From Thuidium tamariscinum (lineage: Eukaryota > Streptophyta > Bryopsida > Hypnales > Thuidiaceae): a DNA stretch of 64,000 nt. Position numbers and translations under genes: made by a program. The notes beneath the pieces were generated by a model. The model made no database searches and was not told the DNA's origin. It saw only the letters and a program-made list of their open reading frames with translations. The DNA lies in contig OX344758.2 of NCBI GenBank assembly GCA_947034885.2, positions 18,627,067 through 18,691,066 on the forward strand, in the 5' to 3' direction. Positions 1 to 64,000 of this stretch are shown one piece after another (positions within the stretch are counted from its first letter, which is position 1; every line of letters begins with the position of its first letter).

Positions 1-1
1 A

Positions 2-1030
2 GCCACACATGGGTTATCTGAATTTCCTGTTCTCCAACCTTTTCCACCGAAGAAACTTGAAGTGAAAGTCCCGCACTTTGTTCACAATGGTTATAATAAT
101 CCCAACCAATTCCACCCAATTGATTGCATTCCTCGAAAGCGAAGGGCTTCTAAGATCTTACAACAAATTCGAGATGATTCCTATATAGTTGAGTTGCCAC
201 CATTGCCTAAAGGTCCCTTATTGGATGATGCAGAGAAGGCTCGATTGCAAGAGGTCTTTTATTGGAGCAATCGTAATGTTGGACCTGATCCTATGTCAGA
301 ACCAATGCAACGGGTGCCCAAGAAAGGATCCATCAAAGAACAAGAGCTTCTCCTTAATACAATTGCAAGAGAAATCAAAGACCGCGAAGCATTCTTGAGT
401 GAAATGGAGGCATATGGGAAAGGTGAACAGTATCGTAGCCAAATCATGTTTGAGATTCAACAAAGAGTGGGTCAAATGAAGCTCCTACATGAAAACATTA
501 TTAGAATAGAAAAAAAAGAAAATGAGAACTACCAATCTATAAAAACCAATTTCAAGCCTCATTTAATCTCTTCCTACACTGCTCCTTCAAAAAATATATT
601 TGCTCGAGGTCAAGGACGCAATGCAAATACTATATCCTTAAGATTCAATCCTTCCATTGCGTCAATGCAAGAACTCCATGAAGACCCTCGATTTTGGGAG
701 AGATCATCACATTCAACTCAGCTAAATAGAGCACCTCTTCAAACAACATTAGAGAACCAACAAGAAACCCTAACAATTGTACCAGTGACAAATCGATGGC
801 GCATTGACACAAAAGATTCTTCAACACCAGATGTGATTAGAACAATGGCATGTTGTGCTACCATGCCTAGTGATAAAATTGCAACATCAATAGGTGAATT
901 ACAACCTCCAAGGAATTTGCCATCAAATTCTTGCTACAATTCAAAAAAAGTCTCAAAGGTCAGTAAATCACCTCACTCAGTTGTTGCAAAATCTCCCTTG
1001 ACTATTAGCAGTAGTGATCCATGCAATTGA
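2..1030 (+). CDS. UPF0193 / EVG1 (C22orf23-like) protein, 5'-truncated
   Basis: The frame is open from base 2 to the TGA at 1028-1030, giving 342 visible residues and no in-frame ATG before the conserved part. The gene or exon therefore begins upstream of the window; the AG at 1-2 could be a splice acceptor. A GTG at 62 is not a credible eukaryotic start. Residues about 70-170 resemble the UPF0193/EVG1 family: a PPLPKGPLLDD stretch, EKARLQEVF, then IAREIKDREAFLSEMEA and GKGEQYRSQI, followed by a charged helical segment. The animal family member is a small protein linked to cilia and sperm. The C-terminal ~170 residues are Ser/Thr/Asn-rich, look disordered, and make this longer than the usual ~220 residues. 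A role in sperm flagella is inferred from the family, not seen. The next gene is over 9 kb away. Confidence 0.72.
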   Translation, partial: ATHGLSEFPVLQPFPPKKLEVKVPHFVHNGYNNPNQFHPIDCIPRKRRASKILQQIRDDSYIVELPPLPKGPLLDDAEKARLQEVFYWSNRNVGPDPMSEPMQRVPKKGSIKEQELLLNTIAREIKDREAFLSEMEAYGKGEQYRSQIMFEIQQRVGQMKLLHENIIRIEKKENENYQSIKTNFKPHLISSYTAPSKNIFARGQGRNANTISLRFNPSIASMQELHEDPRFWERSSHSTQLNRAPLQTTLENQQETLTIVPVTNRWRIDTKDSSTPDVIRTMACCATMPSDKIATSIGELQPPRNLPSNSCYNSKKVSKVSKSPHSVVAKSPLTISSSDPCN

Positions 1031-3057
1031 TTTGCAAATAGTGCATCCCCAAATGCACAATAGGAATTTGGAACACCCAACTAGAGTAAATTCTACAAAG
1101 TATCCGTCAAAATCTACTTTGGGGAATGGCAAGTCCTTACTCGTGAGAGATCATTCAACACTTGAATCACCTCATTATTTCAACAAGGATTAAGATAAGG
1201 AATCCCATTGTTTGGTTATTAGTGGCTTGCAATGAGAGAATTTAGTAGTGAGATTTAGAAATGCACAAGATCTTTTTTAGATTGTGATGCATTATAATTG
1301 AATGAATTGCCAATTTCAAATGTATTTTCTCCTTGTAGCTTTGTGGATTTTTTCTACTACAATGAGATTGAGAATTGAAGAGAGAAAATCAAGAATGATC
1401 ATGCTACTGAAGTTGTAGATGATTAAAAGTCACCTAGAAGTGCATTAAAAGGCTTTGCAATTGTCTTGAAGAAATTGTTCTAGAATGTAGTTGTGAAAAG
1501 CATTGGAAAATGATATGAATGCTCAACACAAACCTACATTACATTCAAAGATAAATTTGCCTTGAAATCACTTCTCTACCAAGGTGCTATGATTTGTTCA
1601 TGAGCAATGATGTTAATAAACTTGGTTATTCTTTTCAATAGTGAGCAACTATTTCTTCTTTATAATCCACTATTTCCTCAACTACTTTTCACAAACATCA
1701 TTGTTGTTCCTAAAAGGATTTAATTCATGCCAAAATATGCTCACAATACCACAATTGTTGCATTACTATATTCATCAATAGTAGTGACTTTTTCATAATC
1801 CATGGTACTATTGTTAAAAGTAAACTATTGCAATCCAGAACAAATGGGAGCAAGCCCATTGTGAGCTAAATTATGTTAGTAGTGTACATTTAAGTTCAAA
1901 AATGTACACCACTAACATAATTTAGCCCATAATTGGGGCTTCCTCCCATTTGATATGGAATGGGGTAGTCTACTTTATATTGGAGAGGATTGCAATCTTA
2001 GCATCCAACTAAAATCCAAAGGACATTGCAAATTGCTTGCATAATTGGACAATGCTTCTCTCAACAATCTAAGAGCCTATGATTCATGTGTAACTTAGTC
2101 TTGCATTCTTCCAAGAAAATTACAATAAGTTAAGGGAGGAAGTTTAAAAATTACTCACACTTGAAAACCATCCACTTTCTCAAATGTACATTGTTTGTAC
2201 ATGCTTCTTATTCATCTCTACAAGAATGTACAAATAGTGTATCTTTAAGGGGGTAGGCGGTTTTAGATCCCTATGCCATTCCAACTCCAAAATTTCATAA
2301 CTAATTCTACAGAGCTCCAAAAAATTTGAAACAACTTAGGAAAGATGCTAATTCCACATGTCTTTCAAGGAAAATTTCTTGAAAAATAATTCAAGAAGTT
2401 TCACTTCCCCCAAACTTAGTTTTAGCTTTTAAATGGGTGCTCTCTATACCTCTTCCTTTAATACACAATTTGTTATAGGAGAGGGCTCATAAATCGTGAA
2501 GGCTTTTGAACCTATCCACTAGGAGGCTCTGAAATGGATAGTTGATTGTGAGAAAATGAATTGTGGATTACATTGAAGCATGCAAATATTTGTTTAATAC
2601 TAATTGAATGGATGGTTTCAGAGTCCTAATGGGTTCATTCCTAACTAAGTAGATAGGTGTCTACTAATTATATTAATTCAAAATAAGAATTGGTTGTTGA
2701 ACCACCTTCTTTTAAGTGTTAAAAAATCTAAAATAATGATTTATTCAAGCATTCATTTCAGTTTTAGAAAAGGACGCACTTAAAAACAAATTCTTTTCCT
2801 TTTAACATGTTGTAGTGCTAGTTTTTGAACCAAGCCAGATTTTTTTTTCAAACTACGTATGTAGAGGTTTACAAGGCCTACTGATCACAAATAGAATCCT
2901 ATACCCAGTTGTGTTTGAAAATTCATAATTAATTCAATAATGCTTCAAAAAAAAGAGATGACTTGTTTTAGATTCCCTTGTTTATTTCTCTTTGCACTAA
3001 AAATTGAGTGAAACATATTACCATCCAAACAAATACATGAAAAAGGTGGACCAGCCT
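1031..3057. other. AT-rich intergenic DNA
   Basis: No coding signal recognised. It probably includes the 3' UTR of the EVG1-like gene and contains one strong hairpin element (listed separately). Confidence 0.5.
1841..1952. repeat. Foldback (hairpin) MITE
   Basis: Two ~50-nt arms are almost perfectly complementary, with a loop of only a few bases around 1892-1898. The arms begin CAAATGGGAG and end CTCCCATTTG, and both contain the motif CTAAATTATGTTAGT or its complement. It is too symmetric and short to code for protein. It could be a MITE or a small-RNA precursor. Confidence 0.75.
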
Positions 3058-3327
3058 TTAAGGTAGGTACACCCAAATGCGCCAGTTTTTCATATTGTGC
3101 CTAGTTCCTGTTATTATGTTGTTCATATTTTTATACAGTCTTGTTGGTGAGTGAAAGCATGTTCCAACGCACCAAAGAATAGTGGATTTGGATACCGTAT
3201 GCAAAAGTTATTAACAGTCAAAGTGTGTTTTTGAAAGCGCCATCTACAGTCTGGGTACATGACTGATTTTTAAAATGTATGCACGTTGTACAGAGCGCTT
3301 TAAGGTCAGGTGGTGTACCTCCCTTAA
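3058..3327 (+). mobile_element. TTAAGGTAGGTACACC-ended MITE, copy 1
   Basis: About 262 bp between TTAA at 3058-3061 and TTAA at 3324-3327. The left end is GGTAGGTACACC and the right end GGTGTACCTCCC. The interior matches the element at 4925-5205 in opposite orientation, including the segments GCACCAAAGAATAGTG and GGGTACATGACTG. Confidence 0.72.
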
Positions 3328-4924
3328 ATGAGCGCTTTCTGAGCCTCTTTCCTTACCACTCAACCCGCATTTAAGTTATTTTTAGGGTGAATATCTGCAT
3401 TCTCTGAAAGGTTTGAGTTTGCCAGACTCCATCTCCTCCAGAATTGCATCAGTGCTATCAAGGCTTGTAGCCGCCAAGTACTGTTCCAAAAATCAACAAC
3501 TGGTATTGGCAATGAAATTTTGTTTCAATTGTTTGACCCTTAAGCATCCAGACTCATCTCCAGATTTGACAATTTAGGAAAAATCATAATAAAGTACTAT
3601 TGGGAAGAATAGTTTGGGACTGAGATGCAAATTAAAGTCGTAGAATTTGAATTCTAGATTCTAAGCATACGGTTAGATTCACCAATGCTATCACCAATAT
3701 TTTTCTATGAATTTTGAAAGGAAAAATTAAAAATTCCTTCACTATTCAATTACATATCAAAAATCAGTTTTCATTTTCTGAGTAAATCTTGTTGGAATGA
3801 ATTTGAAATGAGGTTCTCTTGACATGGTGATTTTTTGGAAATTTTCTATTTTTGGATTCTATGACTTCATTTTTGCAATTTCAAGTTTGAACTTGAGTCA
3901 ACACAATTTCACCACTTGACATACTTCCACATTTATAATTTTAGAAAAATATGTGCTCTGAAATCCAACCCTTGGATAAGACCACAACATCACAAATTAT
4001 CTAAAATAAATTTGTTTGACTTTCATCCAAGCTAAAATGAAGAAGAAATCTCATTTTCAATCTATAACTTACATTGTCCAAAATTTGGACGTCAGAACAC
4101 TCCAAGGTTAACCCTTAAAAGAGGTTGGTTTGTTTCCTACCAGTGTATTCTAAGATGTATTTAAGAAGTGCCACAGTGAACAATGCATTTCCTACATGAA
4201 GGGAGTGGCTTTTGGAGCCATAAGGTAAGAGGCTCGGTAATGGAGCATCTAAGGAGAAATGAAGGTCTACAGTGAAAAAAAGTTCAATGAAAGAGAAATT
4301 AGCAATTGTCACATGCCTTTTTTTTCAAAATTTTTTGGCTTTGTATGAATTAATTATGATTTTTTGAAGTCAAAACATAGTAAGTAGGCATTCTTGTTCA
4401 TAGATAGGGGCTATGATGACACTTGACTAAGCCTTGAAGTAAGCAAATGAATTGTAAACATGTTTAATTACAATGTTGGACATGCTCACATACGTTGTAG
4501 AAGAATAAGGATGCTATTTAAAAAGCGACCTATACATAAGGTAGAAAAAAAATAGTTGTTTAGAACTTAAGTCTTGAATATTGTACATTGTTGGCAAAAT
4601 AATTTGCTTAGGCTTTATTGATGTTCAATTGTAGTTAAAAAGGAACTAATAGAGATTTGTATTTCACTTCTTGGATATTGTGAAACCATATAGTGGTAAC
4701 TGCCATTTTCTAATTTTTATACAACCATCCATTTAAAGAATACTATACACTATTTCAAGCCCCTTTATAGGGTCCATTCTTAATGCCCGAACTCTTTTTG
4801 AGCCCTCTCCTATAGTTTTTGCAAGTGGGAGCTGATTGATTGTGCAACACATTTGTATTGAAATTTTTTTGTTTCGCACTGCCATTCATTTCTAAAAAAT
4901 TCTCAACTAGAAAAAACTTCATAT
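3328..4924. other. AT-rich intergenic DNA
   Basis: Spacer between the two inverted copies of the GGTAGGTACACC element. No gene, RNA or further repeat recognised. Confidence 0.4.
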
Positions 4925-5205
4925 GTAAGGTAGGTACACCCAAAATGGCACTTGACCTTAAAGCACCTTGTACAACATGCATACATTTTCAAAATCAGTC
5001 ATGTACCCAGACTGTAGATGGCGCTTTCAGAAACACACTTTGACTGTTAATAACTTTTGCATACGGTATCCAAATCCATTGTTCTCTAGTGCGTTGGAAC
5101 ATGCTTTCACTCACCAACAAGACTTTAAGAAAATCTGAACAACATAATAACAACAACTAGGCACAATATGAAAAACTGGCGCTTTTAGGTGTACCTACCT
5201 TTTAA
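4925..5205 (-). mobile_element. TTAAGGTAGGTACACC-ended MITE, copy 2 (inverted)
   Basis: Starts TAAGGTAGGTACACCC and ends GGTGTACCTACC just before TTAA at 5202-5205. It is the reverse complement of copy 1 along its length, with high similarity by eye. The small ORFs inside it are not coding. Confidence 0.72.
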
Positions 5206-5349
5206 GAAGTTTGCATACAAGACAATGATGAGGATGGAAGAACAACTTTGGAGGACAATCTGACAGTACTATGCAAGTCACACAAGTCATATGGCAATCA
5301 ATTTAGCCCGCAAATAACCTAGGGAACTAGAAGTGTCCTCACATAGTCT

Positions 5350-5835
5350 TAAGTCCAATTCAAAGTGCTATTACTTTTTCATCTAATGTCCAAATTCAAT
5401 GAAACTTGTTGGAAAAGTTGCACATACTAGTCTAGTTTATGTGATAAAATCTTCAGATCAACACAAGATGTAAATTTTTTTTGAGAACCAATCAAAGTTC
5501 GTAGGTTCAATTTGAGTTCACCAAATTGTAGTTGATGGCTGCAAGTTGGGGGGCTTGTATCTCTTTCATCCAATTTTTTTTTTCTTAAAATTTGTTGGTT
5601 TTTGTTTCTTTTGAAGTCTAGTTATTGTAGTCAAATTTTCATGGAAATCAAGGTTGTTTTGAATGTTTGGTAGTACTTCAAAGTTGTAAATCTTGACATT
5701 TTTGGATTGCAGTGACTTTGGCGGCTTGTAACTTCTTCATATAGTGTCCATTTGCAATAAAAAAATTTGGAAAAATTGTGCATACTAGTCTAGTTTGTGT
5801 GCCTAAAATTTCATATTAATCCAGGAAGTTAAGAG
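5350..5835. repeat. Diverged direct repeats, ~360-bp spacing
   Basis: The motif CATACTAGTCTAGTTT with similar flanks ('cttcat..tagtgtcca' upstream and 'aaaat..tca' downstream) occurs near 5426 and again near 5783. Spacing is about 360 bp, suggesting an old tandem duplication in noncoding DNA. Confidence 0.45.
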
Positions 5836-5893
5836 TGACTCAGAAGCATTCTAGTAGGAGGTTCAACCTTACATGTGTTTTTTGCAACTTTTC

Positions 5894-6168
5894 CTACAAA
5901 ACCCAAAATTTATCTTTCAAGTCTGAAACTGGAGCGCAATTGAAGCATTCAAGTGATGAAAATCAAACATACAAAACCCAAATGTTATCTTCAAAGTTTC
6001 AAATTGGAATGCAATCAAAGCATTCAAATGATGCAAAAGCCAAACTTCACCTTACAAGTCTCATACAACAATGCAAACGAAGCTTGCAAGTATTGCAAAA
6101 AATCAAATTTCATCTTCAAAGTCTCAATCTACAACACAACCAAAGTATTCAAGTGATGCAAATTTGAG
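5894..6168 (+). repeat. Degenerate tandem repeat, ~65-75 bp x 4
   Basis: Four imperfect units begin near 5894, 5970, 6040 and 6102. Each has the order acaaaaccc / atcttcaaagt / gcaatcaaagcattcaa / gtgatgcaaa with losses. The repeat leaves one frame open (5835-6167), but there is no recognisable protein, so the ORF is treated as a by-product. Confidence 0.6.
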
Positions 6169-6186
6169 TTTTCACCTTCAACTCAC

Positions 6187-6577
6187 CTAAGGGAGAAACA
6201 CCCATTTCCATCCCTGTACCTATTCTTGGTCCCTAGAGTGTCACTAAATCTGTCCATAAGCGTTCATTAAAGTGTCTGACAAGTGTTTAACTCTAATTTG
6301 TTGATGCAGTTGTAAGACACATGTATAATTTTCATTCACTGACAACTGATTTCAGCAGAGTTCAGTTTAGGGTACACCTATAGGATGGTTCTAGTGGTCT
6401 AGGGAGCCAACTCTTTGAAAATTTGTAGAAATTACATTCTGATTCCGAAAATTTTAATTTTTTTTTTAATATTCATTATTTTCTCTCGCTAATACTAGAA
6501 AATATCAGTTTTAGAAAAAAAATGCCTCCAACCATGCTGATTTCCTTATTTGGACGGTTTTGGGTGTTTCCACTGTA
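6187..6577 (+). mobile_element. GGGAGAAACACCCA-ended MITE, copy a
   Basis: Begins CTAAGGGAGAAACACCCA and ends GGTGTTTCCACTGTAG, so the ends are imperfect inverted repeats. The interior is shared with copies at 7389-7773 and 8564-8956. No coding capacity. Confidence 0.7.
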
Positions 6578-7388
6578 GTGCCTCAACTCCTTGCACTGGC
6601 CTAGTCAGTCACCATGACTACACTGGAACTTCACAAAGTACTAGTAACTTGTTGACTTTGTTTGATGTATATATAGAAACACAAGGAAACAACCCTTTGT
6701 GTAGGCATAAAATTTTCATATTGAGTCAAATTAATTCTTGAAAAATTTCTAAATTTTATTCATGATCGTGCCCAGAAGACAACCATTCCAAATTTGCCAA
6801 GGGTTAAGCTTATGACCACAAAAAGACCTTTCGGATGTTCAAGGGTCAATATCATCACTCTTGGTATGGCTTCTCAATGCAAATTTAAAGCAGAGCAGAG
6901 TTATTAATTCGAGAATGCAAATGAAGCTGATACTGGTAGGTCGGTCGTTCATTGCAGGTGACTGACATTCTTACAAGTGGATTTACACTGACAACATTCT
7001 AAGGAGTGGGAGGACATACATAAGTTAACTTACATCACCTTGAATAAATTATGTTGACAATTGCATCCACATGGGCATGGAGGCATTTTTTATGATTTGA
7101 TTCAGCCTCTCATTCAATTTCAATTGGCATTGATTAAGTAATACTGTAATACTCATCAAACAGCAAACATTACATTGTCACACTGCCTCCCAGCGGATGA
7201 AATGGTGTGGAATATCCCACACCATTCCATCCAGCACCAATGGTATTCCACTCCATTCAGTAACTAAAGTTGCAACTCTAAGAAATGTCAGATGAAATTA
7301 GGTGATGGGGACTTCACCAAGGGGAAGGTAGTCCTTCCATGGGCTACTGAATGTTATGAATCTTAATAAAGCCCTTGATTTGATTGAT

Positions 7389-7773
7389 TTAAGGGAGAAA
7401 CACCCAATATTGCACCTGTACTTTGTATTGGAGCCTAAACTCATCCAAAACAGTCCCTGTACTAGTTCCTATACTACGGTTAATGTATTTGCTAAATGCT
7501 TGACTCTAATTCGTTGATGCATACTATTAAGGATACATACCAAAGTCTAATTGTCTCACAACTGATTTTAGTAGCGTTTAGATTTGAGGGCATCTAAAGA
7601 ACAAATTCAATGGTCTAGGGAACCAACACTTTGAAAAATCATAGTAATTACATATGGCATGAAAAATCTATTTAAAAAAAATAATTCATGATTTCATTTG
7701 CTAATATTAGAAAAATTTGCCTCCAACTATGATGAATTCTTTATTGGGACAGTTTTAGGTGTTTCCACTGTAG
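7389..7773 (+). mobile_element. GGGAGAAACACCCA-ended MITE, copy b
   Basis: Starts TTAAGGGAGAAACACCCA and ends GGTGTTTCCACTGTAG. Same size (~385 bp) and orientation as copy a, with the conserved internal 'gacagttttaggtgtttcc' region. Confidence 0.7.
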
Positions 7774-8563
7774 TCATACATTCCACACTATTTTCATCAT
7801 CAATTGATTGGGTTGTAAAGTAGAATCACCCATTTCCAACCAATACTCTATAGCCAACTTGTAGATTGTTGTATATTTGTATTTCCAACTCAAGTTAAAA
7901 TGTATTTTTTCCTCTTTTTCAAATTTGAGACTAAAAGTTCATGACACATGTCACAAAGTAGTGTGCAAGAATATAGGAAGTAGTAAGTGAAAAAGTACTA
8001 TTTTGAATGATGGAAATTAGAAGAGTTCAGAGATTGCCTGAATAGGACCACACTTTGCCTTTCAAAATTCATAGTAATTTTAATTCATGCAATCAAAATT
8101 ACCAAATTTTTTGCAATCCCCATCATTTCTATCATTTCACCTTTGGAAATGTTTGCTTTGCCTTGCACTACTCCAAATCACATCTAGCTAGAATACCTTA
8201 AATGATCAGTTATGGGGGTTCTACCTTAACACTATAACTATAAACTCCAACTAAGCTGCCTCATTTTCACATTCTGCTAGGTCAAAGTCTCCTTAGAATA
8301 TCACTCAAAGGAAGGTTCATATTTTTAGAAGACAACCTTCCTTAATCAGGCACTTCATGACAATATATGTGGTAAAATTGGGGATGTGTATATTATGGTA
8401 TAATGATATCAATGATTTTAACCTTCACTGACTGATGATTGCCATTTTAGTCTTTGATTTGACGTATATTATCATATTATGCCTGTGCCAGTCGACATCT
8501 GTAAAAGCAAAATTAATTCTGAACTCCATCATGGTTATAACCCCTAAGTTCAAAATGCAACAA

Positions 8564-8956
8564 TACAGTGGAAACACCCAAAACCGTCCAAATAAGGAAT
8601 TCAGCATAGTTGGAGGCAGTGTTTTCTAAAACTGATATTTTTCCAGTATTAGCGAGTGAAAATCATGAATATTCAAAAAATAAATCAAATTTTTCGGAAT
8701 CAATATGTAATTTCTATAAATTTCCAAAGTGTTGGCTCCCTAGACCATTGGAACTGTCCTATACATGTACTTTTAACTGAACACCTGCTGAAATCAATTG
8801 TCAGTGAATGAAAACTATACATGTGTCTTACAACTGCGTCATCAAATTAGAATTAAACGTTTGTCAGACGCTTTAATGAATGCTTATAGATAGATTTAGT
8901 GGTACTCTAGGGTCCAGGAATAGGTACAGGGACGGAAATGGGTGTTTCTCCCTTAA
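8564..8956 (-). mobile_element. GGGAGAAACACCCA-ended MITE, copy c (inverted)
   Basis: Reverse-oriented copy: starts TACAGTGGAAACACCCA and ends GGGTGTTTCTCCCTTAA. The ORFs crossing it on both strands are shadows of the repeat. Confidence 0.7.
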
Positions 8957-9872
8957 TTTGAACTTTTGGAAAAAATTCAAAATTTCAAATTGGAGGAGGA
9001 AAAAGTTGTGATAGGCTTCATTTCTTTAGTAGTTAGTTTCAATTCAAAAAAAGAACATTTTTACAACTAGAATTCAAGTTAAGAAAAAGGACAGATATTG
9101 TCCAAATACACTATCCATGGAGTAGTTTCCATTCATTTGTATTGGAAAGTAAAAAAAAGATCAGTAGGAGGGAATATCCAACACCTTATATTTAAAATGG
9201 CTTCAAGCAACTCTTCCAAATAAATTGGATGAAATGTATTGTCATTATGGGTACATTAAGGAATAATTGTGAAGGGTGGTGGTTAATAGGCACATAAAGA
9301 ATGGGAGAGCGTTATCCTCCAGGGTGTAGTTTCTAGCTTGTAATTTTGACTTTCTATTTTCAAAAAGTTAAGGGAGGGATATAGTCACATGCTATAAAAC
9401 AATACCCCGGGGATAATGCCCTCCTGTTAACGTTCTTCTTGTGAAGCTACTTCACCTTGCACCAAAATGTTTGTAGAAATTTCCAACATTCCCCCTCCCC
9501 CCCCAAAAAGAGCCAAAAAATATTGATGGTAGTGAATTTCATTAAAATGGTGATATTCCTATAGAATGACACTAAATGTGTCTAAAATACTGATACAGCA
9601 TTGAATTAAAATAGCACATAATCAGTCAAACATGGCAAAAAAAAAGTTGCCATTTCAATGAAATTCTCCATGTTGTCAATTTCATTCAATTGGCAATGTT
9701 CCATTCCATTACTTCATCACTTTTTTCAAAACACTTGCTGTAAAATATAAATCCATATGAGTCCTAGATGTTAGACCTTTCTGTTCAAATATGTCACAAT
9801 TTTTGCCGCTGGAATCGCGCCTCTTTAACGAAATTCACGTTCAGGCTGCTCTGTCTCCTGCAGACAGCTAGC
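8957..9872. other. Intergenic DNA upstream of the elongase gene
   Basis: AT-rich, with a poly-C run near 9491-9504. No gene recognised. Base composition becomes more balanced from about 9800 towards the elongase gene. Confidence 0.4.
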
Positions 9873-9879
9873 TATAAAT
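9873..9879 (+). promoter_or_regulatory. Possible TATA box of the elongase gene
   Basis: TATAAAT lies at the start of the GC-richer leader, about 630 bp before the ATG, with pyrimidine-rich sequence ~30 bp downstream. A foldback element lies between it and the ATG, so it would sit in the 5' UTR if this is the real promoter. Weak single-motif evidence. Confidence 0.22.
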
Positions 9880-10030
9880 TCAGCGGTAACTCTGTGAAGC
9901 TCTTCCCCGATCGAATTGCAGACGTACTCTGATCCAACTACCATATCCAACAGATCTATAATTAAATTCTCAACTGCATGCTCTGACGATCCCAAACAAT
10001 TGCAAGCTTGCCTCCTCGATCAGTCCTCAC

Positions 10031-10243
10031 AATCACAGGGAGCTCATATTGGGTTCCCGGTGTTAATTCCCGGTTTATTCCCGGTGAGTCCCATATTTCC
10101 CTGTGTATGAGTCGTTGCGACATGTGTCCAAATTTCCTGTAAATAGTAAAGTTTTTACAGGTGTTAACTATTTAAGTTCAGTGGGAAATGTGGGACTCAG
10201 TGGGAAAGAACACCGGGAACCTGATATGAGATCCCTGTGAATC
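10031..10243. repeat. Foldback MITE in the elongase leader
   Basis: Arms of about 65-70 nt. The left arm begins AATCACAGGGAGCTCATAT and continues through GGTTCCCGGTGTTA to TGAGTCCCATATTTCCC. The right arm is the complement and ends ATATGAGATCCCTGTGAATC. It lies 260 bp upstream of the elongase ATG, where it could form a hairpin in the transcript or affect the promoter. Confidence 0.7.
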
Positions 10244-10503
10244 TCACCCACGCACACCACTCAAAGTCAATATTGTTCTCTAAAGTCTCACGCGCAATCG
10301 ATCGATCACACCAAATACTGTGTGCCAGCCCCGTCGATTGTCCATATCTGATCCAATTTAATCCCTTCTACAGTAGCTAGCTAGCTCCTCAAAAATCGCT
10401 CTTAAAAAGCCCTTGCTACGCCCACCACATCGACATCGATCGATCGATCAAGCGGAGTCCGTCAATTCAGGACTCGATCGAGTTCACCGATCGCACCCAC
10501 GCC

Positions 10504-13500
10504 ATGGAGCAGTTTTACGCCGCGATCGATGCGAAGATCACCCACGCAGTGTTCACCTGGTTCCGAGCTTCGTTCGGGGTGGAGCTCACGAGCACTCCCC
10601 CGACGAAAGGCTTGCTGTTCGTGGACAGCCCCACGCCCGCCGTGCTGGCGGCGTCGCTGTACGTTCTTGCTGTGGTTGCAGGGTTGCTGTGGATCCGTGC
10701 AAGGGACTTGAAGCCGAGGGTGAAGGAGCCGGTGGCGTTGCAGGCGCTGGTGTTGGTGCATAACTTTGTTTGCACGGGGATCAGTCTGTGTATGAGTGTC
10801 GGGATCGTGTACCAGGCAGTGAAACATCGGTAAGCTCGTTGCCATAGATCGAGTCGATCAGATCGATGGGAGATCGATAGCTAGATTGGTAGTGGTAATT
10901 GTTCACCTCGGCAATCTGATTGCTTAATTAGGTTGCATTCATCAATTAATCACCCCTCGGGAAAACAACATGGTTTGACATCGTTTGACATGCTTGAATG
11001 TTTGAATGCTTGATCGATTGTATGCCAGTTCGTGATCTTTCTCAGTAGCTAAATTTAGCCAAAAGTGTAGTCCATAGCTGTGTAACGAGCTGTGAAACTA
11101 GCTTGGAATTTGAGCACAGTAGTTTTGAATGTTTGTATGTTCGATTGTGCGTCTCAAACGTGGATAAATTTAGCTGAATAAAGTAGCCGAAATCAATGTG
11201 AAATTTGAAATTTTAGCACGTGTAGTAGTATTTTAGCAACTTTAGGTATCCATGAAACCACTGGTGTGAATGGTTAAACGTTCCTTTATGCCGTGTTTCA
11301 GAGCACCATAGCTCAGTTGGAGCTCTAAAATTTGGCTAGTTAGGATTGGCACAGATTTGAGGTTCCAAGCAACTGAACAAGCAGCTGGGAAACTGCCAAT
11401 TGTTTGGAATTTCACCATTTTAACGAACATTTTAACGAACGAATATGGCAATCTATAAGACACAGTTAGTCAGACGGTGTGTGAAGTGAAGTCAATGATA
11501 GGGTTGTGAGTGTGGGGATACATCAGAATAAATACCGTTGTAGAGACTGATCTAGTAACTTAACTCTCTGCAATTTGCAAATTGATCGAATATTTATACT
11601 GCCCATTGAATCTGCATGTTTTACTTGTATTTCCCATTCGATCGATTGCCGTTTCGATCGGCAGAGAGCGTTTTTGACCGCACCTTAATTGCTGTAGTTC
11701 TTTACTTTGTACTGTTTTGGAGATTTTGCAAGCTGGGGATTCTAATGGTTTGTTTTTGAGTTCAATGCAGATATTCATTCTGGAACAATGCCTACGATCC
11801 AAAGCAGAAAGAGGTAATCGGGAGAAAACTTTCAAGAGGAGGTTGCCGATTTAAGTTGGCCCCCGAGTTTCATTTTCAATATGTGAAAAAAGTGTCGGTA
11901 AAATCAGACCATCGGATCTTCGGTGAACTCTACATTATCAACTTTCCCTTGTCCCGGATTCTGGGGTGCCAAACCATTAATTCATGCTGGTTTTTCGGTG
12001 GGCAATGCAGATGGCGTTGCTAATATACATGTTCTACATGTCGAAGTACTTGGAGTTTATGGACACTGTAAGCATTTCCATTCCCCATTTCAAAGATATA
12101 TGTATGGGCTCAGCTGAAAGAGAAAGTTTTCAAGGGTTTCGGGTTTCGGGCACTCGTCTAGAACCTCAGAGCAATGCCATTTTGACGACCGTAAATTTGA
12201 GCTTCGGTTCAAGACTTGAGTGCCATTAATGCAGACGGTTTAATTTTCAATCTGAAAAAACATCATGTTTAACAGCACCTTTGAAATTCATTGTAGTCCG
12301 GGATATCTCATTGCAAACATGCATGCATTGCTTTAATTTCCTTAGAATTAATGCTCAAAGCATAGTATTAAGCCAGTTATTCGAGTCGAGATCTCAGGTT
12401 CAAATTCCCTCTCTGAAATATTTAAGTAGCAGAATTTCTTTGAAAAGTTAGTTGCAGAGTTGCACTGACCATTTTTTTGGCAGATCATCATGATCCTGAA
12501 GCGCAGCACAAGGCAGATTACGTTCCTTCACGTGTACCATCATACTTCCGTTGCTCCCCTGTGGTGGATTGTTGTTTATGGCAACCCTGGTGGCGAAGGT
12601 AAAATTCATCCTCTTAACTTGAACGAACAAACGAATTTTTTGATCGATCATATTGTGGACAGTACGTGTTATCCAATAGGAGATAAAGATTAGAGGGTGG
12701 ATTCTTTCGAGTTTAGTGAATCAATTAGTATGTTAATTTAAAGGATTAGACTCACAGAGTTATCTAATTGATGACACAAAATAGCATATTTCGTGGAGTT
12801 GTCACTGGAGCTGGAGCAACAGAATCATGAGTTTAAGCGGCCTCTGTTCAATATCTGTTTTTTGAGTGCAGCATATTTTTCTGCGGCTCTTAATTCTGGA
12901 GTCCATGTCTTCATGTACGCCTATTACTTCTTGGCTGGGGTGCTAAGGAACAACCCAAAGCTGCGTGCCAAGTATCTCTTCTGGGCCAGGTATTACAGTA
13001 CAGTAAATGACTTAATTTTGGTCCAGTTTTATCAGTGGTGAAGTCTCCGAAATCGACAGAATTTGGAGACGCAATGAAAAGATTGGATTATGAGAATACT
13101 TATTGGTTGTGGCAAGCTCCAAATATTATTAAAATGATCAAACCAATCACGTCAAATTTAATGCAATTTGGGCAAGCTTTTTGTTGACTTATCAATATGA
13201 CACTGAATGTTATAAGTCTCGGAGATGCAAGGTTTTGTTTTCTTTCTTTCTGTGAATCAAACAAAATTTTCTTTCTTCTTTTTGCAAAAGACCAACTCAT
13301 TCCTAAAAATGGAGTTATGGAAAATTCTCTTTTCGGTGTATTACCATGCATGGATGCAGGTACTTGACCCAAGCTCAGATGTTGCAGTTCCTGCTCAACG
13401 TGATCCAGGCTTACTATCACACGAAAATAAAGTCTCCCTGCCCAATGTGGTTGTGTAAGGTTGGTTCAACTCTACACAAATCTCCCAACTTCTGGACTTT

Positions 13501-14095
13501 TACTTCCTCTGCCAAAGTACAGATAAAATGATACTTACAATAGAACTAAAAGTTATAATAACTGAGTAGAAGCTCTTTGCTCTCTATCTCTTAAGGTGGA
13601 TACCTCCAAACCACCACTTTTTGCTATTGTGCCTAGTCACTATTATTATTACACTAGTCAAATTTTCATTGATTTTCTTGTTGGCAAGTGAAAGGAGATT
13701 CCAACGCACCGAAGAACACAACATTTGGATATTGTATGCAAAAGTTAGGAAGGGTCACAGTTTTTATTGGTAGAGGTCTTAAAATAATTTCTTCAACATG
13801 CATATTGGTTTTGGAGTGATAATGGTGGCTTTAGGCAGGGTGTGATTTTGAGTGTTGCTCATCTTAATATGAGCCTTGCAGCACTTGAATCTATGTCTAC
13901 AACTTTAGCCATTTTTAGTCATTTTTTCATTCAACCTCATCCAAAAATTGGTCAGATCAGCTTCTAACTATCTGCTGCCGATGATCTTGGATGCAGCTGC
14001 TGTTCTATTATATGGTCTCTTTGCTGTGCCTGTTTGGCAATTTCTACATTCAGAAGTACATCAAGCCCTTACCGAAAAGATTCAAGACCGCATAA
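10504..14095 (+). CDS. ELO-family PUFA elongase (moss/liverwort Δ6-elongase type), 7 exons
   Basis: Condensing enzyme (3-ketoacyl-CoA synthase) of ER fatty-acid elongation. Exons: 10504-10829, 11771-11813, 12011-12067, 12484-12598, 12872-12989, 13360-13459 and 13997-14095. All six introns are GT-AG, phases match, and the 858 nt give 285 residues, close to the ~290 of bryophyte ELO enzymes. Visible motifs are the His box HVYHH (residues 158-162), NSGVHVFMYAYY (188-199), TQAQMLQ (223-229) and LFGNFY near the end. Several hydrophobic segments fit a multi-pass ER protein, and Lys at -3 with Arg at -5 gives a weak ER-retrieval tail. The ATG at 10504 is the first in frame and matches the family N-terminus (VDSPTP, DLKPR.KEP). 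Resemblance to moss PSE1-like and Marchantia ELO proteins suggests C18 Δ6 substrates; Δ5 or broader specificity is not excluded. Confidence 0.93.
13591..13765 (+). mobile_element. GGTAGGTACACC-family MITE relic in elongase intron 6
   Basis: Starts TTAAGGTGGATACC and shares 'attgtgcctag', 'ttcttgttggcaagtgaaag', 'ttccaacgcacc' and 'gtatgcaaaagtta' with the elements at 3058-3327 and 4925-5205. The right end is missing or too diverged to place. It lies wholly within intron 6. Confidence 0.6.
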
Positions 14096-14371
14096 ACACT
14101 CATATGAAGATATAGATACCATGTCTTATACGGAGTAATTATTAGCGAGAAGTTTCACCATCCAGATGCAAAAAGGATGTTTCTACGCTATTGTATACTC
14201 CATAACAATCAAAATTATAGATTCAGTTGTGCTTTCACTAGGTTGCTGCTCATTGAACCCCAAACGGCTCATCCATCCACACAATAGTTTGGAGTTCCAA
14301 TTGCTTTCTATGAATTAAAAAAAACTGATTTCCCTATTTATTAGTTCAAACCCTTGGCGGTGACCTGTGTT

Positions 14372-14458
14372 GTACAGTGCCCTCCCAAAATTTTTGCGGC
14401 TACTCTTTTACCCACCTTGAACCACCTTAACACAGAAAAATTTGGGAGGGCACTGTAC
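14372..14458. repeat. Short hairpin, 23-nt stem
   Basis: GTACAGTGCCCTCCCAAA at 14372-14389 is mirrored by TTTGGGAGGGCACTGTAC ending at 14458, and the arms extend into matching A/T runs. The loop is about 40 nt. It lies 280 bp downstream of the elongase stop codon. It could be a small MITE or a transcript-end structure; there is no evidence for either function. Confidence 0.65.
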
Positions 14459-14774
14459 AGTACAGTACACTTAACCACGACTCATGAAATTGTTTCATTC
14501 AGGCTACTTCTCATACAAAATCTGCTCATCGATAACTTCAATCATTCAGGTAAAGTACCAAATCATCACAGAACCGTCCACTTACTTATGGTAATCGATC
14601 TTCAAATTCCACGAACCATACATCATCTGTTTATAACGTTAAATGCGTGTAGTTGGGACAATCGTACCCACTTGACGTCGACAGGTTCAGCAGCCTTGTA
14701 CACGCAATCGTCGCTGATGTGAACTAAATATTTACACGTAGTTCTTTAGTTCACGGAGGACTTGGGGGCCGAAA

Positions 14775-14905
14775 TACCTGCAGTCATTTGGACTTTCCAG
14801 CTACTATAAACCAATCTTCCAACAAAGCATATGTTCAGCAGCACAACATTCATAATTTAGACCTCTGGTCAAGACAAAAGCAGTGGGCACTACGTATAAA
14901 TTTCA
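14775..14905. repeat. Diverged dispersed repeat, copy 1
   Basis: Collinear with 27381-27515: shared blocks include GTCATTTGGAC, TTCAGCAGCAC, 'gcatatg' and 'tcaagaca.aagcag', at perhaps 70-75% identity by eye. Both copies lie downstream of minus-strand genes. It may be an old transposon or a duplicated 3' region. Confidence 0.5.
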
Positions 14906-15324
14906 TCAGAACACGAGGCTGCCAGGACAAATCCATGCCTCACCAATACAAGGAAGCAAGCTAGCAGTTTCGTGCCGATCCTCTATCACCTCTGACGACA
15001 TTGCCTCGATTCCCTGTCACCACGCAAGAATTGTCGTCAAATTGCACGAACGCTACGAGCTACAAATAACTGAGAAACCGAAAAGGAAAGACCACAAAAT
15101 GTCAAATTCTCTGGAATCAGCAGCTAGGGACCATTGTGATCGATTCATGACAACGTAACCACTGTACATAGCAATGCATCAAACCAAAGCGACGTCGCAC
15201 CATGAAAAATCATGGCAAAACATGTGCGCTGTCCGGGAGTTCCATGCCAAGCACCATCGCACGTACTCTGTTGAGTCGCCTCGAAGCTCTTGATACGACG
15301 AATTGGACGGCGTCGTCAGCATGG

Positions 15325-15539
15325 CATCGGCATGACCACTCTCGTTCACGAGCTCACCAAATGCTCCTCTCGAACTCGTCAATGCGAGACTCCATCTCCT
15401 CGATCTTTTGTGATTATAGACTCAGACATCGTCTGAAACCACGTCTGCATTAGCAGCAACAAGTTCTGCACAAATGCCTTCAGATCTGTGGTCTTTTTGA
15501 GGAGTCGCATCCGCTCGTGCTGCCCCTGCGCTTTTCCAT
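15325..15539 (-). pseudogene. HSBP (heat-shock factor binding protein)-like pseudogene
   Basis: Read on the minus strand, one frame gives TTDLKAFVQNLLL, MQ, then FQTMSESIITK. After an extra A the next frame gives KIEEMESRIDEFERSI. After one more extra base a third frame gives GELVNESG, equivalent to the family's NDL.AEMG. The 5' part (an ATG at 15539 followed by GCDSSK) is in yet another frame. Together these rebuild the whole heptad-repeat coiled coil of HSBP, which binds HSF trimers and attenuates the heat-shock response. No single frame covers it and stops interrupt all of them. No intron signals fit the breaks, so a decayed retrocopy is likely; sequencing error at homopolymers is the alternative. 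Confidence 0.75.
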
Positions 15540-15837
15540 GGCCCCTGGAATGAATCCATAGCGCAAGGCGCCCAAAGTGCCCTCCCTGACTATCGCCCCT
15601 GCCGTCCCAACACAGAGCAGATACGCGCAAACCCCATGCCTCGACAGAAACTCTTCCGCTATACGAATCTGATTGACAAAAACTTGTGTCGGGGAAAATA
15701 CTTGCAGCCTCAAACGGTTTCGGAAACAGCAACAATTTGAAATAATTCAATTACACTCCCATTGTCATTGACTGAAATCTGTTTCCCGCACTTCCGTTTC
15801 ATCGAAAGATGAAGGAAACATTTATAATTCCCAACGC

Positions 15838-16284
15838 TCAAGTATCAGTGGCGTCAGCTACAGCCTTCTTCCGCTTCTTTTCCGGGCCTTTCTCCTTGGA
15901 CTTCGCGAAACCCTGCGCAACTACCCGCAGCGAAGCTAGCACATCTTCGTTCCGGCGAGCCACAAGCAGGACGTCATCCACGACCACCGACTTCCGACCT
16001 GCGTGCTGCGCGAAGAGCTCCGCGTCGATCGCCAACCGCTCGGCCGACTTGAAAGTCAGGTCTTGGAGCGCGCTCATCACCCGAGTCGAAATCTCCATCC
16101 CGTACTTCTGCGCCGTCCGCTCCGCTGTGGCGATGGTGGCCACCTGCAGACGCTCGTGCAGACGCATCTTGCAGCTGTGCAACTGCTGCTGCATCTGTCC
16201 GTACTCCTCCATGTCGCCGTCGCCCCCGCTATGGCCATTGCCATTGCCATCGGCAACCCCCTCCACCCCGGCGCCTTGCTCCAT
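15838..16284 (-). CDS. MHF1: MHF1 / CENP-S histone-fold protein
   Basis: A 148-residue ORF from ATG at 16284 to TGA at 15840-15838. The TTG codon just before it is not the start. After a Gly/Asp-rich N-tail (1-30), residues about 38-122 form the histone fold. The family core is clear: ALQDLTFKSAERLAIDAELF, then FAQHAGRKSVVVDDVLLVARR and NEDVLASL. A basic tail (129-141, KSKEKGPEKKRKK) follows. MHF1 pairs with MHF2/CENP-X; the complex assists FANCM at branched DNA in meiotic crossover control and repair, and is also a kinetochore component. The coding region is intronless here and much GC-richer than its surroundings. It is intact, so probably functional. Confidence 0.9.
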   Translation of the reverse strand: MEQGAGVEGVADGNGNGHSGGDGDMEEYGQMQQQLHSCKMRLHERLQVATIATAERTAQKYGMEISTRVMSALQDLTFKSAERLAIDAELFAQHAGRKSVVVDDVLLVARRNEDVLASLRVVAQGFAKSKEKGPEKKRKKAVADATDT

Positions 16285-18259
16285 CAAAACCTAACGAAAT
16301 TCAATCACCAACATAGTTGATTCATTCTATTCGTCTCCATCCGCTCGTCGTCGTTATGGCCAAATTCCAATCCGACTCCGAATCCTTCAAACTTCACGCC
16401 CATTGCAAATCCCCTCCCTTGCTCCATCAAAACCTACTGAAACTCAGTCAGTATCGTACATTCTTCAGATTTTTTTCCCAATAATCTGTTCACCCTCCTC
16501 ACCATTGCCCCAACTGAATGCTACTCCGAATCTCTCAAACTTGAAAGCGTTGTCGAATGAGGAGAATCAGAGTGAATTAGGGTTTCACAAATCCATAAAA
16601 TTGGTTTCGTTCTCCTTGCAGTTGCGGCACACCTACACCCTAAACATCACTCACCTCATGGCTGCTCGATCACTCACTCACCACCATGCTTCGAATCTCC
16701 CAAAGAAAACCCAATTCCATTCCCGTTCTCACCATTCCAAATGAACTTAGCTCCTTGTCTCAATCCCAGTCACGGACTATACTCTCGATAATCACACTCC
16801 TTGATTCATCTCCTCATATCCCCAGCACTGCCGCGGAAGTGCAACGGCCGAAACAGATCGCAATCCCAAGGCTGCTGAGAAAATTCTTCCCGGGCCTTGC
16901 TGGGAATAAAAAACCCAACGAGGTCATTTCTTTCAAAAAACAAAAACAACAAGGTAAGAAGGGAAAGATAATAAGGTGGACGAAGCCCAATTCCACCAAC
17001 TAAGATAGACCACCCCCATTTTCGTCACTCTAGTTTTGGCCCCATTTTCACCTAAAATCTCCTCAATTTCCTTCATTCTATCACAAAATCAGGGATTTCA
17101 TGACAAGTTGGGGTAACGTCAGTTCTAAAATAGAGAATATTTAATTCTTGATTAGGTGATTATGAGTTGTTTATGACCCTAGTCTAAAGGTGGTTTTGTA
17201 ATTTAGGGTTGCCCACTTCAAAAATTTATAGAAATTAGAGTTTTGATTGAAAAATCAGAATTCTACTTGGATTTGATTCATGAAATATGCATACACTTCT
17301 AAAAAATATGTGCCCCTCTTGGAATTGGCCCCAATATAGCCAAATTGCAAATTAAAGTAGAAATAAGCATATCTACCTTAATCACACCTTCACAGGAAAG
17401 AAGATTTTTGGATGAATGAGAAAAATGAGGAGCCAATAGAAAGCTTGAATTCTTGAAGAAAGTGCAATACACCTTTTCTGTTAATTAGGAATAGAATAGG
17501 CACTCCATTCTTGACCACCGTCCCATTTCTATATTATAGGCTTTTCTATTTCCAATCAGCTAGTGTTAACATTATAGCTTACATAAAGCAAGATCAATTG
17601 GAGCAATATAAATGGTCAAAAAAAGTACATTGAAAACATAGAATGATTATAGTATATAAATGAAAGTCACGATTATCACTTTCATCAATTTTGTAACCAA
17701 CCTATGACCTAAAATAGAATGACCTATATAATAAGAATAGGTTTCACAAAATCTTCATGAAAAAAATTCATGGTAATATTTTTTGATGTAAAAAAAAAAG
17801 ATCAAACCTTCTTGAATTCAATTTTCCAACATGAATTTTGTTTTCCTTCATCATGTTTGTCCAAGAGATACACCTAATTCTTTAAGTGGTTGGAAATGGA
17901 TTGCCATCCTATATAGAAATGGCAAATGTACTCACAAATATTAAAAGTTGTAGAGAAGGAATGATAGCATAATACAAGGAACCAATAAACTTGTAGCAAG
18001 GAGGTGAATAGGAAGGGTAGCAAAATATTCTTTTAAGAAGAATTCTTTACATTCAATTTTCTTCTCTTGGAGAGAATAATGGAAGAAAAAGAATATCTAG
18101 CTCCAAAGAGCCAATCAAAAGCCAATTTTATGCTAGAACATCCCCATTCCACAAGAAATTTGTGAGCCATAAAGACGGTGTGACTACCCTTGTTGTAACT
18201 GGGACTTTGCTGATGATTAGAACTTTATTTAATCCTTTGAAGTTGCTAACTTGTTGTCT
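16285..18259. other. MHF1 upstream region and AT-rich intergenic DNA
   Basis: 16285-17000 is C-rich and pyrimidine-biased, as expected for the leader and promoter of the minus-strand MHF1 gene. A ~17-bp sequence, GCTCCATCAAAACCTA, occurs at the MHF1 start and again near 16420-16436. The rest is AT-rich, with no recognisable gene. Confidence 0.4.
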
Positions 18260-18494
18260 TTAACCTTTAAAGGATAAGTTGGTTTAACCATAGGTATTAT
18301 CTCTTTTGGCATTGTATAACATCATCTATTTTAAATAAACGACTAAAACTGCTAATTGGAAGTCAAACTATTGTGTGTGATCTCCTCTTCCTGCACAAAT
18401 TTCTATAGATGAAGAATTGTGCATGTTTTCTATATAGAAAGATTCTTTGTCATTCATAGGCCAAAATATAGCCAAAGCATTATTTAAGAGTTAA
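18260..18494 (+). mobile_element. Short TTAA-flanked element, TTAACCTTTAAAGG end
   Basis: Left end TTAACCTTTAAAGGATAAG at 18260; the right end looks like TTTAAGAGTTAA at 18483-18494. Its interior 'ttggaagtcaaactattgt' recurs in the element at 26031-26252 and, diverged, near 60450. About 235 bp, noncoding. Confidence 0.5.
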
Positions 18495-18559
18495 TTTTTA
18501 TTAGTGTCTTACGTTTTGCAACTAGGGCAAGGTTCTCCAATGGAGTATAAAATATTCAA

Positions 18560-19289
18560 GAGTATTTGCAAGAAACACTTGTACTATTTCATGTCACATG
18601 CTATAGGCTAACCCTAATTTTTAGCCATAACTTTTGCGTTTATACTCCAAGTAATGCAACATCTATAGACAAGTTACTCATAATTATTGTACATGTTGTT
18701 TAAATTTTTAGAATTTTTGAATATGTTTTACTATCAAAAAATAGCCCCTTATTTAATATTATAATATTCAATTTGGGGGCTCTTTTGAACAAAGTAGTAC
18801 CCAAATAAAACAAATTTTGAGCTGAAATTTGGGAGAAAGGTCTACTAGTAGACTTGTAGCTATTGTCCAAAGGAATCCTAAAAATAATTGGTTTTATGTA
18901 GTAAGGAAGTCTACAAAATGAGCTTCATTTAAATGGCATTTCAAAATATATAAATTATTTTTTTGGTGATTCTTTTGGTAAATGACTATCTCCTGAAAGT
19001 TGTCACAAATCAAAAAAATAATAATTCTATTTATTGATTTATTCTGTTTGTAATTATTTAAACCACCAAAGTGTATTTTCTTGAGATTTGGCACTTTTTT
19101 GGTTCTCCTACCTAGAGAACTTTCCTATGCTTGTCTTTGGTGGTTACCTTTACCTTAAAGGTGTATACATTATCCATATTTTATAAAAAAATTAGAATCA
19201 TTTTTTAAAATTTTAAAATATTTTAGAAAAAATCATGAGTAGTGTTAAAAAATGCAACAAATAGTACAAGTGTTTCTTGCAATAACCTC
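18560..19289 (+). mobile_element. TTGCAAGAAA-ended MITE, copy 1
   Basis: Ends are TTGCAAGAAACACTTGTAC and GTACAAGTGTTTCTTGCAA, about 730 bp apart. The same layout and internal blocks (including 'agccataacttttg' and 'ctagagaactttcct') are seen at 34424-35142. No ORF of note. Confidence 0.75.
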
Positions 19290-19903
19290 TAAGGAGGCCA
19301 TACATGTCTTCTTTCTATTTTGACTAAAGTGTAACACTAGTGAAATAGAGGTACTTGCAACACCAAGCAATAATACCATTGAACAATGACAATATTTCTT
19401 AATGCATGCATACTTTCTTTTCTACTAGTGCAAAGTAGAATAATGGATAGATGAGGCCAGTAAAAAAGAGGTTTGTAGAAGATAGGAAGAAAAATCCCCT
19501 AATTGAGAGTAGGAATAAAAGTTTCTTGATTATAGGCACAATCTATTGTTTTTACTAATGGAAAAGGGAGTCCTAAATTGAACCCAAAATTGTCTTTAAA
19601 CTATATATGAGTTTAGAAGGGGCAAAACCATACTTCTATCTTATAGTTGTTTCTAAAATAATTCTTTCAAAGTTTTCTTTATACTATCTTAGAAATCCAA
19701 ATGAGTGTCATTTGTATAAGGTTCTTTACATTTTCATATTTTCATTCCAATTTCTTGTGTGTATGTGTATAAATATATAATCAATTAGTTTAATTATACT
19801 ATTAAATTTATTAAATTTATTAAATTCATAGCATATATCTTGACTATTTTATTTATCATAAAAAAACTCTGTTTTAAGTGATGAATTCAATTTTTTCAAC
19901 AGA

Positions 19904-20019
19904 TATTAGGTGACATCCAATGCAACAATTGAATGCTCTTATGTCAATGAAAATGTCCATTGTAACATCAATGTTGACATAAAAACATAAAGTTGTTGTA
20001 TTGAATGTCACCTAAAATT
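19904..20019. repeat. Foldback MITE
   Basis: Arms ATTAGGTGACATCCAATGCA and its near-complement TGTATTGAATGTCACCTAA. The inner part also pairs (TTATGTCAATG with its partner). Total ~116 bp. Confidence 0.65.
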
Positions 20020-20159
20020 TGTATAAAAAAATGGACTCATTCCTTAAAACATAAGTTTCTTATAGCAATTGTTACAATGCCATCTAAAGAAAAATTAATT
20101 TCAAAATTAATGAGCTACATTTATGATTCTTTAGATTTATTTATTTCACATGTCATCAT

Positions 20160-21673
20160 TCTAATCCCTAAAAGATTGTTGTCTCTTCTAGGGACAAAAT
20201 GGATTTTGTGTAGGTTTCTATGACTACAAAAAGTAAAAAGATTAAAAAACTTGTTAGCTTCATGGGAATGTAATAAGAATTTCAATTAGTGACCAAAAGC
20301 AAAAGATATTCTATCTTAAACATAATTATCATGTCGTTAGGATTGAAAAGAAATCCACAAAAACTTGAAATTCAATTTTTAATTTTTTTCCATATTTATA
20401 TTTTTGTCTACATGTCAAGTTGTGATTCATTCCATTTGGATTAGTAATGCTAAAGTTATGAACAATCTTTTTTTTGAGGCAATCTAAACATCTTGAAAAA
20501 ATAACTTCTATAGAAACTAATTTTTTAATGCACTTTTTACAATTTTTTTCCAAAAAGTTGTTTGACAAGGTTAAGTTTGTTTTCTAGAATAATCTCACCA
20601 TAGGGATTATTGTATTTCAATCCTATCTTTGAAATATTAACAATTTTGTTTTACTTTCAATCTTGCACCTACTTCTATTTAACATTTTTTTAACCCCTAA
20701 ATGCCTAGGGCACCAAAATTTAGTGTTTGCAAAACTTTGAAGTTAAAGAAAACCTAACCAAGTTGCTATTCTTAGTAGTTTGTATTATTGAGAATTTTTT
20801 GAAGTTTACTTTTAGCATCAAAAACCCGATCTTGAAAATCATTGACTATGATTTTTCTATTCAAGATTTTGTGCAAGGATACCCATTGCAATCTCAACTT
20901 TCTCTAGTATTGAGGGCTCTTGGAAATGAACCTCAAATACCCTAGATCTTGGAGAAAAAATCACATTCAATTTAAAAAAAAATTGTAGAGTAGATTTCAA
21001 GAAACAATAAATTGATTGTAGTTATGCTTGTTAGGTCCTTTCACCTCATATTTTTTTGGTCACCAACTTTATAGATTTGACTTGTGAAAAGGAGATTGAA
21101 AGACTACAATTCACTTTTCCAATTTCAACATCCTAATGGTCTAACATTATAATCTTTCAATTCATAAGTCCTATTGTTGTGTTTCTTTTCCTAAGTGATC
21201 TATAACATGTCTAGTTTGAATTTGTATTGTTACATTTTTTTAAATTGATAAAGCTCATCATAAAGTTGACTTTTTGTTCACTTTATAACAAATTCCTAAA
21301 AGCTCAAAAAGGCCTTGGACATTTATGGGTTAAAGAATAGAATTTTTCCAAACTTTCAATTGAATACTTCAACACAAATTGTTTTAATCCAAAGTCTTTA
21401 ATGCAAAAAATTTCTACAAATAGATGTCAAAATCATTTGAAACTATAAGCTAGTATTCAAATCTATTTTTTAATTTTAAATGCTAATATATTTCAATCTA
21501 TATTATCAAACTTCATTAAATTTTTACCTCATGATCTTAAATAAGTAAATTATAAGATCCTACATTTAGTTGCTTTTTAAAGTATTTTTTAAAATTTCTA
21601 GGATGAATGTAACAAAAATGGTAGTTTTGAATATTTTTTGATAGAAAAATGGCCTTGGTCCTTTATGGGTTAA
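20160..21673 (-). mobile_element. piggyBac-like MITE (main family), interrupted by a nested element
   Basis: Inverted copy of the family seen at 31026-31953. Its left end (CTAATCCCTAAAAG) corresponds to the reverse complement of that element's right end. Its right end is GGCCTTGGTCCTTTATGGG before TTAA at 21670-21673. Without the nested element (20694-21329) it is about 870 bp, the normal family length. Interior landmarks such as 'ctagaataatctcacca' match the other copies. Confidence 0.75.
20690..21333 (+). mobile_element. TTAA-flanked element nested inside another
   Basis: TTAA at 20690-20693 and 21330-21333 bound a 636-bp insert with ends CCCCTAAATGCCTAGGGC and GGCCTTGGACATTTATGGG. A related element at 42240-42300 has the same flanks joined by a single TTAA (42290-42293, followed by AGAAT). 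That proves insertion at TTAA with duplication of the tetranucleotide. Confidence 0.82.
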
Positions 21674-21862
21674 GCGGTTCTTTTGGACTCCTCTATTTTG
21701 AATTTATTTATTTAGAAATTTTATTATTATATTTTACAGCAATTTTGAAATTAAACTTTCATTTTAGGAAAATGAATGAGCTCATTTTACTCATCAGCCA
21801 CTAGTTTATTCCATTCATTGCATCATCAAAATGATTGTGTATTTAGTGGTTTATTTCAATTA

Positions 21863-22803
21863 TTAACCCCTAAAGGACTAAACTGCGTTTTTTGGCAACA
21901 TAGCGATTTTGGGCAGCTCACTACGGATGGAGTTTTGGATTTTTTTTCTTTGAAATTTTCACACAACATGTTCCCAAGGAGTATCTTGAAGGCCCAACAA
22001 TCTTCATAAATTTTGACTACATGGTCAAAAAGTTATTGTATGATATGTAGTTTTCATTGGTTGGCAGGCAGCCCAAAAATTTCTTATAAAAATATTTTCT
22101 TAAATTAAAAATTTGAAATTGGTTTTCTAGATGTATATATATACATACATACAAAGAAAGATTTGAATCTTTCTATTTGATTTATGAGATGAAAGTTATG
22201 AAGAGATTTAGTTTGCATGCAGTTATGGATTGTCTACTCTAAAATAAACTTTGGAAGCCTTTACTTTAGTCAATTTTAAATATTTTTGAAAAAAAACTAA
22301 AATTTTGGATGTTAATTGTTTGTCACAACATTACAACCATTGGGATTGTCTTTTTTTTAATTTCATAAATAAATTTTTAACAATTTAGTTTTTGAATCAC
22401 TCTCTACTTCTTTCGACTCATTAATTTTTTCCTATATGTTGTACAATTTCAAATGATGCAATTTTTTTTGAGCATATAGCTAACTTGCCATGAAGAATGA
22501 ATCCAAAGAAGCACCATTATTTTGGAAATTTTTTCATAGAAATGTGACCTTGTGAAGTGCAGTTGCTCAATTTTTTGCAGGGACAAAAAAAAGGGTTTTG
22601 TCAATTCAAATGCTAATATCTTGCAATCTCCAAGGTGGAAATTTCTGAAATTTTTTCAACATCTTTTGACACCAGTGTATTACAAGATCCTACGGTTAAA
22701 TGTGTCAAAAAATGTTTTTTTTTCAAAATTTGGTGCTTGTAATAGAAATGGTTGTTTTTGTGTGTTTTTGGTGAAGACATAGTCTCTAACCTTTAGGGAT
22801 TAA
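21863..22803 (-). mobile_element. piggyBac-like MITE
   Basis: TTAA at 21863-21866 and 22800-22803; ends CCCCTAAAGGACTAAAC and GTCTCTAACCTTTAGGGA. The right half, read in reverse, has the same layout as the left half of the 31-kb element. Small ORFs inside lack protein-like features. Confidence 0.75.
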
Positions 22804-23138
22804 CAATAACTTTTAGTAATCACCAAATTATTATGGTTCACTCCACTTATTATCCTAACTATTTATAATTTCATTTATGAAAAGTTTACACTTTTAAAAT
22901 CAAAGTTTAGTGTGTGGCATACTTTAAAGAGTCAATTAAAGGAGAGACATCTTCTTTGCCTTAGAAGAGTTAGAACAATCATTAGAATTATTTACAAATG
23001 TAAAAATCAACTATGTCAAAGCTTCTTACTAGAAAGATTTTGATTGATGGTCACAGCTCAATCCTTAGAAGACCAAGCGCTTTTAACTCCTAAAGCCCTA
23101 AGCTACGTTTTTTGGCAACATAAGTTTTTTGGACAGCT

Positions 23139-24211
23139 GTAGTATAGTTTTTACATAATTCAACTCTTCAACCCCCAAGAACTCTTCTCTCATGGAAGAC
23201 TCAAAAGGTGTCAAGTTGTGGCTTAAGCTATACATAATTAAAGCTACACAAATTTGAATGGTATCACTAGAAGAAAACTACATTGTATTTGACAAAAACT
23301 GTATTGAAACTGTGTTGCATTCAACGTAACGCGTGGAGTGGATTGTGTTGAAGTCCTGCTTTGTCATGCGAAATTTTTCATTCTAACACAAAATTCTGCG
23401 TTTTCCTTATTCAATTTTGTGTTGACATGTTGAAACGCATAATTTTGCGTTATGAAGGGAGAACTCAACACAATCCACTCCACACGTTACGTTGAACGCA
23501 ACATAGTCTTTGTTAAGTAAAACACAAGTTTGGCAAGTTTAACGCAAGTTTTGGCATGAATAGTGTAGTTTTCTTCTAATGTATTAATTTGACATGTAGA
23601 CAATTTAATTTCACTATTACACCAACCATAGAATGACTTGACAAATAATCCCATACAAATTTAATGTAACTAGAGTGTTTGCTTCTTATAAAAAAAATCG
23701 ACGAGCAATTCCTAAACTACGACACACTATTGTGTACCAAATTGATAAGAAGATGACTTGCCACCTGCAAGCCAATATTATAAATTGATTGCACCGCTTG
23801 TGCAAACTACTTGAGAATTTGCTACACTACTCACCATCTATGAGCTAGCAAATTGACACAACTTACAATACACCAACAAGACACACAAATTGTTTTTTAT
23901 TGATAATGTCTATATACAAGTTGACTCCAGAAAACTATAATTCCAATTGCAATGGATACGTAAGAGAGAGAAAAAAGAAAATCAACTAGACTTAAAGTCA
24001 AGTGGGAGTAATAGAAAGACATATCTATTCATTTAAGTTGCCCTACTTCAAATCTTTTCATTTAGTTTATTTGATATCTAATCTTGTAAATTGTCCTTCT
24101 ATATTGATTATCAACTGATTTATCATGGTCCAATGGAAATACAATCTATTAGTTACTCCTATTTACACTAGAAAAAATGAATAGACAATTGGAAAATTCA
24201 CGTGACTACAG
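23139..24211. mobile_element. Nested insertion flanked by CAGCT
   Basis: The foldback arm is interrupted after CAGCT (23134-23138) and resumes after CAGCT (24212-24216). The insert begins GTAGTATAG and ends GTGACTACAG. It carries the CACTA-like MITE at 23265-23581. Its family is unknown. Confidence 0.55.
23265..23581. mobile_element. CACTA-like MITE with TAT target duplication
   Basis: Ends CACTAGAAGAAAACTACA and TGTAGTTTTCTTCTAATG, flanked on both sides by TAT (23262-23264 and 23582-23584). Plant CACTA transposons end CACTACAAGAAA and make 3-bp duplications. Internal arms pair around the Acc/CG-rich words 'cgtaacgcgtggagtggattgtg' and their complement near 23470-23490. Confidence 0.8.
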
Positions 24212-24632
24212 CAGCTCACTACGAATGGAGTTTTTTTTTTTTCTTTGAATTTTTTACACAAGATGGGCCCAAGGAGTAGCTTTAAGGCCCAAAATTTTCA
24301 TAACTTCTGACTTTGTGGTTAAAAATTTATGGCATGATATGTTGTTTTCTTTACTCAAAGGGCAGCCTGGACAGTTGAAAAAAGTTTTTTTAAAGAAGTT
24401 TTTTCAATAGTCCGGGCTGCCCTCTCAGTAAAGAAAACAACATATCATGCCATAAAATTTTAACCACAAAGTCAAAAGTTATGAAAATTTTTGGGCCTTA
24501 AAGCTACTCCTCGTCTCTTCAGGCCCATCTTGCGTAAAAATTTCAAAGAAAAAACAAACAAACTCCATTCATAGTGAGCTGTCCAAAAAACTTATGTTGC
24601 CAAAAAATGCAACTCAAGGCTTTAGGAATTAA

Positions 24633-26030
24633 TTCATTTATTTTGAAATGTACAAAAAATAATCTTTGTTGAAGTGGTCATTCCTTTTTGTACATTAGTA
24701 TTATAAGTTGGACTGTACTTCAAATAAAGGTTTGTTTTTTTATAACATTTTGATCAAGAGTAAGTACATTGGAATTCCTACATGCATGAGAAAGGTCTCT
24801 TTTGTGATATACAAAAACTTTTGCAATGCAAAAAATTACATAGTCCCCTAATGACTATCTTGCCACTACCAATAATTTATAGATTTTTTGAAATGTTTAA
24901 AATAATTTTACCTTTAATCACTATTCATTAAGTGTAAATGTTTTTTTTTCTATGTTTTTGATAAAGAAGGTTTATGAATTGAAATATACACTAGCCACAA
25001 AAATTTGTCTTCATATTATGTTGAGTTAGATCCTATGAAGATGTGGTTCTCCCATTATAAATCATTGTTCCACTTAGAAGTTTGAAAACCTCTGAAATGG
25101 TCACAAATTCCAATTGTATAATGTTGTAACTTTACCATTGATTGATAGTTGGAGGGATAGGAAAAGGTAATAACTTAACTTTAAAATCTTAGAGCCTATG
25201 ACCATATTTTCAAACATCAAAATCTACTACCTTGGATGCTTGATTTTGACATAGAAAATGTTTGGATTTTTTATTTTTTATTTTTCAAAGATTATGTCAC
25301 ATGTCTTCTATAGGCCATAGAAATTTCAGATTTTTTTGAGATTATTTGAATTGTGATGATTCATTGAAAATAAATTGATAAAATAATAAATAAAAAATAA
25401 GCTATAAAAATTTGAATTTTTCACCATGTGAACATTATATGAACAAAATTTCCATATCAATCTATAATTAAAAAAAAATAGAATACCATGGTTATAGGCC
25501 TGTAGTTCAAATGGTGAAAGAAAATTCAATTTAGAATAGAAACTAGACTTTGCAAGCTTCATTTCATTAGTAAGACTCGAAAAAAAAATTTAATGATTAC
25601 ATTTGAGATCAAGAGCATGGTAGGAATTCGCCAAATATACAACTAAAAATGCATATTTTGTAATGTGTCCATGGATATAGTATCTTCTTTTCTAGAAAGT
25701 TATATAGTTCTTCAATGACTATTTTCTACTATTACTACAAAGTAATGTTTCTACACTAAAATAATTATTCCTTTAAATTAGGTTTATGCATCCATTTTTT
25801 AGTGACATTAAGGCATGGTTGATTGTTGATGAGCCACTTTATTGTCGCATTGACATTTCAAGGTTAACCTTGTAATGATGCAATGTCCTAAAATTGTCCA
25901 ATGAATAAATTTCTAAATCATTATTGAAATGAAGAATGCACCTATTAGTTTAAAAATCATATCTAAAGGTATTTTTTGACCAACTACAATATATAAAATT
26001 AATAAACAAGTAATATAGGTTGAACTTAAT
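24633..26030. other. AT-rich intergenic DNA
   Basis: No gene, RNA or clear repeat recognised. Short ORFs are random in AT-rich sequence. Confidence 0.4.
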
Positions 26031-26252
26031 TTAACTCTTAAAGGACAAAGTGGTCACTATGGAAATTATCTATTTTGATACTGTGTGAATCATTGGTTAA
26101 AAAACAAAACACTCATTGGAAGTCAAACTATTGTAGAGGATCTCCCTTTTTCATACAAAATTTCCAAAGTGAATAGTTGCACTTCTATCCCACACAAAAA
26201 GATTCCTTATCATTCATCAAACACTAAATGTCTATGTTGACATTTAAAGGTA
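26031..26252 (+). mobile_element. Short TTAA-flanked element, second copy
   Basis: Starts TTAACTCTTAAAGGACAAAG and shares 'ggaagtcaaactattgt' and 'gatctcc' with 18260-18494. It probably ends near ATTTAAAGGTAA at 26243-26252. The boundaries are approximate. Confidence 0.45.
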
Positions 26253-27380
26253 ATAATGTGAATGTAGCATGATTGATAAGCTATACAGAAAAAAATTGAT
26301 GAAAAATCATTGATTCTTCAATATGAAATGGAATGTTTGACTATAAATCATATCCAAATGGTTTACAACATTCATAGAAGGTTGAGAACAATTACAAGGT
26401 TGAGAGCCTAGGCCATCAATGCTTAGATGCCGAAATTGAATTTCCATGTCAAATTCTCAAGGGTCTACATCACCTCACACTAATCACAAGATGGTGTGTG
26501 GCATATTTTTTACAAAAAATGACTTAATTTATACCAAATGTGACCTTCACATACAATACTAACTACTAATAACAATGACCACATTAGTGAATTGGCAATG
26601 AACAAAAAAAGTCTCAATACTATGGAACATGCAAAGGTATGATTCATTGCAATAGAACTTTAAATAAACAACACTCCCTAAAGTAATAAACTTCTTTTCA
26701 AAAAATTTGATTGTTGGTTGCCCCTTACAAATGTCATGAATGCAAATTACCCTCCCTTAATTTAATCCTAAAAGGGCCCAAAAGCCCTAAGTAACTATAT
26801 ATAATATTATGGATACAATGGTATTTAATCAAAAGAAAATTGACTAAATACTTTTCAATGTGAGGTAAATCAACGCTCATAATCATATGTAAATAACAAT
26901 GTATCACAATTCATGTATGAAATCACAATTAAAGTGTTGTAAGGCTAAATATGAGTCATATAGAAAAACGTGAAGGCCTCTCTAGGATTGAACAGCTCTC
27001 TATTGTAATACGATAAATCAATCCCAGCCCCATTGCTTAATAGCAATTCTACTTTAACCAACTTTAGTTTGGGGTACGTTCTCACCTGATATTAAAAGAA
27101 GTACTATGAAGAGTCCTAGAAACAAATTTAGATCTTCAAGATTGAATTCGCATCAAGCATCACCCTTGACATCAGTACTAATACCAAGTGCTAACACACC
27201 CTTAACTTGATGTGGACAGTTACATTCAACCCCAAAAGATCACCTACTCTACTATTGAACCAATAAGTGCATTCTTTGTTTCTACAGTTCACAGTGAAGT
27301 CATCCATCGGTCCTTTCATCCACCGGTCCTTTCAGATCCGCAGCGTCCTGGTTGCAAGCGGCATCAGCAAGATCAACCTG
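26253..27380. other. AT-rich intergenic DNA
   Basis: No gene recognised. A sequence like a TTAA-family left end (TTAATCCTAAAAGGGCCC) lies near 26763 without a matching right end. Confidence 0.4.
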
Positions 27381-27515
27381 AAAAACCTCGAGTCATTTGG
27401 ACCTTCCGGCTATCAAACTAATCTTGCAACAATGCATATGCTTACGTTCAGCAGCACTAGGTTCATGATTAAGATCTCTGCTCAAGACAGAAGCAGCGTA
27501 CTCTACATGTATTCT
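27381..27515. repeat. Diverged dispersed repeat, copy 2
   Basis: Counterpart of 14775-14905 (shared GAGTCATTTGGAC, TTCAGCAGCACTA and 'tcaagacagaagcag'). It lies about 0.9 kb past the stop codon of the CKS gene on that gene's 3' side. Confidence 0.5.
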
Positions 27516-28379
27516 AGAATTACAGTAGCTGAAAACCACACGCACACGCAACATTTTAATGAGAATTGGATCTGCAAAACCTTTTACCATTTTGAATATG
27601 CCAGAAACATACTACGGTGCTAAATCAAGTTACAATGCGAAATCGCCAGACATACATGCAACGACAAAAAAAATGACAATAGTCCTCACAGACGGGTAAA
27701 CGGGTTAACAAAAAAACAAACTATTGATAAGTCTTGAAAGAGAAATGGTCCAAATGGCCAGAGCAGCAGAAGTTATTGCCGCTATAATAAAGAATCCTTA
27801 CTTAGAGCACACCAAGAATGAGATCAAATATGAAAATATAAACGGTCTTAGTCATCAACCAGTGAAAGTTTCTTCTGAAAACTTCGTAAGATTAACCTCC
27901 CACAGGATGGATGACATCAAATCCTCCGTGAAATAAAAGCTACATCTAAATATAGTTCACATCAGCGACCACTGCGTGGACAAGGCAGCTGAACCTATCA
28001 ACGTAGAGTAGGTACTAAAGTCCCAAATACACGCATGTAACATCATAAGCGCATGATGTATGCTTCGTGGAATATGAAGATCGATTACCAGAAGTAACTG
28101 GAAGATTCTTCAGTACTTGATATTATCTAATCACACAACAACCACACATTAGTCACTGAGTTGTAACCTCTGAACACAATTCCAGTTGAGGTCTCTACCT
28201 CCCGCGATTCCTGTATAGAAAGAGTAGTAACATGAAAGAAGACTTCGTGAGAATAGACGAAGGTTACATGTTCCAAATCCACTTGGCTCCTTAAACCATA
28301 GATCTATAATTTAACTCGATGACATTCAAGTAGCAAACCTAATCCCCCGAGGAGATAGACTAACCTGGAGAGAAGACGA
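27516..28379. other. 3' flank of the CKS gene
   Basis: More balanced base composition than the deep intergenic DNA. It probably includes the CKS 3' UTR on the minus strand. No further coding region could be supported. Confidence 0.4.
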
Positions 28380-29308
28380 CTAGGCTTTCATGCCAGCAGC
28401 CTGCTGCTGCTGAACAGCGGCAGCTTGCTGAGGCTGGCCGTAGTTGAGGGGCCTGCGAAAGAGCATGATGTGTGGCTCGGGTCGGTGAATGGCATAATGT
28501 ACCCACCCACGCGACTGCTGGACTCCAATTCCACGCCATTCAGCCTGTTCTCAATCACAAAATACGAATTCATTAACACCGGTACTTAGACCCAGTGAAA
28601 CGCGGCGCCTGGGGCCTGTTTTGGTACACCGAGAGGTCAAGACATTGAACATACTTAGCTTCGTCATATAGAAAGCAATTAATACACCCTAAACTCCTTC
28701 AATTGCTAACCCAATTTAGCTACCATCAAAAACTTATGCATTCTCATAATAGGAGATAAACTCAATCGCTTTAAATGCGTTGTATCTGCAGGACGAATAT
28801 TGATATCTCTTTGCGTGAACAGAATTAACAAGAAAAATTGGCATGTGATACTCCTCAATCGCGTCACGAGAAGAGGCACTGAAAAATTGACGTAAAATCT
28901 CAGACGGCATACCTCAGACAGCAGTCGGTTCTTGGGTAACAACTTCGCAATGTCAGCGGGGAGCACAACATGCCTGAGCCATCCCACAAAATTAGTACAA
29001 AGTTCACATAACCAAAGTTCATAAACCAACGTATTCAATCCAAGCAGCCGTCAAGCACCAACCATGGAACAATGTCGCACCCGGCTGAAAATTCGGGCAA
29101 TCCAATAACCATCCCCACCAGCGTCACGCAGCGTATGAGGCCAAGATGAACATATGGCAAATGACAAGAAAACGAGGAGAAATTACAGAAGCCACATCCA
29201 TGAACCTCAAAATAGCACACTCAGCCCCAATTCCTCACTTCCACAATACACACACCTGTACTCGTAGGTGTCATCGAAATACTTCTCGGAGTACTGAATC
29301 TGCGGCAT
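28380..29308 (-). CDS. CKS1: Cyclin-dependent kinase regulatory subunit (CKS1/Suc1), 3 exons
   Basis: Small adaptor that binds CDK and phospho-Thr and promotes multisite phosphorylation in the cell cycle. Minus-strand exons are 29308-29256, 28973-28913 and 28544-28380. The introns are GT-AG, and the spliced ORF encodes 92 residues. The protein starts [18 protein letters not shown] and continues [20 protein letters not shown]. Next come [17 protein letters not shown] and [18 protein letters not shown], which carry the Suc1 signatures, including the HxPEPH β-hinge and the phosphate-binding Arg/Trp residues. A Gln/Ala-rich tail (residues ~76-88) ends GMKA. Length and sequence match plant CKS proteins (~85-90 residues). 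Each exon is too small or frame-split to show as one ORF. It appears intact. Confidence 0.95.
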
Positions 29309-29692
29309 TCTTCCGGTCTTCTCTTTCTCTCCCAATCCTACATAGTGTCCATAAAGCATAAACCCGAAAGACCGTCACAAACACAGATCGCAAAGAACAT
29401 GAGATTGCTACACAGTAATGCGCCAAAAGAAAAACCCTCCAACGAAAAAGACACCCAACTCAAGCAGAGAAACCCACCAAGGATTTCGCAGCGGACAAGA
29501 AAGAGGAAGGCGATCTGGAAATGTAGAAACAGGTGAGCAGCGAAGTGTACCGTGAAATCGGAGAATACGTTCGAGAGGGCGAGAGGATGGCGGCGTGCAG
29601 GGGACGCAGAAGCGAAAGGGGAGCGGGGGAATTTCAAAAATGGGCTGTCGAAGCTGCGAGACGGGTGACGCCCTCCATCAACCCGTTGTCGC

Positions 29693-30086
29693 TCTGTTCA
29701 TTACAACCGACCTCTTGACTTCGTTCATTTCCCTTCTCTCTCTGTTCATCCATACTCCTTTCGATTCTCTGTACATCCTCATGGTGGTACTCTGTTCATC
29801 CATACTCCGTTCTCCGGTCATAGACTCATAGTTGAGTCCGTCTCTGTTCATTTTCCCATCCTCGGAATGCTGCGATGCAACCCGTTCATCCTTCAGTTTC
29901 GAGTGAGCATGCGAACCGTTCCCCTGTCGTTCTCCCGGGGATTGATACCCGGTGAAAGCTCGTGACGCAGACATCAACCGAGGGTCTAGTGTTGACTTTC
30001 CCGGTTGGGAGCAGGCAGCTCCAGTGGAGACCGGAATAGGCCCCCATATGAACATTATAATCAGAACTTTGAATTTCTGTTCATTG
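29693..30086 (-). promoter_or_regulatory. CTGTTCAT motif cluster upstream of the CKS gene
   Basis: The 9-mer TCTGTTCAT starts at 29693, 29741, 29791 and near 29841 and 30076; shorter GTTCAT cores lie near 29722 and 29884. Two of these sit in identical 18-bp copies (29741-29758 and 29791-29808) exactly 50 bp apart. The cluster is 0.4-0.8 kb upstream of the CKS start codon in a GC-richer island. A regulatory role is inference; it could be a small local duplication. Confidence 0.35.
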
Positions 30087-30194
30087 GAAGTGCATTAAAA
30101 AATACTTTGCATGTGAGCAAGGAAACTCAAACTTACACATTGGACATATAAAATAAACCAAACCAATTCATAAGCTGGTCAAAAGACAAAAAAT

Positions 30195-30361
30195 CATTAG
30201 AAGAAATCTGCGTTTGCCTCAACAAAATCTATAATTTGATGTGTTCATTGAGGCAAATGTAAAAATTGTGTTTTATTGCATTCTTCAATACAATTTTTGC
30301 ATTTGCCTGAACAAACACATCAAATAGATTTTGTTAAGGCAAACATAGATTTCTTCTAGTG
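30195..30361. mobile_element. CACTA-like MITE with AAT target duplication
   Basis: Ends CATTAGAAGAAATCTGCG and AGATTTCTTCTAGTG, flanked by AAT at 30192-30194 and 30362-30364. The interior is a near-complete foldback (TTGCCTCAACAAAATCTA with its complement). At 167 bp it is a smaller relative of the element at 23265. Confidence 0.8.
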
Positions 30362-30364
30362 AAT

Positions 30365-31025
30365 ATAGTGGTATGCTACATTTAAGTGCTATTAGACTGT
30401 TCAATGAATTTTTGAGAAAACATGCATATATATTCGGATGTTTTGTATTGATCTTCTAATATTTTTCATTATCTACTAATGACCGTTTTTTTTCTCTTGA
30501 TTACCATTATTAATTGTGGACTTTCAAAAGTCCAAAAATAATTCAATGTGGCAATGGAATTGACAAATGAAAATTACTAATGCACTTTGCACTCCAAGTT
30601 GGTGCAATTTGGAGTGAACGTGCATTGGTAGATTTTAAGTTTTTAATATCACTATAATTTCTATTCTCTACTTAGCTTTTGAAGATATTTATTATTCTTT
30701 GCCCAAAGTCTAAATTTGAGTATTCTTATATCTATCCAAAGTACTTTTGAATGCTCTTTCAATGATAGAGATTTCAACTTTTAATTCCAAGATGGTAAAA
30801 ATGTTAGATTTATATTTGATAAGCAAAATTCTTGATTGCATGGAAAAGGCTCTAAGTATAACCATCATCACCCCTAAACCCACTTTAGTACTTATTTTTA
30901 CTTGTCTAGCATTATAAAAGTTGAATATTGAAAGATTATAGATATGGACCAAATTGATGATGATGGTCCAAATAGATATATTGGCCCTTACTAATAGATT
31001 CAATACATCAAAGATGAATATTAAC
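30365..31025. other. AT-rich intergenic DNA
   Basis: No gene or repeat recognised. Confidence 0.4.
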
Positions 31026-31953
31026 TTAACCCCTAAAGGACCAAGGCCTTTTTTCTATCAAAAATCTTTCAAAACTGCCATTTCCGTTGCATTCACCGAA
31101 GAAAACAAGAGAAAATAATTTTTTAAGAATCTAACCACAGGATCTTGTACTTAACTTGATTGAGATCATGTGGTAAAAATTTCATGAAGTTTGACCGTAT
31201 AGATTAGAAGATATGAGCATTCAAAGTTGGAAATACAATTTTTTTTGAACTGTGGACTGCAATTTCAGATGACTTTGATTGCCATTTGTTGAACTTTTTT
31301 GCACTATAGACTTTGAATTAAAAAAAATTTGTATTTAATAATTGAGTTGAGAGTCTAAAAAAAAATTTACACAAAAAACACCTGATTTTCATTCTTTAAA
31401 AAATTGTTAAGTAGATGTAGGTCCAAGATTTAAAGAAAAACTAAATGGTTAATAACTCTAAGGTGGGATTGAAATACAATAATTCCAATGGTGAGATTGT
31501 TCTAGCAAGTAAACATAACCTTGTACAACAATTTTTTTTTGAAAAAATGTGAAAATTGCATTTAGAAATGAATCCTATAGGTTATTTTTTTGAGAAATTG
31601 TTTAGATTGCCTGAGAAATAAGATTGGCCATAACTTTCTCATTATAAGTCCAAATAGAATGAATAAAAGCTTCACATGTAGGCAAAAATATATTATTTCA
31701 GAAAAAAAAAATTTAATTAAACTTTGAATTTTTGCAAAAAAAAATTCTGCCCATTGAACGAAAATTTGGGCTATTTGTGGTATAACTTTTGCTCCCGGTC
31801 ACCAGTTGAAATAAAAATTACATTTTCACAAAGCTAATCAATTTTTCTATCTTGTGAGAAAGTTTCAAAAGGTTTCACCAAAAATTGAAGTCTACGGAAC
31901 TTGTCCGAACTCCAAATTGTCCCCCGAAGGGACAATGGTCCTTTAGGGGTTAA
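31026..31953 (+). mobile_element. piggyBac-like MITE, best-preserved copy
   Basis: TTAA at 31026-31029 and 31950-31953 bound 920 bp. Ends are CCCCTAAAGGACCAAGGCC and GACAATGGTCCTTTAGGGG. The four C/G bases next to TTAA resemble the CCC start of piggyBac ends. No ORF over 100 codons and no DDE/D transposase motif seen; presumably mobilised in trans. It serves as the reference for the family. Confidence 0.8.
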
Positions 31954-34423
31954 AGTCCAAAAAAAAGTTAGATTGGTGTAGATACTTCATTTGGTGGTTT
32001 TGAAGAAGATAAGATGCTATTAGTTGATAATATATATAGAATATTGAGTCAGGCTTGTTATAAATGGCCAACACATGTTCCTAAAGGATATTATGCTATT
32101 TCTTCATTTAATTTCAATTTCCAAATATTAGGTAAATCAAAGGGATAATTTCTTTAAAAATTAGGCATAGATTGTTAGAATTTTTAATCAACAAAGCTAG
32201 TAGTAAGGTACGATACTTATTCCTCTTCATTCAAAATAGATGCTCAAATATTTTTCAAATAGTGTAGGAATGTGCCACATCAACAATGAATTTGATATGG
32301 TCAAGACATTGTAACATTAGAATTTTTTTTAATTAAAATTTTTTTTTTTTTAAAATTCGAAAATTTCAGTCAATAGGATAGGTTTGTAGTTTCTGGATAG
32401 CATATAGAACATGTAGGGCAACAGTCTAGAAATAGACTTCTCTAGCCCTCAAATCCCTTCTAATGTGTTAAAATGTCACCTATGCTATAGAATTTCACCC
32501 TTCTTAAAGCTACATCTACAAATATAAATGTTGGATGTTAAACATTATTAATATTTTATAACATCTTGTAAATATACTTCAAATAGATGCTTGAATACAT
32601 GTTAGAAATTAGAATATATATTATTTGTTAGTTCTAGTCAAAAAGTAAAATATATATTACTTGTTAATACTAGTCAAAAGATAAATATATATTATTTATT
32701 ACATTTCTTCAATTATATAGTCTATATATTCAAAATCTTCTACTCCCTACTTATAAGATACTTAAAACCAACTTATATATGAGCCTTGCAAACATCATGG
32801 TGCTAATTGAAGTAATAAGGTAGAAGACACTCTACAAATTGTCTTGCTAATCAAAAAAAGATGATTGATAAGCAAAAAAAGAAGATTTTATGTTTCATCA
32901 ATATTGGTGGGTACGTCTATAAGTGGAGACCAATCAACCTTGAAGGAATCAATATGTATAGAATTCTTTTTAATATCCCTCCCCATCCATCGAGTCCACA
33001 TAAAAAGTGCAATTAGAACTTCGACATGTAGCACCTTTGTAAAGTTTGCCCATGCATCTACTAATGTGTGTAGATGGGGAGACTTCAAACCTCTCCTCTA
33101 ACTTCTCCTTGAACCTCTAGCTTTGTTTTGTGTTTCTATAGAATAAGAGGGTTAGAGTCTAGACCATAATTGGAATGGATAATTTGCTAAAAAAATCACT
33201 ACAAGATTATGGATATTTTATGATTATGAAAATAAGAATGAAGATGACTAATGACTACTTGTTGAATATTCTTGAAGGCCAATAGTTTTGAAAAAATATA
33301 TAAGTGCAAATATGTCTATAAGTCATATTTAGGCCTTATAGGCTTGTATTTTACAAGCATACAATACATGGCCATTGAAAATACTAAAATACTTTATAGG
33401 AAATGACAAAAAAACATGTTTAGGAAACACCTAGTTATATAAAGCAATTATATTTTTTCTTTAGTCATATTTTGTTATCATGTCTCCATAGTAGTAATAG
33501 TTTTTTGCCTCTAGGCAGCCAAAGGCAAGTTTGAGTAGAAAACATGTTTGAAAAGTGCTCAATGATACTTCAATCATATTTTTCAATGATATTTTTGTGT
33601 AAGTCATATTTTGCAATTAGATTTTTTTAGTAGTAATTTTTTTTGGTTTGTGTAGCCCTAAGTAAATTTGGGCAAGGAATATGTTTGAAAAGGATCTAGT
33701 TATATTTCTACTCAAGTCATATTTTGCAATCACATTTTCTTGGTAGTCATCTTTTTCTTTTAGGATAGCAAAAGAAATTTTTTGGTGGAAAACATATGAA
33801 AAGAGTGCGCAATTTACTTGCCAATCATATTTTTTCTTCAATTATATTTTTGCATCAGTAATATTTTGTAATTGGTAATTATTTTTTTCTTCTGACAAAG
33901 TCCAAGGAAAAGGTGTGTGGGCAATCTATATATGACGGGGCTCTCGTATTTAGTCTAGAGACCATTCTTTGGGTTTAAAGCACAATTTTTCCTATTACAA
34001 AAGTTATTTTTTATTTCATGATGTATCTATTACAAAATTGATATAAAATAATTTGGAATGGCACTTGTTATATTCAATATATTGTAATGAATACATTTAA
34101 CATTTTTATAGAATTTAAAAGATAAATAGAGAAAATAAAGTAGTTAACATCAAGAGACAATTAAATAATTAATTTAAGAATTTAGGAAGAAATTAAAGAG
34201 GAATGAAAGCCTATAGATAATGAAGAACACCAAGGTGAGATAAAGCTTGAGAAATCATGGTCATTACTATAAAAACTAGGCTTGCCTTCACCCACTATTG
34301 GGACTTGTTATTAGGTTGATTGGTTATGCTAATGGATCGCAATGGCTCAAACAAATTGAAAGCTAATTTAAACTAGTTGATATAGAGTGAAATCTCTTAC
34401 ATTTAAACTAATGATGTAGATTG
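31954..34423. other. AT-rich intergenic DNA
   Basis: Very AT-rich. Between 33400 and 33900 the words 'catattttgcaatta' and 'agtcatattttg' recur several times at irregular spacing, suggesting an old degenerate repeat. No gene recognised. Confidence 0.4.
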
Positions 34424-35142
34424 GAGTGATTGCAAGAAACACTTGTCCTATTTTGTCACATGTTGCATGCTGATTTGTTTTTTGGCCATAACTTTTGTAT
34501 TTTAGCCTCGATTGACTCAAGATCTTCAGGGAAGGTACTCATAACTATTATAAACCTTCCATAATTTTTTCATAATTTTCAAAAATAGTTTACTATCCAA
34601 ATTGGACCCCAATTGGATGTTACACTTGGCAATTTAGGGGGTTTTAGTACTGGGGAGTACCTTTTTTTAGTGATTTTAAAATGAAATTTAGATGAGATGG
34701 TCTTCTAGTATATTTCTAGCTCTCCAAGGAAGTATTTTTAAAAATAGTTAATTTTATGTGGTGTGGAGGTCTACAAAGTGAGCTCCCTTTTGCTTATATT
34801 TTGAAACACATAAAATATTGTTTTGGTGGGTTTTCTAGTGAATGACCATCTCCATAAAGTTGTTGCAAAAGTACACTTTTTATTTTTTGAAAATATCTAT
34901 TTTTACTATTTTTACCTAATTAAAACATGAAGATATGTATTTTTTGGAGGTTTGGGACTTTTCAAGTTCTCCTACTTAGAGAATTTTTCTATTCATTTCC
35001 TTCGGTGAAAACCTTCATCTTAGAGGTATATACATTATTCATATTTTTCAAATTTAAAAAAAAATAATTTTCTAATTTTAAAGTACTCCCAAAAAAATCA
35101 GCCAAATGCAACAAATAGGACAGGTGTTTCTTGCAATCACCC
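34424..35142 (+). mobile_element. TTGCAAGAAA-ended MITE, copy 2, ATTG flanks
   Basis: 719 bp, ends GAGTGATTGCAAGAAACAC and GTGTTTCTTGCAATCACCC. ATTG immediately flanks both ends (34420-34423 and 35143-35146), a possible 4-bp target duplication. The interior is collinear with copy 1 at 18560. Confidence 0.75.
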
Positions 35143-37399
35143 ATTGAAGCTTTTGGAGCCTTGAAAAAAAACATTGGGAATGTAAGAAAATCCATACAAT
35201 AGAGGCTATGGAATAAGTGGGGAGTGCAATTTGTGTTAAAAGTCAAAGTGTTTGAAGTATAAGTATAAGTTTCAAGTTGCTACTAAAAGCTTTAGGCATA
35301 GTTAGGAGACTAATTTGATCCCCTTTTAGGAGTTTGACTACGTGTTAAGCAAAGATTGTTGATTAAAATACCCATAGTCAACCAATTGAAGTTGTAAGGT
35401 CTTAAGTATATTTTTAATTAGTACATATGAAGCTTATGTCATTACAATTGTTTGATTTTTAGAATAATTATAAGCTAATTAGTAGTAATTGAAATTAAAG
35501 ATTGTATTTCTAAAATATTCCAAAAAATACATGACAAAATACAATATAGAAAATAAGTTGGAGAAAGCGAAGAGGGAAAATATCAAAAAATAGATCATAG
35601 GTTAAAAAAAGAATTAGATCACAAATAGAATTTGTACACCTTGTCGTAAAAGTTGTTATTGAAGTTGTATACGAAGAGATAAAAAAATGCAACAAAAATG
35701 GATGAAGGCAAGCCTCACAATACACTGATAGTATACATGTTGGACAATAGAAATGTGGTAGAAATGGATTCCTAGGCATATCCAAAAATTTTGTACTTTG
35801 TCATTTCTCTTATTGTAGGAACCGTAATTATATTAGAAATTAGAGGTTTAAATCAAACCTTTTGAAAATTTACTAAAATCCAACTTTGAATTCTAGATCA
35901 CTTAGATAATTTTTAGAGGTTCTACTAACATATCATACTTTATAAAATTTGAAAAAATTAGGAAAGACAAAATACAATGAAATTAGATAGTCAAAATCAC
36001 TAGCATTACATGAAATTTGAGGGCATTAGGAGACTACGGGTTTCCGGATTGCAGAAATGTAGTTTCTGCCCTGTGAATTTGAATCCTACGTAGTCACGAC
36101 CTTACTACGTAATTTTTTTTTTCTTTTCAAAATTTTTTTGACTTATTTTCATACTTCAGGACCCCATTTAAAAAAAATTAAAGCTGGCCTAACAACGGCC
36201 AGTGGCATTGGGAGCTGTTTTGGGAACACACCTGAAACGGCCTTGTAATGCCTTCAAATTTCTTCTAATGTTTTAGATTAAAAATATCAAAATTCATCTA
36301 ATGTAAGTAAAAAATCCTTAATACTTAGATGACATTTAAAATCCAACTTTGAAAGTAAAAATTAATTTGGGCTTATAGGCTAGAAGAAAATGTTGGATGA
36401 AGTCTTGGAGGATGAATTATAAATAAAACTTCATCCATCAATAATTTTTGCTAAAAAATACCATTATAAAGGTTTTTATTACTAATTTAGAATAGGCATA
36501 TTATATTGTACAACTTAAGCTAATAAATAATAAAAATTTGAATTTTTCAATTTGGATTTGGAAATCTAGAGCTTATGCTTAGATTGGCCAAAACCATTCA
36601 AAACTTCTAATTTCTACAAATTTGTATCAATTTTAGTTAAGTTGTGATTAATTTCTAGTTTGATGTTAGCTAGAATGTTAGAAAAAACTTATTTATTGTA
36701 TAAAATACAAAATGAACAACTTTTAAATATCTAATTTAGGATTCAAAGCCCAACAACAAAGAATGTGGTTGAATATACTTTATTTCAAGGATATAGATAA
36801 AATTTCATGCATGTCATCATTGTCATGTATTGAAGTGTTTTTTTTTTTTTGAAAGGTTCTCAAAGATGTCATCTTATAAAAAGTCTCTATAGGCCATACA
36901 AAAGTCACATAATTATTCATATGATGATTGAGGCTCACCATGGACATATGTGCACTTATAGTCTTATATTGCAATTAGAAGATGGTTGTTTGGATGTTCT
37001 TACAAGGATAAAGACCTCAAAAGCAAATCCTTTTTTTGTTATAAAATGTTTTTAAATAGTGCTTGTATAAAATACTTTTTCTCCTATACACTTTGTACAT
37101 AGATGTAAATACATCAATAAACACATGAGATGTGCTTCAATGTCTTTTTTATTGCATAATTGTAGGTGTTTAAGGCTTTGCAACTTCACTTCAAACATTT
37201 TGTAGGATTAGAGTGTGGCAACATTTATCCATTTTGGATCAAATTTGATTGATAAATTAGCTTAATTATATAGTAGTCATTTACATGCCTATTTAGGTCA
37301 AATGACTAAAGCAAAGCTTGTTCATGACTAGGGCAAGTTGCATAATTAAAGTCTTAAAACCCTAGTTTCCACTTCTTTGTAGCAGCCCCTGATTTAAGG
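35143..37399. other. AT-rich intergenic DNA
   Basis: No gene recognised. A short GC-richer patch at 36030-36120 ('ctacgggtttccgg', 'cctacgtagtcacg') stands out but has no coding or repeat assignment. Confidence 0.4.
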
Positions 37400-37745
37400 C
37401 ATAAGAGGATTTTGGGGCTTTTGGGAGACTATTTTAGGGTTGTTCCTTCAAATTGTTTCCAGTCCTATAGACCAGTCCCCTGCTGGTCTGAGTTTTTGAA
37501 TTTTGAAAATAAAATAAAAATATTTTTTCCAAAAAAATTCAGAATGTATTAAAAAGCAAGAAAATGATTTTAAAAATATTTTAAAAACATTTAATAATTA
37601 ATAATTAATAAAAAAATTAATTAATTAGTATTTTCTAACTTGGTAGTCACTTGACCACATCAATATAGTATTCCTAGCATTTCCAATGTGTTCCCAATAT
37701 TTGGGAACTCGCAGTCTTATAAACTAGCCAAAAATCCTCTTATGT
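37400..37745 (+). mobile_element. CATAAGAGGATTTTGG-ended MITE, copy 1
   Basis: Ends ATAAGAGGATTTTGGGGC and GCCAAAAATCCTCTTATG. Interior blocks ('cagaatgtatta', 'tttgggaa', 'gcagtctta') match a second copy at 60983-61325. Confidence 0.68.
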
Positions 37746-37799
37746 TTTGAAAACAAATTATCATTGTTTGTAGCTACCCCTTGAAAGCGGAACATTTGA

Positions 37800-38215
37800 A
37801 TATCTTTGTTTCTTTCTCTTTATTTCTTGTTGCCTCTTTGTGTTTGCTTCTTGTTGCCTTTCAATTGTTTAAAAAAAATTTCTCTTGTTAGCTCTAGCTT
37901 CTTGCTTCGTACTTCTTGTTGCTTATTTCCTCTTGTTTTTTCTGATTTTGTATTTCATGTTGTTATTTGTTACTTCTTATTTGTTCTTGTTGTTTCTTTT
38001 ATTTTTGCTTCTAATTTCTTCTTGTTGCATCAAAGTTCTTACTTCCTTTTGTTGTTTATTTTCTTTTCTTGTATTTTGTTGTATCTCAACCTATATTTCT
38101 TATTGTATCTTAAATTCTTAATTCTTGCTTATTCTTGCTTTTTGTTGCATCTTGTAGCATCTTACCTTTTGCTTGTTGTTAGCTCTTAGCACTTGCCACT
38201 TTTTGTTAATTGGTA
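37800..38215 (+). repeat. Pyrimidine-rich CTTCTTGTTGC-type degenerate repeat
   Basis: A strongly strand-biased T/C tract with many variants of CTTCTTGTTGC. It leaves a 127-codon frame open that reads as Leu/Phe/Ser/Cys with no domain. I regard that as composition, not a membrane protein. Confidence 0.55.
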
Positions 38216-38263
38216 TTGTTGAAGCTATGATTGAGTAGCTTAATTGAATGTCAAAATAGGATG

Positions 38264-39184
38264 TTAACCCCATATGTTCATTGACTATGTTTACTCCAAA
38301 AGCGGTCAAAAATTGCCATTTCTAGTGCTAATACCAATTTTTTTTTTATAGATTTATAACCATAGGATCTTGTGGTAAAATGGTTTGAGAACATGTGGAA
38401 TTTTTTTTTCAGTTTTTTATCGTATAGATTGCAAGATATTAGCAATTGAATGTTCATAAATAATATTTTTTACCCTACAGAAAACAAGGTATTAGCTTTT
38501 TAGTAAGCAACAATCATACAAAAAATGGTTAAAAACAATTATACTTTTTGGGATTCATTGTTGAAGCCAAGTAGGATACATGCCTAAAAAACTTCAATTT
38601 ATTTGGAATTGTACAACATATAGGAAAAAAAATAGGAAGTAGAAGGAACTAGCAAATGATTCAAAATACAAAATTGTTAAAAATTTCTTTAAGAAATTGA
38701 AAAATGTCAATCCCAATGTTTGCAATGTTGTGATAAATAGTTTACATCCTATGATTCTATTTTTTTTGAAAAATATTGAAAATTGAGTAAAATAAAGGAC
38801 TTCAAAGTTTATTTTAGAGTAGAGAATTCATTATTGTCCGCAAACAAAAACTCCTCATAACTTTTGATTCATTGATCAAATTGAAATGATTCAAAGCTTT
38901 ACACACAAACCTAAATGAAGAAAATCAATCTCAAATTTTAGTATTTGAAAAATGTTTTTTTTTTTCAATCTACCCAAATTGCAATTATGAAAAAAAGTAA
39001 CATATTAGGCAATAACTTTTTACTTGTATTTCCAAATGTCCTATATTTTAGTGCATTTGAAAGATATTCCTCTTCCCCACTTTATATTGAAATTTGGGCC
39101 TGAAGTAATGAAATCTCTAGTTACACATACCTGCCTAAAATTATTATATTGCTAAATTTAGTAGGTTGGTCTTTTAAGGGTTAA
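38264..39184 (+). mobile_element. piggyBac-like MITE (diverged)
   Basis: TTAA at 38264-38267 and 39181-39184, 913 bp between. Ends CCCCATATGTTCATTG and GGTTGGTCTTTTAAGGG. The internal order ('aaattgccattt', 'ataaccataggatcttgt', 'agattgcaagatatt') follows the 31-kb copy. Confidence 0.7.
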
Positions 39185-40156
39185 TAAATACATAGAATAT
39201 GGAATTGTGAACTTGTTAGATATATAGTAATGAACAATCCAAAGTAATGAATGTAAAACTCATCTAAGGTATAAAAAGGAATCTATTGCATACACAAATG
39301 AATCGTGAGCTTAGGGTGTAATGTTGTGAGTGTTATCTTCAATATCCTCCTTTGTTCATAGCGTTACTATTTTGTTTTGCAATATACAAAATGTTGTGAT
39401 GCATCTTTCTTCCTACAAATACACTTAAGATCTTGAGTTTACTTATTGAATGCCTATCATTGGTGAGTGATTGCTCATGTTTCTTTAATTTGAGTCGGTA
39501 TTTTATAGTTGAGAAAGAAGAGCTAATTGATCCGGAAGTTAGTTGGCAAAGTCAACTAATTTTTGTATTCTTTTGGTGGTTGGTGATTGTAATTTGACAA
39601 CCATGCTACAAGATTTTTGAGATTTGTAACTTTATATTTTGATTTCTTCAAGGAGGTTAACAAGTTTCACATTAATTTGATAACACTACATCTAAAATTG
39701 TTAGGGTTCATAAAATTATTGCTAGTAGTAGTAAATAGAAGGATCTTGTGATGTATACTCACTACAAGGGAAATGGGTCCTAATTTACAAAATTTTGACA
39801 AAAAAATGTTCGAAATGATAGCTTAATGTTCGAAACGGCAGCCACAACTTTTGAAAGTTGGCACTTTGTCAATGCGGTCAATTCTTCAATCAATTTTGAC
39901 AAACAAGGTTAATGTCTTCTTAGAAACCCAACAAAATTTTACATATAATTTTTATTTTAGATACAAAATGATGAAGTTATCATTTACTAACACTATGAGA
40001 AAATGTACCTCATTGCAATCTTCAACTACTCATCATCAACACCTTAACATTACTTGTTTATAGGGGAATAAAACTCCCATTATATACTTTGAGTGATAAG
40101 AGGTCGACCAATCCATATGGGATATATGAATTCTTAAAGTTGTGAGAGCTCATAGT
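39185..40156. other. AT-rich intergenic DNA
   Basis: No gene recognised. CACTACAAGGGAAATGGG at about 39761-39778 looks like a CACTA-type end, but no partner end was found. Confidence 0.4.
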
Positions 40157-40560
40157 TAAGTTAAAAACCCAAAATTTTGTATTAAAATTAGGATTTTAAA
40201 CCTCATTTAAGCGTAGTAGAATGTCTTTTTTCAAAAATATTTGAATTAAGATTAGTTAAAATATGAATTGGAGTTTCAAATCCAAAAATCCATTTGACAT
40301 TTCAAGTTTTCAATCAAAAGTTATGAATAGATTTCAAAAAGGAAGTTTGAAAAAATGTAATAAGAACAATTTCAAACACTTCTTTGAAATTCCATAACTT
40401 TTGATTGAAAACTTGAAATGTCAAACGGATTTTTGAAGGCAAAACTTTAATTTATTTTATAACTAATATTAATTTAATTTTTTTGAAAAAATACATAATT
40501 ATACTATGCCTAAATGAGGTCTGAAGTCCTAGTTTAAACACAATTATTATTTCTAACTTA
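40157..40560. mobile_element. Large foldback element, copy 1
   Basis: Two arms of ~200 nt start TAAGTTAAAAA and end TTCTAACTTA. Both contain ACCTCATTTA and TTTGACATTTCAAGTTTTC or their complements. It shares its outer parts with 49026-49398. Noncoding. Confidence 0.7.
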
Positions 40561-40586
40561 ATACTTACATTCTTGCTATGTTTATT

Positions 40587-42695
40587 TTAATCTTTGAAGG
40601 ACCAAGAGTTCCTTTAGAGAATTCTTAACTTCTTGAGACTTTAGGCAAGTTCCTATAATCTCAATTTTTTTGAAATAATTTGAAATTTTCTCATCATACA
40701 ATTTTTTTAATAAATTCATAGAAATATAATTTTTTAATTTCAAATCAATGCTTGGAAACAAAAGTTATGCCTTCTTTAATATAGTTTTCATGTCATTGTC
40801 TAGAAAATTTCTACAATAACTTAAATGTTTTTTTCTTCTTACAAATCTTATACTTTTCTACATGAAAAGCTTCTATTCGTTCCATTTGGATTAGGGAATA
40901 GGGATGTGAAAGTTATGAACAATCTTGTTTTTTAAACAATCTAAGTATCTTAAAAACAACAACTTATAGGATTCATTTTTGAATGCAATTAATTTTTTTA
41001 TAAGGTTTACCTTTAAAAGACCAAGGCCTTATTTTTGTAAAAAAACACTCAAATCTACCATTTCTATACTAAAGAATTAAAAAATCTGAATTTTTTTTAA
41101 CATCTAACCATAGGTTTGTACACCTAATTAATATGAGGATGTGTGTAAAAAAATTTCAAAATTTTGTATCATATAGATTGCAAGATATTTGCGTTTTAAG
41201 TAAGAGAAACAAATTTTTGAGCACATTGTAGGGACTAGATTATTTGGCTTTGAACCTTCTTAACTTTAATTTTTTGCACTATATAGAGTTTGAGCTTTGA
41301 ATATTTATAGTAGACAATTCAGTTGAAGGTCTAAGGAAAAAAAATGAATTCTAAAAAACTTAATTTTTATTCTTAAAAAAATTGTTATTTAGAAGTAGGT
41401 ATGAAATAGAAGGAAAATCCAAATTAATAATAATATATGTGAGATGGAATTAAAAGGCACTAGTCCCAATGGTAAAATTATTCTAGAAAGAAAAATAAAC
41501 CGTATAGAACTTTCTTTTTAAAAACTTGTAAAACTTGCATTCAAAAATGAATTCTTTAAGTTATTTTTTCAAAAAGATACTTAGATTGCCCCCAAAACAA
41601 GATTGTCCATAATTTAATGCAACTTATTCAAATGAAAAAAATCAAAGCTTTCTACATAGACAAAAATATAATCTATGAGAAAAGAAATTCTAAAAAGAAA
41701 TTCAAAATTCAAATTTTTTTTAGTGTTTGGTCTCCTTTGTTTTGGATATAATTTTTGTTCATGGGTACCAATTAGAGAAAAATTATATTTTTATGAAGCT
41801 ATTTAGTTATTTTGTCTTCAAAAAAAGTTTTAAGAAAATCATTAAAAAAATTCAAACCATAGGTACTTGCTTGAAATCCCATTTGTTCACTAAATGGACA
41901 ATTGTCCTTTAGGGGTTAAGTTTGTTTGCTAGAACAATCTCACCATTGAAATTATTGTGTTTCAATCCCATCTTACATAAGAAGAAATTTAGCCCTTGCC
42001 TAGAGTTGGTTGATTGCATGAAAATGTGCAATTACAATTTAAAAAGAAAAAATGCAACAATTTTTTCTTGGCCCATGTAGATCACTTGTTGAACCAAGTA
42101 GGATATGGGACTAAATTTATTTATTTTTCTATAAAAAATAATAAAATAATAAAACTTTACTCTTCCTTTAGATTTGCACATTGGCCAAAAGTCAAATGGC
42201 CCTTTGTAGGGTCCAAATTTTCTCTAATGGAGATTATAATAATTGAAATTTTCCTTTCAATCTTTGATCTACTTCTACTTAATAATTTTTTAAAGAATGA
42301 TAATCAAACAACATGCTGCAATAAGTGTTGTTTTTTTAGTTTTTATTCCCTAGACTTTCTACTCAATTCTTCAACATTATAAAGGGATTCAAAGTCTCTA
42401 GATAGTGCAAATTCTTTTTGCAAATGGGAGTCAAGGTCATTTGAATTTTGAAATTGCAAGTCAATGTTCAAAAAAACTTTTCTTTTTCTAATTTTGAATG
42501 CTAGTATCTTTCAATGATCTATTTGGACAAATTCCATAACAGTTTTATCATAGTCATGATCTTTGACAAGTAAAATACCAATTCCTATGGTTAAATTTTT
42601 TTTCTTAATTATTTTTTGGGATGAACCCATCAAAATGACACGACTCTTGAGTGGATTTTTTTACAGAAAAATGGCCTTGGATCGTGAGGGGTTAG
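40587..42695 (-). mobile_element. piggyBac-like MITE (inverted), interrupted by another copy
   Basis: The left part, 40587-41005, starts TTAATCTTTGAAGGACC. The right part, 41920-42695, ends GGCCTTGGATCGTGAGGGG followed by TTAG. A second family member sits at TTAA between them. Relative to the copy at 20160 the right part carries about 250 extra bp around 41975-42235. The region 42240-42300 preserves the empty TTAA site used by the nested element at 20690. Confidence 0.7.
41006..41919 (+). mobile_element. piggyBac-like MITE nested in an inverted relative
   Basis: Ends CCTTTAAAAGACCAAGGCC and GACAATTGTCCTTTAGGGG, flanked by TTTA (a one-base variant) and TTAA (41916-41919). In the related element at 20571-20574 the same flanks (aagg and gtttgtttt) meet at a single TTAA. 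Confidence 0.78.
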
Positions 42696-42750
42696 GCTTC
42701 GGGTGCTCTGGTTTCTACCTGTCCAGAGCACCTGCACAACTGCAGTATCC

Positions 42751-45330
42751 GGACTGGCCTTCCACCGCCCCTTCGGCAGTTGCCTCCCCTCCACGATCAT
42801 AATCAGGGAATAATAATTAATCATTTCGCATCAAATTGAGCGACACCCTCGTCCAGTACGTGATCAAAAATTTGACTAACAAGTTGGCGTGCACTTCAAA
42901 AGTCCGAGTACGTACGTCCCTGGGAAATGGATTCACACTCAGGATCATCGATCAAGCAACTTACAAAACGAATTCGGACTAACTTACAGTACCCCACCAC
43001 ACACTTTCAGTTGCAGTTTGCGGGATATTGATCTTACGTGCAGGGCAATGCCCGAGGAGCTGAGGAGGGCCGACGAGGAGGGTGGAACCCAATGAGGAGG
43101 CTCTTTCATTGTGCAATGCCTGGCCACAAGAAGCTTGGCTTGGCGTAAGCAAATCACGGGAAGAAAATTGGGATGAAATCGATAAGACAATTAAACATGA
43201 TGATGATTGACATGAAAAATGCGTAATGCCCGATTACATGGGCAATCCTCGTGATTGAGCATTAAGTACACCCTGATTGCAGCACAAAAACTCTCTGCCT
43301 CTCCGCAAAATGGAAGGGAAGGGCCATTTTCTTCCCGTGGTTTACGATATATTGGATTACTGTCGTGAGCTAACTTAATTAGAACCTTTGACTCTTTGCA
43401 AAATTCAATTGCAAGAGACACAGCGGAAATGGGGAAGCAGGCGGACTAGTAAGAGTCGCAGAGATGTTCACCAAGAGAATTGCCCAAATCGGCGAAGAAT
43501 GATGTGCCGTTTTCTGTTTTCTTGAGGGAAACTCATGCATGAAAATTTTGCAGTTTGCTGATTTGGCCCTCTTCTAAAGTAGGCCACATGCGGTTAGCCT
43601 TGCGGCTTTTCAAGCACCTACTCGAAGTTAGTGAGCGTCCACCACCCAGGCATGTATCCAGGGATGATGTCGTCTGCAATCGAGATTGTCAACACCCAAA
43701 AGTTCCGCGTTGGATCACTAAACAGCCTGGACTGTTCTGTACATTGAAAATTTACACTTTTGATTCTGGAAGTAAATTTTTTTATCATTTGGGAGAAGTA
43801 GTCACCTATTTCCTCAATACAGTACTCAGGTGTTACTTGGGTGATAGTTCAGTGACATGTAAAGTAGTCTGCTCTAAAAGTGATTGTATTCTAAACGTGA
43901 ACCCTATCTAGAAACAAGTGACATCTTGTTTGAAATATGTAATTTTGTCAATGATGACTTAGATTTATGAGCAAACTACCTTATATCAAAACTAGGTGAC
44001 ACCTAGATAACATTCAGCTATTGTTTACATATTCAATATTAACCACTTAACCCCTAAAAGCCCAAGGGGTTAGGACAAAACACAAATGTGTTATAAAATA
44101 TAAGTGTTACAACTTTTTTGAAGTTAGTATTATAGAAGATAATGTAAAGCACAAAAAGTAGAAAGTATCCATACAGTCAAAGTAAAAAAAATATTTTTAG
44201 ATTATTTTTAAATGAATTTTGAAGATATAACTTCAAAAATTCACCAAAAATACAATTTCTATTCTTAGGATTTGAAATTTTTTTTGATTGGTCAAAATTG
44301 TGTTTTTTATTGATTTATATAAAATTTCAAAATATTCAACCTCTAAAAGCCTAAGGGATTAAGACAAAATACAAATGTGTAATAAAATATAAGCTTTACA
44401 ACTTTTTTGAAGTTAGCTTCAAAGAAGATAATGTAAAGCACAAAAAGTAGAAAGTATCCATATGATCAAAATTTAAAAAATATTTATAGATTCTCTTCAA
44501 ATGAATTTTGAAGATATAACTTCAAAAATTCACCAAAAATACAGTTTCTATTTTTAGGATTTGAAATTTTTTTTGATTGGTCAAAAACTCAAAATTGTGG
44601 TTTTTATAGATTTGTTAAATAACAAAAAATATTTATTAATGAGAGCATCAATACTTCCCCCAAATAGTAAGTTTTTCAACACTAAGCAATTTTAGACACT
44701 TTGTGCTATTTCTACTTTTTTTTGCTATAACTTTTATTTGACCTTATAGATCTTAGTTTTGAATGCAAATGTTGAAATACAATCCAAAATTTTCAGATTT
44801 TGAAAAAGAAAAAGTTGAAAAAAGTTGTTTTTTTGCCCAAAAATGCTGCCCGAAGTTGGGTAGCGACCAAAAAATGGTCACTTGAGCACTTAGGGGTTAA
44901 GACTATTTGTTTGTTTGATTATTTGTCAAGTTGAAATCTCCTGGACCATGCTTCCCCAAGTCAAAGTCTTCATACCATTGGATAGCTCTTGGCAAAGAGG
45001 GGTGCATGGGCTTTGTTTTGTAGCATTTTGACTCACTGTGAGAAAGTTATTGGATTTCAAAAGTTTTATGAATTGGAAAATTGGAAAATTGAAGAGTTAT
45101 TTTTATTTTTATTTTGGTTGTAGCAATGGCACAAGGCACACTAGTAACCATTGAAACGGGCATTGAAAGAAGCTATGGCTAGACCACTCAAAAGTGTCCA
45201 ATAAATGACTTCATTGTTCATTGTATAAACAAATATATGGAGCATTTTGGTGACTACTTACTCACAAGGGGTGCGCCCAAGGAGATTACTTGTGGTTTTT
45301 AGAAAACTACGAGAGTTAAAAGATAGGATT
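42751..45330 (+). repeat. Segmental duplication, unit A (left part)
   Basis: Begins GGACTGGCCTTCCACCGCC and is collinear with 53935-55970; the first ~700 bp are nearly identical by eye. It contains a 68-codon frame (42889-43095) kept open in both copies, ending AMPEELRRADEEGGTQ after a possible splice acceptor (GTGCAG). The opposite strand is also open in both copies, so I cannot tell coding from recent duplication. Similarity resumes after the transposon at 44047-44900. Confidence 0.75.
44047..44900 (+). mobile_element. TTAA-flanked element inserted in duplication unit A
   Basis: TTAA at 44047-44050 and 44897-44900; ends CCCCTAAAAGCCCAAGGGG and GAGCACTTAGGGG. Unit B has no element here: its uninterrupted flanks join at TGAA (55231-55234). 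Inside, the first ~270 bp are directly repeated (44048-44317 and 44340-44615). Confidence 0.8.
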
Positions 45331-46453
45331 CATTTAATTCAAAGGGGATAAATTTTATATAATATATAGGGTTACTATAGGGTCCTTGAAATGCCACATA
45401 TCCTATTACATATAAATTAGGCTATGTAAAAATATTATTTAATAGGAATTTTTATTAATAAATTAGCCTTTCCAAATAGGGTCCATACAAATTTTTTGTA
45501 ATACAATGAATATAAATGTAGACTATTTATTTTAAGTGAATCATAAAACCTATCCAATCTAGCAAATAATTGTAGCTTGTACATACAAATCTTTTTATAA
45601 GTATGCCAAGTATGTCACAACATGTAAGAATCTATTGTTCTAAGACAAAAGAGCTAAGCTCTAAATTTACAATGAGGTTGTACTATGAGGATTTGTGTTC
45701 ACACAAAGTACTCGTTAAGAAATTATTGTAGGATTTGGGTATTGTCACTTCCATGAGTCTAGGATTGCTGAGAATGTTAGCCATGTTGTCTCCCACTATT
45801 GATTCTAAACTCAAACCATTGCAAATGCATATATATAGAAAAAGAGAGAGAGAGGGAAAGAGAGAAAATATATGGTCTCTAGTTAAAGTAGAGGTCATAT
45901 TCAAGTGTTAATCTACACTGTTTTTAAAGTATTAATTTCTCACGTTGTTGATGTTATATTGCTAGTATTGGTGTTTTTCTTAATTTCAGCATCATAACTA
46001 TGTTTAATGTTTTTATGATGTTGTTTGTTATTCACCATATCGGGTTGTTTAGAATATATGGTATAGAATTTAGAAATATTTAAAATTGATGCTGCATTTC
46101 ATACTTTTATTTGTCATTTGAAATTGTACTACAATACAAGTAGTGCATATATATATATTTTTAAAGTGTACATGTATGACACTAGTTTTATAGTGTCTAT
46201 TGTATATAGGTATGAAAAAATTAGACATGTGAGTTTTGTGTATAAGATAGCCCAATTATAAAAACAATATGAATGAATTTATAAAAAATCATAGGATATT
46301 AAAAATATGCCCTTGGTATCTTTATATGTAAAAATACAATCACCTTAATTACTATAATGAAGGTAAATAGCCCCATGTTAAATATCCTATTTACGTACAT
46401 GTATACTTAAAATTACAAGGAGTGATCTCCCTAGGGGGGTGCATTCTTCAAAT
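45331..46453. other. AT-rich intergenic DNA
   Basis: Absent from unit B, so gained in A or lost in B. A GA-rich run (agagagagaggg) lies at 45843-45863. No gene recognised. Confidence 0.4.
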
Positions 46454-46609
46454 ACAGGTGAAGTAAGAGTAGTTACCTACCATGTGGAAAAAATATAGCC
46501 ATTACCACTTCTTTACCATGTCCTAGTAGTAAACTACTATGAGTTTTCCACTTAGCATGTGGTAATGGCCACATTTTTCCCACATGATAATTGCTTCTAC
46601 TTCCCCTAT
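46454..46609. mobile_element. Foldback MITE with TTTTTCCCACATGG arms
   Basis: The left arm contains CCATGTGGAAAAAATATAGC; the right arm is its complement, ending CTTCTACTTCCCC. A half copy lies at 47470-47528 and a fragment at 50588-50622 (ggtaatggtcatatttttcc). Confidence 0.65.
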
Positions 46610-46610
46610 G

Positions 46611-47345
46611 GAGTCATTGCAAGAAAGACCGACCGATTGTGGTAGTGTTTTCCACATTACTATTGAATTTTTTGGGTGTATTGTATAATTAGAAAAATAA
46701 TTTTTTAAAAATGTAATAAAAATGTTTAATGTATATACCTCTAAGAAGAAGGTATCCTAGAAAGGAAAAGTATAGAAAAAATTCTCTAAGTAGGAGAACT
46801 AGAAAAGTGCAAATTTTCATGAAAATAGGCACTTTGAAATTTTAATTTGGAAAAAATAGGGAAATTTTTTGAAAAAAAAACTAAAAGTTGAAGATTTGGG
46901 ATAATTTTATGATAAAGAGATTTTACCAAAAGAATGATCCCAAAACCATCATAAATGTTCAAAAGTATGTGTGCAAAAGAGGCCTATTAGGACACATGTA
47001 GAGGAAAGAGAATGATGATTTTTGAGATTTCCTTTCATAGAAACATGCCTACCTAGTATGGGAATAGACCATACAAATTTCAACTTTAGATCATTAATTT
47101 TGGATACCCCCCAATACTAAAAATCCCTAAATCGCAAAGTATGACAAATTAGCTTAATTGAAATTTAATTATAAAATGATTTTTGAATTCTTTTGAAAAA
47201 TAAGGAATGTCATTTTTGTCATATTAGACATCTCCAATCAAAATTTCAAGTTTAATCTCATTCACACTTAAAAAGTTATAGTCAATGACAACTCCGTCAT
47301 TCAAAGTGTGACGCTAAATAGTACTAGTCTTTCTTGCAATTACCA
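46611..47345 (+). mobile_element. TTGCAAGAAA-ended MITE, copy 3, TATG flanks
   Basis: 735 bp, ends GAGTCATTGCAAGAAAGAC and GTCTTTCTTGCAATTACCA. TATG lies on both sides (46607-46610 and 47346-47349). It is collinear with the copy at 61841; both have 'aactccgtca.tcaaagtgtgacg' near the right end. Confidence 0.74.
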
Positions 47346-47559
47346 TATGAAAAGTCAAAAACAATAATAATTTAACTATTTTGAAATCACCCCTCCACCC
47401 CAAAATGAAACTATCCTACAAAGAAAATTAGAGCCTATGTCTCATAACAATTTACCATTGGGAGATGGTAAAGAGGCCTGGTAATGGCCATATTTTTCCC
47501 ACATGGTAACTGCTCCTACTTCCCCTGTGAAAAGTCAAAAACAACAATAATTTGACTAT

Positions 47560-48600
47560 TTTGACCCCCCCCCCAATGAAACTGTCCTATAAAGAAAATT
47601 AGAGCCCACGACTCAGTTTTGGTTGTATCCAATTGGCTAGAAAATCGTGCATAGAAAAACCCTGGGCTTCCCAGGCATCAAGGTTAAACCAACGGACCCC
47701 GCCACAATCCCGGTTGAGCACGGAGAACTGACCCCCTTATTGCCCCAGTCAACAACAAGTTAACTAAATTGCCCCCTATTTTGTGCCGTATATTTCAGAT
47801 TTTCTTCATGCCTCCAAGCTAATTGAGGGCCTTTGATTCCATATATGAATTCGGAATTTGCAAAAGATAAAATTTGCAAAAAATAAAAAATTCTAGGGTT
47901 TACCCCGGTGAGGCAATAAGGGGTCAATTCACCCTGGCCGTCCCGGTCTTGTTCAACTTACTCTACTGACTAGTGATCTCAAAATAGATTCTGGGTTTTT
48001 AGCCAAATGTTCATTTTTGGAAGATTTTTTTTGAATTTACACTAAGGGCATGAAGAAATTATGTAGCAATCGAGCGAAATTTAGCCAGTTTTGGGATCAC
48101 TGCTACTGACTTGCTGGATCAAGCCCTGGGGGGCAGGGAGAACTGACCCCCTCGCTCGGCCACTTGGGTAAAATGCTGGAATTTTTTATTTTTCACACAA
48201 ATTTTTTTTGCAAATTTTGAATTCATATTTGCGATCAGAGACCGCAAATTAGCTGAAGGGTGGTGAAAGCAGGGGTGATCACGACCCAAACTAGGGGGCT
48301 GTTTGTTTTGATTGCACCTCTGGTAAAACATGGTAAGGCTGAGCGAGGGGGCCAATCCACCCATATCGCCCTGGGGGACTTCAACTGCGAAATTAACGCG
48401 GACACAGTTTCTATCCAGTTGGCACACGCAGTAAGTTACGTATAGAAACTACCGGTACTGTTGGATATGATTATGATCGATCGATATCTCCGAGCCAAAA
48501 CAGTTCGTGACCGACAGATCGAATTGCATTGTAAGCAGATCGAGTGTGAGTGTCGTAAGTTCACGGTGGAGCTAGCTAGCACTGTTGGTGGTGGCTTCAA
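47560..48600 (+). repeat. Segmental duplication, unit A (middle part) with inverted repeats
   Basis: 47575-47720 and 48365-48440 match 56010-56160 and 56225-56300 of unit B (for example 'agagcccacg' and 'gcggacacagttt'). 48515-48598 matches 56335-56427 in inverted orientation. Two opposed copies of a module with TATGAATTCGGAATTTGC and 'gtttacccc' (47760-47925 and 48150-48260) are related to the insert at 55344-55630. Confidence 0.6.
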
Positions 48601-49025
48601 AGGTACGTCCGCACTTGTTTTTAGTAAAAATGGAGGTGCATTTACAGTGGGCGTGGTTAGACAGAATGTCCCTATTGAGCCTCTTTCAGGGGCATGAAAG
48701 GGCTACTCCACAAAAGGGCAACTCCAGAGCTTTCTAAGGACCCATCAAATCACTCTTAATTTTGCTTTAAATTTGATTGTTCCAACAAAGTAGATGAAAA
48801 TGCTATAGAACACAAGATTTTCAATAAGAAAATTGAAGCAATGATGTGGGTTTTGTGCCACATCTTCACTTGAGCCTCATAGCCAATCTTGCATTGGAGA
48901 GGGAGAGGAGAGAAACTTGTTATACTAGTGGAGTAGTGGTGGGTGAAACAAACCATGTGGGATATGGGATTTAGGAGAAAAAAGAGCTCCTCCATTCATG
49001 GTTGTGGAAATGCAAGAATTGTGAT

Positions 49026-49398
49026 AAAAGTCAAATTTCAGACCTCATTTAAACATAGTGGACTATATTTTTTCAAAAAACTTCAAACTAAGAAAAGCTT
49101 GGGAATCAAGTACACTTTTACTTCCAAAAATCCGTTTGAGATTTCAATACTCCACCTAAAAATTATGGACAAATTTCAGAGGAGGTGTTCAAAAATGTCC
49201 CCCAAAAATATCCTTTCCACGCACACTTCTAGAATTTGTCAAGAACTCTTACATGGGGCTTCAAAATTTCAAGTGGATTTTTAGAGATTAATGGTAGCTT
49301 GCTTCGTCCACTTCTTTTGGTTCTATTTCTTTTTTTTTGAAAGAAGCTATTATACGATGCTCAAATGAAGTCTAATATTCAACTTCAAGCACAATTCT
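49026..49398. mobile_element. Foldback-family element, copy 2 (degraded)
   Basis: Shares outer blocks (gacctcatttaaacatag, ccaaaaatccgtttgagatttca and the right-end 'gctcaaatgaagtct') with 40157-40560. The inner arms have diverged. A 113-codon frame across it has no protein features. Confidence 0.55.
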
Positions 49399-49835
49399 TG
49401 CATTTCCACTTAACCACTAGTAGCTTCATTTTTTATGAACAAAATTGAAAAATGTTGAAAATTGTACAATCTTAAGAGTGTAGAATTTTCTATTTGAATA
49501 GGTGAACCCAATTGTAATCCTTTTCTTAAGGTTATAGTCTTTACAAATTCCAACCTAATTTGTACAATATTGTTGTAGGAACATTAATTTTTTAGCATTG
49601 TGAAAATTCATAATTTATTCATATGCTGTGTAAAAGAAATGCATTTTTGGAGATTTTAGAGTACTCTATTGACTTCTACTAAATTCCTACAAGAGTTTGG
49701 TAGTTTTTTTTATACAAACAATGTGCAATTGCATATTCAATTATATACACACGTAGTTACTTTATGAGAATCTAAATAGTGATGTTTTATTCTCAACTCT
49801 CCATTGTAAATATTTATTTTATTTATATATATGTG

Positions 49836-49884
<49 letters not shown>

Positions 49885-50762
49885 GTATGTGTAATGCATA
49901 AGTTTTGTCAATCACAACAAACTTTCATTCAAGCAATGAAATAAAAATTGTACTTTTCAAGTATTTAAAGTTATATGTTTTTTAATTGATTTGACAAATA
50001 GTAATCATCAAAGATATTAGAAGCTTGATAAGAATATTTTCTAATCATAAATTTGAACATCAAACAAAGTAAGAATGTCAAAAAAGTTGTACAATATTAC
50101 ATATTATTAATAACACATGTAGGTGTGGTCTAAATTGATAATACTCCACCACTAACATTGTACCATATTCAACACTTCTCAATCTTGTTTATAGAAAATG
50201 AAGCCATTCATAGTTACACCTCAAATTTTACTTTCCCCTTGTTTAATTGTTGTTGCAACATTTGGTGTATTATTGCACTTATGGTCAATTTCATTAAAAT
50301 GGCAATATTTTGAGTGCCACGGAATGTGTCAAATTATTGTGTCTTGCGAGGTTCCGTAATTTCAGGGCTGCCGCAAACTTGTTGTCGAATTTGTATGAAG
50401 GTTCACTTCAAAATGCCAAATTACTGACCAATTCATAATATCAGTGAATTGCTTTCAAATTTCGTGGAAGGAATGTAAATTTTGTGGAAGGAATTTCGTG
50501 GAAAGAATGTAAATTCAAAATTTCGTGGAAGGAATGTAAATCCCACATTCTACCTTTCCCACATTCTATCTTTCCCATATAGTGATCGATTACCATGAGG
50601 TAATGGTCATATTTTTCCCACGTCGGAGTTCTTTGTTTTCAGTTCTTTGTTTTCCAGGTAAAGTTCAAGTAAACTCTTCGTTGATTCCCATGAGGGATTG
50701 GACTCTACCTTCCCTGTACAATACCCTCCTCATACAAACCTACTAAATAAATTAGTACTTGC
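49399..50762. other. AT-rich intergenic DNA 5' of the first LRAT gene
   Basis: Contains the TA microsatellite. The phrase 'tttcgtggaaggaatgtaaa' is repeated three times between 50460 and 50540. No gene recognised. Confidence 0.45.
49838..49877. repeat. (TA)n microsatellite
   Basis: About 20 uninterrupted TA units. Confidence 0.95.
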
Positions 50763-50998
50763 ATCATCATAACAGTGTAACACTGTAACCGGTCGTTGAG
50801 CACTTAATTCGCGATCGTCTCATCGTCACTATCACTATCGCCACCAACTCTTCTTCGATCTCCCTCCGATCTTTTCATCGATAGGAATTCCTTCAGAGAG
50901 GGCTAGTACGTTGGGTTCAACTTGGCACGAGGAGTGTCGTTGTAATTCGCCGTTGTAGCTAGATTGAGTAGCTAGCTGGGTTCATCATCGCTGAGCGA

Positions 50999-51823
50999 AT
51001 GGCAGGCCCCGTCTGTGACGTGAGAGTTTCTGCATTCGACAACACTGACAGGCACGACCATCACAGTCTTCTCCAGAAGCCTGTCTGGACCAGCGAGTCA
51101 AATTCTCTCGAAAATCTTCGGAAAGGCGATCACGTCTGGTGCCACGCCCACGGCTACAAAACCGCCATCCAACACCACGGAATCTTCGACGGCACTGGCG
51201 TCTACCATTACGACTCAGTCGATGCTGACGAAAACAACGACGACGGCGGCAAGCCGGACTACTACTCGAAATGCTCCACCTGCATATCCATGCTCAACCA
51301 GCGCAAGAAAGCTGGGTTAGGATCCTGTGGCGTTCGTTTCAACTGCCTCAGTTGCTTCTCCCACGGGAAGAAGGTTTACCGCTGTGAATACGAGGCATCG
51401 ATTGCAGGAGTTGTGTGGAGGGAGACGGGGAGTCGGAGCGCGCGAGTGTGCAGTCGCTCCGGGGAACAGGTCGTGAGAGTGGCCAAGTGGTTCTACGAGC
51501 ACGATCAGTTCGGGAAATACGGAGTGATGTCTTGCAACTGTGAGGACTTTGCGAGATGGTGCAAGATCGGGAAGCTGGGGAGCAAGCAGGTGACGAGGGC
51601 GGAGGTGTTGGTTGGGGTGTTCGAAGTTATCTTTGTGGGATGCTCGTTGACGTATCTTTGGCTGCAAGGTTCAAGGAAATGGCATGAACACAAGCTTAAG
51701 AAACTTGGAAATCTGATTGAGAATCCTAGCCTCTGTCGTGACGACGCACATAAATACTGGGGAAATGACGTTCTTGAAGCAATTCATTTGGAAGTTCATC
51801 CTTTTGGAAGAAATCAGGTGTAG
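50999..51823 (+). CDS. LRAT/NC-domain protein, copy A (274 aa)
   Basis: Member of the LRAT (NlpC/P60-like) papain-fold thiol family; plant members are often called NC-domain proteins. ATG 50999, stop TAG 51821-51823, no intron needed. LRKGDHVWCHAHGYKTAIQ (39-58) runs into HHGIF, where H59 is the expected catalytic His. MSCNCEDFARWCK (177-189) holds the expected nucleophile C181. A Cys-rich insert lies between (C92, C95, C110, C116, C119). Residues 203-222 (VLVGVFEVIF...LTYLWL) are hydrophobic and could anchor the C-terminus in a membrane, as in HRASLS-type enzymes. A basic tail follows. Animal members are acyltransferases or phospholipases; the plant substrate is unknown. The 5' leader, from about 50763, matches copy B. 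The first 830 bases are GC-rich against AT-rich flanks. Confidence 0.88.
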   Translation: MAGPVCDVRVSAFDNTDRHDHHSLLQKPVWTSESNSLENLRKGDHVWCHAHGYKTAIQHHGIFDGTGVYHYDSVDADENNDDGGKPDYYSKCSTCISMLNQRKKAGLGSCGVRFNCLSCFSHGKKVYRCEYEASIAGVVWRETGSRSARVCSRSGEQVVRVAKWFYEHDQFGKYGVMSCNCEDFARWCKIGKLGSKQVTRAEVLVGVFEVIFVGCSLTYLWLQGSRKWHEHKLKKLGNLIENPSLCRDDAHKYWGNDVLEAIHLEVHPFGRNQV

Positions 51824-53934
51824 GCTTCTGTGCAAAATTAGTAGCTCAATTGTTGCAACATTTGCAACAGCATGCTTTTGTATAATATTAGGAAATTTGA
51901 CATTCTTTTCAGTTTGCCCGAATGGGATTCTAAACTGAATAGCACTTCCAAAATTTGGAAGGAAATTAATTTGTGAACATGAGCACATGTCCCTCTGTGT
52001 GGATGAGCTGTGTGGATGAGCTGATTGAGAATCCTAGCCTCTGTCGTGATTGAGAATCCCAGCTCTCTGTCACTGGAGCTTTGGAGCTCTTAGCCCCTCG
52101 GGCTAAATAGGAGCAGGGGGCTAAACCTGTCTGTGAACAGTGGTTGCGAACTGGGTCGGTGAGAAAGTCGTGACTCTTTCCCCGCAACAGCAGCTCAGTT
52201 GCTCTTACTGAAGTCTTCCGGTAATTAGGGTAACTGAATGTTGGCTTTCAAGGCCTTTAACCCGTAAATGCCAGGCCTATAACCGGGCCTGTAACCATTG
52301 TTTTCATGCCCCTGTGACCAAACACTCAGTTTGGTGTCATTTCAAGACTAGATGTGTATGAAATTTCCTTCATTTATTTTTCAGGGATGAGGTTACATCT
52401 CTTCTGTACTTCCCGAAAATTTAATTTAATTTTTTTTAAGAAAATAGATTTTTCTGAGAAATTTTGAAGAAAAAGTGAAGAAAAATCATATCAACTAGAA
52501 AATTATCCCAAAAAATCTGAGAATTTCACCATGTGTGGAAATTTTAGTGGCAAACATCATGGTGTAAACCTAATTCCCGAGTCATTCTATAATTACAATC
52601 TAGAAGACTTTGAAAATACATCCACAATTCAAGTTGCAATTAAATATTCAAAATTATGTTTTTTTTTCAAAATTCCAATTACAAAAGAAACTAGAATAGA
52701 TTACCTTCATTTTGTTAGTTGGACTCAAACTCCACAAATATCATTTTTTTGGAGAAATTTGAGAATTATAGCAAGGAGCAACAACTTCCCAAAATACATT
52801 GAAAATAGCATATTTTGTGATCCGTTTTTTTTTTTGGTAATTTCTAATTCATGTGAAGAGAAACACTCACACGACTACAAAATGAATTAGGTACTCTTTA
52901 TAATCCTTTGTGAAAATCAAGCAAAAAGAAATGGATGAAAAATTGCTAACAATCTCCCTGTACAATATTGCAAATTCGTCCAAACACCACAAAATGGCGT
53001 CGCTGGTGCGACAATAGCATCTTATTTGAGTTACCAACTTCATTTGGACTCTATTTACTTTTGAGGTCACTTCCAAGAAGGGTACATATTTTGTACAAGA
53101 ATGACTACTTTCATCAACTAGTCTCCCTAAAGGAATACCATTTTTCCAATTAAAATTGCAATTCATGAGGATTTCTAAAGTCATCTGTTGTGACTTGTTA
53201 ATATGTTAGGAATCGAGTTTTTTAAATAATCAAAGTATTTCAATATACTCATCATTAAAGTAAGATTGAAATCTTCATAACCATTTATTTTATAGAATAA
53301 TCTCAACTACAAAATTCTTTGATTGACTTGTTCAAGCCAGGGCATTATTCAAAATTTTTAGAATTAATATCCCTACCAATTGCAAATTCTATATAGTATA
53401 ATGATTTCAAAAAACATGTAATGTTGTATTGTATCCTTGATTCAATTTTTAACCTAAAAATACTAGACTTGTTTCAATACATGGGAAACTTGTTTATATT
53501 TTGGATGAGTAAAGGATGCCAAGTTTCTGAAATGCTTTTCGTCCAAAAGAACCGGTCAAAAATTCCATTGTATTAGGCCACAATGTGCATTTCCATGAAG
53601 TAACCTTCACTTCTGTATTGTAATATCAAAATTGATGAGTTGGGTTTAAGCCAAATTCTATAGTGATCATAAAGGCTTGCCTTCCCTCAAAATCCCACTC
53701 TTCAATTTTCCTAAACATTCATAAGAATCCTTTCAGCTTCAACTCTTTATAACTTCACAAATTGTGATTAAAAGAAAACCCTTCAAAGTGTATGTAAATT
53801 TTAAGAATTACAATCTTCATTTTTTTCATTTCATTTTTTGAGATGACATGCTGAAAATAAATTAAAGAAGGCACCAATTCATATAGTTACAAATAAATGA
53901 TTCCTGTTCTTAGGAAATGTACTTTTTACTTGTT
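51824..53934. other. 3' flank of LRAT copy A and intergenic DNA
   Basis: The 3' UTR region up to ~52018 matches copy B. A 29-nt piece of the coding end (containing GAATCCTAGCCTCTGTCGTGA) is repeated exactly at 52021-52049. TTAACCCGTAAATGCC at 52257 looks like a TTAA-family left end, but no right end was found. The rest is AT-rich and has no gene. Confidence 0.5.
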
Positions 53935-55333
53935 GGACTGGCCTTCCACCGCCCCTTCGGCAGTTGCCTCCCCTCCAAGATCATAATCAGGGAATAATAA
54001 TTAATCATTTCGCATCAAATTGAGCGACACCCTGTGATCAAAAATTTGACTAACAAGTTGGCGTGCACTTCGAAAGTCCGAGTACGTACGTCCCTGCGAA
54101 ATGGATTCACACTCAGGATCATCGATCAAGCAACTTACAAAACGAATTCGGACTAACTTACAGTACCCCACCACACACTTCCAGTTGCAGTTTGCGGGAT
54201 ATTGATCTTACGTGCAGGGCAATGCCCGAGGAGCTGAGGAGGGCCGACGAGGAGGGTGGAACCCAATGAGGAGGCTCTTTCATTGTGCAATGCCTGGCGA
54301 GAAGAAGCTTTGCTTGGCGTGAGTAAATCCCGGGAAGAAAATTTGGATGAAATCGATAAGACAATTAAACACGATGATGATGATTGACATGAAAAATGCG
54401 TAATGCCCGATTACATGGGCAATCCTCGTGATTGAGCATTAAGTACACCCTGATTGCAGCACAAAAGCTCTCTGCCTCTCCGCAAAATGGAAGGGAAGGG
54501 CCATTTTCTTCCCGTGGTTTACGATATATTGGATTACTGTCGTGAGCTAACTTAATTAATTAGAACCTTTGACTCTTTGCAAAATTCAATTGCAAGAGAT
54601 CTCACAGTGGAAATGGGGAAGCAGGCAGAAGAGATGCTCACCAGAAGAATTGCTGAAACCGGGGAAGAATGATGTGTCGTTTTCTGTTTTTATGGGGAAA
54701 CTCGTGCATGAAAATTTTGCAGTTCGTTGATTGGCCCTCTTCTAAAGTAGGCCACATGCGGTTAGCCGCATGGCGTCTTTTCAAGCACCTACTCGAAGTT
54801 AGTGAGCCTCCACCACCACCCAGGGCCCAGGTGTATATCCAGGGATGACGCCATCTGCATTCGAGAATTCGAGATTTTCAACACCCAAAAGTTCCGCGTT
54901 GAATTACTGCACGTTGAAAACTTACTCTTTTGGTTCTGGAAGTAAATTTTTTTATCATTTGGGAGAAGTAGTCAGCTATTTCCTCAATACAATACTCAGG
55001 TGTTACTTGTGTGATACTTCAGTGACATCTAGGGTAGTCTGCGATTGTATTCTAAATGTGACTTCTATCTATGAAGAAGTGATATGTTTGTTTGAAATAT
55101 CTATTATTGTCAACCATGAGTTAGGTAGGCTTAAATGGTCACTTTTTCATCATAGCAGATTACCTTATATCAAAACTACATGACAGTTAGATAACATTCA
55201 ACTATTGTTTATACATTATATATTAACCACTGAAGATAGGTTTGTTTGTTTGTGAGTTTGTCACTTTGTCACATTTAGATCTCCCAAACCATGCTCACCC
55301 AAGTTGCATTCTTAGTACCGTTAGAAAGCTCTT

Positions 55334-55640
55334 GGTGAAGAGGCAAGACGTTAAATCGTGCAATCGAACCTGACGTGGCGCAGGTAAATCCAGCCCCCCG
55401 CAGGTAAAACAGGTTTTACCAGGGGTTGATGAGGGGTTCGGGGTTCATGTTTTGTTGGGTTTTTTGGTTGTGTCAAGGTCCTCCCTAGCTAATTTGGGGT
55501 CTCCGAATCCAAATATGAATTCAGAATTTGAAAAAAATAAATTTTGAAAAAAATAAAAAATTTCAGTGTTTACCCTGGGGTAACTTCAGCTATGCCACGT
55601 TAGTTTCGATTATACGATTTAACGCGCGCCGGTGAAGAGG
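55334..55640. mobile_element. Mutator-like MITE with 10-bp target duplication
   Basis: GGTGAAGAGG flanks a 287-bp insert on both sides (55334-55343 and 55631-55640). Inside are ~31-bp inverted ends, CGTTAAATCGTGCAATCG and CGATTATACGATTTAACG, followed by matched GACGTGGC/GCCACGTT. Unit A lacks the insert at the corresponding site (~45000). A 9-11 bp duplication is characteristic of Mutator-like elements. Confidence 0.78.
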
Positions 55641-56296
55641 GCTACAGTGTAGTTAGTGCTGCACAGGCTTTTGTTTTGTGGCATTCCAACTCATGGTGAG
55701 AAAGTGGGTGAGAAAGTGGGTGAGAAAGTTATTGAATTTCAAAGGTTTCATGAATTGGAAAATTGAAAAATTAAATTTTTTTAAATTTTGAATGTGGCAA
55801 CGACACAAGGCACATTAGTAACCAATGAGGACAACTAAGGCCAGACCACTCAAAACTCAATAAAGTCCACTAGATGACTTCATTGTTCACTACAGAAACA
55901 AAGAATACACCTATTGGTTCAATATATGGAACATTTTGGTGACTACTTACTCATAGAGTGCATGTCCTCCGAAGGTCAAAAACAGCTGTAATTTGACTGT
56001 TTTGACCCCCCCCCCCAAGAAAATGAAACTGTCCTGCAAAGAAAATTAGAGCCCACGTCTTAGTTTTGGTTGTATCCAACTGGCCAGAAAATCGTGCAAA
56101 GAGAAACCCTGGGCTTCCCAGGCGTCAGGGTTAAACAAGCGGACCCGCTACAGTCCCGGTCTTGTTCAACTTACTCTACCGACTCGCTGGACCCCTGGGG
56201 ATCGAGAGTACCGTGTTGAACAGCTGGGCGGGAACTTCCACTGCGGAATTAAAGCGGACACAGTTTCGATCCAGTTGGCACATGCAGTAAGTCACG

Positions 56297-56304
56297 TATA
56301 AAAA
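56297..56304 (+). promoter_or_regulatory. Possible TATA box for LRAT copy B
   Basis: TATAAAAA in the context GTCACGTATAAAAACG, conserved in position but changed to TATAGAAA in unit A (~48440). It lies 0.7 kb upstream of the ATG, so a long leader or a 5' UTR intron would be required. Confidence 0.3.
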
Positions 56305-57007
56305 CGACGTTCTGACACAACTGGAGATCCATAAGCCACCACCAACACTAGCTAGCTAGCTCCAACGTTAACTTACTGTAAAAAAGACACTCACACTCGA
56401 TCAGCTTACAATTCAATTCGATCGATCCTAGCCTGGCGTGGTTATCGATCTGTTACAAAGTTTGCAGTTTTAATTTGGGCGAAGTTTGCAAGGCTTTTGA
56501 TGTTGTCGATACAGAATTTGGGTTGTCGTCGTAGTCCAAGCAACTTGAACCCAGTCCAGCGATTCACCTGGATGCTCAATTCAAGACAGCTCGGTCATCG
56601 AGTTCACCAGCTGGTGGAATCATTGCAGAATCATTGCATCGCGAACGAACGTCCCATCACCATCATCGCCGTCTCCATCTATTAATTCATCGATTGAATT
56701 GAAGCTCATTCCCAGGGAACGATCTGCATTCAACTCGTCACGAGGAATGTGATTGAAAGAAGACGATCACTTGTAGACTGAGTGAATCATCATAACAATT
56801 TGCGGGTGAAACCGATCGTTGAGCACTTCGCGATCGTCTCATCGTCACTGTCGCCACCAACTCTTCTTCTCCATCCGATCTTTTCATCAAGAGGAACTCC
56901 TTCAGAGAGATCTAGTGCGTTGGGTTCAACTTGGCACGAGGAGTGTCATTGAAATCGCCGTTGCAGCTAGACTGTGTAACTTAGCTAGGTTCATCATCGC
57001 TGGGCGA

Positions 57008-57748
57008 ATGGCAGGCCCCGTCCGTGACGTGAGAGTTTCTGCATTCGACGACATTGACAGGCACGACCATCACAGTCTTTTCCAGAAGCCTGTCTGGACC
57101 AGCGAGTCGAATTCTCTCGAAAATCTTCGGAAAGGCGATCACGTCTGGTGCCACGCCCGCGGCTACAAGACCGCCATCCAACACCACGGAATCTTCGACG
57201 GCACTGGCGTCTACCATTACGACACAGTCGAAGTTGACGAAAACGACCAATACAAAGTCGACCGCTACTACATCTACCAAAACTGCCTAACCTGCTCATC
57301 CATGCTCAACCAGCGCGAAAAAGCTGGGCTACCATCCATTGGCGTTCGTTTCAACTGCCTCAGTTGCTTCTCCCACGGGAAGAATGTTTACCGCTGTGAA
57401 TACGAGGCATCAATCGCAGGACTTCTCTGGAGGGAGACGGGGAGTCGGAGCACGCAAGTGTGCAATCGCTCCGGGGAACAGGTCGTGAGAGTGGCCAAGT
57501 GGTTCTACGAGCACGATCAGTTCGGGAAATACGAATTGATGTCTTGCAACTGTGAGGACTTTGCGAGATGGTGCAAGATCGGGAAGCTGGGGAGCAAGCA
57601 GGTGACGAGGGCGGAGGTTTTGGCTGGGGTGTTGGAAGTTAGCGTTGTGGGAAGCTCGTTGACGTATCTGTCGCTGCAAGGTTTAAGGAAATGGCATGAA
57701 CGCAAGCTTAAGAAACTTGGAAATCTGATTGAGAAGCCTCTGTCGTGA
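57008..57748 (+). CDS. LRAT/NC-domain protein, copy B (246 aa)
   Basis: Tandem paralogue of copy A. ATG at 57008 aligns with A's start; the longer upstream frame has only a TTG. The catalytic elements are intact: HHGIF with H59, and MSCNCEDFARWCK with C182. The hydrophobic segment (204-223) is weaker, with more Ser and Val. The acidic loop at ~72-94 differs most from A. A 5-bp deletion in the last codons (IEKPLS then TGA) ends the protein 28 residues short of A's end, yet the downstream DNA still matches A closely. A's extra tail may therefore be a readthrough into former 3' UTR, or B may be truncated. Same family role as A. Confidence 0.86.
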   Translation: MAGPVRDVRVSAFDDIDRHDHHSLFQKPVWTSESNSLENLRKGDHVWCHARGYKTAIQHHGIFDGTGVYHYDTVEVDENDQYKVDRYYIYQNCLTCSSMLNQREKAGLPSIGVRFNCLSCFSHGKNVYRCEYEASIAGLLWRETGSRSTQVCNRSGEQVVRVAKWFYEHDQFGKYELMSCNCEDFARWCKIGKLGSKQVTRAEVLAGVLEVSVVGSSLTYLSLQGLRKWHERKLKKLGNLIEKPLS

Positions 57749-58026
57749 CGACGCACATAAATACTGGGGAAATGACGTTCTTGAAGCAATTCATTTGGAA
57801 GTTCATCCTTTTGGAAGAAATCAGGTGACTGTAGGCTTCTGTGTAAATTAGTAGCACAATTTCTGCAACATTTACAACAGCATTCTTTTGTACAACATTA
57901 GAATACTCAACATTCTTCAATTCTCGATCAGTTTGCCAGAATTGGATTGGAAACTGAATAGCATTTCCAAAATTTGGAAGGAAATTAATTTGTGAACATG
58001 AGCACATGTCCCTGTGTGGATGAGCA

Positions 58027-59130
58027 TGTGAAAATGGGTCGCGTTAATGTGTACATGTGAGGGAGAGGAGAGGAGACGGCGGTATCATCAATTTTGTTAA
58101 ATTTGCGTTCATTTTGGGCCCGTAATTTATACCTGCATTTGCACAGAGCTGTTACTAGGATTTAGGGGGGCAAATGTGGAGATTTTGTTTCCAGCCATGA
58201 TCCGTGCTGATTGCCAAACCCGTGGAATTCTGTCAACTTGACGGCAGAATTGATATTCAGTGGAAGAATCCATCATCGATAACATTATTGGAACGTTAGA
58301 AAGATCATCCTTTCAGAAGAATCTTGTGTAAGAATGATTTTTTTGCCCTATTTGTTCAAAGCAACGAATTCTTGACAAATTATGTCAATACTTATCTTTT
58401 TTTTGGTTTCCTAATATTACATGATCGTTTTGGAGCTTTCATTTGGAGGTCATAATGACATTTAAATCTTAGTATGCTCAAATACTGCATGTACTAGTGA
58501 AATATGTGAGTATTTTGAAGCTTGTTAGACATATGCGAGGTACAATAATGATCCAAATTGGGAGTGCCAGATCATGTGTCATTGGATCCGAGTCAGTGAC
58601 GAGAAAAAAATGCTCATTAATTCCTCTTGAAGTCGTGATCAGCTGGAGCACGTACGTCGCTACGTATCGATAGCGCTTAATTAAATCAAATGACTCTCCA
58701 AAACTGCAAAACTTTGCAATGTTCATCCAGGATCGATCTCCAACGTAGTGAACGTACTTCAGTACGTTAGCTAGTTTATGAATCGCCAACTGACTGAACT
58801 CTTCTAACTAAGATTGAGTGCGCAGCTGTTCAGTCACTTCAGTGACTCGGATGTTAATTGTACTAGATATACAATTATACAAACGTACAGTAGAATCAGT
58901 AGAATGGAACCTGGTGCAATGCACCAGCGCACCCGAAAGGTAAGCACCAATGTTTCATTGGAAAGAAGTTTGGATCACGTCATTTGGAAGGATGATGAAA
59001 TCGATCGTAACACTGTTTGCATTCAAAATTTCAAATAAGAGATAATATGTTTAGGTTCTGTCAGTGCAGCACGGGGTGCAGCACTGCAGCGTATTTGCGA
59101 ACAGTCTCCGCGTGCAAACTTGTACTAATA
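58027..59130. other. Intergenic DNA
   Basis: Less AT-rich than the deep intergenic tracts. Several short ORFs occur, none recognised. No repeat assigned. Confidence 0.4.
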
Positions 59131-59132
59131 CA

Positions 59133-59164
59133 GTTGAATTCATTGGACGTCCAATGAATTCAAC
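59133..59164. repeat. Perfect 32-bp palindrome
   Basis: Centred on GGACGTCC, with arms GTTGAATTCATT and AATGAATTCAAC. The right half (CCAATGAATTCAAC) recurs at 59634-59647 without the left half. Confidence 0.8.
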
Positions 59165-59965
59165 ACGGCTCAACCCAAACTGCAAGGTAATCGAATGGGA
59201 ACTGATTCATGTCATAGTCAGCTGGAGACTGAGTTGGTAGAGGAAGCTGAGCTAGCAGGAAGCCAGGAACGGTATCGATCAATTCTCTTTAATTTGTCGT
59301 TTCGATTCTGGGTCGGAGTCCCGAATAACTTAATTAATTATCGGCAAAACAAGTGAATCGGGAGTGACTTTGTGTTCGTAAGGTTTCAACGCTGACGGAG
59401 GTGATCATATATGAACTTATTGGGATTGACGAGAATGTACGTATTCTAACGCGTACGTGGGATGTTGAAATCGTAACACAGTTCGCATTTAATTATTACA
59501 CGAGGTCGATCTACGTTTCACGTTCTGCATGTCTGTGCAGCGTATCTACGAGTCCCGGTACTAGTCTTCGCTTGCGACTGCATGATAATTGTACCATTTA
59601 ATATTGTGGTTCAAATCAAATTACAGAGGTACGTCCAATGAATTCAACGCGGCTCAACCCGAACTAGCTGCAAGGGAATTGAAGCGAATGGGAATTTATG
59701 TCGTAGTACATCTGGAGAGGCGGTAGAGCTGAGGAAACTGAGGAAGCTGAGCTCGCAGGAACGGTTTGATTGGTTTTCTGGGTAATTATACTTCAATAAT
59801 TCCTGGGTCAAAGTCCAGAGTAACTTACTGTATCGATCAGAAGAAGTTACGAGAGCAGCACGAGCTGAGGAGGGACCCTCACTGCGTTCGTAAGGTTTCT
59901 TCTTCTTCTTCTTCTATTTTGACACCAGTGTGTTCGTAAGGTTTCAACGCTGACGGAGGTGGCCG
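59150..59965 (+). repeat. Diverged tandem duplication, ~0.5-kb unit
   Basis: 59150-59402 and 59632-59962 share, in order, GTCCAATGAATTCAAC, 'cggctcaaccc.aact', 'gaggaagctgagct.gcagga', 'attctgggtc..agtcc' and TTCGTAAGGTTTCAACGCTG. The second unit carries a TTC run (59898-59915). No coding frame is shared. Confidence 0.6.
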
Positions 59966-60982
59966 CATGAACGCGACATGTTGAGTGATTTCACATCCGG
60001 TCTTACTACGCTTACGTTTACCTTTCATCATCATCACGATGGGGTTTGACGGACCATCTCAGTCAATGCGGTGCTCTTCTCTTTTCTGAGGCTTACGTAT
60101 GATGATACTGGAGGTGGGGTACGGTACTGGGGTATGATCGTTTCTATCTGTGGAAAAAATGATAATTTAACAGTTGAAGGAGGATGTAGTGGACAAAATG
60201 AGTGCATGTCTTTTAAAAATGTATAATGAAGTGGCTTTTCGAGGAAAAGCATAGTAGAATCAAAGAATGTACCTGTGCATCCAAGAATCTAATCATTTTT
60301 GGTTTCAAACTATCTTGGAGATATAGATGGGGGGCATGAACACATTTTTCCTCATTTCCTAGAGTAACTTTGTAAGGATGGGTTAGAAAACATTCTTCTC
60401 GAATTTTGGGTATAGTGTGAATCATTTATTTAAACAATCTAAAAGTGGTGCCATATATTTGCAAGTCAAACTACTGTTTGCAAGAACCTTCCCTTTTTAC
60501 ACTAATTTCAAGGATCAATATAGGAACATTTGTCTTTTAAAGAGGGATTCTTTCAATTTCTTTGTCATCCATCAAACTATTTTGGGGTGATTGTGTCATA
60601 CAGTCAATCACTTATACTTTTGTTGGGAAGTTGTTTTGTGCCATAAATATTGCAAAAATGATTGAATGAATATGAAATTTAGAAATATTTTATAAAAAAA
60701 AACTGAATTATGAATAAAATTGAATTTCAAATATATGTTACAAATATGTTTTTGGTGGTTTTAGTACTATCAAGTACTTCTTTTTTTTTTATTAAAAATT
60801 TTACTTTGGTATGCTAACTCTACTAAATTAAAAGAAACACACCTTCTTAAGAATGATTACTAAAATCATGTTCCATGATTCCATGCGTGTTTTACGTTAG
60901 CCTAAAGCCCTAAATTCTCAAAGTATACTATATATATTTTGGTTGAATTTATGTTGGATTAAAAATGAGTTGTACTTCTAGT
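59966..60982. other. Intergenic DNA
   Basis: No gene recognised. 60440-60590 resembles the short TTAA elements at 18260 and 26031 (gcaagtcaaactact), in diverged form. Confidence 0.4.
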
Positions 60983-61325
60983 CATAAGAGAATTTTGGGG
61001 CCCCGGAAGACCTTTCTAGAGCCGTTCCCTAAAATTGTTCCTATTATTGCAAACCAACCTCTAGTCCTCTACTAGTATGAATTTTTGAATTTCAAGAAAA
61101 AAAATTTAATCTCCAAAAATTTCAGAATGTATTAGAAGCAAAAAAATGATTTAAAAGAAAATTAAATTGGTTTTTTAAAATAAATAATTAATATTATCTG
61201 ACCTGATACATAGTTGTTCAAACTCATAAGCATGCAACGTTCACAACTTCCCATAGTGTTTTTAGCATTCTCATCGTTTGGGAAGTCATAGTCTTCTAAT
61301 TATAATGGCCTGAAATCTTTTTATG
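60983..61325 (+). mobile_element. CATAAGAGGATTTTGG-ended MITE, copy 2
   Basis: Ends CATAAGAGAATTTTGGGG and GCCTGAAATCTTTTTATG; the interior is collinear with 37400-37745. Confidence 0.65.
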
Positions 61326-61840
61326 TTTGATTTTTTTTCTTTGGTCTTAGTTGGCAACAATGGCCACTTTTAAAATAATGAAATAAAAAGTTGCATTGGG
61401 TCATTGTAAGAAATAATGTCTACTTTCTATCATATTTTTTTTAAATTCACATTTCAACCTCAAAGTACAATGAATACTGTACAATGAAACAATCTTAACT
61501 ATTGATAATTGCCAAAATTCAATGGCTAAAAGTATGTACCATTGCAAGTACTGTCAACTACTAGCAAATAGTAAGATAGTTCTATAGGAGAACAAAGACA
61601 TTATATCTTTGAAAATGGAAACAATAATATATAAATCAATAATAAATAAAAATTCATGAAAAAAACATCTAAATATTGGCCATTTGTGAGGACTTAATGG
61701 TTTTCAAATTTCACCAAAAAAATGAAGTTGACACCATCTTCAATGTTCAAAAGTGCTTGTGCAAATTTAAAAAGTCCTATTTCTATAGATCTTGAAGACA
61801 TAAAATAATGGATAAATTCCCTTTGTAAATATATGATCAG

Positions 61841-62592
61841 GGGTCATTGCAAGAAAGACCTGTTGAAAAGCGTAGCATTTTGCACAGTACTCACTTTTTT
61901 CTTTGGGAGTACTATATAAATAGTAAATCAATTTTTTTTAAAAGTGAAAAATATATTTGATGTATATACCATTATGAAGAAGCTATCCTAGGAAGGAAAA
62001 GCATAGAAAAATTCTCTAAGTAGGAGAACTAGAAAAGTGCTCAATTCCGTGAAAATTGTAACTTTCACAGTTTCACTATAGTTTCACATTTTAATTTGTA
62101 AAAAATAGGGAAAATAATTTTTCTTAAAATTAAAAATTGGCAATTTGGGAAGACCTTATGGTAAAGTTATTTCACCAATATAATGATCCGAAAACTATCC
62201 TGATTGTCAAAAATGTGCACGGAAGGGAAGTCTGTTAGCACACATGTAGAGGAAAGAGAATAATGATTTTTTAAATTTACTTAGGTGGAAACATGCCTAC
62301 TTAGTGTAGGAATAGACCCTAGAAATCTCAGCTCTAAATTATTAATTTAAAGTACTTCCCAATACTAAAAATCCCTAAACCACAAAGTGTGACAAATTAG
62401 AGGAATTAGAATTTAAATATAAAATGATTTTTGAAAATTTCTGAAAAATAAAGGTTTTGATAACTATCAAGTCATCCATCTTCAATAAAAATTTCAAGTT
62501 CAAAGAGTTAATGCTTCAAACGTTATGGCTCATGACAACTCCGTCACTCAAAGTGTGACGCCAAATAGTACAAGTCTTTCTTGCATTCACCC
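61841..62592 (+). mobile_element. TTGCAAGAAA-ended MITE, copy 4
   Basis: Ends GGGTCATTGCAAGAAAGACC and GTCTTTCTTGCATTCACCC. Closest to the copy at 46611, sharing 'ctctaagtaggagaactagaaaagtgc' and 'acaactccgtcactcaaagtgtgacg'. No clear target duplication. Confidence 0.72.
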
Positions 62593-62946
62593 TTTGTTAG
62601 CATTTGTCGGGACATGTCTTGACAAGGTCAGACCGTGATGCAATGCTGACGTTTCTAAAATTTATTTATTTATTTATTTTTGACTAAATGGTTGTCAATG
62701 ACCTGTTTGTCATCGATCTGGATGGTCCGTCAACATTCTAGACGTTCCATCTACAGTGGACAGCTAGACCGTCAAGGCATTGTCAAGGCAAAACAAAATT
62801 ATTATTTTAATCCTAACGGACGTTGCAATTGGATCTTGATGTTTCGTCCCTCAACGAGTCAACGGTCTATCTAGATGTGATGTGATGGGTGCAACCGTGA
62901 TAATAGTCACATAGCATTGTCAATGGGAATCATTATTGTACCTCAC

Positions 62947-62992
<46 letters not shown>

Positions 62993-63540
62993 AGGAAGTT
63001 TCAAAATATCTATATTTTTCATTAATACATATATACAATATTTGAACATGATAAGCTTTAAATATTAAAAATGACATCCAAATGAAAGATGCAAATGCCA
63101 AATTAATATTAGAGAACAAAAAGACAGGTTTTGAAATAATTTGCCAGGAATTGGTAGCTTTGAACAACCAAATTCTTGGAGCCTCCATAAGTCCATATGG
63201 AAGGAAAAAAAACATGGCCATAAATCAGAATTACACTTATACAAGAATCTTCCTAAAGCATGATCTGCCAAGTAGTTCAATAATGTTATCATTAATGGAT
63301 TCTTCCACTAAACAGTAAACATCAATCCTGAGCGTCAAATCGACAGAATTCCATGAGGTTGGCAATCATCACGGCTCATGGCTTGCCGGGATCAAAAATC
63401 TCCACATACCCTTCTAATGACTGCCGTTTGTGCAAATGCAGGTTACAAATTAATGAAATTAGGAACCCAAATTTTCCAAATTAAATTGATGATACCACCA
63501 TCTCCTGTCCATCATCTATTATATGAAGTACACTTCATCT
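62593..63540. other. Intergenic DNA
   Basis: No gene recognised. 62640-62880 is rich in 'gtcaa/ttgac' words with weak internal pairing. Confidence 0.4.
62946..62992. repeat. (TA)n(TG)n compound microsatellite
   Basis: About 12 TA units followed by about 10 TG units. Confidence 0.95.
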
Positions 63541-63912
63541 CGACCCATTCTCACATGCTTATCCACAGAGGGTCACGTGCTCATCTTTACAAATTGCCAG
63601 CCAAATTTTGGAAGTGCTCTTCAGTTTAGATCCCAATTCGGGAAAACTGAAATGAATGTTGAATTTTCTAATATTGTACAAAAGAATGCTGTTGCAAATG
63701 TTGCAACAATTGTGTGCTACTAATTTACACAGAAGCCAGCACCTGATTTCTTCCCAAAGGATGAGATTCCGGCCGGCTAATTGCTTCAAAAATGTCCTTT
63801 CCCTCTGATCAACTACAATGCCCACACTAAATCACCGCGGCACGAGTGCACGTCCATTCCCCCATGTCAAAATTAACAGAGGCTTGTCAACAAGTTTCCC
63901 AAGTTTCGAGCT
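63541..63912 (-). pseudogene. Third LRAT-gene 3' fragment, inverted
   Basis: The reverse complement matches the last codons and 3' flank of LRAT copies A and B. It reads KLGKLVDKPL where B has KLGNLIEKPL, then 'ttttgaagcaatt', 'gaagaaatcaggtg', 'caaaatttgg' and 'gatgagcacgtgaccct'. Upstream of ~63912 the similarity to the LRAT domain stops, and the HHGIF and NCEDF regions are not present before the window ends. It is therefore a truncated copy, or a gene broken by rearrangement. It also lacks the tail seen only in copy A. Confidence 0.7.
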
Positions 63913-64000
63913 TGGCATGCGAAGGCTGAGGGGAACTCGGGTTGCTAGTCGATCTCGCTTTCAGTCGGTGAGCTCTTCGCAGGAATCGATCTTCACAGGG

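Follow-up and report, generated by a model that had tools for sequence, protein, structure and literature searches.

The repeats in the window, by which we mean the whole 64,000-nucleotide stretch of DNA analysed here, very probably belong to the piggyBac superfamily as non-autonomous, MITE-like members, which would be mobilised by the transposase of full-length elements in the same genome. PiggyBac is a cut-and-paste transposon known mostly from animals. In the mechanism we propose, full-length elements elsewhere in the genome would make a piggyBac-type DDD transposase, which would recognise inverted ends starting CCC(C)T, cleanly excise the element and insert it into TTAA, leaving each copy between two TTAAs.

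Elements in the window and their ends

The window elements (Table 1) were bounded by TTAA-CCCCTAAAG-type inverted repeats and had no transposase reading frame. The preliminary description had listed nine element starts, and all nine were found to be ends of repeated elements; those at 20160 and 40587 are true ends, but they are the far ends of reverse-strand family-A hosts that carry insertions. Copies within the window diverged by 20-32% from one another (e.g., 68% identity end to end between 41006-41919 and 31026-31953).

Table 1. Coordinates, strands and ends of the repeated elements in the window.
Element	Position	Strand	Length	Ends	Remarks
Family A	20161-21673	-		TTAACCCATAAAGG (at 21673), decayed CTAATCCCTAAAAG (at 20161)	Split by 20690-21333 insertion; homologous to 31026-31953 on both flanks
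Non-autonomous	20690-21333	+	644 bp including both TTAAs	TTAACCCCTAAATG / TTAACCCATAAATG	Sits in family-A copy
Family B	21863-22803	+	941 bp	TTAACCCCTAAAGG / TTAATCCCTAAAGG	
Element	23083-24632	+	1,550 bp	Inverted, 56 bases long	Right part holds internal fold-back of about 380 bp
Family A, uninterrupted	31026-31953	+	928 bp	Both perfect TTAACCCCTAAAGG	
Family B	38264-39184	-	921 bp	TTAA at both; weak inverted repeats	Opposite orientation to 21863-22803
Family A	40587-42695	-		TTAATCTTTGAAGG and CTAACCCCTCACGA	Split by 41006-41919; pieces homologous to 31026-31953 either side
Family A	41006-41919	+	914 bp	Left end TTTA	Sits in another family-A copy
Non-autonomous	44047-44900	+	854 bp	TTAACCCCTAAAAG / TTAACCCCTAAGTG	Left 270 bp recur internally at 44338-44613 (88%)

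The window was scanned with a 17-base end core, CCCCTAAAGGACCAAGG, from which the TTAA was excluded. At up to four mismatches there were 15 matches; TTAA lay directly outside 10 of them, a one-base variant (TTTA, CTAA or TCAA) outside three, and neither outside the matches at 31922 (within an element end) and 34640. For comparison, TTAA begins at 0.8% of window positions. Eight further matches with five mismatches, three of them with TTAA, are mostly noise, as the average over six order-2 Markov windows was 5.0 matches in this class (and 1.5 at up to four mismatches). TTAA was present at both ends of six of the seven two-ended elements, the exception being 41006-41919 with its left TTTA, and each of the host elements (20161-21673 and 40587-42695) had CTAA at one end.

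When the 16 bases inside the TTAAs were compared end to end, six of the seven elements had 14, 13, 13, 12, 10 and 10 matching positions, and the two hosts had 8 and 9; among random TTAA pairs, 35 of 3,939 reached 10. Element 38264-39184, with 5 of 16, fails by its inverted ends alone, and its homology to 21863-22803 (72% over 633 bp) was used instead. Together, these data indicated that the inverted ends of piggyBac type beside TTAA, as first described, are real; they start with CCC and are weak in 38264-39184.

A Pfam search of ten window frames, of which one was from the 40587-42695 host and none otherwise lay inside an intact MITE, identified no transposase. The genes found in these frames (UPF0193, ELO, CENP-S, two LRAT and a weak CKS match) are compatible with a land plant host and not specific to one. 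An Rfam search of the window at gathering scores gave no matches.

Empty sites and genomic copies

Three of the insertions had been said to have an un-inserted counterpart in the window, and uninterrupted partners were present for all three. The 20690-21333 insertion is spanned by empty sites at 31590-31167 and 41572-41362, and the site noted originally (42249-42298) is a third, matching only 5 bases beyond the TTAA. The empty sites for 41006-41919 are at 20368-20629 (TTAA), 31716-31459 (TTAT) and 41615-41436 (TTTA), in alignments with a ~15-base gap that lies a few positions to the left of the junction. The partner of 44047-44900 is 55018-55343, in which positions 55231-55234 read TGAA, one base changed, just as reported.

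The genome (363 Mb) was searched with 31026-31953, including its TTAA. The 39 other copies considered here are the best-scoring full-length matches to this TTAA-containing query, at 89-95% identity, and 38 of them had TTAA at both ends. Uninterrupted sister sites were found for seven of the 39. The TTAA target is duplicated at insertion in the window and in the genomic copies alike. A genome-wide tabulation of target duplications had been proposed in the preliminary description, and the pattern it named as contrary evidence, copies flanked mostly by a 3-bp TTA or TAA beside non-TTAA bases, was not found among these 39 copies. The best family-A genomic copies were 87-99% alike (median 93.5%), with some pairs at 99%.

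Transposases and full-length elements

The piggyBac transposase domain (DDE_Tnp_1_7, PF13843) had 659 first-look candidates in the genome. All 116 that were scored exceeded the cut-off, and the scored matches were on contigs C1 to C10; four translations matched PF13843 with E-values of 4.7e-79 or better. An element on C7, read in one copy, is 5,143 bp long with an open frame of 774 codons; a second TTAA-CCCCCAAATTAA comes after its right end, so that this boundary could be placed at either of two points 12 bases apart. Inward from its terminal TTAAs and in consistent orientation, its right end was 71% identical to positions 1-281 of 31026-31953 and its left end 81% identical to positions 875-928; the middle of the family-A MITE had no match within the C7 element. 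The C7 transposase aligned with PDB 6x67 (E 2.9e-33) and piggyBat 9c0f (E 1.3e-22), including the TIDE, MDNF and GVDxxDQ blocks, which we take to carry the catalytic aspartates.

Autonomous relatives, which we had been advised to look for, therefore have the same kind of ends and encode DDE_Tnp_1_7, and these homologous ends, with the TTAA at both ends of 38 of 39 copies, support the original assignment of TTAA and CCC-starting ends to piggyBac. Judged from end homology, family A is the only window family linked to a transposase-bearing element, that on C7, as its cognate.

A second autonomous element has ends TTAACCCTGAAACGCC / TTAACCCCTAAACGCC. An element of 5.1 kb distinct from that on C7 (the L059 group) was present at nine loci that were 99.9-100% identical over about 4 kb; all nine start with TTAACCCTGAAACG, and the far end was read in two. 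Some intact-looking autonomous copies have probably moved very recently, as they are mutually identical. The piggyBac lineages in the genome were 30-52% alike. The first 20 transposase loci, examined together with flanks of 1.5 kb, yielded no paired CCCCTAAAGGACC ends, since the elements there exceed that span. Based on these sequences, the window elements probably have native helpers in the genome, with recent transposition there. In viral contigs, the exact 21-base end had no match, and a search for relatives of the C7 transposase gave one pattern match and none that was confirmed.

Alternative explanations and relation to known elements

The preliminary description had not formally excluded Tourist-like MITEs of the PIF/Harbinger group, for which the target would be 3 bp (TTA/TAA) and the elements would have one additional base at the terminus. 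TTAA includes both TTA and TAA, and such MITEs are common in plants according to a passage of PMC10004981, but a 3-bp target was not found and is now strongly opposed by the constant fourth base (TTAA flanks 38 of the 39 copies on both sides) and by the empty sites. Relatives with homologous ends also encode a piggyBac transposase, and we consider this explanation vanishingly unlikely. It is very improbable, too, that the transposases are contaminants from a different organism in the assembly. Animals are the best-documented hosts of piggyBac, but the scored matches are spread over contigs C1 to C10, several lie beside or inside MITE families found in the window, and the position of L061 coincides exactly with a MITE's terminal TTAA. 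Non-autonomous Kolobok or Sola3 elements would likewise duplicate TTAA, which is the Sola3 target. Kolobok is present in some algae, but in the passages of PMC9587614 cited here it has 5'-RR ends and a different transposase; the ends described here are 5'-CCCC and the transposase between homologous ends is PF13843, so that we give this explanation very little credence.

It is possible, if unlikely, that the window families are true piggyBac relics, left with no working helper and immobile since long ago. The 20-32% divergence of the window copies, the 93.5% median likeness of the best family-A genomic copies and the 71-81% likeness of the C7 ends are consistent with this, but the family-A pairs at 99% and the nearly identical copies of another piggyBac lineage argue against it. 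Mobilisation in trans by native full-length elements is the explanation we prefer. We speculate, with belief and doubt evenly balanced, that a plant, probably a moss or another with swimming sperm, has native piggyBac elements active today, in which intact 5-kb elements would spread as identical copies and move native MITEs in trans; the several deeply split lineages would be the mark of a long earlier presence in the host.

MITEs derived from piggyBac reportedly occur in animals, e.g., corals. Those elements are likewise short and non-coding, with TTAA and piggyBac ends, whereas those described here are 0.6-1.5 kb, nested in each other and from a probable plant. As in the superfamily at large (T. 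ni piggyBac and piggyBat; passages of PMC10813416 and PMC12732532), the target is TTAA, the short inverted ends start with CCC and the DDE_Tnp_1_7 transposase has the same conserved blocks; the difference is the probable plant host. The autonomous elements, at about 5.1 kb, are longer than the 2.1-3.5 kb given for intact beetle elements in a passage of PMC12732532, and animal elements at large reach 9.5 kb in one of PMC10813416.

The superfamily had been thought rare or unreported in land plants. This is only partly right, as the label 'PiggyBac' has been used for plant MITEs (PMC10004981) and the C-fern repeat table carries a PiggyBac entry (PMC6890710). These labels probably denote the same superfamily, but the passages concerned give no target, end or transposase evidence, all three of which were examined here. 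A passage in a 2025 paper (PMC12732532) calls the natural occurrence of piggyBac in plants occasional and gives red algae as its example. A further candidate report, PMC10619864, was rejected, the match being to the word 'piggybacking'. No title on bryophyte piggyBac elements was among the literature matches listed.

The natural range documented for the superfamily would become wider with a plant genome that combines numerous strong transposase matches, recent copies that are identical, and MITEs to match. Animal geneticists use piggyBac as one of their main tools, and a plant set would supply plant-adapted transposases and would make the origin of these elements testable, as old inheritance versus horizontal transfer.

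Element ends and empty sites in the window

Comparison of sequences within the window indicated that the nine element starts named in the preliminary description are all ends of repeated elements. Judged by coordinates, they account for 8,816 of the 64,000 bases, and stop-free stretches within them reach at most 366 bases.

Elements of the window, with families A and B being non-autonomous (MITE-like)
Element	Window positions	Remarks
Family A	31026-31953, 41006-41919	window homology
Family A, interrupted	~20161-21673, 40587-42695	reverse orientation, two copies
Family B	21863-22803, 38264-39184	window homology
Other element	20690-21333	
Other element	23083-24632	contains fold-back
Other element	44047-44900	left part repeated internally

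A scan with the end core, from which TTAA had been excluded, identified 15 sites with at most four mismatches, against a mean of 1.5 in six Markov-shuffled windows; the five-mismatch class was close to its shuffled expectation (8 versus 5.0). TTAA, which begins at 0.8% of window positions, lay directly outside 10 of the 15 sites and a one-base variant (TTTA, CTAA or TCAA) outside three, with neither at 31922 (within an element end) and 34640. Left and right ends agreed at 10-14 of the 16 bases inside TTAA in six of seven two-ended elements, and 10 matches were reached by 35 of 3,939 random TTAA pairs. The ends of 38264-39184 matched at just 5 of 16 positions, and those of the two interrupted copies at 8 and 9.

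Possible further starts of the TTTAACC/CTCTTTAAAGG type were seen at 18260 and 26031 (71% alike over ~200 bp; no right end could be recognised for either). The element ends also contain CCCTAAA (e.g., 31030-31038), the same letters as the plant-type telomere repeat; this identity is probably a coincidence.

The elements 20690-21333 and 41006-41919 are each inserted in a family-A copy, and the uninterrupted site is visible in other family-A copies. For 41006-41919, one comparator (20368-20629) has TTAA and the other two TTAT and TTTA, and the alignments contain a gap of ~15 bases just left of the junction. The empty site proposed for 44047-44900 was borne out: the element sits in a repeat whose uninterrupted partner (55018-55343) reads TGAA. 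The host repeat is 1.35 kb long and 86% identical between 42751-44050 and 53935-55234.

A second inverted-end family, of the GRGTNATTGCAAGAAA type, occurs at 18560-19287, 34424-35141, 46610-47344 and 61840-62591, and at ~1775-2814 of L069, another sequence from this genome. It may have 4-bp target duplications (ATTG, TATG) in two of the four window copies, with none in the other two.

Family A across the genome

Searching the 363-Mb assembly (19 contigs, including the window) with 31026-31953 gave 6,856 first-look candidates, and the best 40, all full length, were scored. These were 87-99% identical pairwise (median 93.5%), and 89-95% identical to the query, itself excepted. The suggested TTAA target held: among the 39 other copies, which are the best matches to a TTAA-containing query and no random sample, 38 had TTAA at both ends and one had TTAA and GTAA.

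The joined flanks of these 39 copies and of three piggyBac loci were compared with all sequences gathered. A spanning uninterrupted relative was found for seven copies and, among those sequences, for none of the piggyBac loci. At least one comparator had TTAA for L019, L026, L042 and L043; the comparators of L036, L040 and L045 all lacked it, and therefore demonstrate the break point and not the target letters. A comparator for L019 and L026 is a ~276-bp repeat with AAGGTAGGTACACCC inverted ends on both sides, also present at window positions 3060-3329, 4923-5201 and 13591-13761 and in L003, L026 and L065.

Transposase genes and their link to family A

A genome search with PF13843 (DDE_Tnp_1_7, the piggyBac transposase domain) gave 659 first-look candidates. 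All 116 scored, with E values between 5.7e-80 and 1.4e-70, were above the curated cut-off, the matched stretch being stop-free in 74 by hand count; none of 14 control genomes had a match. Translated frames of L049, L053, L057 and L059 matched the profile at E 4.7e-79 or better. The three blocks sought by a strict motif test, presumably the piggyBac catalytic blocks, were all found in five of 12 frames tried (L049, L057, L059, L060, L063). Transposase groups L049, L050/L052/L059, L053/L055 and L057 are 30-52% alike.

Nine loci (L059-L067) were 99.9-100% identical over at least 3,984 bases, two further candidates of equal score being left out of the comparison. All nine have the boundary TTAACCCTGAAACGCC and unrelated flanks; two of them were followed to the opposite end, which is TTAACCCCTAAACGCC. 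The element measures 5,096 bp including both TTAAs and contains 1,023 consecutive codons free of stops. Such near-identity of nine 5-kb elements at nine places indicates recent movement of this lineage or recent copying otherwise, and at loci read from one end another route could replace transposition. At position 217 of L061, a full piggyBac copy starts exactly at a MITE's terminal TTAA, as would result from insertion into the target duplication of the MITE itself. L053 and L054, ~7 kb apart in opposite orientation on contig C8, share 99.9% identity across 4,113 compared bases, pointing to a duplication or a local hop.

The anticipated autonomous relative was found, among the window families for family A only, at G000:C7:1354927-1360069. 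This element, described from one copy, is 5,143 bp long with a 774-codon open frame and ends in TTAACCCCTAAATGCCC and TTAACCCCTAAGTTCCC; its right boundary is ambiguous, since another TTAA lies 12 bases outside the first. Its right end matched bases 1-281 of 31026-31953 at 71% and its left end bases 875-928 at 81%; the left end also matched 41006-41919 (67% over 141 bases). The middle of 31026-31953 had no match within the element. The encoded piggyBac-type transposase aligned with PDB 6x67 (E 2.9e-33) and piggyBat 9c0f (E 1.3e-22).

Plant hosts and proposed mode of movement

Window frames above Pfam cut-offs were UPF0193, ELO, CENP-S and two LRAT, the LRAT-domain gene being a tandem duplicate (50760-52012 and 56783-58030, 88.6%); a CKS match fell below its cut-off. 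UPF0193 is tied to cilia and the CKS sequence looks plant-like, which would suggest a plant with swimming sperm, e.g., a moss.

The proposal that piggyBac is rare or unreported in land plants stood in part. PiggyBac labels on plant sequences are published, as excerpts of several sources indicate: 1,230 copies in a C-fern table (PMC6890710), a single 75-bp grass entry (PMC8319324) and one of seven angiosperm MITE superfamilies (PMC10004981). Plants are listed as hosts without detail in part of PMC8086355 and as occasional hosts, with red algae given, in part of PMC12732532. A term search of a review of land-plant elements (PMC9033089) found no mention of piggyBac, and among matching titles listed, from a search mostly outside the subscription literature, none concerned bryophyte piggyBac.

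Kolobok elements share the TTAA target with the window elements but are distinguished by 5'-RR ends (excerpt of PMC9587614), whereas piggyBac ends start with CCC (excerpts of PMC10813416 and PMC12732532). The target, the ends, the transposase genes and the ends shared between MITE and autonomous element are all present in this genome. The best-supported account is cut-and-paste by a piggyBac transposase acting on the MITE ends; the transposase would mobilise the MITEs in trans, their excision would be clean, and the elements may be active at present.

Follow-up and report, generated by a model that had tools for sequence, protein, structure and literature searches.

Elements of the piggyBac superfamily, such as IFP2 of Trichoplusia ni and piggyBat, duplicate a TTAA target on insertion, and TTAA is likewise the target of the piggyBac MITEs of animals and of Sola3 elements. 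The encoded transposase is typified by the DDE_Tnp_1_7 domain, three aspartates and a cysteine-rich tail, and CCC-type terminal motifs are mentioned for animal piggyBac in the available portion of one paper (PMC10813416). Excerpts of two others describe non-autonomous, piggyBac-linked MITEs in coral (PMC2872659) and in Daphnia, the latter named mPok (PMC4912750). Among plant elements, the short, TIR-bounded Tourist (PIF/Harbinger) MITEs are the obvious comparison, with a TWA target according to an extract of PMC12595863. The superfamily is already known, and it is the host lineage considered here that is poorly documented. An earlier note on this DNA had suggested that piggyBac is rare or unreported in land plants. 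The suggestion holds only in part. In its favor, the accessible text of a 2022 review gives six TIR superfamilies for plants, piggyBac not among them (PMC9033089). Against it, partial texts of four other papers mention piggyBac in plants: 1,230 PiggyBac repeat hits are tabulated for C-fern (PMC6890710), PiggyBac is counted among angiosperm MITE superfamilies in one review (PMC10004981) and included by another among the plant DNA superfamilies that it names (PMC10794571), and a passing remark has piggyBac isolated from plants (PMC10813416). The third of these also notes that piggyBac has already been applied to genome editing in plants (PMC10794571). For mosses, we found no description of piggyBac elements in the accessible text of the open-licence literature, outside Repbase, which is weak evidence of absence.

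The locus analyzed here is a stretch of 64,000 nucleotides (the window) from contig OX344758.2 of Thuidium tamariscinum, which is a moss with a genome of 363 Mb and, as had been claimed, a land plant. Eleven elements in the window carry TTAACCCCTAAAGG-type ends: the nine reported earlier, every one of which starts no more than one base from the position first given, and two that are newly found. They are as follows, with the strand given where one was assigned and with L numbers denoting loci taken up below.

18260..18494: short element of 235 bp, TTAA on both sides, absent from the earlier list; related to 26031-26254
20161..21673, - strand: A-family element with ends CTAA and TTAA, a reversed relative of 31026-31953; split by 20690-21333
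20690..21333: element of 644 bp, TTAA on both sides, sitting in a TTAA of the 20161 element
21863..22803: element of 941 bp, TTAA on both sides; one end resembles the full-length element L062, the opposite end L067/L061
23083..24632: element of 1550 bp, TTAA on both sides, carrying internal fold-backs
26031..26254: short element of 224 bp with TTAA on the left and a decayed right end (TAAT), absent from the earlier list
31026..31953, + strand: A-family element of 928 bp, TTAA on both sides; 6,892 candidate copies in the genome
38264..39184: element of 921 bp, TTAA on both sides; left part related to the right part of 21863-22803
40587..42695, - strand: A-family element, TTAA on the left and TTAG on the right; split by 41006-41919 and bearing the empty site 42290-42293
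41006..41919, + strand: A-family element of 914 bp, TTTA on the left and TTAA on the right, inserted in the 40587 element
44047..44900: element of 854 bp, TTAA on both sides, interrupting one of the copies of a duplicated segment; matched at both ends by the full-length element L063

Discounting nested inserts, these elements are large for MITEs (0.2-0.9 kb, with 23083 reaching 1.55 kb). No transposase domain was found in positions 18,001-48,002 when all six frames were searched with stops read as X; the same search returned only a CKS gene and one match below the cut-off (TEP1_N, E 0.025). Separately, a search with an LRAT protein gave four matches, of which the organism-named one lies in Amborella at 30%.

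The claim that ends of this type adjoin TTAA is borne out by 18 of the 22 ends (9/11 on the left and 9/11 on the right), in which the outer four bases are exactly TTAA; the remaining four read CTAA (20161), TTTA (41006), TTAG (42695) and TAAT (26254). Beyond these four bases the ends begin with C or T, and mostly with CC. The 20-bp end TTAACCCCTAAAGGACCAAG, with up to three mismatches allowed, is matched nine times in the window and never in 100 shuffles. The 14-bp form is matched 25 times, where the shuffles average 6.4 and never exceed 12. The TIR patterns had no matches in viral contigs or prokaryote genome contigs.

Despite their common ends, the elements do not constitute the single MITE family first proposed, as sequence comparison places them in several. 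The A family comprises 31026, 20161, 40587 and 41006, with mutual identities of 62-72.5%. Element 21863 is composite in its likeness, sharing one part with 38264 and the other with 23083, and a stretch of about 130 bp ties this group of three to the 31026 family. For 44047 and 20690, no similarity to any of the remaining elements exceeds 60 bits.

Three insertions can be compared with sites lacking the element, all of which were found where the earlier note had placed them:

42290..42293: empty TTAA site for 20690-21333, in an uninterrupted relative
20571..20574: empty TTAA site for 41006-41919, in an uninterrupted relative
55231..55234: empty site for 44047-44900, reading TGAA, in the duplicated segment

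These sites belong to uninterrupted relatives and are not excision products. The nested insertion of 20690 converts TTAA to TTAA-element-TTAA, and related copies supply further empty counterparts at 31396-31399 and 41373-41376, both TTAA. For 41006, an empty TTAA corresponds to a filled TTTA-element-TTAA, with two other relatives giving TTAT (31515-31518) and TTTA (within the 41006 element itself); for 44047, the empty TGAA corresponds to TTAA-element-TTAA. As TTAA is palindromic, a single empty site cannot tell a 3-bp from a 4-bp target, as the earlier note itself conceded, and it is here that the elements could be taken for Tourist-like MITEs of the PIF/Harbinger type, whose 3-bp TTA/TAA target would be accompanied by an additional terminal base.

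The flanks of copies elsewhere in the genome bear directly on this reading. A search with 31026-31953 gave 6,892 first-look candidates, of which 40 were scored (89-100% identity) and the best-scoring 30, a non-random sample, were read. Tabulated as the earlier note had proposed, the flanks of these 30 copies are TTAA, and not TTA/TAA beside other bases, in 30/30 cases on the left and 29/30 on the right, the sole deviating right end being GTAA. Each TTAA base carries 2.0 bits of information except for one on the right (1.79), whereas none of the other 24 flanking bases exceeds 0.47 bits. The base that lies beyond any 3-bp reading is therefore also fixed, and the constancy of four bases on both sides excludes the 3-bp target of Harbinger; together with the piggyBac transposase encoded by full-length elements with matching ends (see below), this leaves PIF/Harbinger MITEs an exceedingly improbable explanation. 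Mariner was rejected on the same 30 copies, which rule out its 2-bp target. The consensus of the 30 copies has a 14-bp TIR, CCCCTAAAGGACCA, beginning with CC. This start is pertinent to Kolobok elements, which also duplicate TTAA but terminate in 5'-RR and YY-3' in the excerpted account of PMC9587614, as opposed to the mostly CC starts seen here; as elements with matching ends carry a DDE_Tnp_1_7 transposase, we consider a Kolobok origin scarcely credible.

The genome does encode such a transposase. A search with PF13843, the profile of the piggyBac transposase, yielded 659 first-look candidates, of which 116 were scored, 116/116 of these above the cut-off (best E 5.7e-80); the same profile had no matches in 14 control genomes. 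The DDD triad is present in 9/9 moss transposases, aligned to the catalytic aspartates 268, 346 and 447 of T. ni piggyBac, and a profile of the nine proteins matches the solved structures of piggyBat (E 4.7e-52) and piggyBac (E 5.3e-46). Pairs of C-terminal cysteines are visible by eye in the alignment, although none of seven proteins gave a match to a zinc model of Pfam. Five elements read from end to end measure 5.1-7.1 kb; their open frames reach about 1,000 codons and include a long N-terminal part. L061 is 5,143 bp with TTAA ends, and L067 is 6,453 bp with 18/18 end bases inverted-repeated; the transposase domain of L067 is interrupted by stops and the frame of L063 has one stop. In the L042 family, ten other copies show only 1-2 differences from L042 over 3,984 bp and their flanks differ. 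Three copies traced to both ends are 5,096 bp long and differ at 3 positions; each lies between two TTAA copies in flanks of its own and has one open frame of 1,023 codons. Such near-identity in differing surroundings argues for recent transposition.

It is the end sequence that connects these full-length elements to the MITEs. Positions 1-280 of the MITE consensus align to the 3' end of L061 (72%, E 2e-39) and positions 879-930 to its 5' end (85%, E 4e-11), and the same two end matches recur in L067 (E 1e-38 and 6e-10); by comparison, 200 shuffled consensus sequences, compared with L061-L063 only, reached a best E of 1.35e-4. The ends of the MITE family are thus common to two full-length elements over 280-300 bp and 50-60 bp, and L063 matches both ends of 44047 (48 bp at 87.5% and 23 bp at 96%). 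Full-length elements with matching ends that encode DDE_Tnp_1_7 are relatives of the kind that had been left to be searched for, and together with the TTAA flanks of the genome copies they support the original piggyBac interpretation. Sola3 shares the TTAA target, and Sola belongs to the land-plant superfamilies listed in the excerpted PMC9033089 and is set beside piggyBac, as Sola3, in part of an insect MITE paper (PMC5199201); nonetheless, several of the window elements have ends whose sequence runs on into full-length elements encoding a piggyBac transposase, making a Sola-type origin very unlikely.

It could also be argued that the piggyBacs stem from contamination or were recently transferred from an animal, with the MITEs belonging to something else, as all organism-named relatives among the 120 transposase matches listed are animals. 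Against this, the transposase matches lie on contigs C1-C10 of the moss assembly, the 30 fetched loci form 14 groups with identities down to 36%, the moss transposases fall in one clade with environmental sequences, separate from animal proteins (tree support 0.999), and the MITE ends continue into the piggyBac elements themselves. As such, we give contamination or transfer almost no credence.

We are highly confident that the window elements are non-autonomous, TTAA-flanked and likely internal-deletion derivatives of the genome's own piggyBacs, as the shared end sequence suggests, and that the transposase of the latter is predicted to move them. This transposase would bind the MITE ends and cut at TTAA, copying the MITEs in trans by what is predicted to be a cut-and-paste movement, and the excision site may be sealed seamlessly, by analogy with other piggyBacs. 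Judging by sequence, a full-length element with a 72-85% end match is a relative of the partner and not the partner itself: the youngest A-family copies are only about 1% from their consensus, yet the best full-length relatives found are 72-85% like the A-family ends, which means that the direct partner either escaped detection or has been lost. The youngest MITEs are accordingly presumed to have a relative of L061/L067 as their current partner.

Set against the described systems, the moss elements share with IFP2 and piggyBat the TTAA duplication, the CCC-type ends and the DDE_Tnp_1_7 transposase with its three aspartates, along with what looks by eye like a cysteine-rich tail, but differ in their moss host, in their length of 5.1-7.1 kb, in a long N-terminal part with a predicted barrel, and in forming their own clade in our tree. 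Unlike the coral and Daphnia MITEs, those of the moss reside in a land plant, are about 0.9 kb long and resemble full-length ends over about 300 bp and 50-60 bp; unlike Tourist MITEs, they have a 4-bp target. The N-terminal barrel was modelled at pLDDT 83 and resembles Tudor, SAWADEE and chromo-barrel domains, a likeness that is a lead only, as no Foldseek match fell below E 0.068. For the transposase core, AlphaFold gave a model of low quality (mean pLDDT 57.7).

With at least 116 piggyBac transposase domains above the Pfam cut-off, several lineages, near-identical copies and a MITE family of 6,892 first-look candidates in one moss genome, it becomes testable whether an old piggyBac lineage has persisted in mosses, whether that lineage is active today and whether a native plant piggyBac could serve as a plant tool. 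We tentatively put forward, as a possibility we rate as less likely than not, that mosses harbor a piggyBac clade of their own, ancient yet active to this day, made up of 5-7-kb elements whose Tudor-like N-terminal barrel may steer integration by way of chromatin, and that this clade has filled the genome with thousands of TTAA MITEs. If true, it would give land plants their first living piggyBac system to be well documented, and plant genome engineering a natural tool.

All nine elements that the earlier note had described, with TTAA flanks and ends of the CCCCTAAAG type, are present in the window, and an end weight matrix together with a mismatch search revealed two additional short ones (18260-18494 and 26031-26254). 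TTAA, which accounts for 0.8% of all four-base positions in the window, stands at 18 of the 22 outer ends of these elements, and a 20-bp end is matched nine times in the window versus not once in 100 shuffles. The element at 21863-22803 is a mosaic, its left part common to 23083-24632 and its right part to 38264-39184, and each of its ends matches a different full-length element. In the element at 44047 the 5' 270 bp are repeated in tandem (44049-44316 / 44338-44613; 88%), and the repeat includes a terminal-like motif, TCAACCTCTAAAAG, at 44336. A separate repeat family, with ends resembling GCAAGAAACACTTGTCC, occupies 18560-19287, 34424-35141, 46610-47344 and 61840-62591 (partly overlapping matches, 69-82% identity), and two long inverted repeat pairs (3060-3329 / 4923-5201 and 6188-6580 / 8561-8955; 88-89% identity) may be other long-TIR elements.

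Uninterrupted counterparts were found for the three insertions to which empty sites had been assigned from the sequence (20690-21333, 41006-41919 and 44047-44900). The first interrupts the TTAA of an element related to 31026, other copies of which have an uninterrupted TTAA at 31396-31399, 41373-41376 and 42290-42293. The second lies in another relative of the 31026 element; its empty site is represented by TTAA (20571-20574), TTAT (31026 copy) and TTTA (41006 copy), and its own left flank copy is now TTTA, which we read as decay. The third is inside one copy of a duplicated segment, the other copy of which reads TGAA at 55231-55234:

42751-44050 and 53935-55234: segmental duplication, 1.3 kb, 86% identity, source of the empty site of the 44047 element

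The length of the target was read from copies elsewhere in the genome (363.2 Mb in 19 contigs; the window is C10:18627067-18691066). Searched with 31026-31953, a member of the A family (with the elements at 20161, 40587 and 41006), the genome yielded 6,892 first-look candidates, and the 40 that were scored match it almost from end to end at 89-100% identity. The 30 best-scoring copies, which are not a random sample, were fetched, and all were readable at both ends (32 BLAST rows, less two partial ones that were dropped). TTAA flanks 30/30 on the left and 29/30 on the right, the one exception being GTAA; the information content is 2.0 bits at every TTAA base (1.79 at one on the right) and does not exceed 0.47 bits at any of the 24 bases beyond. 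The target is therefore four bases. A target of three or two bases would leave one or two of the TTAA bases free, and was rejected. Many of the 30 best copies are young: 16 of them diverge from the majority consensus by 0.65-1.4%, and the other 14, the older group, in which the window copy 31026-31953 falls (5.3%), by 3.4-6.9%.

The piggyBac transposase domain (PF13843, DDE_Tnp_1_7) gave 659 first-look candidates in the same genome; all 116 that were scored exceeded the cut-off (best E 5.7e-80), many with stops inside the domain, and none of 14 control genomes had a match. Thirty fetched loci form 14 groups at 80% identity, with identity down to 36% between groups. Four full-length elements each run from TTAACCCCTAA to an inverted copy of the same end:

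L061: 5,143 bp, TTAA at both ends
L062: 7,121 bp, TTAA at both ends
L063: 5,946 bp, TTAA at both ends
L067: 6,453 bp, TTAA at both ends

Eleven of the 30 loci (L042-L052) belong to a fifth kind of element. Compared with L042, the ten other copies show 1-2 changes in 3,984 bp, and the sequence directly after the right-hand TTAA is different in every copy; the three traced to the left end (5,096 bp including both TTAA, 3 differing positions) hold one 1,023-codon frame. One of these three, L044, has as its precise insertion site the terminal TTAA of a stretch resembling the 21863 element. Two further loci with near-identical frames, L036 and L037, are oppositely oriented and separated by about 6 kb (C8:23933884-23934996, reverse strand, and C8:23941055-23942167, forward strand).

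Pfam places DDE_Tnp_1_7 in 7/7 moss frames, and otherwise only DDE_Tnp_1, below cut-off, in one frame. The three catalytic aspartates of T. ni piggyBac (268, 346 and 447) are conserved in 9/9 moss proteins, and a profile of these nine matches the solved chains of piggyBat (4.7e-52) and piggyBac (5.3e-46). Of 5,795 candidates in a protein search, 127 reached E 1e-10 or better; among the 120 listed, the closest are environmental sequences (as much as 75% identical to the first of the query sequences), and those with an organism name are animals (best about 35%). In a FastTree phylogeny of 90 sequences, rooted on T. ni by choice, from which the weakest hits and those shorter than 400 residues had been excluded, a single clade (support 0.999) unites the 14 moss representatives with 15 environmental sequences; support outside it, on which its place among animal lineages depends, is uneven. 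Nine transposases also share, weakly, a short N-terminal domain (10-49% identity to the first):

L042, 3571-3774, reverse strand: N-terminal domain, also in L058, L035, L031, L041, L034, L063, L059 and L037

Modelled in one protein, it is a four-stranded barrel (pLDDT 83) that appears to resemble Tudor/SH3-like domains; the closest folds are Tudor, SAWADEE and chromo-barrel, with no match below E 0.068, which is not significant.

The host is a moss: the best named matches of a single-exon CENP-S/MHF1 frame (15841-16290, reverse strand) are in Ceratodon purpureus (81%), Physcomitrium patens (78%) and, next, Sphagnum (64%) and, lower, vascular plants; sequences without an organism name reach 91-98%. 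Other genes in the window are:

10381-10830, forward strand: ELO-family fatty acid elongase, one exon
28449-29299, reverse strand: CKS gene, two exons
50972-51820, 56810-57745 and 63546-63803: LRAT-domain genes (PF04970), duplicated, with an inverted fragment resembling their 3' part

The piggyBac superfamily itself is already known. A 2022 list of land-plant superfamilies does not include it (PMC9033089), though a fern repeat annotation names it (PMC6890710), it is mentioned for plants in reviews (PMC10004981; PMC10794571) and a passing remark has it isolated from plants (PMC10813416). A literature search of partial coverage found no moss described as having a piggyBac population that is large, diverse and young.

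The A-family consensus matches L061 at the 3' end (280 bp, 72%, E 2e-39) and the 5' end (52 bp, 85%, E 4e-11), arranged and oriented as a loss of the middle would leave them, and matches L067 in the same two-end pattern (298 bp and 57 bp); of 200 shuffled versions of the consensus compared with L061-L063, none did better than E 1.35e-4. A MITE-like stretch apart from these matches lies at 1-136 of the L061 locus, about 2.4 kb outside the element. The 44047 element shares sequence with L063 at both ends of the latter (48 bp, 87.5%, and 23 bp, 96%), and the 21863 element is similar to a single end of L062 (144 bp, 71%) and to a single end of L067 (about 200 bp, 69%). A genome search with the last 1,371 bp of the L061 element gave 1,754 candidates, of which 40 were scored: three are whole-query copies (96-100%) and 33, presumably MITEs, match the last 303 bp only (76%). 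An exact current partner, expected to be at least 95% identical at its ends, was not found among the full-length elements compared. By analogy with the superfamily, a transposase dimer would bind the element ends and cut at TTAA, the element would be joined to a new TTAA, and a single TTAA would be left at the old site; the anatomy of the elements fits such movement. Because their ends match those of full-length elements, the MITEs are most simply read as internal-deletion derivatives of the piggyBac lineage to which those elements belong.
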